A stretch of 64,000 nucleotides of DNA from Branchiostoma floridae. Its lineage: Eukaryota; Chordata; Leptocardii; Amphioxiformes; Branchiostomatidae. Location of the stretch: positions 12,699,189 through 12,763,188 of the forward strand of contig NC_049993.1 of assembly GCF_000003815.2 (NCBI RefSeq), read 5' to 3'. The notes under the pieces are model-generated. The model did no database searches. It saw nothing but the letters and a program-made list of their open reading frames with translations, and was not told the origin of the DNA. Position 1 is the stretch's first letter. Every line of letters begins with the position of its first letter. Positions 1-64,000 of the stretch are shown piece by piece. The translations under genes and the position numbers were made by a program.

Positions 1-1589
1 TTCAGTAAAAGTATTCTTGAAAAGAAACGTTGTTCCTCCATTCCCACAGACATGCATGAGAGAATGTCGGAATTTCTTCACACCACCGAAGCTCAACATT
101 CGCAACATTGTTTGTGACTAATACATGTTTTGGTGCAAACATCGTTTCCGCCTGAGAAATGTTTTTGTAACGTAGATAGTACTGAAAGGAACGGTAGCTT
201 GTCTAGTAAAGAAAGGAAGTGTTGCTAACATAGTTTCAGTGTGTTCGTGAAACTTTGAAGTGATTTTCATGGGTATTCACCCTACTTGAAGCTAAGAAAC
301 ACGAAAGAAACAAATTAGAAGTTCTACACACAAACGAAATATGATGGATTCAATGACTTTTCCTAACAACCACCTGCGTGATTTTATGAAAAAAAAGGAC
401 TTTGTTTAGTGTGAAATATCCGCATGCAGTTACGGTCCACAGATTGCCAAGTGAATAATAAGGCCAGCGGAGTGCAAAGTTTGGACACAGGTTTGATAAC
501 CATCGCGTTTCTTACACTACACGCCCATTCCTTATCGATTAAAGGTACATAAAGTGTGTACAGTGTGTAGATTCGGGCCTTTGTTTTGAACAGTCTGGTT
601 TAATCATTTTGACATGGCGACTCATAAAACATCTATTTATATCGAAGATTGTGATAAGACCTAAAACGGAGTAGCTCAACGAGTAGTAATAGAAGTACAA
701 ATGTAATGTGATATTTTAACTAAATCCACTTCAGGGTTAGATTAAAATCAACAGTTTGCGATGCAACGTAAATGACATAGAATAGATACTTCTGGCATAT
801 CAGGCGTTACTTTTGGTGCCTTCTTAAGATTCCTCGTCCCTTTAAGTGTTATGATACAAGATGCTATCTAAGACATGCGCATTCTTCTTAAGACCTGTCT
901 ATTGAAGTCGTTACTATGTCTTATTGTGTCAAGGTAACGAATCTAATATACAAGACGCTCTCACGGTTGTAATGTAATTTAGTCAGGAGCTAACCATACC
1001 TAGTGAATACTTGTGCACCTTGGCAACACGCGTAACAAATCTCTTTCAAGCCAACAGGGCTTGCTAACGTAATCTTGTGTCATTTCAGGGATTTACCAAG
1101 TAAATGTTTATCACATTGAGGAAATAGCTTAGGATAATGATAAAATATATACAGCATAATGAAAAAGATTTCATCAACATTACTTTTATGTACAAGAAGT
1201 GCAGCACGCGAAAACTGAACGCACGTACTTCTAGAACGTTTCTACGTACATAAATGTACATCAAATTGTAGGTATACTTTGCTTACGTTATGGAAAGAAT
1301 ATGATATATACAGTATAATGAAAAGACATCAGCAATAATAACGTTATGTACAAGAAGTGTAGTTGGCTAAAACTTATACGCACGTTCTTCTAAAATGTTT
1401 CTGCGTACGCTGTTAGTGAGAGCAAAACAACATACGTCCAAGATTAGCTTCTAGGCGCATAGTTTCTTCGATACAGAAATATTTGGCCGTATTTATAGGT
1501 CAGACAGTCTTAAAGGTTATTTATCTTGTCTTTTTTTGTTCACTTCCGTCCTTAAAACTTAACACCTTGTCTGTGGTCAAACTTTGAAG
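1..1589. other. non-coding flank of the first Tctex1 gene
   Basis: I see no coding region here. It is AT-rich and lies downstream of the minus-strand Tctex1 gene, so its right-hand part may include that gene's 3' UTR. I found no clear AATAAA on the minus strand close to the stop codon. The only structure seen is a diverged tandem duplication at 1131-1412, listed separately. Confidence 0.6.
1131..1412. repeat. diverged tandem duplication, two copies of about 120 bp
   Basis: Copy 1 (about 1131-1256) and copy 2 (about 1291-1412) share an ordered series of blocks: ATATATACAG-ATAATGAAAA, then TTATGTACAAGAAGTG, then GCACGT-CTTCTA and TGTTTCTxCGTAC. The copies start about 155 bp apart and differ by many substitutions and small indels, so the duplication is old. 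Function unknown. Confidence 0.75.
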
Positions 1590-2264
1590 TTATTCAAAGT
1601 AAACGCCATAAACAGTCGCTACGGCAAAGAGCGATCCATTTTGGAAGGTGGCGGTGGCGAAGTTATCGTTCTGCGGGTCCCACACACACCTGCTCGCCAC
1701 CTCCAGCGAGTTGTTCCCGCTCTGCCCGATGTACACATGGCAGACGATCTTGTACCTCGGGAAATTCAGCTCCTTCACCCGATCTTTAATATTCTCCGTC
1801 AGCCTTCTAGTAAGGAAGCCTACGTTCTCTTGGCGGTAGGTCTCGTTCTCAAGGAACTGATGCAAGACAAGATTCAGCATTGTCTCGACTTTGGCCGGCG
1901 AGAACTTGGTTCCATCATCGGGAGTCATTTTGTAGGTGTTCGCGACCACTACCGGGAAGGTGGTCTTGCTGGAGCGGGTAGACATCGCTGCCGTGCTGAA
2001 CCTTCTGGACGCTATGGATCCCATACCGGCGTAGGAGAACCTTCTAGTCGGGCCCATGCTCAAGCTGACCCGAGACTCTCGACGTGACATCCGCCGTGTC
2101 ATCATAGGTGGCACGTCCCCATCGTGAGAGCTGATGGACTGGATCGAGGACTTCCGTGTTGCGGCGAAGGACAACCTTCGAGTCGTGTTCGCGGGCGGCT
2201 GTAGCTCCATGGAGGAGTTGAATCGGTCCAGGCTTTCCCTGGTTAACTCGCCAACTGAAGCCAT
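1590..2264 (-). CDS. DYNLT5: Tctex1-domain dynein light chain, DYNLT5/TCTEX1D1-like (copy 1)
   Basis: This is an intronless 224-residue protein. The first in-frame ATG (2264) has purine at -3 and G at +4, and the protein start matches the paralogue at 10704 (MAS-V-x-x-LT-x-ESLDRFN). Residues 1-107 are a Ser/Thr/Arg-rich, probably disordered extension with repeated basic-basic-x-Ser motifs (RRLS, RRMS, RRFS, RRFS). Residues 108-224 form a complete Tctex1 domain: an NTYKMTPD start, an FPRYKIV core, a GQ...N turn, SRCVWDP, and the family-typical C-terminal end SLFAVATVYGVYFE. Family members bind dynein intermediate chain and act in cytoplasmic or ciliary dynein transport; that role is inferred from family. 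Sequence in the domain is closest, from memory, to DYNLT5 rather than the short DYNLT1/3. DYNLT4 is the alternative. Confidence 0.93.
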   Translation of the reverse strand: MASVGELTRESLDRFNSSMELQPPANTTRRLSFAATRKSSIQSISSHDGDVPPMMTRRMSRRESRVSLSMGPTRRFSYAGMGSIASRRFSTAAMSTRSSKTTFPVVVANTYKMTPDDGTKFSPAKVETMLNLVLHQFLENETYRQENVGFLTRRLTENIKDRVKELNFPRYKIVCHVYIGQSGNNSLEVASRCVWDPQNDNFATATFQNGSLFAVATVYGVYFE

Positions 2265-2644
2265 CGTCCTTATTTCGTCAGTCTGTGTCCCTAGTGTCGA
2301 TTTTTCGGTACAAATCCCTCGCCACACTCAGTCTGAGCTCTACTCTCGCCCACCGTCAGGTGTTGCTGTGTTGTAGCCGGAGGCGATGTTCTGTGCGCAT
2401 GAAGAGTGAAGATCTAGAAGACTTAATCTCAGCCAAAGCACGACCCGCACGTAGACAGCCAAGGTTCCTGTAGCAAAGACAATACAGTACAGTGTTGACA
2501 AAACCCCAGTGCGACACCTGTTCGACAGAATGGGATCACAAGTCAATGTTATCTTTCTTGTATCTTCGCGTACACTTCAAATTCAAAGTAACGCATTGTG
2601 CAAGTTCTAGTACTTTGTAACTTCCTAAAGCCACATATCTTTTC

Positions 2645-2814
2645 TCTCCAAGCAGAGGTTCATCTCTGGCTTTTTTACGTATTTTTATGCATTTTTGTCT
2701 GACTTGCTTTTAACATTTTTGTCAGGTTTTCTTTTGTCCGTCAGCCAAAGCCCGACAAAACGCCTTATCAAAAATATATCATAAACTGACCGGAGCCTAA
2801 CCTCTGCTTGGAGA
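2645..2814. mobile_element. short fold-back (MITE-like) element
   Basis: A perfect 16-bp inverted repeat, TCTCCAAGCAGAGGTT at 2645-2660 and its complement at 2799-2814, encloses an AT-rich T-run core of about 140 bp with no ORF. This is the layout of a miniature inverted-repeat element. I could not define a clear target-site duplication. Confidence 0.6.
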
Positions 2815-5800
2815 AAACCTCTGGTTGTAGAGTAACATATGTGCACATGTCGAGGGATTTATGTCCAAAATAGTCGTGCTTTATTTACAACTTTCTGCTT
2901 TGTTCTGACATACACAGCCTTCTTTCCGTAATAATTAGAAAGAGAAGAACAATGTGCTCCACACACCTGCCTATCTATTCCCCAACTGAGTACGAATACA
3001 CATCCCTCTGTAGTCTGTGATCATTCTACATTGTCTGTCATCCCATAGCGTCACCGCTGGTTTTGCCCAAACACAAAAAATCCAATACACACCTTTTGTT
3101 TACTGTCGCAAGTGACGCAAGCAAGTGGAAAATGAGTTTTAATTGTCGTGAAGGATTAATTCACAATGTCTAGCCGTCGCCTTGTGAGACGTAGTGACAA
3201 TTACAACTTAATACAAGTCAGAAAATGTGGCATCTCGGAGCGGAAATACCGATGAAAATATTCCTCGGGTCAAAGTATAATCAAGGCTGTTACACTGGGT
3301 ATATTTCTATGTCACGGAGTTCGATGCAAGGCGTTGATGACGCATAACATCACAATTAGGTTGTTTTCTACAAACAGGTAGTTCCACTTGTGAGACCAAA
3401 ACAAAGAACAATAAAAATGTCTACAACGATTAACACGTCTGGGTGATTTGAGTCCCCTTCAGTAGTTTATACCTACCTACCTACCTAGTCCTTTGACCTC
3501 CAGGTCGTTGGGGGGACAAGGTAGACATGAAGATCGAGAATTACCTCCAGTTCGTCTTTCCCTAGCCAGGGTTATAACTACTGGCAAACGTTGAATAAAG
3601 GCCTGATCGGGATGTCTTAGATCCTTGTCGGTGGTTATTTCTCTCACAAATCTAACTAGACCGCTTAAAAATCCTTTGATATCAAATCGCACGATCGAGG
3701 AGCTACGATTACGGAAATTCCACACAAGCCACTCCCAAGCAGAGAGAAAACGTCTGTTTCGAAACCTGTGTCTAGCTCTTTCGGTGCCCAACTCAGACAT
3801 AACCAATAAACGTGTCTGTTGCTTTCGCATACTTCTCCCGGCCAAATTTCTTCAAATTCTTGGTTCTGTCCAAAAACACCTGTCGAACCAAGGCCTTTCT
3901 ACCAAGGTACAGCAAGTAGAATTCGGCAAAATCGCATTGTATTTTCTCCGTCATGAGTATTGCACACTAGTAGTTAGTCTGGTATTTGGTAGTGACTTGG
4001 ACAACACACAAACAATGTCACCGCTCACGGCACTGACGTTTGTGGGTTATTTTGAACATGAGAAAGACGGAATCAACATGTGTAACAGAGACAATAAAGT
4101 ACAAGTAGGGCGAATTTTAGTAAACTGACTTACCGAAGAACAACTAGTTGCCCCTGAAAAGTCGTCTGCTTTCCTTGGATCCGCGCGTTGGCAATATTTT
4201 TGAATCACGAATGTTGCAGCCCTAAACAGACATGTCCAACCCTCCCGTTTGCTGGCAGGTTATGACCAGTTTTATTTGATTATCACCCCTGGTGACCCAA
4301 TGACACAACCCTGTCCCAGAGGGGGACAACAGGGCGTGCTACAAAAATTAACGGGCGTCAGCATTTCTTTTGTAGCGCCGCCATGCGGACTATTTGAAGT
4401 ATTGCAGCAAAGGTATTCATGGCTTCTCCCAGAGGATAACAACAGAAAGAAAACTAATTACCTCAATCGATTTTTGCATCCAGACCTAATATCACAGCAA
4501 TTGCACGGTTTAGACTTTTCTTTCAAATTCGTTTCGTTTGTTTTGTACACATTTTGCACGATCTTTTTAAACAGGTGCGAAGGACTACAGAGACCATCTT
4601 ATAGCTGAGCACGCGACGTTAAACTATAACCGAAGTGCAACCAGACTACCCATACATATCCTTTAACACCTGAAAAAACAGAAGGTCTTAAACCATGACC
4701 CGTGTCACGACCAGTGTATAAAATCTTTATCAGCAAAAGCTTACCTGTCATTAATGAATGAGACGTTCTTCCATCCGGTTATTACTCTAACCCTGCGAGC
4801 CGAACTCCGACTTCCATCCCTCGGGGCAACTCCCCTGATAACCCGCCTGACTTCCCTCCCTCTGTCCGCTTCTCCACGACAACTTCGCACGGCCCAACAG
4901 CTGTTTGTAAATTAGTACCATTTATTAATTTGATAACGACTGTAGAATCAACAATGGTGCGGCATATGGGTCCTTCTGGTGTTGACATAATGTGTAGGTA
5001 GTGTAAATTTTGAAAGGTCTTGTGTAGTGGATGCCACTGTTACTAGACTTCTGGCCTAGCGACTGGTATGGAATTTGAGATAGCTAAAATCGTTATTATG
5101 ATCAACAATTACTAATAGTATATCGCCTTAAGTTTTGTATGATCCATATGGATGTTGGAGGTAAGGCCTACGTCACATTTCCAAACCGGGGCCCGACCGG
5201 TCAGCTTTAGGGAACGAATAGTATAATGGTATTAAAGACTCCAAACTACACAAGACATAAAGAGAAAAGCCGTGGGCATTATTTGTGTATAACGTTATCT
5301 TTAGATATGCATTTCTATTTTTCGTTTCCGTTGACAATAGCCTTGATACAGACACATTCGACTGACATCATATTACAGACACATTTTTCGTGATTCCATT
5401 GGCTCTCATTTCAAAATTGGAAAAATTATTTTTTGTAAAGGTCAAAGGTACAATCTCCAATCAGATGAATTTGTCAGGACTATTTCCCTCGGTCTTTTGT
5501 TATTACATTTCTTTGTCTATTTCTATTTTAGCACTATCTATCTTACCTTGGGGCTATCTGCAGTTATAAATTCCGTCGCAAGGATAGAAATCACAAAACT
5601 ATCGACGTCAAATTGCAGATTTTATTTGCGAAAGATTCCCTGACAAGAAGGACACCTGTCGATTATTCGGTAAACTTCAATTTATCCACTGAAGATTGCA
5701 TGGCTTGTGGCATGGCATCTAGTTAGTGAAAGGGTATAAGTTGATCATGGACCCACGTTACATAACGTCCTTGGGTTGATACAGTTTTCCTTATTAACCG

Positions 5801-6542
5801 TCATGTATACCTTTAGACAGCACAACTCGAAAAACATTTGGATAGAGCCTTAGAACAGCTGTCACTTACTTCTCTGTACCTGGCACCTGTCTGTATCAAA
5901 ATCTCCAACCTTCTCTAGTTTGTTGTCTCCTAAACGAAACGGGGAAGCATACATGTATATGGCAGAGAACTAAGATCAAAGGACAACTTTACGCAGTTCA
6001 GATGTAGATGCGAATGTACGTGCGCACCTGTTTGTTGCATGTAAACCACCAGCCAGTCATTCATTCATACTATTTGGTGACTGGGTAGGCGAATGGACTT
6101 CGGTCATCTCATAATGTGTCTCTTAGTGCATGTGGCTTCTCGGGTACCACAGAATGTCCGATTTTCCGATGTTATACAATTGTAGTGCAATGAAGTTATC
6201 ATAAAAGCACGTTTCCTTTACGTTGGGATCAACAATAGTAGTAGATGAAATAACTTCTTGCTTGACAATGCCACAAAAAATGGCCAAAATAATGAAGAGT
6301 CTCTTTGTATCTTTCGCGGTGAAAACGCTATCATGATAGTTTTAAAAGACTATGGGCAAAGACAAACCCTGCATGGTTTCAAAGGGACCTATTAAAGAAG
6401 TGTCGGTGTTTTGTGTACACAGGTTGGCAGTAGTTTTCAAAACCTTTCAGGTGGAGAGGCCTTCCTGAAGGAGTGCACTAGTGCCCTCTACCGGACTCGT
6501 CACAGTTTGCACAGCTGGTACTCGGGCCTGCTCATCACAAAC

Positions 6543-6556
6543 GTAACCATAGCGAC
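6543..6556. promoter_or_regulatory. near-consensus RFX X-box
   Basis: GTAACCATAGCGAC matches 13 of 14 positions of the X-box consensus RYYNYYATRRNRAC. RFX factors control many ciliary genes, and axonemal or ciliary dynein light chains are plausible targets. The site is 4.1 kb upstream of one Tctex1 gene and 4.3 kb upstream of the other. A chance match is possible. Confidence 0.3.
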
Positions 6557-8273
6557 GACAGGACGCCCGATTGATCAACGAGGACGAGTGACAGTCGAAA
6601 ACGTCGTCAAGCATGTATCATCCCTCTTAAGGTTGGTTTCTGACGACAACTCAGGAAATGTCTTCGTGACGTTAAGGTAAATATATCTTACGATCCAGCT
6701 AGATTTAAGGCTTCAGGCTGTGTTCAGTAATCTTCTTAAAAGTCCTGACATACTTTTTGCGTTACGATTCCTCCTTGTGGTAGGATTCACGCAGGTCGCT
6801 TCTTTTTGTATTCGCGACACACCAGAGAAAGAACTTTAATAAGTACGAGTAATAAACAGCAAAGCATGAGAAAATGCATAGACCACCAGTGCAAGCATAC
6901 ATTGCAAAGGTATGATATGGTATACATACTAGTTCTCGTTTTGTTCTGTCGGTCTTTTTGTCACAAACCATGATGCGATCAAACCTTTCTAGAGCTATAG
7001 TGGTAACACAAAGGACCTTACGAAAATGGTTACAATAGCCACTATAGACAGTGTTGTTTGGGTCAATAGTAAAATATCAATTCAGGGACCACGAAACGAA
7101 GAAATGATCACTGAATGTTGTGATTTGCATGTAAACATCTGTTTTCACATTGCAAGAATAGCTTTATCCTTAAATCGCTACAACGGAAAATTAGTGCATT
7201 AGTTCAGGTTTTAGCTATAACAAAGGACTGAACACTCCCTTACTGACATAGTAATTAACCTGTGTTTCCTTGCCATTAGCTGAAGATATGAGAGGATAGA
7301 AATATAGCACGAGCCATTGCGAACAATACCAGAGGATTTAGCCCCATTTTGTATCCCTAAGACTGCACCTAAATAGGGGTGCGTCCAAGATAGCTCCCAG
7401 CTAAGTTTATAAAAATGTACTCGCTAATCGAGAGTAACAGCTGTTATCCTTTCCCTGACCTCATGTCAAAGGCTTTTCTATTCTTCACACTTTTTGTGTA
7501 AAAAAATAATAATTCCACCTGTCTGAGAAAATTATGTTGTTGAAGATAACAAATTGAGAACAAACAAGAACACAGTGTGATAGCATGCACTTTTGACTAT
7601 TTTTCTCAATCCTTTGTGAGAAAGCATTCCTGTCAGTAATCGAGAGATCTAAATGGTGCAAAAGGTACGAAATGCCCCAGGCTATGGTCTTTTAACTAGA
7701 GTAAAGTTTGGTAGAACTACTAGTCATTTGTGTACCTTCGCGTAGTTTACGTGATGTTTTAGGCACAGAAACACGGTCAAACTTTTTCGTCAAGTTATTC
7801 TTGTGAAATTCTGCTGATAATTTAGAACACAAGTGAACCTACATGACGTTAGCAGACTTCGTTTCTTCTTCTTCCACGTTAGAAGATCTTCATAAGTGCA
7901 AAAATGGCGCCATAAGCACTCCAGTCTTGGTCATCAATCTTGTTTTTACGAGACAATAAAAGACCCAAAGTAGTTATTAACAGAGGACCTTACAATGAAA
8001 TTTTCCGTTTTGTACTAAGATAAACGCCATCATTACAAATAATACTATATTTGAACAAATCGTTAAACATTTCTGTCAGACGACATATTTCAGACGACTT
8101 TTTTTGTCCTCAGGGCCACGCAAGACTGACAGGAACCACGTGACTTACTGAGGGGCGTTGTGCAGGTAAACAGTGTTACCTGTAGAATAAACATCCCGTC
8201 GTCTGAACCAAGGTTAAACAACCTCTCCTGAGTTACACTTCAGACGACTCTAAAAGTGTTCTTCAAACAGGAA

Positions 8274-8278
<5 letters not shown>

Positions 8279-8306
<28 letters not shown>
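8279..8306. repeat. (GTCT)n microsatellite
   Basis: About seven uninterrupted copies of the tetramer GTCT are visible. No coding role is likely. Confidence 0.95.
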
Positions 8307-9880
8307 GGAGATGCAACCCTGACCAAAAAGTCATCATAAAAACATCGCCTCACGATCGTCAGATTCGTCTATCCAACATTAGGGTAAGTAGCACATCATT
8401 TCACACTTTCCCTACAGTTGTTCTTTGTGATTGTGTACTCCTTGTTATTGCCACAGGTGCAATCTAAAGGCTGTTAGCCGCACATTACATGGACATATGT
8501 AATGGTTAAGTGGCGTATAAGTACAACTAGAAGCGTACCAGGACACAGTCAAGTCTTCTTTAATGGTGAGAGGTGGTGCGGAATGGAGGATAGATGTTTG
8601 ACTGGTTCGGGGAGAGTGTGGCAGCACGGCACGGTCGGTTACAAACTTTCACGCCACACTAAACTTTCACTATTGAGAGAGTGTCGGTACATCTACCCAC
8701 CGAGACGAACTATAGCAAACAAACCTACAGCTTTTTTTGTAAGCGGTTCATACTAAACCCCGCACCTTTTCTAAACAAGCCTAGCTAGATCTCAAGAGCT
8801 ATTTTAATACAGGTGTTGTGTCGCCGACATAATCGATTTTATCGTCTGATGTTGTATTTTATCTACAGGTCGTATACTTAGGCACAAAGCCAACATTTGA
8901 TAGACCCCACTCCTGTTTTTTGTCTGCGCACTTGCTGACTAGCCTCCACCAGGCCTTCCTACGAGGGTGCACGGGGATCGTAGAATTTGGCACAAAAAAA
9001 AAAGAGATATTGGCCAGAGGAGTCAGTCCACGCCTAGGTTCATCATGGTTTCCCCTCCGGTCGACCAACTCCTCTGATAGCAAAACTTCCCTTTATATAG
9101 GCTAGCAATTTTTTCTCTCCCTGTAATAGCCAGCGTAGTCAGTCTGTTAGAGACTACTAGTACTTGTTGACGTGAATTCGGCGCAAGATTGGGTACCTAC
9201 AGAGGCTTCGCGCCTTACTGCGTCTCTATACCTAGTGTTCGGAACACTGCGTGCCATTGTGTCAGGCCATGTTGTTCTTGTGTCAGGCCCTTTGTTGTAA
9301 TGGTTCATAGGAACAAAACAGAGTATATGGAGAAAAACAAGCCGTCCTTCCGTTCAGAGTTTGCCTGTTCCAAAAAGGGGCCATCTCGAGCTCAGGTCGA
9401 GGTCCAGTGATACAAACGATGTTCCCTTTTGTTGATTTTGCTTGTTTTCTTCCATTTTTCTCAGACGGCTGTTTGAGAGAGAACTCTGGCCTTCTAGGGA
9501 CAAGGTAGCTGGCGAAAGATTACCACTCAAGAGCTGAATTCAGGTCAAAAGGGACTGAACTTTCCACATAGAGCACTTCAGAGCACTTTTACTGCAGTAG
9601 ATCTTACAGGTACTTGGATGGCACTAGAGACCAGCACTGGTACTCAGAACAACGTTTGAGGTAAGATAAACTAACCTCGGCTGCTTTTAACATCAACAGA
9701 ATCGTTGTTTTGTCTTATAGTTGTGTCTCCTCCTTGATTGTATTGATTTTAAACGAGAGCACGTGTCACAAAACGAGAAAAAAATCACACTTCCTTGCTC
9801 AAACTGCTACATGTACTACTCATATTCCGATTTGCGAATAACAAATAACAAGCATACATGCAACGTTATCCATTTACGTT

Positions 9881-9899
9881 TCTCTCTCTCTGTCTCTCT

Positions 9900-9947
<48 letters not shown>
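9881..9947. repeat. compound (TC)n-(CA)n microsatellite
   Basis: An interrupted TC run (9881-9900) passes into about 22 copies of the dinucleotide AC/CA (9904-9947). It lies about 0.75 kb upstream of the plus-strand Tctex1 gene and is probably length-polymorphic. Confidence 0.97.
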
Positions 9948-9950
<3 letters not shown>

Positions 9951-10703
9951 CACATAGTAATAATAATGATTTATTCATGACCAAATAGCTGAATGCATAG
10001 ATGACCACACGTGCAACACTGAAATACAAATGTACTACATATGGTCAGTGATTATACACATATACTATGTACACTGTATACACAATTGACACCTGTTAAG
10101 CATTACAAACACACGCCCTACCAACGAATTACCGAACTATACCCTTATGCGTTCTTGGTTATAACGTAACACACTTTTATCATGATATCAGAAGATAGAA
10201 GCTTGAAACAATTCTTTTTAGCGTTATACTAGACTAGATTAGCTTGTGATACGGGTAATATGTTTTGGTCATTGTAACAGAAGCTTGTTAAGTTTTATCC
10301 TAGTAAATATAGTGTCATACGTACTTATATATCATTTTTATATATCATAAAAAAAAAATTGTACACGGCCTATATACTGGAACATATATGTGGTTTTGAT
10401 TCGTATTCGCATAGATTCTTGGTATACCTTTTTACTCTCATGAAAGGATCTCTTTGTAGGATTTATCCGTTTTTATGTTTGTCCATTGAAGGATTTCTAC
10501 CGAGACCACAGGCTACAAAAGGAGCTCACTGCCGCGTATTAACTCCACGGCGCCACCATCTCATTCATACCCTGGCGACCTGATTTCAAGGACCGGATTG
10601 TGTACTCTCTCCCCGCACAAATTAGTATTCGGGGATTAAGTTTTCAAGGCTCAGCCAGTGTGTGATTTGTCGACGCGTCTGAGTGGGTACTACTACGTCA
10701 GAG

Positions 10704-11357
10704 ATGGCTTCAGTCAGCCAGCTGACAGAGGAGAGTTTGGACCGCTTCAACGCGATGGAGGGAACGGCGGGGTCTCCCGCTCTCCGAAAGATGTCGACCC
10801 GGGCGTCGTCTATGGGCTCACAGGAAAGCAGCATGACCGCGGGGACGGGCCGGACCTTCCAACGGAGAGACCTTCGGGGAGGAAGCAAGTTCAGCCCGCT
10901 GAAGAGATTCTCCATGGTCGCTATGAGCACCATAATGTCCCGGAGAATGAGCTTCGCCGGCACGTCGCAGTCGAGCAGAGGGAAGCGAGCGAAAACCAAG
11001 CAGGAGAACACGTACAAAATGACTCCAGATGAAGGGAAGAAGTTCTCGCCCACAAAAGTGGAAGGTGTTATGAACATGGTGTTACAACAGTACCTGGAGA
11101 ACGAGAAATACGACCCGAACACTAGCGCGAACCTGACTACCATCCTAGCAGATGTGATTAAGAACAGAGTGAAGGAACTCAACTTCCCTCGCTACAAGAT
11201 CGTCAGCCATGTCTGTATCGGACAGACGGACAACAACACCGTGGAACTGGGCAGTCGCTGTTTGTGGGATCAGTCGAACGACAACTATGCTACTGTGACC
11301 TACAGGAATGAATCGTTGTTCGCAGTGGCTACTGCGTACGGGGTGTATTTTGAATGA
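10704..11357 (+). CDS. DYNLT5: Tctex1-domain dynein light chain, DYNLT5/TCTEX1D1-like (copy 2)
   Basis: This is an intronless 217-residue protein. The start is the first in-frame ATG (10704), with G at -3 and G at +4; the frame is open upstream only as far as a GTG. Residues 1-100 are Ser/Arg-rich with basic-x-Ser motifs (RKMS, KRFS, RRMS). Residues 101-217 are a complete Tctex1 domain: ENTYKMTPDEG, then a helical part, then ELNFPRYKIVSHV, IGQ, GSRCLWD and the C-terminal SLFAVATAYGVYFE. It is a paralogue of the gene at 1590-2264, sharing the same domain length (117 residues) and the same start motif, but transcribed in the opposite direction. A role as a dynein light chain binding intermediate chain is inferred from the family. 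Two ATTAAA variant poly(A) signals at 11729 and 11743 lie about 375 nt after the stop. Confidence 0.93.
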   Translation: MASVSQLTEESLDRFNAMEGTAGSPALRKMSTRASSMGSQESSMTAGTGRTFQRRDLRGGSKFSPLKRFSMVAMSTIMSRRMSFAGTSQSSRGKRAKTKQENTYKMTPDEGKKFSPTKVEGVMNMVLQQYLENEKYDPNTSANLTTILADVIKNRVKELNFPRYKIVSHVCIGQTDNNTVELGSRCLWDQSNDNYATVTYRNESLFAVATAYGVYFE

Positions 11358-11728
11358 AATTCTTGAAGGATTCAAGAAGGATTCTCGTTGCAACCATCCA
11401 GCAAGTAATGCACGAACTTCTAGTATGCATTCAATGTGGATATGAACCTTCTCATTTTCAACAATGTCAAATGGCATTCTTGAAGACATCTTCTGAGGAA
11501 CTTCGCGGTAACGTAGGATCTAATTCTATAACTCATACATTTACAATGCATTCGTAAGATAGAATAATTTAAGATGAAGAATTTTCTGCCCGATGTCTGA
11601 ATATCTTACATCATTACTTTGCATGCAGTTCCAAACAATTACAAACTTTTTGTACATATCACTTTTGAACATATTGTAACACCTTTTGATGTACAGTAAT
11701 TTTTAGGATGGAACCATATCATTTTATT

Positions 11729-11748
11729 ATTAAAGGTAATTAATTAAA
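11729..11748 (+). terminator. candidate poly(A) signals ATTAAA (two)
   Basis: ATTAAA occurs at 11729-11734 and again at 11743-11748, about 375 nt after the Tctex1 stop codon at 11357. ATTAAA is the commonest variant of the AATAAA signal. I saw no canonical AATAAA nearby, so this is the best candidate 3' end for that gene. Confidence 0.4.
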
Positions 11749-12508
11749 GGGTGCCAAACATTAGGGACTGACAAGTAAAGTGATATATATAGAGAAGGGC
11801 TGGGCAAATATTCACGTGTATTATTTAGGTCAACAATAAGTGCATAGTTATGTATTTTACGTATTTTCTTTCATCAGCACTGTGTAGTTTCTACGCAATT
11901 TTCCCTCTGTAAATGTCTTATTATGTCAGCCCCCCTCCCCCACGATCTATACAACTCGTCCCTATGTTGTTTTACAGCCTTCCTGATAATGCGATTTGAT
12001 ACATCATGTTGTTAGCATATGCGTTATGTATGTATAGAAATGTAATAGTATGTGAATGCAATACTAGTGCTATGTATTTAGCATCTAACACCAATGGTTC
12101 ATCCTTTAACATACTCATCAGGATTTGTGTATAATCATCACCATACAAAACGTAATCATTCAGACAACTCTTTGAAGTTTTTCTTCCGCTGATCTACTTA
12201 AAACCCACATCACCTTAAGGATATCTTGGTCTTCCCGAAGGATTCTAAGGATTACTTTCCTAGTTATTGTTGTAGGATTTTCTCTATTTGTAAAGAATGA
12301 GTAGAGGATTGTACTGAAAATATATTCACTAACAAAACATCTCTGTGTTTACTTCAAAGGGTATTTACCTCTTTTCCCAGAGGTTTGAAACATATGATAT
12401 GTCACAATTGGAGGCGTCCGGAAAGAAGACAAGAAGATGATAATACATTTCACTGACAGCTGGGGTGGTGATCAATTATGCATTCTTTGAGAATAACTAT
12501 TGTGTTTT

Positions 12509-12522
12509 GTTGCCATGGCAAC
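12509..12522. promoter_or_regulatory. perfect palindromic RFX X-box
   Basis: GTTGCCATGGCAAC fits RYYNYYATRRNRAC at every position and is a perfect palindrome, the ideal RFX-dimer site. It lies about 1.15 kb downstream of the stop of the plus-strand Tctex1 gene, so its target is not obvious. RFX control of ciliary genes is established knowledge; use of this site is inference. Confidence 0.5.
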
Positions 12523-13887
12523 GATCCTTAGGGCACAAGTGTCCAGGGTATATGAAAGAAAGCTTTTAGTCATCTTGAAAGAAGTGATGAATCACTTTCC
12601 GTTCCTTTAAATCCAGATCGTTGACAGATAAATTTAGATCCATATGTTTGGGTGGCGTATTGCAAGAATCCTTGCTTACTATGTCGTGCGTTTTGGTGTC
12701 TTATAATTTGAAATGTTTACCTACGTAGCTCACCCTTTGGGTAGGAAGAAAGCCATTACAATAGCATAGCTACGTTCAATATAAACATTTGCCACTCAGT
12801 TGCATCGCTATACATATGTGCCCACGGCCATCAACGTATTTATCAAACCACCAACTTTGTTTGACGTTTTGTTTACCCCCCTCTCCCTTTCCACACACGA
12901 GCTGACATATCTAATTCTTAATGTAGGCACTTAATTTACCAGCCATTACATATAGTTTATTTGAAGAGGCTTATGGGTGAATATACTGACCCCTCGTGTG
13001 TGCGATACCATAGCAAACAGGCAAACACACCGACGGACTAAACTTTATACTTTAGACTTCTTGTTTACGAAGTGCCTTCCAATTAAACCAAGTGGGGCAT
13101 AGCCTCTTATAGCAGTCATCTGTTTTTCAAAAAACAGCATGTAATTTTAAAGACAGGTTTTCTAAGAATGCTCTTCCTGGGGCCTGTTACATAGGCTAAT
13201 TTTTACATTCTTTCAGTAATAGACTGGGATCGGTTAATGCCCCTAAGAGTGATAAGGTTTGATTTAAGTTGTATTTGATTTGGCAGGTAACTCAACTATA
13301 AACGACTCTAGGGTCAAAGGCGGGTTCTCTAAGCCAGAATGTCTTTGAAGTCGCTGTGCTACAAACTATTTTATCTCAAAGAATTTAGAGTATAGTTGAA
13401 AATGTGTGCACGTGCACGTGTTACTGGGAAAGATGGCGGGAGTTTGACATTGCGTTGGTCGTCCAAGTAGGAAATCTATGGATTGAATACTAATCATTAT
13501 GTGCAATAGATGAAGGATGAAATAGTTTAAGAAACGGTTTAAAAATATGCAAATGACTATGAGAAAATAACACTGCGAAGAAAACACGCTTAACCTGGGT
13601 ACCACATCCGTAGATACAATTGGCTTACTCACAGAAAAAAGAGAGCGTGAAACTACAGAGGATGATGCTCAGGCTGAATAACAGTCTAATTCTCAAAACA
13701 ACACATCTGACTGAACAGACTCGCTTTGTTCTGACTTGATGGATGATATGATTGGGGATTTTGTCTCCAGAATATTATAATGTCCAACATAAAAAGGGCT
13801 AAGCCGATGGAATGTAGTAAAAAAAGTAAAGCCAGTCTTTGTACTTTTGATTGATGGGAAAGAAAACAACACTTGTCATTCACCAGT

Positions 13888-14013
13888 CATTTGAGGAAAC
13901 AGAGACGAGAGAGAAAGAGAGACTCAGAGAGACTGCGAGTTTGTATGAGAGCAAGAGAGAGAGAGAGAGAGAGAGAGTGCATGTATCATAGAGTGTGTGA
14001 AAGCAAGAGAGAG

Positions 14014-14054
<41 letters not shown>

Positions 14055-15683
14055 TCAAAAGAGCTAAGCGAGGGAGAACAAGCCCCCAATTTTGGTGCAT
14101 TTATCAGTGTTTTATGGGTGTGGAGAGGGGCTGTTTTGCACCCCATGGCAACACCTTAAGCTTATCGATAACATTGTTGTAGTTAATCCTACCCAAAGCA
14201 ATACTCCCTGTCGGCGGCCATACATCTATGCTGGTTTATCCAATACAGAAGTAACATGCTAAAATGTGGTGAGCTACCTGGGTCACTTCAAGGAGGTTTA
14301 TCAAACGTCGACCTTGATCACATCTACGTTTCGCGCTGTCGGAAGCTGCTCGTTGTGAGCGAACTTCAATCTGTAAGTGTTGTAAGAGCACCGTTTTATT
14401 AACAGTGGTCTTCTCTTTGGTAGGTTTTAACTAGGATTTTGTAATCAGCTTTTCAATCATCAGCAAATCGCCCAGAGTCTTCAGCTCCGGGACACGTACC
14501 CAGAAGAAGAAGAAGAACTTCTAAAGTAAATCTCATGAAACGTATAATGAAAGAGTGTACGTAAATTAACATTGTCTTTAACTTTGTCCCCCTGTATGTG
14601 TCACTATTGCAGTGCGTATTAGGAGGCTGTACATGGTGAGAATAGACTCACCCCAATGTTACAGGTGCAGAGCTGAAGTGCGGAAGTTGTGTGTTGTGTG
14701 AAACCTGAGGTGTGTGGATGGAAACTGGCCTTTGATCGACTGTGAAGCACGGGGACTGGGTATACAAGAAGAAGAACGGGAAGCCCACGATGTGATGCCG
14801 ATGTTAAGCATTGAAACAACGTCAAGTAAAAGGCCAAAATTGTCATATGAAACTGATAAGGTCTCCAAGCAGATGCTGAGGTATTAAAAAGATCGTAATG
14901 TCGACGGCTGAGACTCTCTGACAGTCCCTTTACTGTATTTAAGTGGATGGACAGTTGGGTGAAAGGCCAAACCTGTCCATGGAAAGCGGGTGATGTCCAT
15001 ATATAGTCTTAACGTACTAATTACGTACAAAGAGTGATGTATACATGAATGTAGGGGCGCTTCGACGGGCGGCCACGGCGTTACATGGGCGCCTCGTGCG
15101 GGATCTAAAAATCGATTAATTCTATGTTAAATGGTGCTTATAAAAGCCTCAAACACCATCCTAAATGTGCAAGAAATCATCTGGACCTGTTTTAGAAAGT
15201 ATTCACCGGCTTTAAGCCAATCGTCGTGTATATTTTTACGCTTTTAGAAGTCGGAACGATATACCCCATAAGAGCCTAATCTGCAGTACCGCTGTCGGCC
15301 GCGCCGTGAAAAGCGTTAAAACGACCGCCAAATTGCCAAAATTCGGTCTTTTCGGCAATGGGGAAATGGCAAAAGGCTCGAAAAGGGTTTAAACTTTCGA
15401 GGCTTATCTAGCTTTGTTTTCAATAAGGTGACCATTTAAAATCAAGAATGACAATATTTGATAAGACATTTCACGAACAAAAACCATGGGATTATATGTC
15501 ACAAATGACACGTGTCTTTTACAATCTACCAATCAATAAAAGTGGTCGATGATACATGTCCTGTAAGTTCTATTATTCGCAAGGGCTACCAAGATCAAAT
15601 TTCAATTCTATTTTGTGAAACAAGAAGATATTGAATAAATGCAACAGCGTTTCTCTTTATTTATCAACATTAATAGATCTAGT
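13888..15683. repeat. large tandem duplication, copy A
   Basis: Copy A begins with TTTGAGGAAACAGAGA and ends just before the same motif starts copy B at 15684. Colinear blocks include GTGTTTTATGGGT, TGTGTCACTATTGCA, GCAGAGCTGAAGTGCGGAAG, AGGTCTCCAAGCAGATGCTG, GGGCGGCCACGGCGTTACAT, and a GC-rich stretch beginning CTGCAGTACCGCTGTCGG. Copy A carries about 290 bp (14151-14441) absent from copy B, and a longer GA/GT microsatellite. There is no intact ORF. It is probably a repeat-element duplication. Confidence 0.85.
13908..14056. repeat. purine-rich (GA)n and (GT)n microsatellite cluster
   Basis: Runs of GA (about 13954-13977 and 14006-14015) and about 14 copies of GT (about 14016-14044) lie within an AGAGAG-rich segment near the left end of duplication copy A. 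A shorter, diverged GA-rich tract occupies the same place in copy B (15701-15768). Confidence 0.95.
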
Positions 15684-17041
15684 TATTTGAGGAAACAGAG
15701 ATGGGAGAGAGAGAGTGAGTGAGTAAGTGTGTGAGAGAGAGGGGGGTGGATAGGAGAGAGAGAGACTTCTAGCTAACCGCTTTCTTTCGATTTTGGTGCG
15801 TTTATTAGTGTTTTATGGGTTGGTGAGAGGGGCTGTTTTACATCCCATGGCTATTAATCAGCTTTTCAATCGTCAACTTCTGAAGAAAATCCCACGTGCA
15901 CGATACGCATTATGATAGAGTAAACGTCTCTAACTTTGTCACCCTGTATGCATGTATGTGTCACTATTGCATTGGTTGTTATGATATGAGGCTGTACATG
16001 GTGAAGATAGACTCACCCCAATGTTATGTCACAGGTGCAGAGCTGAAGTGCGGAAGTTGTGTGTTGTGTGAAACCTGATCATGAGGTGTGCGGAAACTGG
16101 CCTTTGATCGACTGTGAAGCACCAGGGCTGAGTATACAGAAAGAATAACGAGAAGCCCACGATGTGGTGCCGATGTTTAGCATAGAAACGTCAAGTTAAG
16201 GCCAAAGTTGTCATATGAAACCGATAAGGTCTCCAAGCAGATGCTGAGGTAAAAGATCGCAATGTCGACGGCTGAGACTCTCTGACAGTCCCTTTACCGT
16301 ACTTAGTGGATGAACAGTTGGATGAAAGGCCAAACCTCTCTATGGAAAGCGGGGGATGTCAATATCTTTTGCTAACGTACCCATTACGTACAAAAAGTGA
16401 TGTATATATGAATGTAGGGGGCGCTTTGACGGGCGGCCACGGCGTTACATGGGCTCTTCGTGTGATATCTAAAAATCGATTAATTCTGTGTTAATTGGTG
16501 CTTTAAAAAGACTCAAATACTGTTCTAAATGTGCGGGATAATGCCTGGACGTGTTCTAGAAAGTATTCACTGGCTTTTAGCCCCCCGCTGTGTATATTTT
16601 CACACTTTTATTAGCCGGTACTATATACCCCACGAGAGCCTAATCTGCAGTACCGCTGTCGGCCGCGCCGTGAAAAGCGTTAAAACGACCGCCAAATTGC
16701 CAAAATTCGGTCTTTTCGGGAATGGGGAAATGGCGAAAGGCTCGTAAAGGGTTTTAATCTTTGAGGTTTATTTAGCTTTGTTTCCAACAATGTGACCATT
16801 TAAAACCAAGAATGACAATATTTAAGACATTTCACGAACAAAACCATCGGATTATATGTCATAAGTGACACGTGTCTTTTACAATCTACCAATAGAAGTG
16901 GTCGAGTATAAATGTCCTGTATTGTCGTGATCTGAAGGGCTTCCACAATCAAATTTAAAGTCTATTTTGTGAAACAGATAGACATTGAATAAATACAACA
17001 GTGTTTCTATTTGTTTATTCATCAATATCTAATAGATCGAA
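15684..17041. repeat. large tandem duplication, copy B
   Basis: Copy B is the direct-orientation partner of copy A, shorter mainly because it lacks the 290-bp segment 14151-14441. The best-conserved block (about 16430-16760) includes the GGCCACGG motif and the sequence around CTGTCGGCCGCGCCGTGAAA. Scattered substitutions and small indels show that the two copies are not recent. I see no coding potential. Confidence 0.85.
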
Positions 17042-17799
17042 TCCTCCGTTCAAACTGCTGTAGGTGTGTGAACTGCCGGAGAGCAATTTGACGGGTTCTG
17101 TGCTGGAAGAACAAGAGTTTTAGAAGATAGGTTGTTACATCGTCTTCTGAAATGATAGAATCTCTTTGGAACATTGGAACAATGTTGGTGGATTTATTAT
17201 ACCATGTTCTGTATATGAAGTATTCTGATATAGACATGATGTAATGCGTGGATATCGTTTTCGGCGATTGTTGGCATCAGTTTTGATCAGTATCCAGAGG
17301 ATATCATCATTAACAAGTCAGAGGCCTCCTGTGCTAGCCTTTTGTATTTGCGAGGATGGGGGTAGCATGAATGATCTGAGAGGAGAACAGAATAAAGTGA
17401 CGCAAAAGGCTGACATGACAGGAGAACACGTATTGCATCCTTTTACATTCCCAACAAGCGTAATAGTACAATTTTTTGAAGCAAATGACGAATAACATTA
17501 TGTTATGTTATGCGATAAAACTGGTTAAAAGCGAGTACAGTTTAGATTATTATCATAAAGTAGGTGATTGTAGTTTTGTAGAAGACAATTCTTTCTCTAA
17601 TTCTGACCTTTCAGCCCAGATTCCACCAAACGGCTCCCCCGGCGCTCAATGTTATATTGCATCTACAAGTAATCCACACACCTTACATAATTTCGACAGA
17701 AATTGCATCCATTATAAGACAAACAAATAAACAATTGCATATGTGTTACGCTTCATTGTTTTACAAGACATTGTTTAAATTTGGGTGAGGTAGCCCGTC

Positions 17800-18530
17800 A
17801 CAAATTAACAATTTGCAGGACATGTACACATATACACTCGACCACTTAGCTTCTACCAATAAAATGGGAAGGAAACGTGTCATATTTTTACCCAATATCC
17901 CACTGTATGGTTTGTGAAATCTCTTCAGTTTCATCATTCGTGTTTTCAGATGGCCAAATTTGCGAAAACAAAGAGAAATAAGTCTTAAAAATGCAAACCC
18001 TTTGCGAGCCTTTCACCATTTCCCCATTCCCGAAAAGACCGAAATTTGGCAATTTTGCGGTCTCCTCTGCCACTTTTCTGGATACGGCCGGGAGCGGTAC
18101 TGCAGATTGGGCTCACATAGGGTATATAGTCCCGACTTGTAAAATGGGAAAATAAATACAACATTGAGCTCAAAGCCAGTGCAAACGTTTCCAGACAGGT
18201 CCAGACATATTTGTACACATTTAGAATCACCTGTAAGACTTTCAATAACACAGATCGGCATGGCAATGACAGATTTTTAGGCGCTGCTCGAGGAGTCCAT
18301 GCAAGACCGTGGCAGGCCGTCGAAGCGCCCCCTACATTCATGATAACATCACTTATTGTGCATAATGAGTAGTTAAAAGATATATATGGACATCCCCTTG
18401 ATATTTTTGGTATCTAGTGCACTGTTCATCTGCATATATCGGAGTACAGAACTGTCAGAGAAGTCTATCCGCCAATCGCATTACGATCTTCCACCTAAAT
18501 ATCTGCTTGGAGACCTTATCCGATTTCGTA
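17800..18530. repeat. third, inverted and diverged copy of the 14-17 kb repeat
   Basis: Read on the minus strand, this stretch follows the order of copies A and B: AGGTCTCCAAGCAGAT (end near 18520), ATGAATGTAGGGGGCGCTTC, the CTGCAGTACCG block near 18100, then the GACACGT and CTACCAATA-type blocks towards 17800. Divergence is higher than between A and B. This supports a dispersed repeat family rather than a simple local duplication. Confidence 0.7.
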
Positions 18531-18717
18531 TAATTTTTTTTTACCTTTTACCTTTTTTCCGGTTTACTAAATACACAGTACTATATGCCTTACATCATCA
18601 TTTGGACTAAAATCACCCATTTGTTAATTCAATGATGAAAAGTGCAAGTACTAGTTTCAGTCTGAAAACAATTCCAGGTCATGGAAATGATACAATTAAT
18701 CAACTTACTACATGTAT

Positions 18718-18864
18718 ATCATAACATCACAGCTATAAATAACCTATGAGGGGGATTTTGAGAGCATTGTGTCTCTACATCCCACCTAAAATCATAACAT
18801 CACAGCTATAAATAACCTATGAGGGGGATTTTGAGAGCATTGTGTCTCTACACCCCACCTAAAA
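18718..18864. repeat. two tandem copies of a 73-bp unit
   Basis: A unit starting ATCATAACATCACAGCTATA and ending CCCACCTAAA is repeated head to tail with period 73. I see essentially one difference (CATCCC versus CACCCC), so the duplication is recent. Confidence 0.95.
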
Positions 18865-21800
18865 TGGACCGACATTGATCTAGATGACGGGTGTCTAGTA
18901 CATGCACACGACGTTTGTGGCACCAGCCAGGTGTGGACAGCTCCAAAAACTTAACTGCTGCTGTCGTCTCCATCTTAGTAATACCTCCCTTAGTTCCTCA
19001 GAGTTTTTGTTTCGATCAAAAGATGGCAAAAAGAGACTTGTACGTGCCAGTTTCTTTTATTATGTAGAAATGTTGGTAGTCATCTGCACCAGTCTGTGGG
19101 GACGCCTAGCAGTCTACGCCATTATTGCAGAAGCTGAGCGAGTAACATCTGCATTGATATTTTTATCCTCTAGGCGGCGCTTTTGTACCGTGTGCAGATT
19201 GGATCTTTCTGCTTCTGATATACGCCTTACCCTTCCGAGGATCATGCTTTTCCAACGTTTCTTTATTATGTGTTGTGTACTATATAACAGGTCTACTTTA
19301 TGTAACAGTTATAGCTTCAGCAAGAATTAACTTCACATTTACTTAATCGGCACATAACCAGAGCTATTGGTAGGACTCCACTACTAATGCTGGTTGTTTT
19401 CTGACCAAAAGTTTGATTTTTTTTCAGCTACTAAGCTACATGCATTGCCAAGGACATAATACCAATGATGTTTTATCAAACCTCGTTGATTTGACCTAGC
19501 CAATGACGATTTTTAATTGGCCTTTGTAAGCATAACCTACTAATCATGAATAAAGCAACACAACCAATGAAGACATCACACACTTCGTGTTTCATTTTTA
19601 GTCATTCTTCCAAGTTTATTCCAACTGAGAGTGTATTGCAGAGGACACAATTCATCCTAGTAAAAATCCAACACTGTACTACTCACAAGTTATCTGGAAT
19701 TTTGCAACACAGAGTTCACATCAAAATGGTTTCATATTTTACCACTTTTTTTCTTCATATCTTCCTTGATGGCACAGAATCATGTTTTGTTTTGGAAAAG
19801 AAAATCTTGATTTCTGCTTTTTTTAATACAAAGTAGATTAACAAACTTAATTCGTGGTACAAAATCCAACAGCTTTCCGTCACTCTAAGACTCATGGATA
19901 AATCAGTTTGTCATTCGTCTAATTTTCCTTCGTATTGGAAACAAAGCTTTGAGTCGTATCTGTCCCTGAAAAGTGATTTGGTTTGGAATGCTATCGGAGT
20001 CTTGTTAAATGTTACAGATTGTAAGTACAGCAGCAGAGATCTTTACAACAAAACAAACCTGATCGTTTCTGGTTTTTCGATTGGACTGTCATTTCAAACG
20101 GAACAAAATATATGCACTACCGAACTAAACGTCTCTGCGCTAGATATCAGGTTGTCATTAAATGCATCCTTCAGCGGACTACACTGAACACCAGTGTTAG
20201 AAGTCTTATATACAACAAGGGAGGTGCATATTGCCCATTGGCACAATATATCAAATAGTGGAACATCTATAGAAAAGTGTACACAGAAAAAGAACTTTTG
20301 ACTCTTTCCCAAGTATGGTCAGGGCTCTGGACAGCTCTAGATATTTGGGTACAAATTTAGTATGCTGTATATCAACAGCACCACAAAAATTCGGTCCATA
20401 GCTTGTCCACAAGTGGGAAAAATTCGTAAAGCACCAAATTTCAGTTCAAAGTCTACTTTCAAGTTCACAGTCTACGGTAATATCAATATACAAGATATGC
20501 GTCCACTTCTGTCTGTGTACCCATCCTTGGACAAATGGTCAGCCTGTCGCATCATGGTATTTGAGACAATGTGTATGAACGATACAGTATAATACAAAGG
20601 CATACGCCGATACAAGACTGTTACGTGTTATACTTGAGGCAGCCTTTTGTGATGTTAATCCTACAGACTTGTGCTGTCAAGATGGGAGATTTGCACAGAT
20701 ACAACAGTGTTACTGTCTTTATATGGGTGCTTGGCACCGGTTCATTTTTCATACGGCTGATTCGGCTAGCAAGGCAGACAGCCCGCCATATTGGCACCAT
20801 GAATTCCCTTTACACACCATGCAATAATCCCAGCTATTACATTTCAAGTTTACAAAAGAAGTTAATGTTTATATATGTACACAAAAAGACTTAGGGTCAG
20901 CTGTAGAGTGCGACCAAAAATATCACAGTATCATCGTTGACTCAACCTCTGCAATACTCTCCCAATATTACCTCTGTTTTTTTTGTCAGACGTGGAATCT
21001 ACAAAGCAAAATTAACAGCAGGGAAAAATGGGAGAAACACATAAAGATAAAGGTAATTTCTTTCCTAAACCTGGTTAGTTTCATGTGATGCTTCTATTTA
21101 CATTAATCACAGTCTTGTGAGCTCAATCTCTTCTCTGTCTCTAAATCATGGTACATCTGTACAAAATTAGGCAAGTATATTACAAAACAGTATAAGCTTC
21201 ACAAGTCTTTTGACGCCCCCTATCCTTCACACTCATATTTGCAGTTCCATCATCCCCAACTTCAGGCATGTCCATCGAGATACACAATGTAATCAAGGAA
21301 ACAAAAAAAGAACTCAGTTTCTGCACAAAAGTAATGATCGGTAGCAGGAATACTGATATCCTTTAACAAAGGTGGAACTTTCAAGGCATTTTCCCTCCGA
21401 TAAGTTTCATGGGTTGCACAGCACTTCTGGTATTCTACTTTCACAAACCATAGGCTTTCTTCATTAGTATCATGTACATGTCTAAACTGTTCTTATTCAC
21501 ACAACAGTCAAGTCTGCCCCCCTCCCCACATCAGTACCCGCAGCTAGCATCAAACACTGTTAATGAACATCATTCATAAACCCTGAATCATGTTGGAAGT
21601 CTTTTCCGGGGAAACTCCAGAGATTTCCTGGAACCAAAAACCCCAGGAATTTCCTTTTACCGGGGAAACCCAGAGATTTCCTGGAACCAGAAACCCCAGG
21701 AATTTCCCGAAACTTCAGATTGCACCTTATTGTTCAAGACGACCGAGGATGGCCTCTTCTTAGACTATCAGCTCTTCCTTACGCCCATTAATCAAAACAA

Positions 21801-22558
21801 CCGTCCTTGAATCTTTTATGCTTGAGAACAATTCATGTAAAAAGTAACAATTTTTTTCTGGCGACTTCAAGCCTATAGACTAAGACAAGGCCTCCTCATT
21901 GACATCTTTCTCTCCATGTCAAGCTGCATGTCTTCTCATCATACAATGCTAGATATATATATTATATACATATAGATACACAGCGTTGACTAATTGTAAG
22001 TATTAAGGTCACTGGCAAAAATCTGGGTGAACAACAGTATTTGATATGTCCTTCGATGATACATTGGGAAGTGTCTCAGTTACACTGCTGGCCAAGGATT
22101 TTTCAAACAGGTACTAAAAGCATCATGGGAACCTAGCGTAGGCTAGGATGTATTGACAAGGGTCTATCAAACAAACAAACAAACATAAAAATTGAAATAA
22201 ATGCATCAAAAGGGGATACAATTTGCGAACAAATTTAAACACTGGCAGTGATTATGCAGTACGTTTTCAGCAAAACTTAAAAAATTACTGAATCACTCCT
22301 GCAAACATACCTGATTGGACCAAAAGAAACTATTTGTTCTTGTATCTAGATATCTCTTTGCTTCAAGCTATGGCATTCAAATGTTAAAGTAATCTTGCCA
22401 TGACCAAAGTTGTGTTCATCAGTTAATATTTTCACTAGGAGAGGACGTCGATGTTCCCCAAGACTATCGGCTGTGGTGTTGTTGTTAACGTCACAGTTAC
22501 AGTACAGCCCTTGATAGACAGCACCTTTGCGAATCGTAGCGAGCACGGTAAAGTCTCG
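18865..22558. other. downstream flank / possible 3' UTR of the PI3K regulatory gene
   Basis: I recognise no coding exon on either strand. Because the PI3K regulatory gene is transcribed leftward and stops at 22559, part of this region is probably its 3' UTR. The nearest canonical minus-strand AATAAA that I find is at 19615-19620, about 2.9 kb after the stop, so the true 3' end is uncertain. A 54-bp tandem repeat at 21606 is listed separately. Confidence 0.45.
21606..21713. repeat. two tandem copies of a 54-bp unit with kappaB-like motifs
   Basis: The unit CCGGGGAAAC-CCAGAGATTTCCTGG-AACCA-AAACCCCAGGAATTTCC repeats at 21606 and 21660. It contains GGGAAACTCC (21609-21618) and, on the minus strand at the end of copy 2, GGGAAATTCC. 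Both fit the NF-kappaB consensus GGGRNWYYCC. It lies about 0.85 kb beyond the stop codon of the PI3K regulatory gene. Confidence 0.8.
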
Positions 22559-22766
22559 TCACCGCTGCGGGAGGTCGGGCGGGGGAGGCCCGTACACCGG
22601 GTACGCCAGGGTGGTGTTGAGCGAGTCGTTGTGTTCGTACAGTGAGTTCTGTTGGTAGTGTAGCACCAGGTCCTTGAGTGAGGCGTACAGGTTGTAGGGT
22701 TCGGCAAACCCGTACCCGGTTGCTGAGTTGTAGATGACGCAGTGTCGCGCTGCCCCTTCCTCCGCT
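22559..22766 (-). CDS. PIK3R1: PI3K regulatory subunit exon 21: C-terminal half of cSH2 and stop
   Basis: The acceptor is TTACAG at 22767 and the stop TGA is at 22559-22561. One base completes Val846, then residues 847-914 follow. It carries HCVI, the [11 protein letters not shown] motif and [10 protein letters not shown], the second half of an SH2 fold, then TLAYPVY and a short Pro-rich tail ending DLPQR. The match to the vertebrate p85 C-terminus is very close. Confidence 0.96.
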
Positions 22767-25700
22767 CTGTAATGGGACACAGCAAAGATTAAAACGTGAA
22801 CAGAGAAACCCACTTGGACAATTACTTTTCAAACGTCCCACTGTCCAAATCAAATGCAACTATCAGAAAAACTGTCAGCATACTTGATATATGTAATATG
22901 ACACATATAGATATAGTATGTTATTGTTAGGGTATATGATGCAATCTAGCAGGAGTGGAAATTCTACTAGTAGAGTCTCTACCATTGGCAGCTGTAGAAG
23001 TGCAATTTCAGCAAAATCATAATGTCTGCACTGACATAACACCGCAACCATTTGTGACTTTTGTTATTTTCCTTTTTTTTTTTACATATGGCTCCTTCTG
23101 TCCTATAAGACAAAGTATTGTACTTACACAATGGACAAGGCATAGTTGTTCTGTTGGCTGCTCTTGCGCACTAGGAAGGTCCCTTCAGGCTTGCCGTCCA
23201 ACAAGCTTTCAGCGTGCACCCGCGAACAGTCGGGAAGGAACCACAGTGACTCATCGTGGTGCGGGAGAGCCTCCTCATTAAAGTTCGGTGCCCTGCGAGG
23301 AAAAGCACAATCGATAAATAAAACCGGCCATGTGATCTTTGCTGAATACAGATGTGACTACTGTACAGCTCTGCACTTTAACCTTCTTCCTCCTAACCCA
23401 GGAATGAATTGGCTACTCTAGTGGCTAAAGGTTAAACTTACAAATCATACAGGGCTCTTCTTCCATGTATCCTATTTTTGCTGTCAGACTGATTAATCAT
23501 CAACAGCCACCGTATCAGATAACTGCATATTGTTGCGTCTATGTGATAAGAAGAACCTTGTTCATTTTTGCCGAGACCAGCGGATCCAGACAATGACTTA
23601 CGTCGTGTCTCCGCCGTGTCCGTCGTACGAAGCCTTGAGCCACTCGTTGATCTTGTCCTGCTTGACGCCCTTGTGTCCGAGCCACATGACGTACTGGTCG
23701 CGGATCTTGCGCAGCTGGATGATGTCCGGTTTGATGCTGTTCATCTCGCGGTCCAGGTTCCGGTTGCCCTCCGTCTGCAGCTTCAGGTCCAGCTCCAGCT
23801 GTTTGCTGCTCTCGATGATCTCGTTCAACCGAGACTTCAGGTTCTCGTAGTTCTCCATGATCCTGTTAGCAAAAGATGTATCAAGGTTAAATGAAGATCG
23901 AAAAAAAGTGATTAGAAACGCAAAAGAGTCACTCAATCTCTGGAAAGAAATGTTATGTTCAGTCACATCTCTCTGACATTTCCTATGTTAAAACAAACCC
24001 ATTTGTATACACTAGTGTCAAAAAGAGGGAGGAGGCATGTAAAAAATGGATTCAGTGGTACTACAGCTTTATATGCCTGATGTGTTTCTCCCGACAGGTA
24101 TTGATATTTCATCTTTAGCCTTTGATGTACATGTTACCTACTTATTCATTGATACATGTGACTACCATATTGCAAATAAAGATTTTTCAATCATCCATAA
24201 AAAAAGTTTTATTCCAAATATGAATACTCAACTCTTGTGAAAATTGACTTTTTTCAAAGTTCATACAGTTACCTTTATCTATTTACACAATGTAAGAATG
24301 CACAATGTCAGAGAGACTCACTTTTTGTACTCCTGACCCTTGACCTCCGAGTGGTATCTCTCGTGAGACTTGGCCTGCTCCTCGAAGATGCTGATGGTCT
24401 CCTTGAAGGCGTCTAGAGCCTGACGCTTCATCTGGATTTCCTGTTAACGGCACGGAACCACAAAATGCTAAGAAACCATACTACTTAAGTACCGTGTCTA
24501 CTTATCTTAATGTCCAGAACTGTTGTATTCTGATGTGTAATTCTAAACATATCTGTTGTCAAAGCTATGTCATACAGTCTACCAGTGCATATCTCAGCTA
24601 CCCTGTTCTTACTACTGTAAACGGGGGGGATTTAATTTCGAGCTAGCAGGAAAGTGGAGTGTTCACGGTGGCTTTAAGTTCACGGTAGTGCAATATATAT
24701 ATATAATGCATAGGAAAAATGTTCGCTGTGGTTTTAAGTTCACAGCTAGACTGCCTCGCAAAACATCTACCAGTATGTAACTTGAGTGTTGACCTCCACC
24801 ACACTAAACCACACTTCCAAACATTTAAACCTTGCACCTGGACTAGCCAAGGCCAGGAGACACTCAAGGGAATAACAACCGATCATAAAAACGTCACAGT
24901 CTACAATTTACTTGCTCTGAATGACACACACAAAGTTCAGTAACCTCACCTTTATATTGACACACAAAGAGGTCAACAACCCCAGTAGATTTGATTGATA
25001 AATCCTGAGATATCCTACCCCCTACCATCACATCTGTCACCACCACTGTTAGTCCTATCTGATATCTACTGCCACGTGGGACTTATAGGGACTCAGCAGT
25101 AAGACCCACTGACAGATGATATATTTAGGATAAGGCCCAGCTTACCTTGATACCACCCTTAATGGTTTATCTTATCCCCTTAAATCATTCCAAGAAGGCT
25201 TCCTTTGGAGGACATTGACCCTTGTCACTACTCATGAAGATGTGTATCAACCCATCATTAAATATACAAATGAAACTGTTACAGCAGGAAAATATGTCCT
25301 GCCTTTTCCTTGACATTAACAAGTGTTTGAAGATACTGTAAATGCATTTAAGTTCGCGGGGATTTAATTTTGCGGTAGCGGGAAAATGGACTTTTTGCGG
25401 TGGTTTTAATTTCGCGGTAGCACCATGCACTGTAGTCTCTTACTGTTATGGAAAAATATTCGTGGTGGTTTTAAATTCGCGGTGAAGCGGTCGCCGCGAA
25501 AACCGCGAACATTAATCCACCGCGAACATTTCTGCATATCAAACCTCTCTGAAATATTAAGAGTTCTGGTATGTCTTCTATAATTGAAGATACATGTGTC
25601 TTCTGATCATATCCTGTCACTCCATAGACGGACAGACATCTTTAAGATAAGGAAACCTTGATATTACCCTGACTGGTTTATCTTATCCTCTTAAATTATT

Positions 25701-28700
25701 CCAAGGAGACTTGGTTCAGGGAAGGACATTGACTCTTGTCACAGCCTACAAATAAGTCTTTCATCCTGTAATTTATACAGCACAGATGGAACTGTTACTG
25801 TAGGCAAACATGATCTGATTTCTGTTTGACCCAGAAGTCAACTTGTTTCTCTGAGTAATAGTTGATGATTGCAAGGCCTTAAATGTATCCTAACTGTTGG
25901 TTGTAAGGTTGTTGACTAAGAATATAAATGTTCTAGGATTGATTCTCTAGTAGCAGGCACCAATGTTTTACCCTTAACACCCATTTCCTCACTTGACTCA
26001 GCTGAAAAAGAGTATTAATGTAAAACTGCAAGCTAAGGGTCCTGTAAGGTTGCTGGCTAAGAATCTAAGTTCTGGGTTCGCCTCTCTAGCAGGCCCCAAA
26101 GTTTCACCCATGTGAAAGGCATTCTACACGTATTTCCTCACTCGTTTCAGTTGAAAACGAGTACTAATGTAGAGAGGTAAAGCTAAGGGTACCGTGTTTG
26201 AGAAGAGCTACACCACAAGCATGTTTAAGATCCCACTGCACTTATCGAAAAGAGTAGGGGACCATCTTGGTGTGTAGGAATCAAACTTTACAGCTTGGTA
26301 TTAAGTAGCTTGGGCTTATTGTACAAAGCTGTTGTGTGATGCTTAAAGGTCAAAACAAACAAACAAACAAACAACTTCCAGTTGTGTTGCTCACCTGAGT
26401 GGACTTGGTGTAGGACTCGTACAGCTGGTCGTACTGTTTGCTCTTGTCCAGGTACTCCTTGTTTAACTCCTGTAGCTTTTTCCCCACCATGTCCACACTG
26501 CTGCCCTCTACACCCTCATCACCCTAACAAACAAGAATTGAACATATTCTTATCTTCTTAGATTTCATACAGTACCCTTTAACATCTTTACAGTCATGAA
26601 CAAAAAACAACAAAGAAAGAATAGACACTTTGGATTGAAAAATATGTTTCAACACATTCATCATTTGAATAACATAAGACATTGTTGGAAATCCTACGAA
26701 TACTTCAACATCATACATGTTAGACTCGTTCTATGCTTTTGTAGGTTTAAACATGTACATGTACTGTATGTAGATACATATGTACTAGAGAGAATCACAA
26801 TTTAAATGGATTGCAAATTTACGGAAAATAGGTCAGATAGAATCACTCAAATCATGTAGCTACATACTAGAGCACACCACAATTTAAAAGGATTGCAAAT
26901 TTAGGAAATGTAGGTCAAATAAACCAACTCAAATGGATTGCTAATTTGGGAAAATAGGTCACATAGAATCACTCAACTCATGTTTTACATGACAGCAAAA
27001 TTAGAGTTTACCTGTTGGATCTTGGAGACAGGGTATGTGAGCCTGACGTCGAGCTTGCAGTTGTACTGCGCTAGCGACTCCTTCCGGTAGTGCTGGATGA
27101 GTTCTACCACGGAACTGAAGCGGAGCGGCTCCGAGAACCCGTACTTCCCGTCTCGATGGCAGATCTTGATCAGCTTGTTGTTACCCCCTTTCCTGTGTGG
27201 AGAAACCATGTTTCTGTGTCATATGAAAATAAATACCACACTGTAATTTCTAGTTTTACTGTCCTTCTTTCTCTGACTGAATCAATAGCTGTTGCAGCAA
27301 TTTTGTCTAGTTGACTCATGAACATATTTAGTCGAATTACACACTTCATGTGGGGTCGCGTGGCAGGGTGTTTGGCCCACAACCTACAGATCCCAGCCAT
27401 GCTACCAATCTTGCTTCACATGACTTTCCTCACTTCATCCAATTTGTACATGACTTTGATAGGGGAAGTAAAGGCAATGAAAGGAGAGGGAAGGGCTCTG
27501 CCTTCTGATACCATACCCTAGACAAGGTGGATAAAAACCCACTGTCCATAGGGTCTGAAAAAAAGCTATAGGACTACCTTTTACCTTCATCTTTGTCTTT
27601 TTACACACTTCAGATCTAAACACAACAAGGGAAGAATTCTAACAGATAGAGCAGTGGAACTTTATTACAGCCCTTGCCCAGTTGTTTGATTTATTCTGTG
27701 TATTGTGTTATGCCCAACCTTCATCAACATAGATCTAGGAACAAAATTTAACCTCTCTGAGGATACGCCCACAAATCTAAGACAATGATTCATTTACACA
27801 ACAGCTGAAACAATCCGAACCTTTCCCATGTTTGCTACACAAGAAAACAAACTATCCCTTCACTGTACTGAACCATCTATCCTGATAACAAACAGGTCCT
27901 GTACTGAGCGGGACACTCACCTCAGGGTTAGTGTGTAGTCCCCTTTGTACTTGGTGGAGGCGTCCCGAACCAGGAAGGTTCCATCTGGCGTGTCCTTCAA
28001 CTTGTCATTGACCTCCTCCCTGTGAGAGTACAGCAGCTGTTGTTAGTCTTCACCAATGGGGATAGACTTACAGAAGTCAAAATGGTAAACATAGATAAGC
28101 ACACTTGGGCCTCCTTTCTACTAGATAAAAACTCTGATAGTAGTATAGACTGATCCTGAATGTCCATCACAATTAGCAGTTCGACCAATGGTAGCATGGC
28201 AATTAGAGATTTGACCAATGAGAGAGTGCCATTTTTAATACAATTGCACAAAAGTACCTGGTATAACTGGCATATTAATTCAGCAATTCAAATGTTGTTC
28301 AAGTTTTCTTCCAAGCTGTTTGCTTTCATCCCAACTTCTTGTGGTATTTTTGTCCGCAAACCAATAAAATACATTGTCCTGGCCTTAAAATGAAACTGTA
28401 CTACCGCTGGCCTAAATGCATCTTTTTCTACAGACTATATTTAACAATGACTTCATAATCATAGACAAGACCATTGTCATGCCTAGACAGTCAAGGTTAA
28501 GAAAAATGAGAGTGTTTACCTTGAGATGTCTCCCCAGTACCACTCTGCCTCTTGAAGAGACTGTGGTGTCTCGTAGTTGTTGAAGCTGTTCTCTTTGCCT
28601 TTACGTCCGAGTGGCATCCGGGGTGGTATGGCTGGTGATGGGGAACAAAAGAAAATGTCACTCCGAAATCTGGTAAAAACTTGTATCTCTGCTCCCAATA

Positions 28701-31700
28701 TTTATACTGCTTTTGGAAACCATGAATTACAAAAATATCATTTAGAGACATTAAATTAAACTTCATTACAAGTTTAAAAAAAGATGTAATAAAAGACAAC
28801 TGAGACACTGACAGGAAGCTAGGTCAAAGGTTCCAAAAAATAGTTATCTCATGTCCCTGTCTTCAATTTTCTGCTACATGCATCTCTGTTGCTTGATGGG
28901 AGCCAGTGGGAAAAATGCATCAAAATCAGCGAGAAATTTTTAATGATCAATTCTCAAATAAGGAATTTATACAAACATCCCACTGAGTACAATATCTTTC
29001 ATCCCCTGTTTAAAAAAGGTGCTGTTTTTACCTGGTTTATCCTCTTCCAGTTCCACATCAGGCAGAGCCTCTCCCCAGCTTCCTCCAGTCAGGAGCAACT
29101 CCACAACCTTCACATGGTACTCAGTGTTACTGGTCACTTGTCTGGGGAGGAAGGAAAGAGTTGGGACATCAGTGGCAGTGTAGGGCAAAGATGTTACAAG
29201 AAATACAAGAAGTCATAAGAAGTAAAAACATAAGAAATCTTGGTACAGTTGACTTGACTTTATTCAGATCCACAGTTGAGGAATCCTCGTTTAAAAGCTT
29301 TAAATGACGCTTACAGATAGCTGTGCAAAGGTTAGGTATGACATGTCGTTCAGTGTGATGTAACTACACGAAGCTGGTACCATGACATGTTATTCCAACG
29401 GGCATTCCACAGATGTGCCTTATATGTGGCAGAGACTATTCTAATATAGGACTGTTCAGCCAAATCTGACACTGTCGGGCTGATATCGATTAGGATTTTA
29501 CCATGGTCAATATTGACCGAAGGAGGCCATATATAGTTATACAGGCTTTACAGATATAGATATGATTGACCAGGTACTTACAGCACATTTTCCCAGGGCG
29601 GTCTCATCAGGATGTGGCAGAAGACCACTGCCAGGTGCTTGGGAGTCATCTTGTTGGCTTTGATGTGCTGGCAGACTCGGCAGAAGTGGGCCATCAGCCA
29701 CTCCAGCGTCAGTCTGTGCTGCTCAGGCAACTGTTTCACCAGCTCTAGGAGCCGGGCCACTAGCTCTACTTCTTCTTTCAGCTCTGGAAAAGAAACCATT
29801 CAGAAAAGCCATTAGTTGCCACTAGACCGGTGCAATGGCTGAGTTGGTAGAGTGTTTGCCTTCCATTTGGTAGGTCGTGAGTTTGATCCCTGGCCAAGTC
29901 ATACCAAAGTCTTTAAAAATGGTACATACTGCTTTCTTTACTTAGCACTCAGCACTAATGAGGAAGAGTATGCGAGTAACAGATCTGTTACAGATGTACC
30001 GACAACTTTTACTTTTTAATTTGTTGGCATGCTTTTAACCTTCTTCATGCTACCCAAACACATGAAGAACTAGAGAATCGGTAGCCAAATGTTTAAAGGT
30101 TAAATACAAAAGACACAAAGTCAGACTTAACCATTACAGGAAAATCAGAAACATGACTCTCCCCATCTTTCAATCAGTAGAAGATTTTACAAAGGTCCAC
30201 CATTACCACAAAAAAGCCTCTCCGCTGAGGTGTTCCCCAAAACACGCAAGCTTTTCTTAACTACAACTGTTTCTAACTTAAGATCCACCATCACAACAAA
30301 AAAGCCTCTCCCCTGAGGTGTCGCAAAAAAACACACACACAACTCTCCCTATCTTTTGATAGAAGATTTTACAAAGATCCACTATTACCACAAAAAAGCC
30401 TCTCCCCTGAGGTGTTGCAAAAAAAAAAAAACACACCAACACTACAACACAACTATCCCTACCTTTAGCTGCTGCGATAAAGCTGTCATACAGCTCCGTG
30501 GTTAGCACCGGGTTGGGCAGCTCTCGGAGGTACCGCTTCAGGGCGCCGGAGACGCAGTGCAGGTCGTAGATGCTTAGATCCACCGAGTTGGGATCCGTGT
30601 TGAACGACTTCTTCAGTTCGTTGATAGCAGCAGTTGAGGAGGAGATTCTATAGATTCCATCTAGATCAAGACCTAGTGGATAAAAAGAAACAATCTTGCT
30701 TTAATATCAAAGCTTAGCCAACAAAGAAATGGCTCTATCAAATGCAGCAAGGAAAAGGTATAAGGACCAATCCTGTCTTAATATCAATGATTGGCTAACG
30801 ACAAAATGACTCCATCAAATGGAGCAGGGAAAAGGTATGATTAGACGTTGTAATGCCTTATAAAACTGAAATCCTGGTTCAGATTTTTAACTTTATTTCA
30901 AACGTTAGCTCAAGACCTAGCAGATGAAATGAACAATCTTGTCTTAGTATCAAAGCTTAGCTAACATAGGAATGGCTCGATCAAATGGAGCAAGGAAAAG
31001 GTTTAGACATCATAATGCCTTATAAAACTGAAATCATGATTCAGAGTTTCATGAAGAAATAAGGACAAACTCTTATACAGTCATATCATGTCAACTCTCC
31101 TAGTTTCGTTAAGTTATCAGATTACTACATATCTTAACCATAAGGCACAGCCTACCTCTTTCCTCTATGGCTTTACAGCACTTGATCACGACCACTGGCG
31201 CTGGGTCGGGCGGACTAAACTGGAGCTTCAAATCCTCCCCAAACAGCGGATCTGTGTGGAACACCACATACATGAACATCTCAACATAAACCTTACCTTC
31301 CCTACACTACAACTGTCTTTAAATATCCCCAGACACAGTTTGGGGACTAACTGTCCTTGATCCATCGCAGGACATAGAAAGGACACAACAGTTGACAGTA
31401 CAGTCTATCCTTTAATCCCCTGTGAAAAGGTGAAGATATGATAGCCTTGTCCCAATTCACAGCCCACACAATACACACATGCCGGCGTTCAACCAGTTTC
31501 GTGGACAAAAGGAAAGCTTCCATACTAGCCATTTCACGGGCTAGCGAAACGTTTCAACACTTCTAACTGCTCGTAACTGCTTGATGCGGTCCACCAACAC
31601 TCAAGGAGATAATGCTAAGTATCTAGTGCAAGTGGACGAGCATGTCTCGGCTACACTTTAGCTGTCACTTTCATACGAACCTTGTTTAAGATTGCAGCCC

Positions 31701-34700
31701 ACACAAATACGTCAGATCTAACAACTTTCATATCTAACAGACCAAACAGAAGGAAATGACATGTCTTAAGTCGTAACCTAAAAAAACAGGAAACGGCCGA
31801 ATTGCCTTGCGTATAGGTAGTTCACAATGCTTCACAATTTCTGCTGACACGAACATCTGTTACAAACAAGGACATTTCTTAATGAAGAGCATTTGGTGTT
31901 TCCTTTTCAAAGGAGCATTTTGTCTAGAACACGAGACAGATGCTCAAGCCAGATATCATCTTCTTTGTGAAGCCACTTGAAGTGATCTGCATGTATGTCA
32001 CAAGGGCTAACGTGTTTTTCAAGGATTGTACTTTATCTAGTCGCTGGGAAATGTTGTGGCTTACTTGGTGAGTAGCTTTCTCTTCTTCGTCTGTCCCTGA
32101 CTTCTGTGTTGCAGGGAGGGACTCCAGTGTGGGCACACATGCGGTGGCAACTGTAGGCACAGTCTGTAACAGGAAACAAGCAATCAATCATCTTCACATC
32201 AGTACACTCACACACCACACACCTGCGCTGTCTTACTACACCTTGAACGCCCCTCCTACAACAAAATTAAGTCCCCACGAACTTAAAACGATTTACTGCA
32301 CGCAATCCTCTAGTACTCTAAACATTTCAAGATGGGGCTGTATCAAACATTGACCCCGAACCCACTCCTCCATTCCAACCAGTGACTTTCTCTACATGTG
32401 ACTTTGACTCCTACATCTTTCATTTAAGACATTCCTGACCATGGCTTGAACTACGTACTGTAAATCTTGAAATGTTTGCAGCGGTTTTATTTCTGTAGTT
32501 TTTGCAACAACCTCTCCACCGCTTCAAATATGTGTTTTTAGTGTTACTGTATTACTACAAAGTTGCTGCAAACTTAAAGCCCCCAATCCCTTTCTGCTGT
32601 GACATTACGATCAAGCGGCAATAATATGTGGCTTTACGGTACCTTGGCACTGTAGCCCCTGTCTGATGAGCCCCCACAGGAACTTGTGACACTTGTCGCA
32701 CCAGGTGACAGTGGAGAAGCTGTGCTCCTTGAACCTGTGGCTAGAAATGGGGAGGGAGGCCTCCTCCCCGTGGCTGCTGGGGTCCAACGGCACTGCTGTT
32801 CTCTGCAAAACAAAAAACAGCCAAAACTTTTCATTTTAATGCATTCTACTGTTTGCTACATCTTCTTTCTACAGCTGTAGGGTTACAGCAGTATACACTG
32901 ATCACATAAGTTCGACCAATGATAGCATGGCAATTGCCGGTTCAACTAATGATAGCATGGCAATTACTGGTTTGACCAATGGTAGCATGGCAATTACAAG
33001 TTCAACAAATGATAGCATGGCAATTACCAGTTCGACCAATGGTAGCATGGCAATTACCAGTTCGACCAATGGTAGCATGGCAATTACCAGTTCGACCAAT
33101 GGTAGCATGGCAATTACCAGTTCAACCAATGATAGCATGGCAATTAGTGGTTCGACCAATGATAGCATTGCAATTACCAGTTCGACCAATGGTAGCATGG
33201 CAATTACCAGTTCAACCAATGATAGCATGGCAATTAGTGGTTCGACCAATGAGAGAGTGCCATCTTTTGCTTGTACTTTGCATTTCCACATTTTGATAAA
33301 TGTGGGCAGGGCTATGTCAGATCTATCTATTTGTGATACAATGGCACAGTAGTGCATGGTAAATCAAGCTATTAGTTCAGCAAGGTACATGCTGTTGACT
33401 TGCCATAAATTTCTTGTGAAAGAAAATATTGTAGATGTACATTGTGTGATTGCTACTTACCATTGCTGAGGTGCCCTTGCACAGTTCATCTATACTGTTC
33501 ATCAGACAGATTCTGTGGAAATCGTCCATGATGCCCATGTGCTGGAAAAGACATATTTAAAATGTATTTTACTGTATTTTAGCAAAGACAGTGTAGAGAG
33601 TATGCAATACAAGGACACAAATGGTACTTGGAAACAACTAGCAAGAAATTAATCTTTTTACTTTTTGTACTAAACTGGGACCTACAATATACGCTACTAA
33701 CTTGTGAAAATTAACCATGCTACCAAACTAACCCCGTTACCAATAAAGCATTGGTGCCCAAACTCAAAAGGCTACTTCACTAGACAGAGAGAGAGATTAA
33801 TTTGACCACTCACCATGAGCGCCTGGTCATTCAGGGTTTCCAGCTTAGAGCCGTCCACATGGCGGGCCTTGAAGAGTTCCGAGTAGCGGCTCAAGTTGAC
33901 CGCAGCCATCCAGTGCTGCACGTTTTCTACTGACCACCTACTGACCTCCTGGACAACAACAATAACAACTTTCACTCTCTTTGTATTATGAAATGTGTAC
34001 ACTGGTGTCATACTGAGTTGTTCTTCTATGTCACGAAGAGCTATCAGCTAAAAATTAACAAAAATCGTAGATACTTATTATTACGTTCATGATCTTGTAA
34101 CAGTTACAGACATTTCTCAAGGACGATGGTGAGTCCCAAATGAGACAATCAAAGACAACACATAACATCTGCTCTTGTTGCATACACACATGGGCATTGA
34201 TCTTGTTATCTTTTGCGATGACAAATTGAGCGTTAATGTTTCCTACACAAGAGACAATAGGATGTATCAACGAAGATGTGGAGAATGAAAAAGGACTACT
34301 GACCACTCCGTGGTCCAAGGTCTGGTAGTTGGAGGTTTCTGCTCGCACACAGGTGTGGTCAGCGGCAAAAGAACCGCAGCCGACTCGGTCAGTGTCGCCT
34401 TTGTGGAAACAGCACAGGCAAACTGGAAAGGGGAGGGGGGCAGGTATAGATTATACATCAATCACATGATGTTTATAGTTTTATACTGTCAATAGGTCGA
34501 CTTGACACAAAATGACTTTACAATAAGACATATTGGCAACTTTTCTTTCACAACATTCGAGAAACTTTGCCCAATCTTTTTCATTGTCCTATATCAATTA
34601 AATTGTTTACATTCAACTGTTTGAGCCATTAGCTTTAATGACATCACAGGTCAGACTAATAAAATATTGCCAACATGATGTATTGGCAACAATTTTTGCA

Positions 34701-37700
34701 TGATAAACGACAACGATAAAGAAATGTTCACCATAATTTCTTGAACGTTATTGCTGTCCTCACCTCACCTCGTCCCATTATTGTTGTCATTCATTACCAA
34801 AATACTTGTACTTATGTTCTTTGAAATAACATAATCCATTAATTGTTACATACCTTCGCATTTAACAGCGGATTTTCCCTGGCCCCAGATAAATGCCTTA
34901 CCTACAGAAGAAAAATACATGACATTACAAATCAGAGGAAGAAAACATTTGCAAGTATTTCTTAGTCTTTGAGAGAAAACTTAAGAGAAAGATCAAAGTG
35001 TAATAAGTAGCAACTTGTATATGTACATTGCTAGTTTAGGGACCTGTTAAGCTATACTTTATGTTGTTTCTACTCACAATGCTGACAGAGTATAGGCTTC
35101 ACAACAGCAATCTCTATCAAGCTGTGCCCTCGAGACCCACCGGAACCTGAAACCATAGCAAGACACATTCGAGTTAGGAAAAATAGCCAAAAATTCATAA
35201 CAAACTTTTATCACATAATAACTATTGCAGCAAAACACACAAGGGGCACAAAAGTTGAACACTGTCTCTTGATAAAATTTCTCACCTCAGTGACTTTAGA
35301 GATATATCAGAGCTATTGCCAAAGTATTAGTTTTCACTAGTATTGCCAGCAGTTATATGCAAACGCCTTATAAAGGGAACACACTTTATATATTACTTGG
35401 CCCTGTCACTTGCCCAGTTCCTGCTATTGGCTATCTGCCACACGGTCTATGAACAAGGATATTAGAACTCCTCCCAGTCCAAATGCTTGGCAATGAAAAA
35501 GCAATTAAGCGTGCACTGTTATAAACCACCACATTAGGGATAAGGCTGGCACCTGTTAGGCGTGACAAAAGGCCTGCTGTTCGGTGAAAAAAAAAAGAAC
35601 TTTTGGTAAAGACAGGTCCTTGGCTGCTAGAATCAAGGCCAACATGTGGGAACGCTATGCAACAGCTTTCATTTCTTATCCCCGAAAAACGGTCAGTCCT
35701 GGATTTGGCCATGAATGGTGGACAATGAAAAGAACTGGTAGGGACAAAACCGCCAGAGGTCACTGGGAAGGTGGTGACCTCCGTCATGCCTAAATTTCAT
35801 TGGATTGGCCCTTTAATTTAAACACCAAGCCTGTTCACACACACGCACACAAAAAATAAATCACAACTTTAAAAAAAAATGTATTCTTCTGCAAAGCCAT
35901 TGGAGGGTGTACGAAAATGAATCTAATACTGTATGTCATATAGAAGAGTAACATTTGGCACACTGACAGATAAGAAAATTACAGCTATATAGAGGGAGGA
36001 TATTTATTTGACAGAGGCCATATCTAGCAAGTAAACTGCCTAGGAAGCGAGCTAACTAATTCAGCCATCTGTCACCTCTAGTACATTCACAGACGAACGT
36101 ACCAAGCTGAGTGCCGATAAACCACTGGTAGGGCATTAAAAATGTCTATAATACACCAAAAAGACGTAAATGTCTGCTGTAAAAGGTTTTCTATAAATTC
36201 TCCAGGGGCGCCGGGCACTCAAGCCAGCCCAGAAAGATCTGGTTTATCTCGGACATGCCTTCACGTGCTGGTCTCATATCTATGCAGCAGAGGTTGCTGG
36301 AGGCAGAAGAAGAAAGGACCAATACAGATGGCAAAACTATTAGCCATCTGCACCCTTCAGCATTGAGTGGCAACTTTTGGCCACAACTGTTTGGTGTGGA
36401 TTAATTTAAGCAGTTTCGTTTGGCCACAAGCCAAGACAATGTTTGGCAGGAGTATCTAATTTCTTCAATCACAGTTTGGTACTGTCATAGGGATAGGTAG
36501 CCTGTAGTAGTGCGATTTTTTCGGTTTAAAGGGGTACAAATTGCGGGGTATTTCTTCTTACATGCTACCTACAGCCAAGGTTCAACCCTAGCTTGAAGAT
36601 TTTTTAACTCCGCACAACTCGGGGCCTACATATGGACAGAGAGGCAGCTGCCTCGCTTTGAAGCGGGGAAGGAAGAAAGACACAGTGAATAGCCCTCTCA
36701 GCATGGAGCAAATCCTGAGCTCACGAAGCAATGCTCAACTCCAAATCCGAAAGCAAAATATTCCACCAATCATTGTGTCAAGCTGGGGGACAGGCGAACA
36801 TCAAAGGTTCGGACGGACATCTTCACAAACCTGTGCCTACGATCAAACAGTGTCTACATATATGTACAACTCATGGTATGGAGTAAAGGCAGAATAACGT
36901 TCACTCTAACAAAAGTTTACTCCAGCAAATACTAGAGTAAGAGGCCTGAACAACTACTGAACTTCTGTTACAGAGCCTTGAATATAAAAAGGACCTTTGC
37001 ATGCACTCCATCTTTCAGGCAATAAAATCTGGTACAAGAAGAAATGGAAAAGGGCTGGCCTTCCTGATACCCTTGCAAATACCCTTTTCCATCAAACCTG
37101 TCAGAAACGACATCTTCAACCTCTCCCAACAATAAAGCTTATTGCATCTTGGGAAGTGTTAGCCCTAAAGCAAAGTAATATCCCAACCTGAACCCATTAC
37201 AGATCCGGCACTGCCCAGCGAATGCTCCTCATCCTTGAACAGTCTATAGCAGCATTACTGCTTGCAGGTCACACTTCTCTTTATATCTGTTCATGCCTGT
37301 CCATCTAAAGATGGTCATCTTGCCTACATAAGGCAGGGGGATGTCCCCTCTATCATATAAGGACAGGCCCATAAGGAAATAGCATTTACAGCTTTCTTTG
37401 AAATTATTTTCCTCTGTGAAACTGCATTCAGATATCTGCGTCAAAGACTCCAAGTTGAGTTAATGGTATAGTTACGTTACTACCTGCTGGTATTTTATGC
37501 TCTTATCCTTGAGGTGCGTAACAGTGGGATAGATCTCGTAAAAGGGTTGTCCCAAACATGGCAAGGTTTTCTTTGAGGCTGTGGATGCGTGCTGTCCACA
37601 GTTGGTGGTACGCTCCATTTGTCCATGCTTGTGGGTTGGCACCCTCCCTTACACCCCCTCCCCAATATGACAAAACCTTTTGGAGATACAAAAACTCTTG

Positions 37701-40700
37701 CACCCTTCCTACTGTAAATTCATGTATTTTTCTGCTTCACAGCAGTTTTTGAATGGCACGAGGGAAAAAGCAGTTATGACTGTGTTTTAGCCTTGTGGTC
37801 ACACAATTTTGTAGTACAGTAGTCATACAAGGGAGACAAATTTGAAGGAGAGAGGCTACCGAAAAATACAAGAAAATAAAACTGTGATGAAGTTCGAAGA
37901 AACACAGTACTCAAACAGCAACACTCTAATCATACTGACTTTTTATCACAACCTTAAGACCAGAAAAGTATTCAAACACTTCAGAATAATAACATATATA
38001 GAAATACCACATTACAGTCAAATGTAGATATGTAGGATATCACAAAACTAAAATCTAAGGCAAATATTAATCTACTGTTCATTTCTTCTGTTCGTGGTTT
38101 TCACTCTACGCCTAGCTGGCCCTGGACATCTGTTCTAAACCATCAACTTGAGTTGCCATGGCAATGCACTGCTGTTAAGACTGGTTGGCGCCAGAAGTGC
38201 GGGCAGGTTGCCAATGGAGGGAGGCCCAGGGCTGACGTTTGGACTGACAAGGCCCAGGCCCCTTCAGTAAGGCCTGATTGTCACTACTCCCTGATAAAAG
38301 TACCTTGTTGAGACACCACTCCATCTGCACTTTTAACATACAGACCTTACACACCCACTAATGGACCAGAGTCTCCGGCAGAAACAAATGCAAACTTTAC
38401 CCTTAATGTTAGCCTAAGTACCAGGCATTATGATGGTAAGATAATAGCTAAGGCGAGGGATCTAGTTTGTACACAGACCACTAGTATTTCATGCTAGCCA
38501 TCACTTCTCCAGCAAAGCAGAAACTCTAGATCCGAATTTTGTGTCCACCACAATCTACCATTTTCCATACCTTACTTCCTTACCCCATAACCAATACTTT
38601 AGCAGGGATATTAAAGATGAAAAAAGTATAGCAATGCTAAAAACCATACAACTAAATGTTTCATTGTCCGGATGAGTTCATTTTGAAATCTGCTTCAAAT
38701 ACTATAACCAAGAAAAAACTACTTCTTGCCACCTAAAAGCAAACCTGTAAAACAAGAAAATGTAATCGTAACCCACCTTCAAGAGTACGCACTACATCCA
38801 TCCCATAGGGAAGATTCTCACTCATATGAACTGCACAGATAAGAAGCTATGCACAGGTCCTATATGTGTCCCTGGCACTCCAATATGATACGTGTGACAA
38901 ATTCTCTCAACCAAGGATGGATGGACTCCCTTTCAAAAGATTGGAGGGTAGCCAAGGCCACCAAGGTCATGGCTTTTTCTCGGAATGATGCAAAGATGTC
39001 AGTGTCCATCTATCTAGATCAAGAAGTCCATTTACAGGTGTGGGTTGACAAACGTTTAGAGTAAGCTGTGAGCTCTCCTTGACACTTTCTAACTCATTTG
39101 TTGATGACGTATCATCCTGAAAAACTATCCAGCATGGAAAAACACCCATTTCATTTCCAAACAAATGTTACTGCTATGATGAGTCGACATCCTCATTTTT
39201 CTATTTTCCTGTGTTGTGCAACTGATTCAGTTAAAAGCTTGTAAGAACTATAACTAGTATAAGAGAGCAATTGAAAAGTCCATACTATTCTCTGAATTCT
39301 ATACAAGATTTTTCTGAATTTATAACAGGATTTCTCAGCATTCCAAATGTTGGTGATGACAAAAGAACTCTGAATATTCTACACAGGTGTATGTGTATTA
39401 AAAGGAATGTTCTGGTCCTTAATGCCATCTCTAGTATCCCCGCACAGGATTTCCCTAAACTCTTAACAGGACTTTTCTGAATTCCGAACACTTGTCACAA
39501 TGTGATGACAAAGAACGTTCCACACAAGTGCATTATAGGGAATGTTCTGAAAACATGAACTAATGCCACCACTGATATTCTGCACAGGACTCTGAACAGA
39601 ATTCTGAATGTTGGTGATGACAAAGAACCCTGAATGTTCCACACAGATGTATGTAGAGGGGATGTTCTGAAAACATCCACTGCTGGTATTCCGCATAGGA
39701 TTTCTCTGAACTCTGTACAGGCTTTCTCTGAATTCCGAACATTGGTGATGACAAAGGATTCTGAACGTTCCACACAGGTGCATTGGAAGGCATGCCCTAA
39801 TGCCACTGCTGGGACCTTGCCAGCGGCCGGGCTGAATGTAGGCTTTCATGGCCTCCGTTTTTCCCATGAAATGACAAATTTGGCAGGTACCTGTGGGGGT
39901 AGGGACGGACAGGGGGACTGTGGGGTGGGCTTGTGTGCTGGGACCGCAGGGTCCTCGCCACAAGGACAGCTTAAATGCATCCTGACATGCCAAGCAGGCT
40001 CCAGGTCAGGACCTAGTGGCTTGGACGTGCGCCAGTCAGTAGCATGGCAGCAAGTCAAGGCTATCCAGCCACATTTCTTACATGTCTCCAAACCTCCGCC
40101 ATTCCAAGCTATCTCCTTTCTTGTCAATCAAACATCTTTACAGCCATATCAAGATGATAGAAAACTTTCATGAATTTGACGTTAACCTAATGGCTTACCA
40201 CAAATATCCTTCTACAGGGAAACTATGGGGTGCATATATTTTCGTCTGTAAGGTTATATGTCTAATCATATCTTTCATCATTCCACTAAATCATAGTATA
40301 TCATATACCTTTTATGTCTAGAAGTTTGAATTCTTAAACTAAGCTTTCTAGCATAGCAAGAAAGATTGATAAAAATGACTTGACCAATCGCTGGAGAAAG
40401 GTTCCATTACCTCCTAGCTATATGAAAGCTGACTGTACTACCTACAACAATAACATAAAGCTGGCCCTTTACCTTTCAGATTTTGTAAACCCACCACCAC
40501 CCAACAATGTTTATGTCCTATACATACAGCAGTAACAACGAAATCCTGTAGGTAGAAGTTTCAGAGTGTGCGTGTACAGCCAGTGGTGTACATGACATTG
40601 AACCACTCATCCCAGAAGGAACACATGGTCCTCATTAGTATTTCAGACACACCTCCAAACAGATGGTTTCTAGCAGGGAACTAACACGCCAAGTTCATCG

Positions 40701-43700
40701 ACCCCTTCCTGCATCACCTTCCAACCACAGAACAGAGCTTCCAGAAAATTCCGCAGATTACCGGCGGAACATCCTACGGCTGCATGCCCGTGGCTGCGGA
40801 CCAAGATGGTATCGCTCCCTCGTAAAAGCTTCGCTGTATGGAGACAGACTGCGACATGTCGTGTTTGAAGACCGTCTTTCAGACCGAGGTGCGATGACAC
40901 AACTGTAAAACGGATTACGGCTGCCAGCTGTCAGTTTCAAGTACAGTTCTCATTTAAAAGAGCCTGGAGGCTGAGGGAAGAACTTGAACCTTTAACCTCC
41001 ATTAGATTTGGTATATCCATCCACCAGTCCTAATTAGCATTACAGGTGCACTAGCAAATCAGCATGGAGGGTTTAAATTACATGTAGTAAACAATGTTGA
41101 CAGAATTGAAGTCATACCATACTCATGGCAAATAGACATCAATCAACCAAGGTGGGAATAATCAAATTAGTATGCCCCATGTGTAACAACACTTTCTATA
41201 TGGCATTCCAGTAGAACTAGGAAAAAATCTTAGCTTGTATTCTTGATGGACAGCAAAATTGTGATCTGTGACTCTTCCGTATTGATGGTTATGATATTGG
41301 CTGGATGGTCATGAACCAGGTCAACTGAGGTCAAGTTCGGCGGTGCAGCAGTCTCTGAACTTGAGTTGCCTGTAACCGGTATACTATGAGGTATGCCACA
41401 CAGCTATGCACAGCAATGTGGGGACCAGCTAGCCGGGCTCTCTTAACAATCTGGTGACGGACAGAACCAAGCCTGTTTCTCACAAGATACACAAACAGAA
41501 AGGAAGTCTTTGTAGGGCTGGCACCTAGGGTAAACATTCACTTAGGAAGTAGGGCATCGTTTTACCCAATTTACCGCTGAACTGCAGTAACCTAGCAGGG
41601 GTAGCCTTGACATTCTTAACTAAATCTCTCCAAACAATTATTTTTTTCCTAGAAAAGGTAGTATCGATGCCACTTTAAAACAAGTATGTACTGTACATTT
41701 TTTTTTCAACCCTATATTATCGTTGCTACCACATCCTAAGGTTTTCATTCATTTGAATAATGAATGGATAAGGACAGGATACTTTGGTGAGTTTTTGAAT
41801 AACAGAAATGAGACCTAAATTCAAGGCATGTAAGTTGTCAGCAATAGCAGCTATGAATATGATCACCAGAACTTTATTGAAGGTTGAGTGCTCTTGGTGG
41901 CCTGTTCTTAGTACCATTTTAACAAATGCACAGAGTATACTTCAGTTTTCTACTGTAGGACCTATGGGTATGACACTATGTTGTAACAGCACTAAACTTA
42001 AGACATGTAAGTTATTAGCAATGATAGCAAGAACTCCATTGAACATAGAGCACTCTTGGTGGCTTGTTGTAAGTACCACTCTAACAAATGTACAGAATAC
42101 TCAAGTAGGATATATGACACTAAGCCTTCACAGTATCAGCACTATTGTTACTTCAAGCATGCATGACCAGTGTGTGAACCAATCAGAGGCACTCTAGGAT
42201 GGCCAACGGTTCGGTTATGTAACTCTTCAGGTATCCAACTGTTCAACATATTTTCAACTTGCAAGTGAACAGATTCTGTATCTTTTCGAATGGCGTCGGC
42301 TACTTGCTTTGATTTGAGTCAAAATGGGAGTTAGATGAGAGTCATTCTGATGAAAAATGCTTTACTGAATCGTTAACTTCCCATTTGCATCCAGCTAAAA
42401 TTCATGGCCAAATAAAAGAGTTGTAAAAGTTGATGAGACAGCCCTTTTGTTGCCCTTAATGTCCTCAGACCTGATTTGGCACCTGTGGTCACCTGTCCTA
42501 AAATGGCGTTTTATGACAGTCATGTGTTCGACAAAATTGGGTGGGCATTAAAATGGTTCGTTTGGTGAAAGGAACATAAAATGTCAGAAATTTTTATGTT
42601 CCAAGCCAAATAAGCTGGGTGAGGTTTGTCTGTTCATTTTTGTTCTCCAACACTAATAATCAAGCAATGTTTACAGAATTTTTGTGTCAACAAAGTCCAT
42701 GTGATAGCCAAAACAAGTTGAATGTCATTATGCAGTACCTATTCTGGTGGCTAGAGGGCCAGAGGTTAATTGGAAAAAATTTTCCTTCTATAACAAAGTG
42801 TTTCATGATTCAAATTTTCTGACTTGGAATCATCAATTTGAAACAACATTTACACATCTCCCGAGCCCCCTAATAGTTTCAATGTACAACCCAAGCCATA
42901 GTTCAAGGCCAGGTAGCCCTGCCTTCCAACATACCTGATGATTGTAATCTATCTAATGAGCAATGGTGCTTATCAATCACCATGCACCCAAGGTTGGGGG
43001 CTAACCATCCGTCCAACACTGTTGATAGGGCTCTAAATACCGAGATTAAACCCAGATTATAATATGATTCCCAAAATAGAACAAACTTCCCCTTACAAAT
43101 TTGATCCGTAATTCTTATCAAACTGACATTTTTGCGGACTAAATTGAATTCCTGCAGGAACCTTGGGGTTTCTTAACTGATAAGATCTGTCCCTACAATG
43201 TAGGACCTTGAGTATGAATGAGTTGAACCATACTGTTCAATTCAAATAGTCAAAACTTGCACCTTAGCCAATCCTATTGTTAGTGTACAAATCTTCAACA
43301 ATTCATAACACATCTTTGAAGAACTTCTAGAAGAAATTGCACCGACACTTCCCGTAATTGCTTTTTACAATTTTGTAGAATTTCATTACTTACTGTCTTA
43401 TCAACACTTACTCATTGCAGCCCACTTAAAGATGTTTGACTACTCTATCTCGTAAATTAAACATGCCAGCATGAAAGATAAAGGATAAATCTAAACTGTT
43501 GAGATGATAGGTTATACTCTGTACAAACCTTAAGCAGTAGAGAACAGCTTCTTCAAGAACAAGACAACATCGAAGCCACGTCTTGAGCAAATTCAGCTAC
43601 AAGATTCTGAGGTCACTGACTTAGAAGTTAGAGCAAACATTCCTTCAAAGCCTTTGGTTGTCAAGTGCAGTAAACTTCCACAAACTTTTCAAATTTGCAA

Positions 43701-46700
43701 TCCTCAAAAAAGCCACTGGCTTTTAATACTCTTAGTTTTCCTCATGGCTTATGCAAAAAGAAAACTTTTTGAGAAAAGTGGGGGAAAAAACGGCGAAACT
43801 GGACTTTTTCAGTTGTATAGCCTGCCATGGTTGACGTGCTATTCGACCAGGCGCCGTAACTGTTTGCATAAGGGGAGCGGACAGACTAAACACTCGCTAT
43901 CGACTAGCTGCATTATCACTGAGTGAGAGAGTGCTGGACCTTATGGCATTGTGCTAAAAACAGACTGAAAGCTGTCAGTCAATATTTGACACCTACAACT
44001 ATTGCAAACATCAATCCCTATACCTTCCATATTGTAGCTACATCAACGATAAAAACAAGAACAAGTACTGAAACACAAAGGTCGAAAGACACAATCAATA
44101 ATGTAATAAATGACCACAAGAAGGAAAAATTACAAAACATCTTTGCTGATTCTTTTCACCTCAATTACTCAATTGTATTGTACCTCTTTTTTAATAGCAA
44201 TCCATGATTTGCATACTTGTAATTATTGTTAAGAGGTATAATACTCTATATACCATTAGCCATAGCAACAGGCCTCAGTCCTCTTTTGCACCTGACAACC
44301 TGATACAATTCCACAGCTACGGTATTCACAGGTGAGTACGAAGGTCGGCGTTTGCAAACTTCCCACATATTGACACAACCTCACTTGACTCCCGGGGACC
44401 TATTTCTCGCTCCCTGATTGGCTGAGGAACAGTGGTGTATAGACAATTGAAGTCCCCTGCGCCGATGGCTGGGGTTTTTAAAGACAAAAGGCACGGGTGC
44501 CCTGGGGCACTACTTACGCACTTGTGCACAATGGCGTGACTTTTTAAAAGACCGATTGCATGGAATCGTGTTGCTGGAGGCTACGAGCTAACTACTTTCC
44601 GATGGATGAAAGTATAAGAGAAAAGACATGTTCTAACATGCTAAAATATCTGGCTGCATCCAACTAATCGCATAAACGTTTCACATAAGTCATTAAAAAA
44701 ATTCTTCTATCAACTTAACAAAACCATGTACATATGTAATCTGTAAATAAAACCTCAAAGAAAGGTAATGAAATAAGGGTCAGCCGCAAGAATGAACCAT
44801 AATGGCTAAGTTTACTGAGGGAAAACCACAAGCCACAAGCCCACAAGATCTGCCCCCACCTAAAGACGTAAATCTATCGCTCCCCCTTGGGCCGTCCTTG
44901 CCACATGACATGGGATAGGAAACAGCTGCTGCAGAAATCCTACCTATCCATCAACGTATATGCACATGAAACTCCGTACAAAGTTCAAGTCAGCGATTTT
45001 TGCCACAACATTTGTTCATCTAACAATATGATATCAATCATTTACAATCTATCAATCAAGTGGTACCAAATGTCATTTTGCATTTTCAGTATGTTTTATC
45101 CATGCAGTTTTTTTCTAAGGCTTATAATTTCCAGGAGAGAGACCAAAAAGTCCATTAAAAATGTACAGTCAAATTGAACAAGAAGACCACTTTGAACAGA
45201 TAAAATCTGGGTCAATATACTGTAAATGCAGAAATGTTCGCGGTGGATTTATGTTCGCGGTTTTCGCGTCGGTCATTTCACCGCGAATTTAAAACCACCG
45301 CGAACATTTTTCCTAGGCATTAACATACTACAATGCATGGTGCTACCGCGAAATTAAATCCACCGCGAAAAGTCCCTTTTCCCGCTACCGCGAAATTAAA
45401 TCCCCGCAAACTTAAATGCATTTACAGTACTATGTAGACAGGATTCTTGGTGCTTGTGTCAAAGGAACAAAATTATCAAAGGGACCACCAAAAAGCAGCC
45501 GCATTGGCCAGGTGGTCCGTTAATGTACAGGTGCTCACTTATTTAGGTCAGACCGTAATTTTCAACACCGTATTGCTGTAAAACCAAGCTTAATGTCTAC
45601 CTAACCTTCCACCTATTGAGCTAGCCAGTTGGAACTAACTTTGTACAGGTTACGTGGCTCAGAGATACTACATGCACACTTGCAAGCAACCTGTTGAGAT
45701 GCTCAAATATCTACCCATATTAGTTATTACTAGGCATTCATGCAATGCCTACATATGCATATTAATCATTGAGACAATTTTACCTGGAGTGGTGTACTGA
45801 GGAGAGACAACCATGACGAGAGCTGCACGCCAGTGACCAGCCTACCCTCTGTCTGTGCGCTCTCCACAGCTGTACACCAAACTGGCTCCATCCAAGCTAG
45901 ACTAGGCTTGGCATTCAAACTTGAGGCAATACAGGCAAGTCCCTTCAAGAAGGTTGACAGCAGGGAGGATGTGCATGGGGGTTAACAGTATCTTACTTCC
46001 AGAAGGTACAGAGTCTGGGTATTCGAGTTATCCATACGCAACAATTTTGATGAATTTCCTTCCTGAGAATTTAGTAATTCTTCATGGTCTGGCTCGTTCT
46101 ATTTGCCAACAAATTTAGCTCCAAATGTTATCTTTTAAACCCCATTCCAGTCCTTCCAACAGGATCTACCCCTCTCCACTTCTGCAGCAGACTCTTCAGA
46201 AATTGCTCAATTACGGCCGTGTGAACAAAGGCACTTGGGCCTCTCCTAACCACTCGTGTGTTCAATAACGTGACCAATCACAAAGACAGAATTGCTCCGA
46301 AAATCCTCCAAAAGAAAAGCCCGTCCAACCGCAGATGGTCTTCTGCCATAGGAGCGAGGGAGTCCCTGGAAGTGGTTTGAGTGACTGTTGGGTGAAACCA
46401 GAGATTTTTCCTTCACCTTTTGGGTGACATGTTGGAAGGATCAGCTCTGTCTTACCTTGGGCTGATCCGCACCAGCTGTTACCTAACAGGAATGTTGGCA
46501 TTCCTGCCCTACATTTACTTCCTTTTCTTCGTTAATTAAACTAGAAGTGAACTGCTTCAGGGGCATACACGTAGATGGGCTACTGGTACGCAAGGATCAG
46601 GAATACTACTGTAGATGCAGAAATACTCATATGGTTTTAAGTTTGCAGTTTTCTCATTGACCACAAATTCAAAACTACTCCAAATTGCTCTGACTTCTCC

Positions 46701-49700
46701 CCACCTACCCTGCTACAAGTACGTACTATACACTGTACAGTATTATGCTGTTTTAGAGGTACCTGCTAGATACAGTGAAGACACACAAATATTAACATAC
46801 CACAAACCGAGATCTTTGAGCATTGAACACTGCTAGAGCTAGAGCTAGAGCTAGAGGGAAGATGCGATTAGATCAGTGACAGTTGATCATGCCAGCACTG
46901 CCAAAAGCGACTGTTCTGCCCTACTGGAATCTATCTGGAATACGTTCAACTCACAAGCACTGAGTGCGAAGTAGAGATAGCAATTTCTACCATTCCAGGA
47001 AATATTTTGTTTGAACCTCAGACCTTCTAATTCTTAGTGAAACATGAACATTCTGAGCCTGGCACAGATGACACACCAGATAGATAGTGAAACTCGTGAA
47101 GAGTAAAGTTTGAGATCTTGTCAGAGAGGTCACCTTTTCTCTGTGTAGCCTTGAGCTAAATTGCATGAGCTTAAGGCTAATGGAGGCAGGGCAAGGGTCT
47201 GAAGCAGCTGACATTTGCAGCCAGCGCAGGTGACGTCAATGCGGCTGTGTAATTGCTCCAGGTGCGGCTGTAGAGCCTAGCTTCTTTTGGCTATCAATCC
47301 ATGTTCACTTTACCACTTTTTCAAGAAATGTTGAGTGCTCAGGACGGGACTAGGTAAGATGACATACTCCTGAAGTTGCTGTAGCAAAAAATACTTCCGA
47401 AATAATACATATAATGCATAAGATATACTCTTACATATTCAACATCTGCAATAAAATGTAACAGAATATGTACACACCCACACAAAGAATCTAAAGCTCT
47501 TAATGGTACTACTGTCAAACCGCACGATACACAATCCCATAATATATCGGGGCAAAACTTCAGCAATGAGGAGTATGTAGAGTGCATGACTTTCCGGAGC
47601 CTGGCATCTTCTATGCTAGAACACATCATCTATAATAAGATCTATTGGCAATGACATACAACCTTCTTACTAATTTTAGTTGTACCAAAAATATTCCTAT
47701 ATATATATCCAACACCATTGAACTTGAAAAACAAAGCAGTACTACAAAATAAAGTTTGAGATAATAGTTTTTATCTAACCCCAAGAATTTGAGTGTTCTC
47801 GAGACTGGTATTATAATAACTTTTGTGGTGGTTCTATTTTGCTGTAGGACAGGATTTTTTAGTGTTCTAAACAGCTTGTGGTTTTTAACAATTGTCAACA
47901 GTACATTAGAAACCCATATTTAGAGTCACAAACTATGAAAATAAAAACCACTGTGAAAGTTCAAGATTTATATGACCTTGAAGACAACGATGCCTGCCTC
48001 CATTTTGCTCTAACAAAAACCTGTACAAAAACTTAATAGGCCTTGAGCTTTTAAGCATCACAATAAAGAAGAAGTTTTCAAGGTTATATTTATCTGTCCA
48101 AGTAAAGCCTTGGCCATGACAAAGCTTAGCCATTTTAATGTACTGTATAAGAAACAGAAGGGAAGACACCCTAATGAGCTGCCTGGAAGGTAACCTTTGA
48201 TCAAGAATTAGCCAGAACCTCTGGAAAATGATAAAGGAAATGATAGAAAAGTACCAATCTAGGTTCTGGAGAGAGGAGTAGCTAATTATACTGATGCAGG
48301 ACACATGGGGAATATTGAGTTAGCTTGCAACTGCTGTTATCGTTTAGCTTCCTAACCTTTCTACATAGGATCCGAGCAGGATAGCGTGCCACTGTATAAT
48401 GGTCAGCAAGTTTGCTTCAGGACATAGAGGTCATGGGTTCCAAGCCCAGACTAGCCCGTGGTGTTTTTTAACACCGATTTGCACGCAATTGGGTAAGGGT
48501 TACACTAGATCGAGAACCATTCTTTCGACATGTTAACCACCAAAAAAGTTTCAATACATTAAAATACTTCATAAACGATGCCACCATAGTGAGGGAAAAA
48601 AGAGTAGATGTTACATGATGCTCAGAGGTAAAATTTTATACCACTCAGGAGAGCAAGCAGCTCCTGTTACCATTGCTATCTAAATTTTATAGCTGCTCCA
48701 TTCCACTATCATTAGAATCACATTTTACCTCTTACTTTATGTCCAAAAATTAGATTATAAAACTGGCATTATCCCAAGTCTATGCATGAATTACCGAGCA
48801 TCTATCCCTACACCCATACTGCATGCAAACAGTATCTCCACACGTATATGAACAAGTATATAAAGATCATCATTCTGTTCAGTGAAGCGGCAATGATAAG
48901 AATGAATAGAAAATGTGATGTGCATGTGAAATTGCTTCTGAGGCAATTAATTTGACAATGCAATTATAGTTGATGCCTTCTGTCTCCCCTGTTCATGATG
49001 GTACCTGCAACCTATTTTTAGATAAGATCTAATTATTATGTTAGGCAGCTATTTTGCATATGGTAAGGTATGGTGGCTAAGATGTGAGAAGTAGAATTCA
49101 GAAATGGGGTGAACTTTTAACCTGGGTGTTGACCTCTCGCGCCCCCATTTTGATCATTACTGGTGGCCAATCCCTTCTGGCTCCATCTCCAGTGCCTCAT
49201 CATTGCAACAGGCACACTTTACATTACAAAATCAATAAAGCGGAGACAGGCTGGCTGGCCGACAGCTCGGGGACTTTCCTCGCTTCCCAGAAATCGCGGG
49301 AAGACGATTGGCACTTCCAGCGGAAAATCCGGTGTCCTACCGTAACCTTGGAAATGGTGGTTTTATTTTCACCAACTCTAATATGCTTTGTATTACTATT
49401 ACTACGGTGCTATACAAAATATTTACAACTGTGTCCTATACAAAATTGTTACAACTGTTAACTTAAGTGCAAAAAAACCCTTTCCCCACAAAAACAAATA
49501 AATCTACAGTAGCCACTTGGAACTAAATGAAATACTGCTATTCCTTTATTGCATACTATTACATACCCTGAAATAGATGACATCAGCAATATACTTGCAA
49601 CATTACAAGCACAAAATACGAGTCTTATCTGATCTGGTCAAAGTTTATGTCATGCAAATGACGTAGGAAGCCTTTGAGCCGAAATTTAGTGTTCCGCATA

Positions 49701-52700
49701 AAACATCAAAAAGATATACATTTGTAGATAAGCAGGTGCTTTCAGACGACACAGGCCAGGTGAGACGATCATTAACGACTTTTACTGGCAGACGCATTCA
49801 AATCCAGGGTGGCTACGGTTGGGAACTTCAAATGGGTAACGGTCCAATACTGGTTTCCCAGAAACCTGTGCCCCTTGTGTAACTGTCACCTGATCGAAAT
49901 GAAACAGTACCTTCACAGTAGTGACAGGAAATCCAGGATCTCACTTCCTGTCATCTATGGAATGGAACAGTTGCTGGAGGCTTAAGAATTCTCTCATGCT
50001 TCAAATTTTCTTTCGTGTGCAAAATTCCAAGCAATAACTTCATAACCAATTTATAAATAAAGAAATTGATAAAAGAAAGCTGTAATTTTACATCATGTAA
50101 CTCCAGGGCAATCCATATTTTTGACCGGGAGTAACTAAATCAAACTTCTAATATTTGATGACGTTCCAATATCAGACACTAGTTTTATCTTTGAAAATTA
50201 CCGCAAGAATCAACAGACGAAACCATTTCTGGTGCTTCTGTCGGGACTGACCATAACTTGAAAGAGGGGTGATAAATCGACCCAGAAAAATATCTACTGT
50301 AACTGCCAACATTACGGACCATTCCGTTCTTTACTTTGTCTAATAAAGGTAAAGAACGGGTATTTCTTTGAAGATTGTCAGGAATATTTCTTCCTTTTCT
50401 GACTAACGACCTTTCTAACTGGCTTCCGCCCAACTTGTGCAGGTAGAAAATTACTCAAACCCATCAGTAAGCAGTTAATCATGTGCCTTCTTTTATTGCG
50501 CTGGGAAAAGTTGAGCAGCACACGAAAGACCAGTCGGCTGACGTTTTGCTGATGAGCGCTGTCGGACGCGGCTGATGCACTTTTATTACTTTTGGTCGGG
50601 GATGGCTGATTGGGATGTACAGCATGATTAGGAGGATATACGACTCATCAACCAACTGTGCGATCAATCCGAGAACTCGCTAGAACAGGAAACATAAAAC
50701 TTCACTACCGTATAACAGGGGTCTTTGTGGCACATACATGAACATCTGTCAAAGGCACATCACTATAAATATATACAATTACAACAAGTCTATATCGAAT
50801 GCACAGACAGGTGATTTTGTAACACTTCATTTGTAATGATTAATTGCTTTTTCAGCTGGTCGAACAATGGAACAAAGCACATGATATGAATTACAATACA
50901 GAAAACAGGTGTACCATTCAATTAGAAAACTTACCAATTTAATTTCCAAGTTCCAACTGTCCCTTTCTTTTACATGACAAGTAAAAAGGGGCTTTCAGAG
51001 GCAAGGAGCGTTCTAGCCAGCCTGAAATTTTTTTCTGTCCTCTGGATCTTGCTTGGAAATCCTGTCCAAGGTGCAACAATGCTAGCCTAGGGGGTCCAGG
51101 GGCATGCTACCCAAGGGTAAGTTTGAAATCTCCACCCTCTGAAAACGCTATTTCTTCTATTTCTAAGGGGCAAATTTTGCTGATAGACTCTGCTTGGTTC
51201 AACTACAATCTTTACATTCCAATTTTTGTCTGTCACAGAGGACAGAATGGGCAAAAATTTTGTCCGTTCCCAGCGTCAAAATTCCGTTAAAGGAAGGATG
51301 GACGGATATTGGCTAGAACCCTGCAAGCAAGTCAATACCTTTTCATAAATAGCATTTTCAAAATTAGACCAATACAAATTCCATTTCAGTATGTTGGCAG
51401 CCTAGCTATTGTGAACCTTCCATTTACACTTTGAGGCTTCCCTTGCATTCATTCTGACGCAGCCACAGTCCTTCTCTCTTCCCCTAGCAACAGTTCCTGC
51501 TTTAGAACGTCCATGATTTAGGGCATCATTAGTGCTGGGCCAATGGGGACACCACAGCTCAATGCTCTGTCTGCCAGTTCCTCATTGCAATAATGTGCCA
51601 AAATCATGGATCATGCCCAGCCAGGGGGCAGGAGCATCATTTATTGATTCCGCGTAGAGAGCCATCACCATACATTAGGCCGAAATGGATGCGTCGTAAG
51701 TTACGATAACGGAGGCTCTCTGAACTCTTTTTTTCTGCTTGCGTCGAGTTCTCGTTGGCTATTAGTCTACCTGGGTGCGTTAACGCAGCGTTCCCTTATT
51801 AGGAGCTCTTCCCAAGCGATCTTTAGTGCGCCTACGCAGACCTTTCACTTCTGGCGTATGTGTATCTTAGACACTGCTCTCGCTGTGCTTTTGCCTGTAA
51901 TTGGAAATTCAAACCCTTTACCTAAGGTTATATGACCTGGTTAGAGTTTCCTATTTCCTTATTAGGTACAAAACCATTCAGTCTACTCCGTTATGGGCCA
52001 TAACTGAATCAAAGTGTCTTTCATTCTGCATAGAGGAAAGATTTACCGTAAAGCAATTGTACATACATGTACAAGACCTACATACGGCCAATTCATGCAG
52101 ATGCAAGAACAAAGATTCCCTTACCTCCTTTCCACCAGCACAATACCAGTTATGATGAAATTTAAACTTGTTAGGTAAAGGTATATACGACCTGGTTAGA
52201 GTTTCCTATTTCCTTATCAGGGACAAAACCATTCAGTCTACTACGTTATGGGCCATAACTGCATCAAAGTACCTTTTACTCTGCATATAGAGGGAAGACT
52301 GTAAAGCAAAAGCAATTGTACATACCTACAAGACCTACTTATGTACATGCAAGCAAAAAATATTCCCTTACCTCCTTTCCACCAGAACAATACCAGTTAA
52401 GATGACCAGACTCGACTTTATATCATATCATAAACCGTACAGCACATTAGTCATGAATGCGAGCAAAAATCTCTCCACTGCACATGTCTGTTGCTACTTT
52501 CTAGTCACATGCTCATTATGACAACACATTACATCAGTGCGCATGATTATAACTTGCAACATTACCTGTTGCAAAAGAATGTAGCGTTACATCACCCACA
52601 ATGACATGATAGAACAGAGCCCATCTCTGTCATGTTGTGAATACAGAGTCTTGTTTATATCTATCGGTTTTTTTGATGATCATAACTAGATAAAGCACAA

Positions 52701-55700
52701 CAATAAACCTGGCGATCAATATGGAATTTGCCTGGGTCTGTCTTATTTTATATGACTTATTGATATTTAGCTTGTGACTCTTTTTGCATAATTCGGAAGA
52801 AAATTTTATTTTAGATACAAAGAGCTACCAATAACCCAAAACTAGTTGAAGCATTTGCATAAAAAGCTATTCATAGTTCATTGAAAGGTGCTACATATAC
52901 TAAAACTAAACATCACAGGATTGAATCTGTTTGAAACAACAGTGCAAGAACCAATTCTAGGTGCCCTGTCTACTACACAGTGACCATACACTATGATACA
53001 GCAACCAAGATTGGATTCATGTGACACCCCATTTCAAAATTAGAAGATGTTGCAAGATGTAAAAAATACAATTTCAAAGACACCAAAACACACAAGATGT
53101 AAAAAAATCATTCCCTGTCCACGAAATTCTAAGAGCAACCTGTCCAATCTTACTTCCTCTGTAGTTACTATGTCTACTCCAAGTGCACAGTATGCAAAGG
53201 TGGTTGTGCCTCCAAACATAACACACGTCCAAGACTCAAAAGTGGATGACTTCACAGCTCTCCCCACTATTTTTAGTCACGGATGAAAGAAAGGTGGACT
53301 TGATGTAATTACTGGCAAGTGGGGTGGGTTTTGTGCATGGGTAATTGGTGGTTGGGTGCGCTTGGCCTCTGACCATAAGCCACATGTTTGGCCCACGTGA
53401 GGTGGGACTTGGCTCCAGCCTGGAGGGGAGGTCTCCATTGACTGTAAAATTCTCTTTCAGTTGGTGCAGCTATACGTACGCTAATCTGCAAGTTACACCT
53501 TGAAGGCTTGAGGGAAATGCATGAGTGTCATTCTTCTTTCTCTGGGAAAAGGGAAAGGTAGTAGCAACACTGCAAGACAGAACGATTGAGATAGGTACAA
53601 TTAACAAAGGGGAAGGGGGTTGCCATTATGGACTTTTTAGTTCAGGACATCTAAGGAAATGCCATGAGCACCTAGTGGAAAGATACGTAAAAATCAGGCC
53701 TTCCAATCATCATGTACAAGACAACATGTCCAGTCCAGTTACTTTGCTTTTTGGCCTGCATCCAATATGAAATTCCATGAAGAGCACAACCATAAAACTA
53801 ATTTTTACAGCCTTAGAAACAAGGCTACTTTTGTGAAAACCAAGGTCAAGCTAAGGTCTATGCAAATGTATAGACAGGTCCCTCAGGCCATATTTAATGT
53901 AAAGGCTGGTGTGAACATGCCAGATGGTCATGTCTTGTGTTTAATTTAACGTTCACAAGCTGACACAGCACCTAGTATTATCAGTCTCAGCACAATTGAT
54001 AACCTCACTCTTGTAGACATTCCACATAACATTATATGGCTCAAAATTCTTTGGGGACAGGTGCACTGCTAGTGCACCTAACTTAAAAATTTGGGTGCAC
54101 ATAAATAATTTTGGTTGCACAACTAGGATAAAGCAGTACATCAGCAAAACCTAATTGCAAACCTTACTGCCCCTCTTCAGACCTTTAATCTTAAAGTCTA
54201 CAGCTAACTTCAAAATGCAACAAAGTTTTGGTAGTTTTTTCTACCCAGTAACACTCAAATGTCAAGAAAATACAGTATACTTGTATATGACTAGTACCTT
54301 TACATATATAATAAGTCAAATATCTACTTGTGCAGATGCATGCGCAGTCAAAAATAAGTTGCACAACTGCTCCAAATTTGGGTGCACAAAAGTGCACACG
54401 TTATGCACCCAGCACTTTGAGCCCTGCATTGCCACAAATATTGCATCACTTCTATACCCAGATACCTGGCGGAAGTTCCTGCACTATCAATAGATGACCA
54501 ATCCGATACCGTGTCTACAGGATATACATGCACGGCAATAGAAACATCATCTAAAGTCTAGATGAATAAAAATGGATTTTTCGAGGAGCAGGAAATGGGC
54601 ATCTTATGGACATGCATTTGTGGAGAAGAACTTCTTCATCTTAAGGTTGACATGATTTGGAAAGGGTTTTCTTCGTAAATCCCACGCATAATTTGTGTAG
54701 TTTTTTTCTACCATTATTTCGCACTTTATTTCTGTAAACCTCCGGACGTCCCTTGTGTAAGATTTTCCTCTTTATTTTTGTATCTCCCATATTGAAGGGT
54801 TTTTGACCTACATGTTTGAACAAAGGCCTGTGCCAAAACCACAGGAATGTTACCATGGGCATTAACAAATGTGACTGACCGCAATCAGCCATTGGCTAAT
54901 GATTGACACAAGCCTTGGTGTGTATCAGGTGTCACGTTGTTTCAAACAATAGAAGAAAGACCATTGGACTTAATCATGATTAACTTTTCTCAGGCATAAG
55001 TCCAGTATGATTCTTGACAAACCACTAATAATAGGGTAGACAATACTAGACATGTATTTGTGGTTTGATTTATGATAGGGCAAAGGAATTAGAGTGGAAA
55101 AATCATCCAAATTACCCTCTTTTTGAGACATTACATTATTACATATCAGGTAAAAATAGATGGGCAAGAAAAAAATAAAGGATATGAGACTATACAAAAC
55201 AAGAATGAGGTCTTGCACTAATATTAATAATGCTTTTCTGGAATACCACTAAATCTACATTCCAGGAAATATATATATACGAGAAAACTTCCCAAAAAAG
55301 AAAAAAGACTTCCGAGCCATAGCAACAGCGGCGAGCAGCCACCGATCGTGACTTGTCCGATAGTAACCCTGCGAAAAAATCCATCCCCACAATCAAAGAC
55401 AGTTGCACTGCCTCAATCACCAGTATTACTCTAATCCCCAATGACATCAGTAGATACATCAGTCCTGGCAACTTTCTGTTCTAATACATGCCTGTTTGAC
55501 CTATTGCAACCAAAGGCTTACTGAAGTAAAACAGACAAACGAACGCTGATAAAACAAAACTGCTCAGGTATGCTCTCAATTTCTAGTTCTCAAACTCAAT
55601 TTCCTTTTGTGATGACACAAAAAGTTAGTAGCCAAATACAAGGTAATAGGACACTAATAATAATTTTCATAAAGTTTGAATACTGATATTTCAAGTACTA

Positions 55701-58700
55701 TAATAGAAATATTTTTTGTTAAACATGATGTGTCTTGTTAAGTTATTCTGTTATCGTTCTTCCTGTCAGAAGGTGTTTGAAATCTAATGCTTTTCTGTCT
55801 TTTCATCATTTTATTTTAGCGTCATAGCAAAAAGTACAACTTTTAAGTTTTCAGTATCGCTATCGGCACAGAAATGTGAAATTTTACACTATTCAAGAAG
55901 CTGTTTTCTGGCAAATATTTATCGTAGCATTTTTGCTCACAAGCAGTTCACCAGGAAGAGATGGTACATGTACAGTCCACCTTGTCCTAGTTATGTCAGC
56001 GCCAATGATGATCATCTGCCTCCCTTGTACTATCAATAATGACCCAGTTTTCTTCACATTTTCCACCCTAGCAATCCGATTAACAGGCAACTGGAAAACG
56101 TGGCAGTAACGGGTACTTCATCTAATGGCGTTATCAAGATCCTGCTTTTATTTGGGTCAAGGTAACGGTAATCATCGTGCACTGGGTTAATTGGACCTAA
56201 TGTCTATTTATAATTCAGCGGAATAAAGCGTCAGCCAAGTATGGAACAGTGTTGGGGGAACATTTTACCTCCGGGTGAGATCGTATCTCTTTTCAATCAA
56301 ATATTTTGGAACGGTTGTGGGACAAAAGAATGATGAAAGAAATTGTCTGCGATGTGTTATGCTGAAGGGCGGTTGTACCGGCTATACAGGTATATATGCC
56401 CCCCCCCCCCTTTAGACTAGGAAATACCACTTTTTCCTAACCACAGACCACAAGTTCCAATGCAATATATTTTAGTGGAGGATGGTTTGTGGTAACCCGG
56501 AAAACCAGACTTTGAGCCAGGGCCGGCAGACAACTTGTTCGGCAGCCAAGGCAGGTATTCCTCAAGACCTAAGAGAATTTGTAATGCATAATGCAGGGAC
56601 AGTTTGCCAGCCTAGCTAGTCCTTTGCTGCTTATCCAAGGTCCTAGGGAAGACCTACCTTGGTTGCCGAAGAAATTCTCTGCTGGCCCTGGCTAAAACTT
56701 TAAAAGTCTGGTTTTCCAGGGTAGGTTTGTGGGGTAGGGGAATCAGACTGTGACTACAGCTGTCTTCACTCTAATCACCAATGTTTTCACTCTAATCAGC
56801 AATGTGGGTCATCATGCAGCTGGACACTTACAAAGGATGAACCAGCTACTCCTGACAAACCACTGGTTACAAATCTAGGCCAAAAGCCCTACTTTGTGGT
56901 AAAGGTTTTGTCTTGAGAATTAGCTAGTAACCATGTCTAGATTAAAAGTCCAGCAAGGCAAGGCTTCAATTCAAATACATGATGCATGCATATACACTTA
57001 TATGCACCGCACTGGAGCTATGCATCTAAATTTTCACTGTAGCCTAGCTGCACCAATGCACATAAAGAGATACCATTGTACAGTATTTTCTGGCAGTAAG
57101 AAAAAAGGAATTTGATGATAGCTATAGAATTTCTGATGAAAACTCTGGAGAAAGCCATTAAATTTGCACTTAGGATTTGCCGACGTTTTATGTTGTGCAA
57201 CCAAAGTCTTTCTTGTGTACCTAAAATTTTAGGTTAGATGCACCTTGTTGCAAAACTGAATTTTGAGCCCTGCGGGAGAAACTGAGAAGAATAGAGTATT
57301 TACAGACACACAAGTCCAAGATGCAAGCTCTTGGACTTTTCCCAGTGCAACATTTTTAGGTTAGGCACACCTAGTTTTAGAACTGAATTTCGAGCCGTAC
57401 AGGGCAACAGAGAAGAATGGAGTATCTACAGACACACACGTCCACCTGGGGTTATCATGTCGGACATCTGTTGACCATAGGTAGGTGCAAACAAAGCGCA
57501 CAGGAAAGGGTAATCAGCTGGACAGGAAACCAGGTTAGTCAAACACGTCTACACAAGGATCTCTGGCTTTTCTTCGCTGGGCACACAAGGGGGGGATTAA
57601 CCGCAGGTAACCCCTAACAGGTGACCCCCGGACTGGTCAGAGAGGAGTGGACAATACTGGACATTACAATATGAACTGCTAACAAAGATAGTACCCACAT
57701 ACTGTAAATGTTTTTATTTTCGCTATGATTTAAGTTTATGGTAGGCAAGAGAGGGAGTTTTTTTTGCTGTCTTTCAAGTTTGTGGTTGAAACAACTAGTA
57801 ATACATTGGAAATCTGTAGTCACATTGCCATGAAGATGTCTGGCAAAAACCCCAGCGAAAGTAAAATTACTACAAAGTTTTAAAAATATACAGTATGGGA
57901 TGTACTTGCTTTTTACACATGCATTAGAAGAGTGACTATAATAAAACAAACAAACTATGGCAACATTTTTTTCAATTTCATTTGAATATTGAATGTTAAG
58001 ATTAGCTACAAAATAAGATGGACGTATGATTTGAAGAAAGTATATGATGATATACTACAGCCTGACTGGACCACCCAAACTAAGGATACTGAGAACTGGT
58101 GTATAAATATACACTGCTTTCTGTTGGGGCTGCCATGATTAGTCTGGTCTTACCAGGGGGGTTTCCTCTACTTCAGGTACAATATCATACAAACCTTTCT
58201 TTATACCTCAAGTCTCAGACCATCTACTCCATCCCTCCCATTATTTTTTTCTAAGAACTCTTCCAACTCATTGCAAAGGTTAGCGTGAAGGTTGTATAGG
58301 AAAACACTGTCTGAAGTCTGCTTTAGACATTGCGCAGCAGAAGATGCTACATTTAGTTAACCTTGCTTTGCCAACATATCAATGAGAGACATGGCTGCAA
58401 CATCTCGATTCTGAAACCAGTAAAACGTTAATGTTGTAAGATCTGATACTTGAACATTGCAACCTTCTGAACGAATGTGACCCTAGAATAAGAAAGCGCT
58501 AGCCTGTCTTTTCCGTCTTTGTTTGCCTTTATTGGTGTTGGTTCAAGAAAGGGGAAGGAACACACGTATCTCGTGTCCAACACACAACATGTAAGGCAAG
58601 AAACCTTGATGCCTCCAGAGTTGTAAGACAGGCAAATCCAACAATACCACAAACCCAATCCTGCTCTAGAAATCCTACTCAGGGTGGTAACCCTAGCGGC

Positions 58701-59227
58701 CAACCACACAGGGTCCTTTGTTGGGGGCTCTGGTGGGCATTGTTGATACAATTTCAGACTTGATAGTGGAGAAGATCGCTGCCATGGCGACGCTGTCACT
58801 TACATCAGACAAATGTGCCCGTCGCTATGGCAACAGGTAGGGTTCAGCCACCTTGGGGCTGGGGAGAGGCAAAGATATTGCAGCAGGCTGCCAGCTGATA
58901 GGAGAGTGGTTGCACCTGTAATTTTATCCAGTTGGGGAAAAAAGCTTTCAGCCTGTGGCATTGTAAAGCATGTGTGGGGAACAAGCTTTGGAATAAAAGA
59001 ATGGAGGCCAAGGTGACTTGGTGACATTAACATGGTTGTACAGATATCTCTTGCAGGTGCATGAAAATGAACAAGCAAAACCGACTCACACTACAGGTGA
59101 AAAATACAAGTACAATGTGTGAAAATAATTAAAGCCCACCTGTAATCTGAGGATCCTTGTCTTCCATTTCACCAGTATTCTTAAAGATTCCGTCTGGTTC
59201 TTGGCATGGTTGGCTGCGCTCAGCCAT
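22559..59227 (-). CDS. PIK3R1: class IA PI3K regulatory subunit (p85-like) with C1-SAM-C1-RhoGAP-SH2-iSH2-SH2 architecture
   Basis: I reconstruct 21 coding exons (listed individually), all with GT-AG borders and matching phases: 2745 nt, 914 residues plus stop. The protein should recruit the p110 catalytic subunit to phosphotyrosine sites and restrain it in the cytosol. Domains: first C1 55-102 (last ligands altered), SAM about 131-195, second C1 220-269 (all eight ligands), RhoGAP/BH about 286-455, nSH2 521-621 (FLVR Arg546), inter-SH2 coiled coil 622-790, cSH2 808-905 (FLVR Arg833). The SH2-iSH2-SH2 part matches vertebrate p85 closely, including Asp741 and Asn745 at the p110-contact positions (human p85alpha Asp560/Asn564, from memory). 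No SH3 exon was found, unlike vertebrate p85alpha/beta. It is probably a pre-duplication relative of PIK3R1/2/3. The N-terminus (exons 1-2) is the least certain part; an internal ATG at residue 32 could start a shorter form. Confidence 0.88.
23128..23292 (-). CDS. PIK3R1: PI3K regulatory subunit exon 20: N-terminal half of cSH2
   Basis: Acceptor CGCAG and donor GTAAGT are both strong. Residues 791-846 include the SH2 start LWF, then [10 protein letters not shown] with phosphotyrosine-binding Arg833 in the FLVR motif. Starts with 1 nt and ends with 2 nt of split codons, in phase with both neighbours. Confidence 0.96.
23602..23862 (-). CDS. PIK3R1: PI3K regulatory subunit exon 19: distal inter-SH2 coiled coil
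   Basis: Residues 704-791 form the second long helix of the iSH2 antiparallel coiled coil that grips p110. [18 protein letters not shown] is nearly identical to vertebrate p85. Asp741 and Asn745 occupy the positions that contact the p110 C2 domain in p85alpha. Acceptor TAACAG, donor GTAAGT. Confidence 0.97.
24322..24440 (-). CDS. PIK3R1: PI3K regulatory subunit exon 18: middle of inter-SH2 coiled coil
   Basis: Residues 665-704 begin [22 protein letters not shown], the conserved end of iSH2 helix 1 in p85 proteins, then a turn segment. The acceptor is TTAACAG and the donor is GTGAGT. It starts in phase 0 and ends with 2 nt of a split codon. Confidence 0.95.
24612..24780. repeat. diverged copy of the TTCGCGG-type dispersed element
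   Basis: The copy starts TACTGTAAACGGGGGGATTT and contains GTTCACGGTGG, GTTTTAAGTTCAC and AATGCATAGGAAAAATGTTCG in the same order as the better copy at 25334, but most GCG triplets have decayed to CAC. It lies in the intron between exons 17 and 18 of the PI3K gene. Confidence 0.7.
25143..25745. repeat. direct repeat pair flanking a TTCGCGG element
   Basis: About 85 bp at 25143-25225 (CTTGATACCACCC... TTGACCCTTGTCAC) recurs diverged at 25657-25745 (CCTTGATATTACCCTG... TTGACTCTTGTCAC). The pair brackets the element at 25334-25537. Too long and diverged to be a target-site duplication, so more likely an older local duplication. Confidence 0.65.
25334..25537. mobile_element. approximately 205-bp TTCGCGG-type dispersed element
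   Basis: It begins TACTGTAAATGCA and consists of alternating GTTCGCGG, GATTTAATTTTGCGG, GGTTTTAATTTCGCGG and, inverted, CCGCGAACATT blocks. Thus the two halves are partly inverted copies of each other. A second good copy in the opposite orientation is at 45218. Non-coding and non-autonomous; the family name could not be confirmed. Confidence 0.85.
25900..26192. repeat. tandem duplication of a possibly SINE-derived unit
   Basis: Two diverged copies (about 25900-26040 and 26041-26192) share TGTAAGGTTG-TG-CTAAGAAT, CTCTAG-AGCAGGC-CCAA, ATTTCCTCACT, CAG-TGAAAA-GAGTA and AAGCTAAGGGT. Copy 2 contains TCTGGGTTCGCCTC, a weak match to a tRNA B box. Confidence 0.65.
26395..26523 (-). CDS. PIK3R1: PI3K regulatory subunit exon 17: start of inter-SH2 coiled coil
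   Basis: Residues 622-664 (43 codons, phase 0 on both sides) begin with an acidic GDEGVEG linker, then [20 protein letters not shown] and [10 protein letters not shown], the start of iSH2 helix 1. The acceptor is TTGTTAG and the donor GTGAGC. Confidence 0.94.
27012..27192 (-). CDS. PIK3R1: PI3K regulatory subunit exon 16: C-terminal half of nSH2
   Basis: Residues 561-621 carry [41 protein letters not shown] and LTYPVSK. This is almost the same as vertebrate p85 nSH2, including the loop that contacts the p110 helical domain. It ends in phase 0 at KIQQ, with acceptor CACACAG and donor GTAAAC. Confidence 0.97.
27921..28019 (-). CDS. PIK3R1: PI3K regulatory subunit exon 15: nSH2 FLVR segment
   Basis: Residues 528-561 read [19 protein letters not shown], with Arg546 the phosphotyrosine-binding residue, then KGDYTLTLR. 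The acceptor is TCTCACAG and the donor GTGAGT. One nt in and two nt out agree with the neighbouring exons. Confidence 0.96.
28180..28240. repeat. single-unit relative of the 33-kb 30-bp minisatellite
   Basis: One 30-bp unit (TTCGACCAATGGTAGCATGG...) is followed by the same divergent terminal part-unit (GACCAATGAGAGAGTGCCAT) that ends the long array at 33241. So the unit belongs to a dispersed element that expanded at only one site. Confidence 0.8.
28520..28631 (-). CDS. PIK3R1: PI3K regulatory subunit exon 14: linker and start of nSH2
   Basis: Residues 491-528 form a basic/Pro linker ([15 protein letters not shown]) then [12 protein letters not shown], the typical nSH2 opening of p85. The acceptor is ATCACCAG and the donor GTAAAC. 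The Pro-rich BH-to-SH2 linker found in vertebrate p85 is short here. Confidence 0.94.
29032..29141 (-). CDS. PIK3R1: PI3K regulatory subunit exon 13: end of RhoGAP/BH domain
   Basis: Residues 454-491 carry [21 protein letters not shown], the last helix of the RhoGAP fold, then an acidic linker [11 protein letters not shown]. The acceptor is CCCCAG and the donor GTAAAA. Phase agrees on both sides. Confidence 0.9.
29582..29783 (-). CDS. PIK3R1: PI3K regulatory subunit exon 12: RhoGAP core helices
   Basis: Residues 387-454 contain [19 protein letters not shown] and [18 protein letters not shown], both standard RhoGAP blocks. The Asn of the usual MTxxNLA block is His436 here. The acceptor is TTTCCAG and the donor GTAAGT. 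Confidence 0.95.
29826..29990 (+). mobile_element. tRNA-derived SINE-like element
   Basis: A-box-like TGGCTGAGTTGG (29836-29847) and B-box-like GAGTTTGATCC (29879-29889) are correctly spaced for a Pol III internal promoter. The tRNA-like head is followed by a non-tRNA tail. Lies in the intron between exons 11 and 12 of the PI3K gene, opposite to its direction. The acceptor stem does not pair well, so it is not an intact tRNA gene. Confidence 0.6.
30186..30432. repeat. three tandem copies of an approximately 92-bp intronic unit
   Basis: The block TCCACCATTACCACAAAAAAGCCTCTCC-CTGAGGTGT occurs near 30196, 30283 and 30377. The last two copies are followed by A-rich runs and CTATC-TTTGATAGAAGATTTTACAAAG-type spacers. 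The array ends 30 bp before the donor of exon 11. Confidence 0.85.
30463..30672 (-). CDS. PIK3R1: PI3K regulatory subunit exon 11: RhoGAP arginine-finger and KxxxR segment
   Basis: Residues 317-387 carry [13 protein letters not shown] with Arg325 at the arginine-finger position, and [14 protein letters not shown] with Lys362 and Arg366, the conserved K-x3-R of active RhoGAPs. The acceptor is CCACTAG; its flank is partly duplicated 244 bp upstream in the intron. The donor is GTAGGG. Confidence 0.95.
30664..31050. repeat. intronic repeat that duplicates the exon 11 acceptor flank
   Basis: The segment 30665-30765 (ATCAAGACCTAG... CAATCTTG... ATCAAAGCTTAGC... GGAAAAGGTAT) recurs at 30909-31008, with a third partial copy at about 30768-30890. 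The 30909 copy repeats the last exon 11 bases and the minus-strand acceptor (CTAG|GTCTTG), creating a possible cryptic 3' splice site. Confidence 0.8.
31156..31251 (-). CDS. PIK3R1: PI3K regulatory subunit exon 10: start of RhoGAP domain
   Basis: Residues 286-317 read [28 protein letters not shown], the standard RhoGAP N-terminal block (NPLFG...P.vv..c...iE.rG). The acceptor is CACACAG and the donor GTAGGC. Phase 1 introns on both sides. Confidence 0.94.
32065..32163 (-). CDS. PIK3R1: PI3K regulatory subunit exon 9: second half of canonical C1 domain
   Basis: Residues 252-285 carry the last zinc ligands of C1 domain 2: Cys253, His258, Cys261 and Cys269 (C-x4-H-x2-C-x7-C). A highly basic linker (RDRRRRE) leads into the RhoGAP domain. 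The acceptor is TGTTACAG and the donor GTAAGC. Confidence 0.94.
32457..32590. repeat. strongly decayed TTCGCGG-type element
   Basis: It begins TACTGTAAATCTTGAAATGTTTGC, with GCGGTTTTATTTCTG and, inverted, GCTGCAAACTTAAAGCCCCC. The order of blocks matches the element at 45218, but the CG dinucleotides are mostly lost. Confidence 0.55.
32643..32802 (-). CDS. PIK3R1: PI3K regulatory subunit exon 8: first half of canonical C1 domain
   Basis: Residues 199-251 form a Ser/Pro linker then His220-x12-Cys233-x2-Cys236-x13-Cys250. [17 protein letters not shown] and [12 protein letters not shown] resemble C1 domains of chimaerins and other RhoGAPs. The Gly and Gln of the WG-x3-QG motif are kept, but the Pro of FxxPT is Val, so diacylglycerol binding is uncertain. 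Acceptor TTTTGCAG, donor GTACCG. Confidence 0.94.
32911..33262. repeat. 30-bp minisatellite, 11 full copies
   Basis: Eleven consecutive 30-bp units (TTCGACCAATGGTAGCATGG plus CAATTACCAG) keep exact register from 32911 to 33240, followed by a divergent part-unit at 33241. Variants GATAGC/GGTAGC and TTCGACC/TTCAACC partly alternate. Every unit has a CCAAT-like core, and 30 being a multiple of 3 leaves open frames on both strands, which are not taken as genes. Lies in the intron between exons 7 and 8. Confidence 0.98.
33461..33541 (-). CDS. PIK3R1: PI3K regulatory subunit exon 7: C-terminal part of SAM domain
   Basis: This exon has 27 codons, phase 0 on both sides. Residues 172-198 begin [20 protein letters not shown], the MGI-x-D-x-x-HR-x-x-L-x-x-I pattern that ends SAM domains. 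The acceptor is TTTTCCAG and the donor GTAAGT. Confidence 0.92.
33814..33948 (-). CDS. PIK3R1: PI3K regulatory subunit exon 6: N-terminal part of SAM domain
   Basis: This exon has 45 codons, phase 0 on both sides. Residues 127-171 read [31 protein letters not shown] and LNDQALM, following the SAM pattern W-x3-V-x2-W-x4-L-x2-Y-x3-F...dG..L..L....L. The acceptor is TTGTCCAG and the donor GTGAGT. Confidence 0.94.
34304..34422 (-). CDS. PIK3R1: PI3K regulatory subunit exon 5: end of first C1 domain and linker
   Basis: Residues 87-126 begin CLCCFHKGD, giving Cys88 and His93 of the first C1 domain. Where His-x2-Cys is expected, Asp96 stands, and the last Cys (102) comes two residues early. A Cys-containing linker (ADHTCVRAE) leads to the SAM domain. 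The acceptor is TTTCCAG and the donor is a weaker GTCAGT; the frame is fixed by both neighbours. Confidence 0.82.
34854..34901 (-). CDS. PIK3R1: PI3K regulatory subunit exon 4: core of first C1 domain
   Basis: A 48-nt exon. Residues 71-87 read [15 protein letters not shown], closely resembling the C-x3-FIWG-x-GKQG-x-x-C core of PKC-type C1 domains; Cys71 and Cys85 are ligands. The acceptor is TTCTGTAG and the donor GTATGT. Phase 1 on both sides. Confidence 0.87.
35078..35146 (-). CDS. PIK3R1: PI3K regulatory subunit exon 3: start of first C1 domain
   Basis: Residues 48-71 are a Gly/Ser linker then His55-x12-Cys68-x2-Cys71, the opening of a C1 zinc finger ([18 protein letters not shown]). The acceptor is TGGTTTCAG and the donor GTGAGT. 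Phase 1 on both sides, matching exons 2 and 4. Confidence 0.85.
38152..38165. promoter_or_regulatory. near-perfect RFX X-box
   Basis: GTTGCCATGGCAAT matches 13 of 14 X-box positions (final C is T). It lies 0.6 kb downstream of exon 2 of the PI3K regulatory gene, in intron 2. Confidence 0.3.
38777..38830 (-). CDS. PIK3R1: PI3K regulatory subunit exon 2 (short, predicted)
   Basis: A 54-nt exon with acceptor TGTGCAG and donor GTGGGT. Residues 30-48 read [17 protein letters not shown]. It starts with 2 nt and ends with 1 nt of split codons, in phase with exon 3 (joining as EGSGG). It was found by looking for phase-compatible open exons, so support is from splice signals and frame rather than from homology. 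Met32 is a possible internal start. Confidence 0.7.
39290..39800. repeat. diverged tandem array of about four 130-bp units
   Basis: The anchors TTGGTGATGACAAA (39348, 39608, 39741 and a diverged one near 39499), TTCCACACA-TG and GATTTCTCTGAA-TCTG recur in the same order. Units vary in length. Lies in intron 1 of the PI3K regulatory gene. Confidence 0.75.
41811..42100. repeat. tandem duplication, two copies of about 120-140 bp
   Basis: The series AAACTTAAGACATGTAAGTT, AGCAATAGCA, AGAACTTTATTGAA, GAGCACTCTTGGTGGC, TAAGTACCA-T-TAACAAATG-ACAGA occurs at about 41813-41940 and again at about 41993-42095. Confidence 0.75.
44330..44560 (-). promoter_or_regulatory. candidate alternative promoter in intron 1
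   Basis: A more GC-rich 200-bp island contains, on the minus strand, a CCAAT box in good context (CAGCCAATCAGGGAGCG, near 44410-44425), CCGGGGAC and a TCTATA-like motif. A transcript starting here would skip exon 1 and could use Met32 in exon 2. Evidence is compositional only. Confidence 0.25.
45218..45429. mobile_element. 212-bp TTCGCGG-type dispersed element, best copy
   Basis: Both ends carry the inverted terminal motif TACTGTAAATGCA / TGCATTTACAGTA. Internal blocks GTTCGCGGTGG, TGTTCGCGGTTTTCGCG, CCGCGAATTTAAAACCACCG, CTACCGCGAAATTAAATCC form nested inverted repeats. It is the reverse-oriented, more complete partner of 25334-25537. No ORF, so a non-autonomous element. Confidence 0.9.
46606..46700. 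repeat. decayed TTCGCGG-type element fragment
   Basis: TACTGTAGATGCAGAAATACTC, GGTTTTAAGTTTGCAGTTTTC and ACCACAAATTCAAAAC follow the first half of the copy at 45218, with CG sites mutated. Confidence 0.6.
48370..48520 (+). mobile_element. possible tRNA-derived SINE fragment
   Basis: GGTTCCAAGCC (48436-48446) is a perfect B-box match (GGTTCVANNCC). It is preceded by a tRNA-like GTGCCACTGTATAATGGTCAGC segment and followed by a tail with TTTTTTAACACCG. The A box is poor, so this may be a decayed SINE. Confidence 0.4.
51905..52405. repeat. tandem duplication, two copies of about 245 bp
   Basis: Copy 1 (about 51907-52155) and copy 2 (about 52170-52405) share ACCTGGTTAGAGTTTCCTAT, AAAACCATTCAGTCTACT, CGTTATGGGCCATAACTG, AAAGCAATTGTACATAC and CTTACCTCCTTTCCACCAG, with about 10-15% differences judged by eye. 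No coding potential seen. Confidence 0.9.
54040..54440. repeat. inverted-repeat element rich in GGTGCAC motifs
   Basis: The left arm (GGCTCAAAATTCTTTGG ... GTGCACCTAAC ... TTTGGGTGCACATAA ... GGTTGCACAAC, 54037-54125) is mirrored by a right arm (AGTTGCACAACTG ... AAATTTGGGTGCACAAAAGT ... CACTTTGAGCCCTGC, 54357-54428). Related GTGCACC/TTTGAGCCCTGC motifs recur at 57190-57270, suggesting a dispersed family. Confidence 0.55.
56496..56722. mobile_element. fold-back (MITE-like) element with approximately 70-bp arms
   Basis: The left arm (CCCGGAAAACCAGACTTTGA... GCCAGGGCCGGCAGA... TTCGGCAGCCAAGGCAGG) is mirrored by the right arm ending CTGGTTTTCCAGGG at 56722 (...GGTTGCCGAAGAAATTCTCT, GCTGGCCCTGGC). 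About 80% arm identity by eye; no ORF. Confidence 0.75.
57213..57450. repeat. tandem duplication, period about 125 bp
   Basis: AAAACTGAATTTTGAGCCCTG... GAGAAGAATAGAGTATTTACAGACACACAAGTCCA (57253-57317) recurs as AGAACTGAATTTCGAGCCGTA... GAGAAGAATGGAGTATCTACAGACACACACGTCCA (57376-57441). Preceding TTTTAGGTTAG-GCAC blocks also match. Confidence 0.8.
57699..57876. repeat. strongly decayed TTCGCGG-type element
   Basis: It starts ATACTGTAAATG and contains TTTTCGCTATGATTTAAGTTTATGGTAGG and, inverted, CCCAGCGAAAGTAAAATTAC. Block order fits the family of 45218, with little sequence left. Confidence 0.45.
58778..58834. promoter_or_regulatory. pair of perfect RFX X-boxes in intron 1
   Basis: GCTGCCATGGCGAC (58778-58791) and GTCGCTATGGCAAC (58821-58834) both fit RYYNYYATRRNRAC at all 14 positions, with starts 43 bp apart (30 bp between). 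They lie 306-362 bp downstream of predicted coding exon 1 of the PI3K regulatory gene. Clustered X-boxes are typical of RFX-regulated promoters or enhancers; activity here is inference. Confidence 0.55.
59140..59227 (-). CDS. PIK3R1: PI3K regulatory subunit exon 1: predicted initiator exon
   Basis: ATG at 59227 has A at -3 and G at +4 and is the first ATG after an in-frame TAG near 59383. It encodes 29 residues ([15 protein letters not shown]...DKDPQIT) plus one base and ends at donor GTGGGC. The phase joins exon 2 as a Val codon. The 20.3-kb intron and lack of recognisable homology keep this call moderate; an RNA-seq read across 59140/38830 would settle it. Confidence 0.55.
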
Positions 59228-59624
59228 GATTGGGTAGTTACTAACTACTGACCCTTCCCGTGCTGGGCACAAGCCAACATTCCATGCACTGCCAAAGGGG
59301 CTCAAGCCAAGATGTTGGGAATCGGATCTCACTTCTGCAAGGCAGCAGGAGCCTGCCAAAAGCCTTTTTCCTTTCCTCTATGGAGGCCTCTTCTGGGGGG
59401 AGAACCCTAGCTTCATCAAACCTATATCTAATCTAGGCAGACCGATGCTTATGAATAATATCAACACGCTGGGGGGTCCGTAGGCATTCTTCCTACATTG
59501 CCTGTAATAATTAGTCTGGTGCTCCTAGACCTAACCACTGACAGATGCTAAGTTTATGGACACAGTAGCTTCTTGTGTTCGTTGAGTGATCATGTGGGGT
59601 TACTGTGTAGTGTCCTGTACTCAC

Positions 59625-59830
59625 TTCAGAATGCTGTAGCCCCCAAAGCACGGCTCCAGCCATGTGCAAATCACTGAGTCTGGGGAGGGCTGCTCTGACA
59701 GTCCCTGGCGCCATTTCAATAAGCGCTGCCAGGCTGGTTGACCCCATGTCAAACGTCATAAAACATGACAGCAGCGAGGGTCCTAATTTCCACACAGCGG
59801 CCTCCCCACCATGCAACTAGCCTAATCAAC
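59625..59830 (-). other. candidate 5' non-coding exon or promoter region of the PI3K regulatory gene
   Basis: A GC-richer 200-bp segment ends, on the minus strand, at a consensus donor (TCTGAA|GTGAGTAC; exon border 59625). It lies about 400 bp upstream of the predicted initiator ATG. The frame cannot be carried into the MAERS frame through the acceptors I tried without a stop, so if real it is most likely 5' UTR. Confidence 0.3.
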
Positions 59831-59911
59831 CTCAACCCAACCATAAATAGTGCTGGAGACAGCAAATTTTGTGAAAAATTATGGTCCTGTACTAGTACAA
59901 ATATGAAAAGA

Positions 59912-59976
59912 TGAAAGTTGAATCTCTACTTCTGGATAAATCAAATTTACTTCAGACGTTTCAAACGACCTCCGTC
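59912..59976. repeat. left arm of inverted repeat flanking the assembly gap
   Basis: ATGAAAGTTGAATCTCTACT...ACTTCAGACGTTTCAAACGA faces its reverse complement at 60259-60324. The only difference I see is one T in the TTTCAAACGA run. Reads from the gap probably form a hairpin or a repeat, explaining why it was not closed. Confidence 0.9.
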
Positions 59977-60258
59977 NNNNNNNNNNNNNNNNNNNNNNNN
60001 NNNNNNNNNNNNNNNNNNNNNNNNNNNNNNNNNNNNNNNNNNNNNNNNNNNNNNNNNNNNNNNNNNNNNNNNNNNNNNNNNNNNNNNNNNNNNNNNNNNN
60101 NNNNNNNNNNNNNNNNNNNNNNNNNNNNNNNNNNNNNNNNNNNNNNNNNNNNNNNNNNNNNNNNNNNNNNNNNNNNNNNNNNNNNNNNNNNNNNNNNNNN
60201 NNNNNNNNNNNNNNNNNNNNNNNNNNNNNNNNNNNNNNNNNNNNNNNNNNNNNNNNNN
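59977..60258. other. assembly gap (282 Ns)
   Basis: An unbroken run of N, immediately bounded by inverted-repeat arms. Nothing can be said of its content; apparent open frames through it are artefacts. Confidence 1.
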
Positions 60259-60324
60259 TCGTTTGAACGTCTGAAGTAAATTTGATTTATCCAGAAGTAG
60301 AGATTCAACTTTCATCTTTTCATT
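60259..60324. repeat. right arm of inverted repeat flanking the assembly gap
   Basis: TCGTTTGAACGTCTGAAGTA...AGATTCAACTTTCATCTTTT is the reverse complement of the left arm at 59909-59970. Together with the gap this defines a fold-back element of about 410 bp, or an assembly artefact in which one arm was duplicated. Confidence 0.9.
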
Positions 60325-63300
60325 ATATTCCTGGATGTATAATCTTCACAAACGTAGTACAAATATGGTAGTATACATGTATAAGTATATGTTTAAGGGG
60401 AAAGACTGAATGAATTCAAAAGTAAGTATAACAAATAGGGTAATGCTTAGTGACTAGTTAGTCATGGGGCTTTAAAAATTTAGTCACTGAGTCCAATTCT
60501 TCTTTTGGAAAATATAATTTCAGTTATAGTTTCAACACTTGTTCATAAAAAAGGGCACATGATTGAAGCTCTCTTTTACATAACATCAACATTGCTGTTT
60601 AATGTGTGGAAGTAATGAATGGAAGAAACCGAACATATCATTAGACCCCATCTGTCCTTGGAAGGCTGTCTTCAACCCATTGTTCCTGCACCTAAATAGT
60701 CGATTCAACGAAAGCTTTTTTTCTGAGCATTCTGACAGGCACTTTTACTTCAGTAAAACGTGATATATCTGTGTGAAGGAAGCCATAAAAATGGGCCATC
60801 TGAAGTGATAAAGAATTTGCAATTTGCATTCTGTAGTAATTTGGCAAGAATGGAAAAGACGGGAAGAAGAAACATAACTTTGGTGACTGCACACTTCAAG
60901 ACCTTGTCAATCAACCAAATGCCCACAAGGTGATCCTTGATTGGTTTTACCTCACAACCAACCAGACCACTTCAAAAATTTAAATGTTACTTCTACACAG
61001 TGGTTAGGTACAGAAATAGACACATCTTTACATTTGACTGCACTTGAATGTTTAGGTGTCTGGTGGTTGTCAAATGTGTTCCATGAGCTGTAAGTAAAAA
61101 TGACTGTATTTCTGTGAGAAGCCCTAAAGACGAATTTGGATGCAACCATGCAGGTCTATTCAATTGAGAGGAAAAAGGACACATTCTCCCTGAAGCAACA
61201 CGTGTTGTGAAAAGGTGCGGTGGAGGTTAAGACTTCACCTTCAGCCAGCTAGACAGTGGGGAGTGGCTATTCTTTCCAGCAGGAATATAATAATTTCAAC
61301 TTTTGCATCAAAATTCAAATGGGCATAATTCCAGCCAAATTTCTCCCATTAACTTATTATGTACTAGTATGTTATGCTAACAGATAAAAACCATAGTTTT
61401 GCAACCTCACACTTTTGCAAATTGATGTATTCTTAAGATTTTTTATTCTAATTGATTATGCAAAGAGGTAAAGGAGCCCTTCCTTTTGCCAACAGCTAGC
61501 ATACCAAATATCACAAAAAACATCCACGTCTTTCCAAGCTATACTGTTCACAGACACACACAGACTTCAGATAATCAGAACAACCTTCTTGGAACAAGTC
61601 TTGAGCGAAGTACCATCTGGGATAGGCAGCAATGTGCAACTACATACAAACGTGCTATGGAGTGCTGAAACTCATATAAACAACGGCACAGTTGGAATGT
61701 CCATCAAATGGACAGTTGGCACTGCTTTGTTTTTACAACTTGTAAACTCTGTCAGGCCATGTGCAAGAAGTCTTTAGAAGTGGGTCAAGATAGGAGACCG
61801 CAAGTCAAACCGCCGGTGTTACAAAACGGACTTCGTAACCTAGCAAACTTCAGTCCCCAACAAAATTGCATGCATAAACTGATTAGGAAAACCTTTGATG
61901 CGGCGACCTTCTAGTACAGTGCAACACTGGGAAAATACAGTAATAGAATTAGGACTTGTTCTATTTAAAAGTCTGCAATGGCCAATGTTGGGGGTTTCAT
62001 GTTTCAAGAAGGAGCTATTTATGTTTCAATGCCAACCCTCTTGTACAAAGAGAGTGCATTACCAGTACTCTATTCCAAGATTTTGGGGTGATAGGGGTGC
62101 AATATGATCTGTGAGCAACAACATTTCTAAACAAACTTCTTTGTTTTGAGACAAAAGAATAACATCCAAAGTCCTAAACTGACTTATCTTTTGTAGACCA
62201 GTTCTTAGAATAGCTAATATGCCTGTCAAATATTATAACTCTTTTCCATAATAACTAATTTATGTGCATAATTCCACAGAGTAGCACAGTGGGAGTTAGC
62301 TTCTTGGCCTAGTCATGTCCTGACCTTTGACCTCCCTTCACCTTCTGCAAGGCTTTAGGAGTGGGAGGAACTTCTCATAAATATTCATAAATCTTACATC
62401 CCTTTGTACGATATGTGTAATACTGGGTCTAGTGTGAACAGGCCTTTACAATGTATTGTTAAACATCTTTAATCCATTCCAAACTATCAACATGGTCATC
62501 AAATCCTTTCAATTCTGTTAAATTCTGTAATATTCAAATTTCCTTCCAAATTTCTTACGTAAATGCTGACCTATATATCGACTGGGCAGTAGTGCCAGTG
62601 GTGCTGTTATGATTAAGATCTTCCACCTTAAATCAATTATTTCATTCCCAGAGCTGTTTTAGGTTCCTAAATCAATCTTATCGACAAAATGGCCGTTGCT
62701 ACTTCTGCAAGAGAGTTTGCCTTTAGTAAAAAAAATCCCTTTACTCATTGATCGCATAGTCAATCACGTGATTCCCTATCTTAAAAATCAGGCAATTTTC
62801 AGCTCACCACGCCAGCCCTAGTTCAAACAGAAATGGGGCTGATAATGATAAGTCCACCAGATGTGTAGTGTACTTTGCCCTCTGTGAACAAATATTCAAG
62901 ATGGAGAGAGGACTCTGGTTTTTTCCATCTGTGGGAGGCATGTTACCATGGCAGCCTGCCAAAAATAGAAGAAAAGTGGAATAGTCCACTCAAATTTTGC
63001 AGAGGGGCGAGATCCAGTAACTAAACACTTTCTACTCTGGGGATATAGACTAATCCATGTGATAAGAAAAACAGTGTAGAAATTTAAATTGTGCAGACAA
63101 TTAAAACAGGAGACTGATAAGAAGGTCTATAGTCTCAAAGTGGGAGGAGCAAGCAAGAGATATGTAACATGACTATCTGATAGACCACTGAGATTTTCAT
63201 GCTCTATCATGATCAGGAGATAATATAAAACCACAACAAATACATGGTTCCTTCATTGCTGTCACTGATAAAAATTTTTCCTATGACCATTATGATTATT

Positions 63301-64000
63301 ATCATAATAGAAAACAGTTTTCTGAACCCTACACACTTAATTGTGTAATGACTGTTCTTTCTTCTTGGCTGAAAATGCCAAACATAGCAAACTTCCATTG
63401 CTTGGCAAACCACGACTCTTCACCTCAATTGAGAATGGCTACTTTTATACCGTTACATTAGTTTTCTGAAAGTGCCTCTTTTCTACCTCTAACCTTTAAC
63501 CTTTACAGGATGATTGACATCTGGGGCTTTCCTGTGGAAGTCACCCCAAGCCACATACCTGGCTGCCAGCTTGAATTAGGCATGAAAACCATCTAAAACC
63601 CAGACAAACAAACTCACAAACAGAAACAACTGGGCTGCTGATGGTCACAAAAACGATTTCATCCCTAGTATTTCTCCAATCTAAGCTGCTAAGTTCGCCG
63701 CAAAACCTCAAATATGTGTGTCAAACAAAGAATGCGTTTCACTCCAATGGGGCCAGGTCTGTCCAGTCTGCAAGAGCTGAAATATGATACCCCCGGGGGC
63801 CAACCTGTCACTGTTATCCAGTCCAACAACCATACCAACATTCAGACCTCCAGTACTTTTCCTTTCTTTTCAAGCTCAACAACAGTCACATCTGGTACAA
63901 CCAAAAACCATGCATCTTTCCCCTCTAGGTTAAAAATTACCTATCGTTTGGTTGCTAAGTGCGTCTGCAGACAGCCGGGGAAACTTGAGCTAAGGGCATT
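60325..64000. other. no recognisable gene
   Basis: AT-rich sequence with short random open frames only. I see no splice-compatible exon with a known domain, no RNA gene and no strong repeat. It may contain upstream regulatory sequence of the leftward-transcribed PI3K regulatory gene. Confidence 0.5.

Follow-up and report, generated by a model that had tools for sequence, protein, structure and literature searches.

A p85-type PI3K regulatory subunit gene of amphioxus predicted to combine SH3, SAM and C1 domains

How the N-terminal half of a chordate p85-type PI3K regulatory subunit is built is the question raised by this locus. A sequence-only reading of the DNA had proposed that a C1-SAM-C1 arrangement stands in place of the SH3 domain. 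It must be asked whether the SAM and C1 modules replace the SH3 domain or accompany it, and whether all of these modules belong to one gene. The window, i.e. the whole stretch of 64,000 nucleotides of amphioxus (Branchiostoma floridae) DNA that was analysed, corresponds to C15:12699189-12763188. The upstream search was extended about 20 kb beyond the window, and genome searches covered 513 Mb in 431 contigs.

Gene model and identity of the regulatory subunit

The window contains a p85-type gene on the minus strand. Sixteen exons between 33948 and 22559 form a single open frame with GT-AG borders and encode 788 amino acids plus a stop codon; among the plus-strand frames listed (from 18000), no p85 exon was seen. 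Compared singly with Pfam, nine of ten minus-strand segments matched SAM, C1, RhoGAP, SH2 or iSH2 (two SH2 halves among these lying below the cut-off), and the tenth, the second half of C1, had no match by itself. Domain calls were made on an 827-amino-acid model consisting of exon 34422-34304 and the 16 exons. All five Pfam families exceed their cut-offs in this model: iSH2 with 194 bits, RhoGAP with 148, SH2 with 123 (two stretches), C1_1 with 46 and SAM_1 with 45. Splicing is supported because the SAM and C1 matches each span an intron. The domains are distributed as follows.

33461..33948, minus strand: SAM domain, exons 33948-33814 and 33541-33461 (Pfam SAM_1 1.5e-11, spans an intron)
32065..32802, minus strand: C1 domain, exons 32802-32643 and 32163-32065 (Pfam C1_1 4.2e-12, spans an intron; best single-domain PDB match PKC-delta C1)
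29032..31251, minus strand: RhoGAP/BH domain, exons 31251-31156, 30672-30463, 29783-29582 and 29141-29032 (Pfam RhoGAP 148 bits)
27012..28631, minus strand: linker and N-terminal SH2, exons 28631-28520, 28019-27921 and 27192-27012 (Pfam SH2; p85alpha alignment)
23602..26523, minus strand: iSH2, the p110-binding coiled coil, exons 26523-26395, 24440-24322 and 23862-23602 (PF16454 194 bits)
22559..23292, minus strand: C-terminal SH2 and stop codon, exons 23292-23128 and 22766-22559 (p85alpha alignment)

The order SAM, canonical C1, RhoGAP and SH2-iSH2-SH2, as first proposed, is thus upheld by Pfam matches above cut-off. The accompanying claim that exons 3-21 join in a single GT-AG-bordered frame holds for the 16 minus-strand exons from 33948 to 22559 but not for a start at 59227. 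Within the SAM-C1 intron lies a minisatellite (window 32909-33252) with a 30-bp unit in 11.5 copies; its length is divisible by three, and it sits inside long open frames on both strands.

Several lines of evidence point to a class IA PI3K regulatory subunit. The PF16454 match covers positions 1-161 of 161 of the iSH2 model, and human p85alpha aligns with the C-terminal part over 617 residues (660 bits). The phosphotyrosine-binding arginine of the FLVR motif is kept in both SH2 domains (FLVRDAST and FLVRKSSQ in the p85alpha alignment). In the genome, PF16454 found one locus, with three exon matches that all belong to the p85 gene. PF02192, the p85-binding domain of p110, yielded four exon matches, all on contig C14 and falling into two places, corresponding to two p110 genes. 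These places, G000:C14:12903981-12904525 and 16289391-16290173, are about 3.4 Mb apart on the one contig. Two p110 genes and one regulatory gene agree with the published class IA set of invertebrates, which has two catalytic genes and a single regulatory one (PMC4617754; PMC8805411). An amphioxus PIK3R1/2/3 pro-orthologue is listed in PMC8805411, in the accessible text without domain details, and PI3K complex genes are reported there as undetected in the amphioxus muscle transcriptomes of that study.

The locus is very probably a single class IA PI3K regulatory-subunit gene, the amphioxus PIK3R1/2/3 pro-orthologue, with the order SH3-Pro-linker-SAM-C1-RhoGAP(BH)-nSH2-iSH2-cSH2. Its iSH2 would clamp one of the two genome-encoded p110 subunits, and the two SH2 domains would recruit and release p110 at phosphotyrosines, like those of human p85. 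A division into two separate genes, one encoding SAM-C1-RhoGAP and the other a p60-like SH2-iSH2-SH2 subunit, could appeal to the C1-RhoGAP part, which taken alone is chimaerin-like (160 bits). However, frame and phases are continuous across both halves, the BH starts with a p85-type segment (14 amphioxus residues versus QFAPPDIAPPLLIK in the p85alpha alignment) and is followed by a p85-like linker to nSH2, and a p85-type SH3 lies upstream, which makes such a division scarcely credible.

Two genes of the Tctex-1 family (dynein light chain type), oriented oppositely to each other, lie downstream of the p85 gene at 10722-11342 (plus) and 2130-1690 (minus). Their Ser/Arg-rich N-terminal parts are similar by eye; exon 10722-11153 alone falls below the Pfam cut-off, and the other two exceed it.

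The 5′ end of the gene

If the 16 exons belong to one gene, the next question is where it begins. Three features bear on the answer.

65389-65068 in window-equivalent coordinates (L040:1389-1068), minus strand: SH3 exon, 1.07-1.39 kb past the window end
34423..64000, minus strand: window part of the 30.6-kb intron, whose 5′ end is the SH3 exon beyond the window
34304..34422, minus strand: Cys-rich linker exon (model exon 2), phase 2 in / 0 out, score 30.4

Exon scores combine codon usage with splice sites and were trained on the 16 exons. Exon 34422-34304 scores 30.4, among real exons, and the next non-overlapping minus-strand candidate in 34423-64000 reaches 19.8. The intron was simulated 60 times with a second-order model. 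Best scores in these runs averaged 20.3 and peaked at 28.8; when only phase 2-in/0-out was allowed, they averaged 15.8 and peaked at 24.4, and no run reached 30.4. As a second control, the intron's plus strand gave a best score of 23.1, or 17.7 for phase 2/0. By these scores, exon 34422-34304 is likely to be genuine. Its antisense also scores high (28.3), so the choice of reading frame depends chiefly on phase.

The exon encodes 40 residues, including five Cys. Searches of Pfam (E<=1) and of the PDB (E<=10) gave no match to it, and for this reason it is named a Cys-rich linker rather than a C1 domain; the C1-like finger proposed before the SAM is not borne out. Six-frame regular expressions for a whole C1 finger found none. 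Of three minus-strand half-finger matches, the one at 32739 is the real C1, that at 52639 holds a stop codon, and that at 1079 lies far downstream.

The SH3 exon is the best first-exon candidate (25.8) in the upstream extension, leaving aside an F-box/LRR-like gene farther upstream. It contains an ATG, encodes 107 residues with a proline-rich tail, and has its 3′ end in phase 1. The encoded peptide matches the SH3 of p85alpha, together with the adjoining proline-rich stretch, with 67 bits and the p85beta SH3 with 48, and the best non-p85 SH3 gives 32 bits; Pfam SH3_1 scores 32.2 bits against a cut-off of 22.9. In the genome, the exon was the sole match at E<=0.001 (ten candidates scored). A whole-genome SH3_1 scan did not have it among the 147 matches listed (150 of 223 candidates scored), a caution that invertebrate p85 SH3 exons may escape detection. 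The F-box/LRR-like gene, judged by eye from its translation, lies on the same strand at about 8482-9662 of L040 (minus).

The phase-1 end of the SH3 exon and the phase-0 start of the SAM exon call for one or more connecting exons of phase 2-in/0-out. Exon 34422-34304 fits this exactly, although several exons summing to the same phases are also possible. With a p85-type SH3 exon in phase with the linker exon, SAM and C1 can no longer be said to stand in place of the SH3 domain. An 18-exon model, made of the SH3 exon, the linker exon and the 16 exons, keeps a single frame with compatible phases and would encode a 935-residue protein, SH3-Pro-linker-SAM-C1-RhoGAP-SH2-iSH2-SH2. We infer the join over the 30.6-kb intron from phase, strand, the p85-type SH3 and single-copy status. 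Against this exact model, an extra exon of length divisible by three could sit in the intron, and the SH3 exon has alternative possible donors of the same phase. An assembly gap (N run) at about 59977-60258 lies in this first intron and could hide an exon; its position was reckoned from translated frames, and N letters total 282 in the whole window.

The model proposed earlier instead starts at 59227, places a C1-like finger before the SAM and lacks an SH3 domain. Exon 59227-59140 does contain an ATG, its donor is good (9.7), the linker exon does hold 5 Cys in 40 residues, and shrimp p85 is reported with one SAM and two C1 domains (PMC12817958). But the exon stays at noise level: as an internal exon it scores 19.2, versus 19.8 for the best candidate in the intron and the simulation mean of 20.3, and as a first exon it scores 12.1 versus 25.8 for the SH3 exon. 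The 914-amino-acid model (59227-59140, an unknown exon, 34422-34304 and the 16 exons) would need a 171-nt exon, and none with good splice sites was among the candidates, the best of the three having an acceptor of -1.8 and a donor of 1.8. Exons 3-4 of that reading fared no better when phase-compatible exons of the long intron were enumerated and scored against simulated introns, again reaching noise level. With no Pfam C1 match in the linker exon and a p85-type SH3 exon upstream, a start at 59227 is dismissed, and the model as a whole is highly improbable.

A further alternative is that the gene uses more than one promoter, with some transcripts carrying SH3 and others starting in the long intron to give SH3-less SAM-C1 forms, like vertebrate p55/p50. 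The vertebrate gene has internal promoters, and the amphioxus intron is 30.6 kb long. First-exon candidates inside the intron, scored without a simulated control, reach at most 14.4 versus 25.8 for the SH3 exon, and this arrangement is accordingly considered unlikely. The single 18-exon gene remains the preferred model.

Properties of the C1, SAM and RhoGAP/BH modules

C1 domains typically show the zinc-ligand pattern HX12CX2CX13CX2CX4HX2CX7C, and the groove set for binding diacylglycerol (DAG) comprises P11, L20, L21, W/Y22, G23, L24 and Q27. In the amphioxus C1, all eight zinc ligands are present (model and PKC-delta C1 alignment), and the best single-domain PDB match is a PKC-delta C1 domain with 58 bits, chimaerins scoring lower with 48 bits. 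Groove residues L21, W22, G23, L24 and Q27 are kept, L20 is replaced by Phe and P11 by Val. The groove segment reads FLWGLIRQG versus LLWGLVKQG of PKC-delta C1, with Val where the latter has Pro. DAG binding by this C1 is likely, a prediction made because of the eight zinc ligands, the PKC-delta C1 match and the likeness of the groove; the Val for Pro counts against it.

The C1 would add diacylglycerol-dependent membrane binding to the subunit, and the SAM might add partner binding or oligomerisation. The SAM domain has weak similarity to the SAM domains of liprin, neurabin and Shank. A subunit linking PI3K to DAG or to SAM partners is plausible on these features, and direct diacylglycerol control of class IA PI3K becomes testable in an invertebrate.

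The RhoGAP/BH domain matches the p85alpha BH with 117.7 bits, N-chimaerin with 113.4 and the p85beta BH with 49.2. The human p85alpha BH reaches 57 bits with N-chimaerin, behind MYO9B (59.6) and ARHGAP15 (57.7). The catalytic residues of RhoGAP are the arginine finger Arg282 and the supporting lysine Lys319, and the binding determinants are Arg323, Asn391, Val394 and Pro398 (p50RhoGAP numbering; PMC8305018). By motif versus chimaerin, the amphioxus BH keeps Arg282 (GIYRIS) and Lys319 (ALKRYLR). Two of the four binding determinants, Arg323 and Val394, are kept as well, and Asn391 and Pro398 are both His, p50 numbers being assigned by spacing. In p85alpha, positions 323, 391 and 394 are Leu, Val and Glu, and position 398 is Pro, although this residue is listed as lacking in the accessible text of PMC8305018. 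Human p85 has the arginine finger and the lysine, yet is considered non-functional as a GAP (PMC3852207), its reported Rho-GAP activity being either not detectable (PMC8305018) or very low (PMC7458397). On these residues the amphioxus BH is intermediate, less degenerate than the human one. It would bind a GTPase of the Rho family, perhaps with residual GAP activity.

Chimaerins, published p85 forms and evolution

The N-terminal half had also been described as chimaerin-like. The C1-RhoGAP part matches N-chimaerin with 160 bits across both domains, and two intron positions and phases are identical in p85 and the amphioxus chimaerin gene (region L039): a phase-1 intron at C1 codon 33 and a phase-1 intron in RhoGAP, five codons before G[IL]YR. 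Intron positions were read partly by eye, and the second shared chimaerin acceptor was chosen by homology, an alternative acceptor 12 nt downstream belonging to the best-scoring exon. Three chimaerin introns differ from p85: two that follow HNFK and SFDK, respectively, and a third, after FIEAA, displaced by one codon. The region retrieved did not yield the final exons of the chimaerin RhoGAP. The C1 intron position also occurs in three of six other C1 loci, and the RhoGAP one in two of seven other RhoGAP loci (L012 was not judgeable; L014, which has AG and a frame open upstream, was left uncounted). Since they recur in these loci, the shared introns are not diagnostic of chimaerin. The likeness of C1-RhoGAP to chimaerins therefore stands, but the introns do not single out chimaerins for a fusion origin; a common origin of the C1-RhoGAP unit with chimaerins is possible.

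Additional domains are already published for invertebrate p85. C1 is reported in mollusc, cnidarian and ichthyosporean p85 (Philippon 2015, PMC4617754), SAM in mollusc, arthropod and choanoflagellate p85, and an extra SH2 in cnidarian and ichthyosporean p85 (PMC4617754). SH3 was detected in choanoflagellate p85 and ray-finned fish p85alpha, and SAM together with SH3 is reported in choanoflagellates (PMC4617754). The main text of that study does not name amphioxus, and 'cephalochordat' occurs once, in a reference title. The suggestion that the architecture is undescribed thus needs narrowing: SAM and C1 in invertebrate p85 are on record (PMC4617754; PMC12817958), but no description of a p85 with SH3, SAM and C1 together was found in the accessible open-licence literature. 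What looks new is the coexistence of SH3, SAM and C1 in one predicted chordate p85.

SH3 and SAM-C1 would then not be alternatives in p85 evolution, as one chordate gene appears to have both. On this view, the loss of SAM-C1 in vertebrates is the simpler account, which suggests that vertebrates lost these domains. A more far-reaching proposal, tentative and in our view rather doubtful, is that the gene keeps the ancestral and fullest animal form, SH3-SAM-C1-RhoGAP-SH2-iSH2-SH2, in which the C1 responds to DAG and the RhoGAP is partly functional. Vertebrates would have deleted SAM-C1 while their GAP site decayed, and the lack of a reported SH3 in other invertebrate p85s would reflect incomplete annotation, the domain being divergent and encoded by a distant first exon. 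If true, phosphotyrosine, diacylglycerol and Rho-GTPase signals would converge on one PI3K.

Comparison with known systems places the predicted protein as follows. It shares the adjacent C1-RhoGAP with chimaerins (SH2-C1-RhoGAP), and two intron positions of its gene coincide with those of the amphioxus chimaerin gene, but it has SAM and SH3 rather than SH2 before the C1, plus the SH2-iSH2-SH2 block. Mollusc, arthropod and cnidarian p85 likewise carry C1 and/or SAM N-terminal to RhoGAP-SH2-iSH2-SH2 (PMC4617754; PMC12817958). With vertebrate p85alpha/p85beta (PIK3R1/PIK3R2) it has in common the SH3, the proline-rich stretch, BH, nSH2, iSH2 and cSH2 in the same order. In contrast to these, the SH3/proline part and the BH of the amphioxus subunit are separated by a Cys-rich linker, SAM and C1, and its BH stands nearer to canonical RhoGAPs (113 bits to N-chimaerin versus 57 for the human p85alpha BH).
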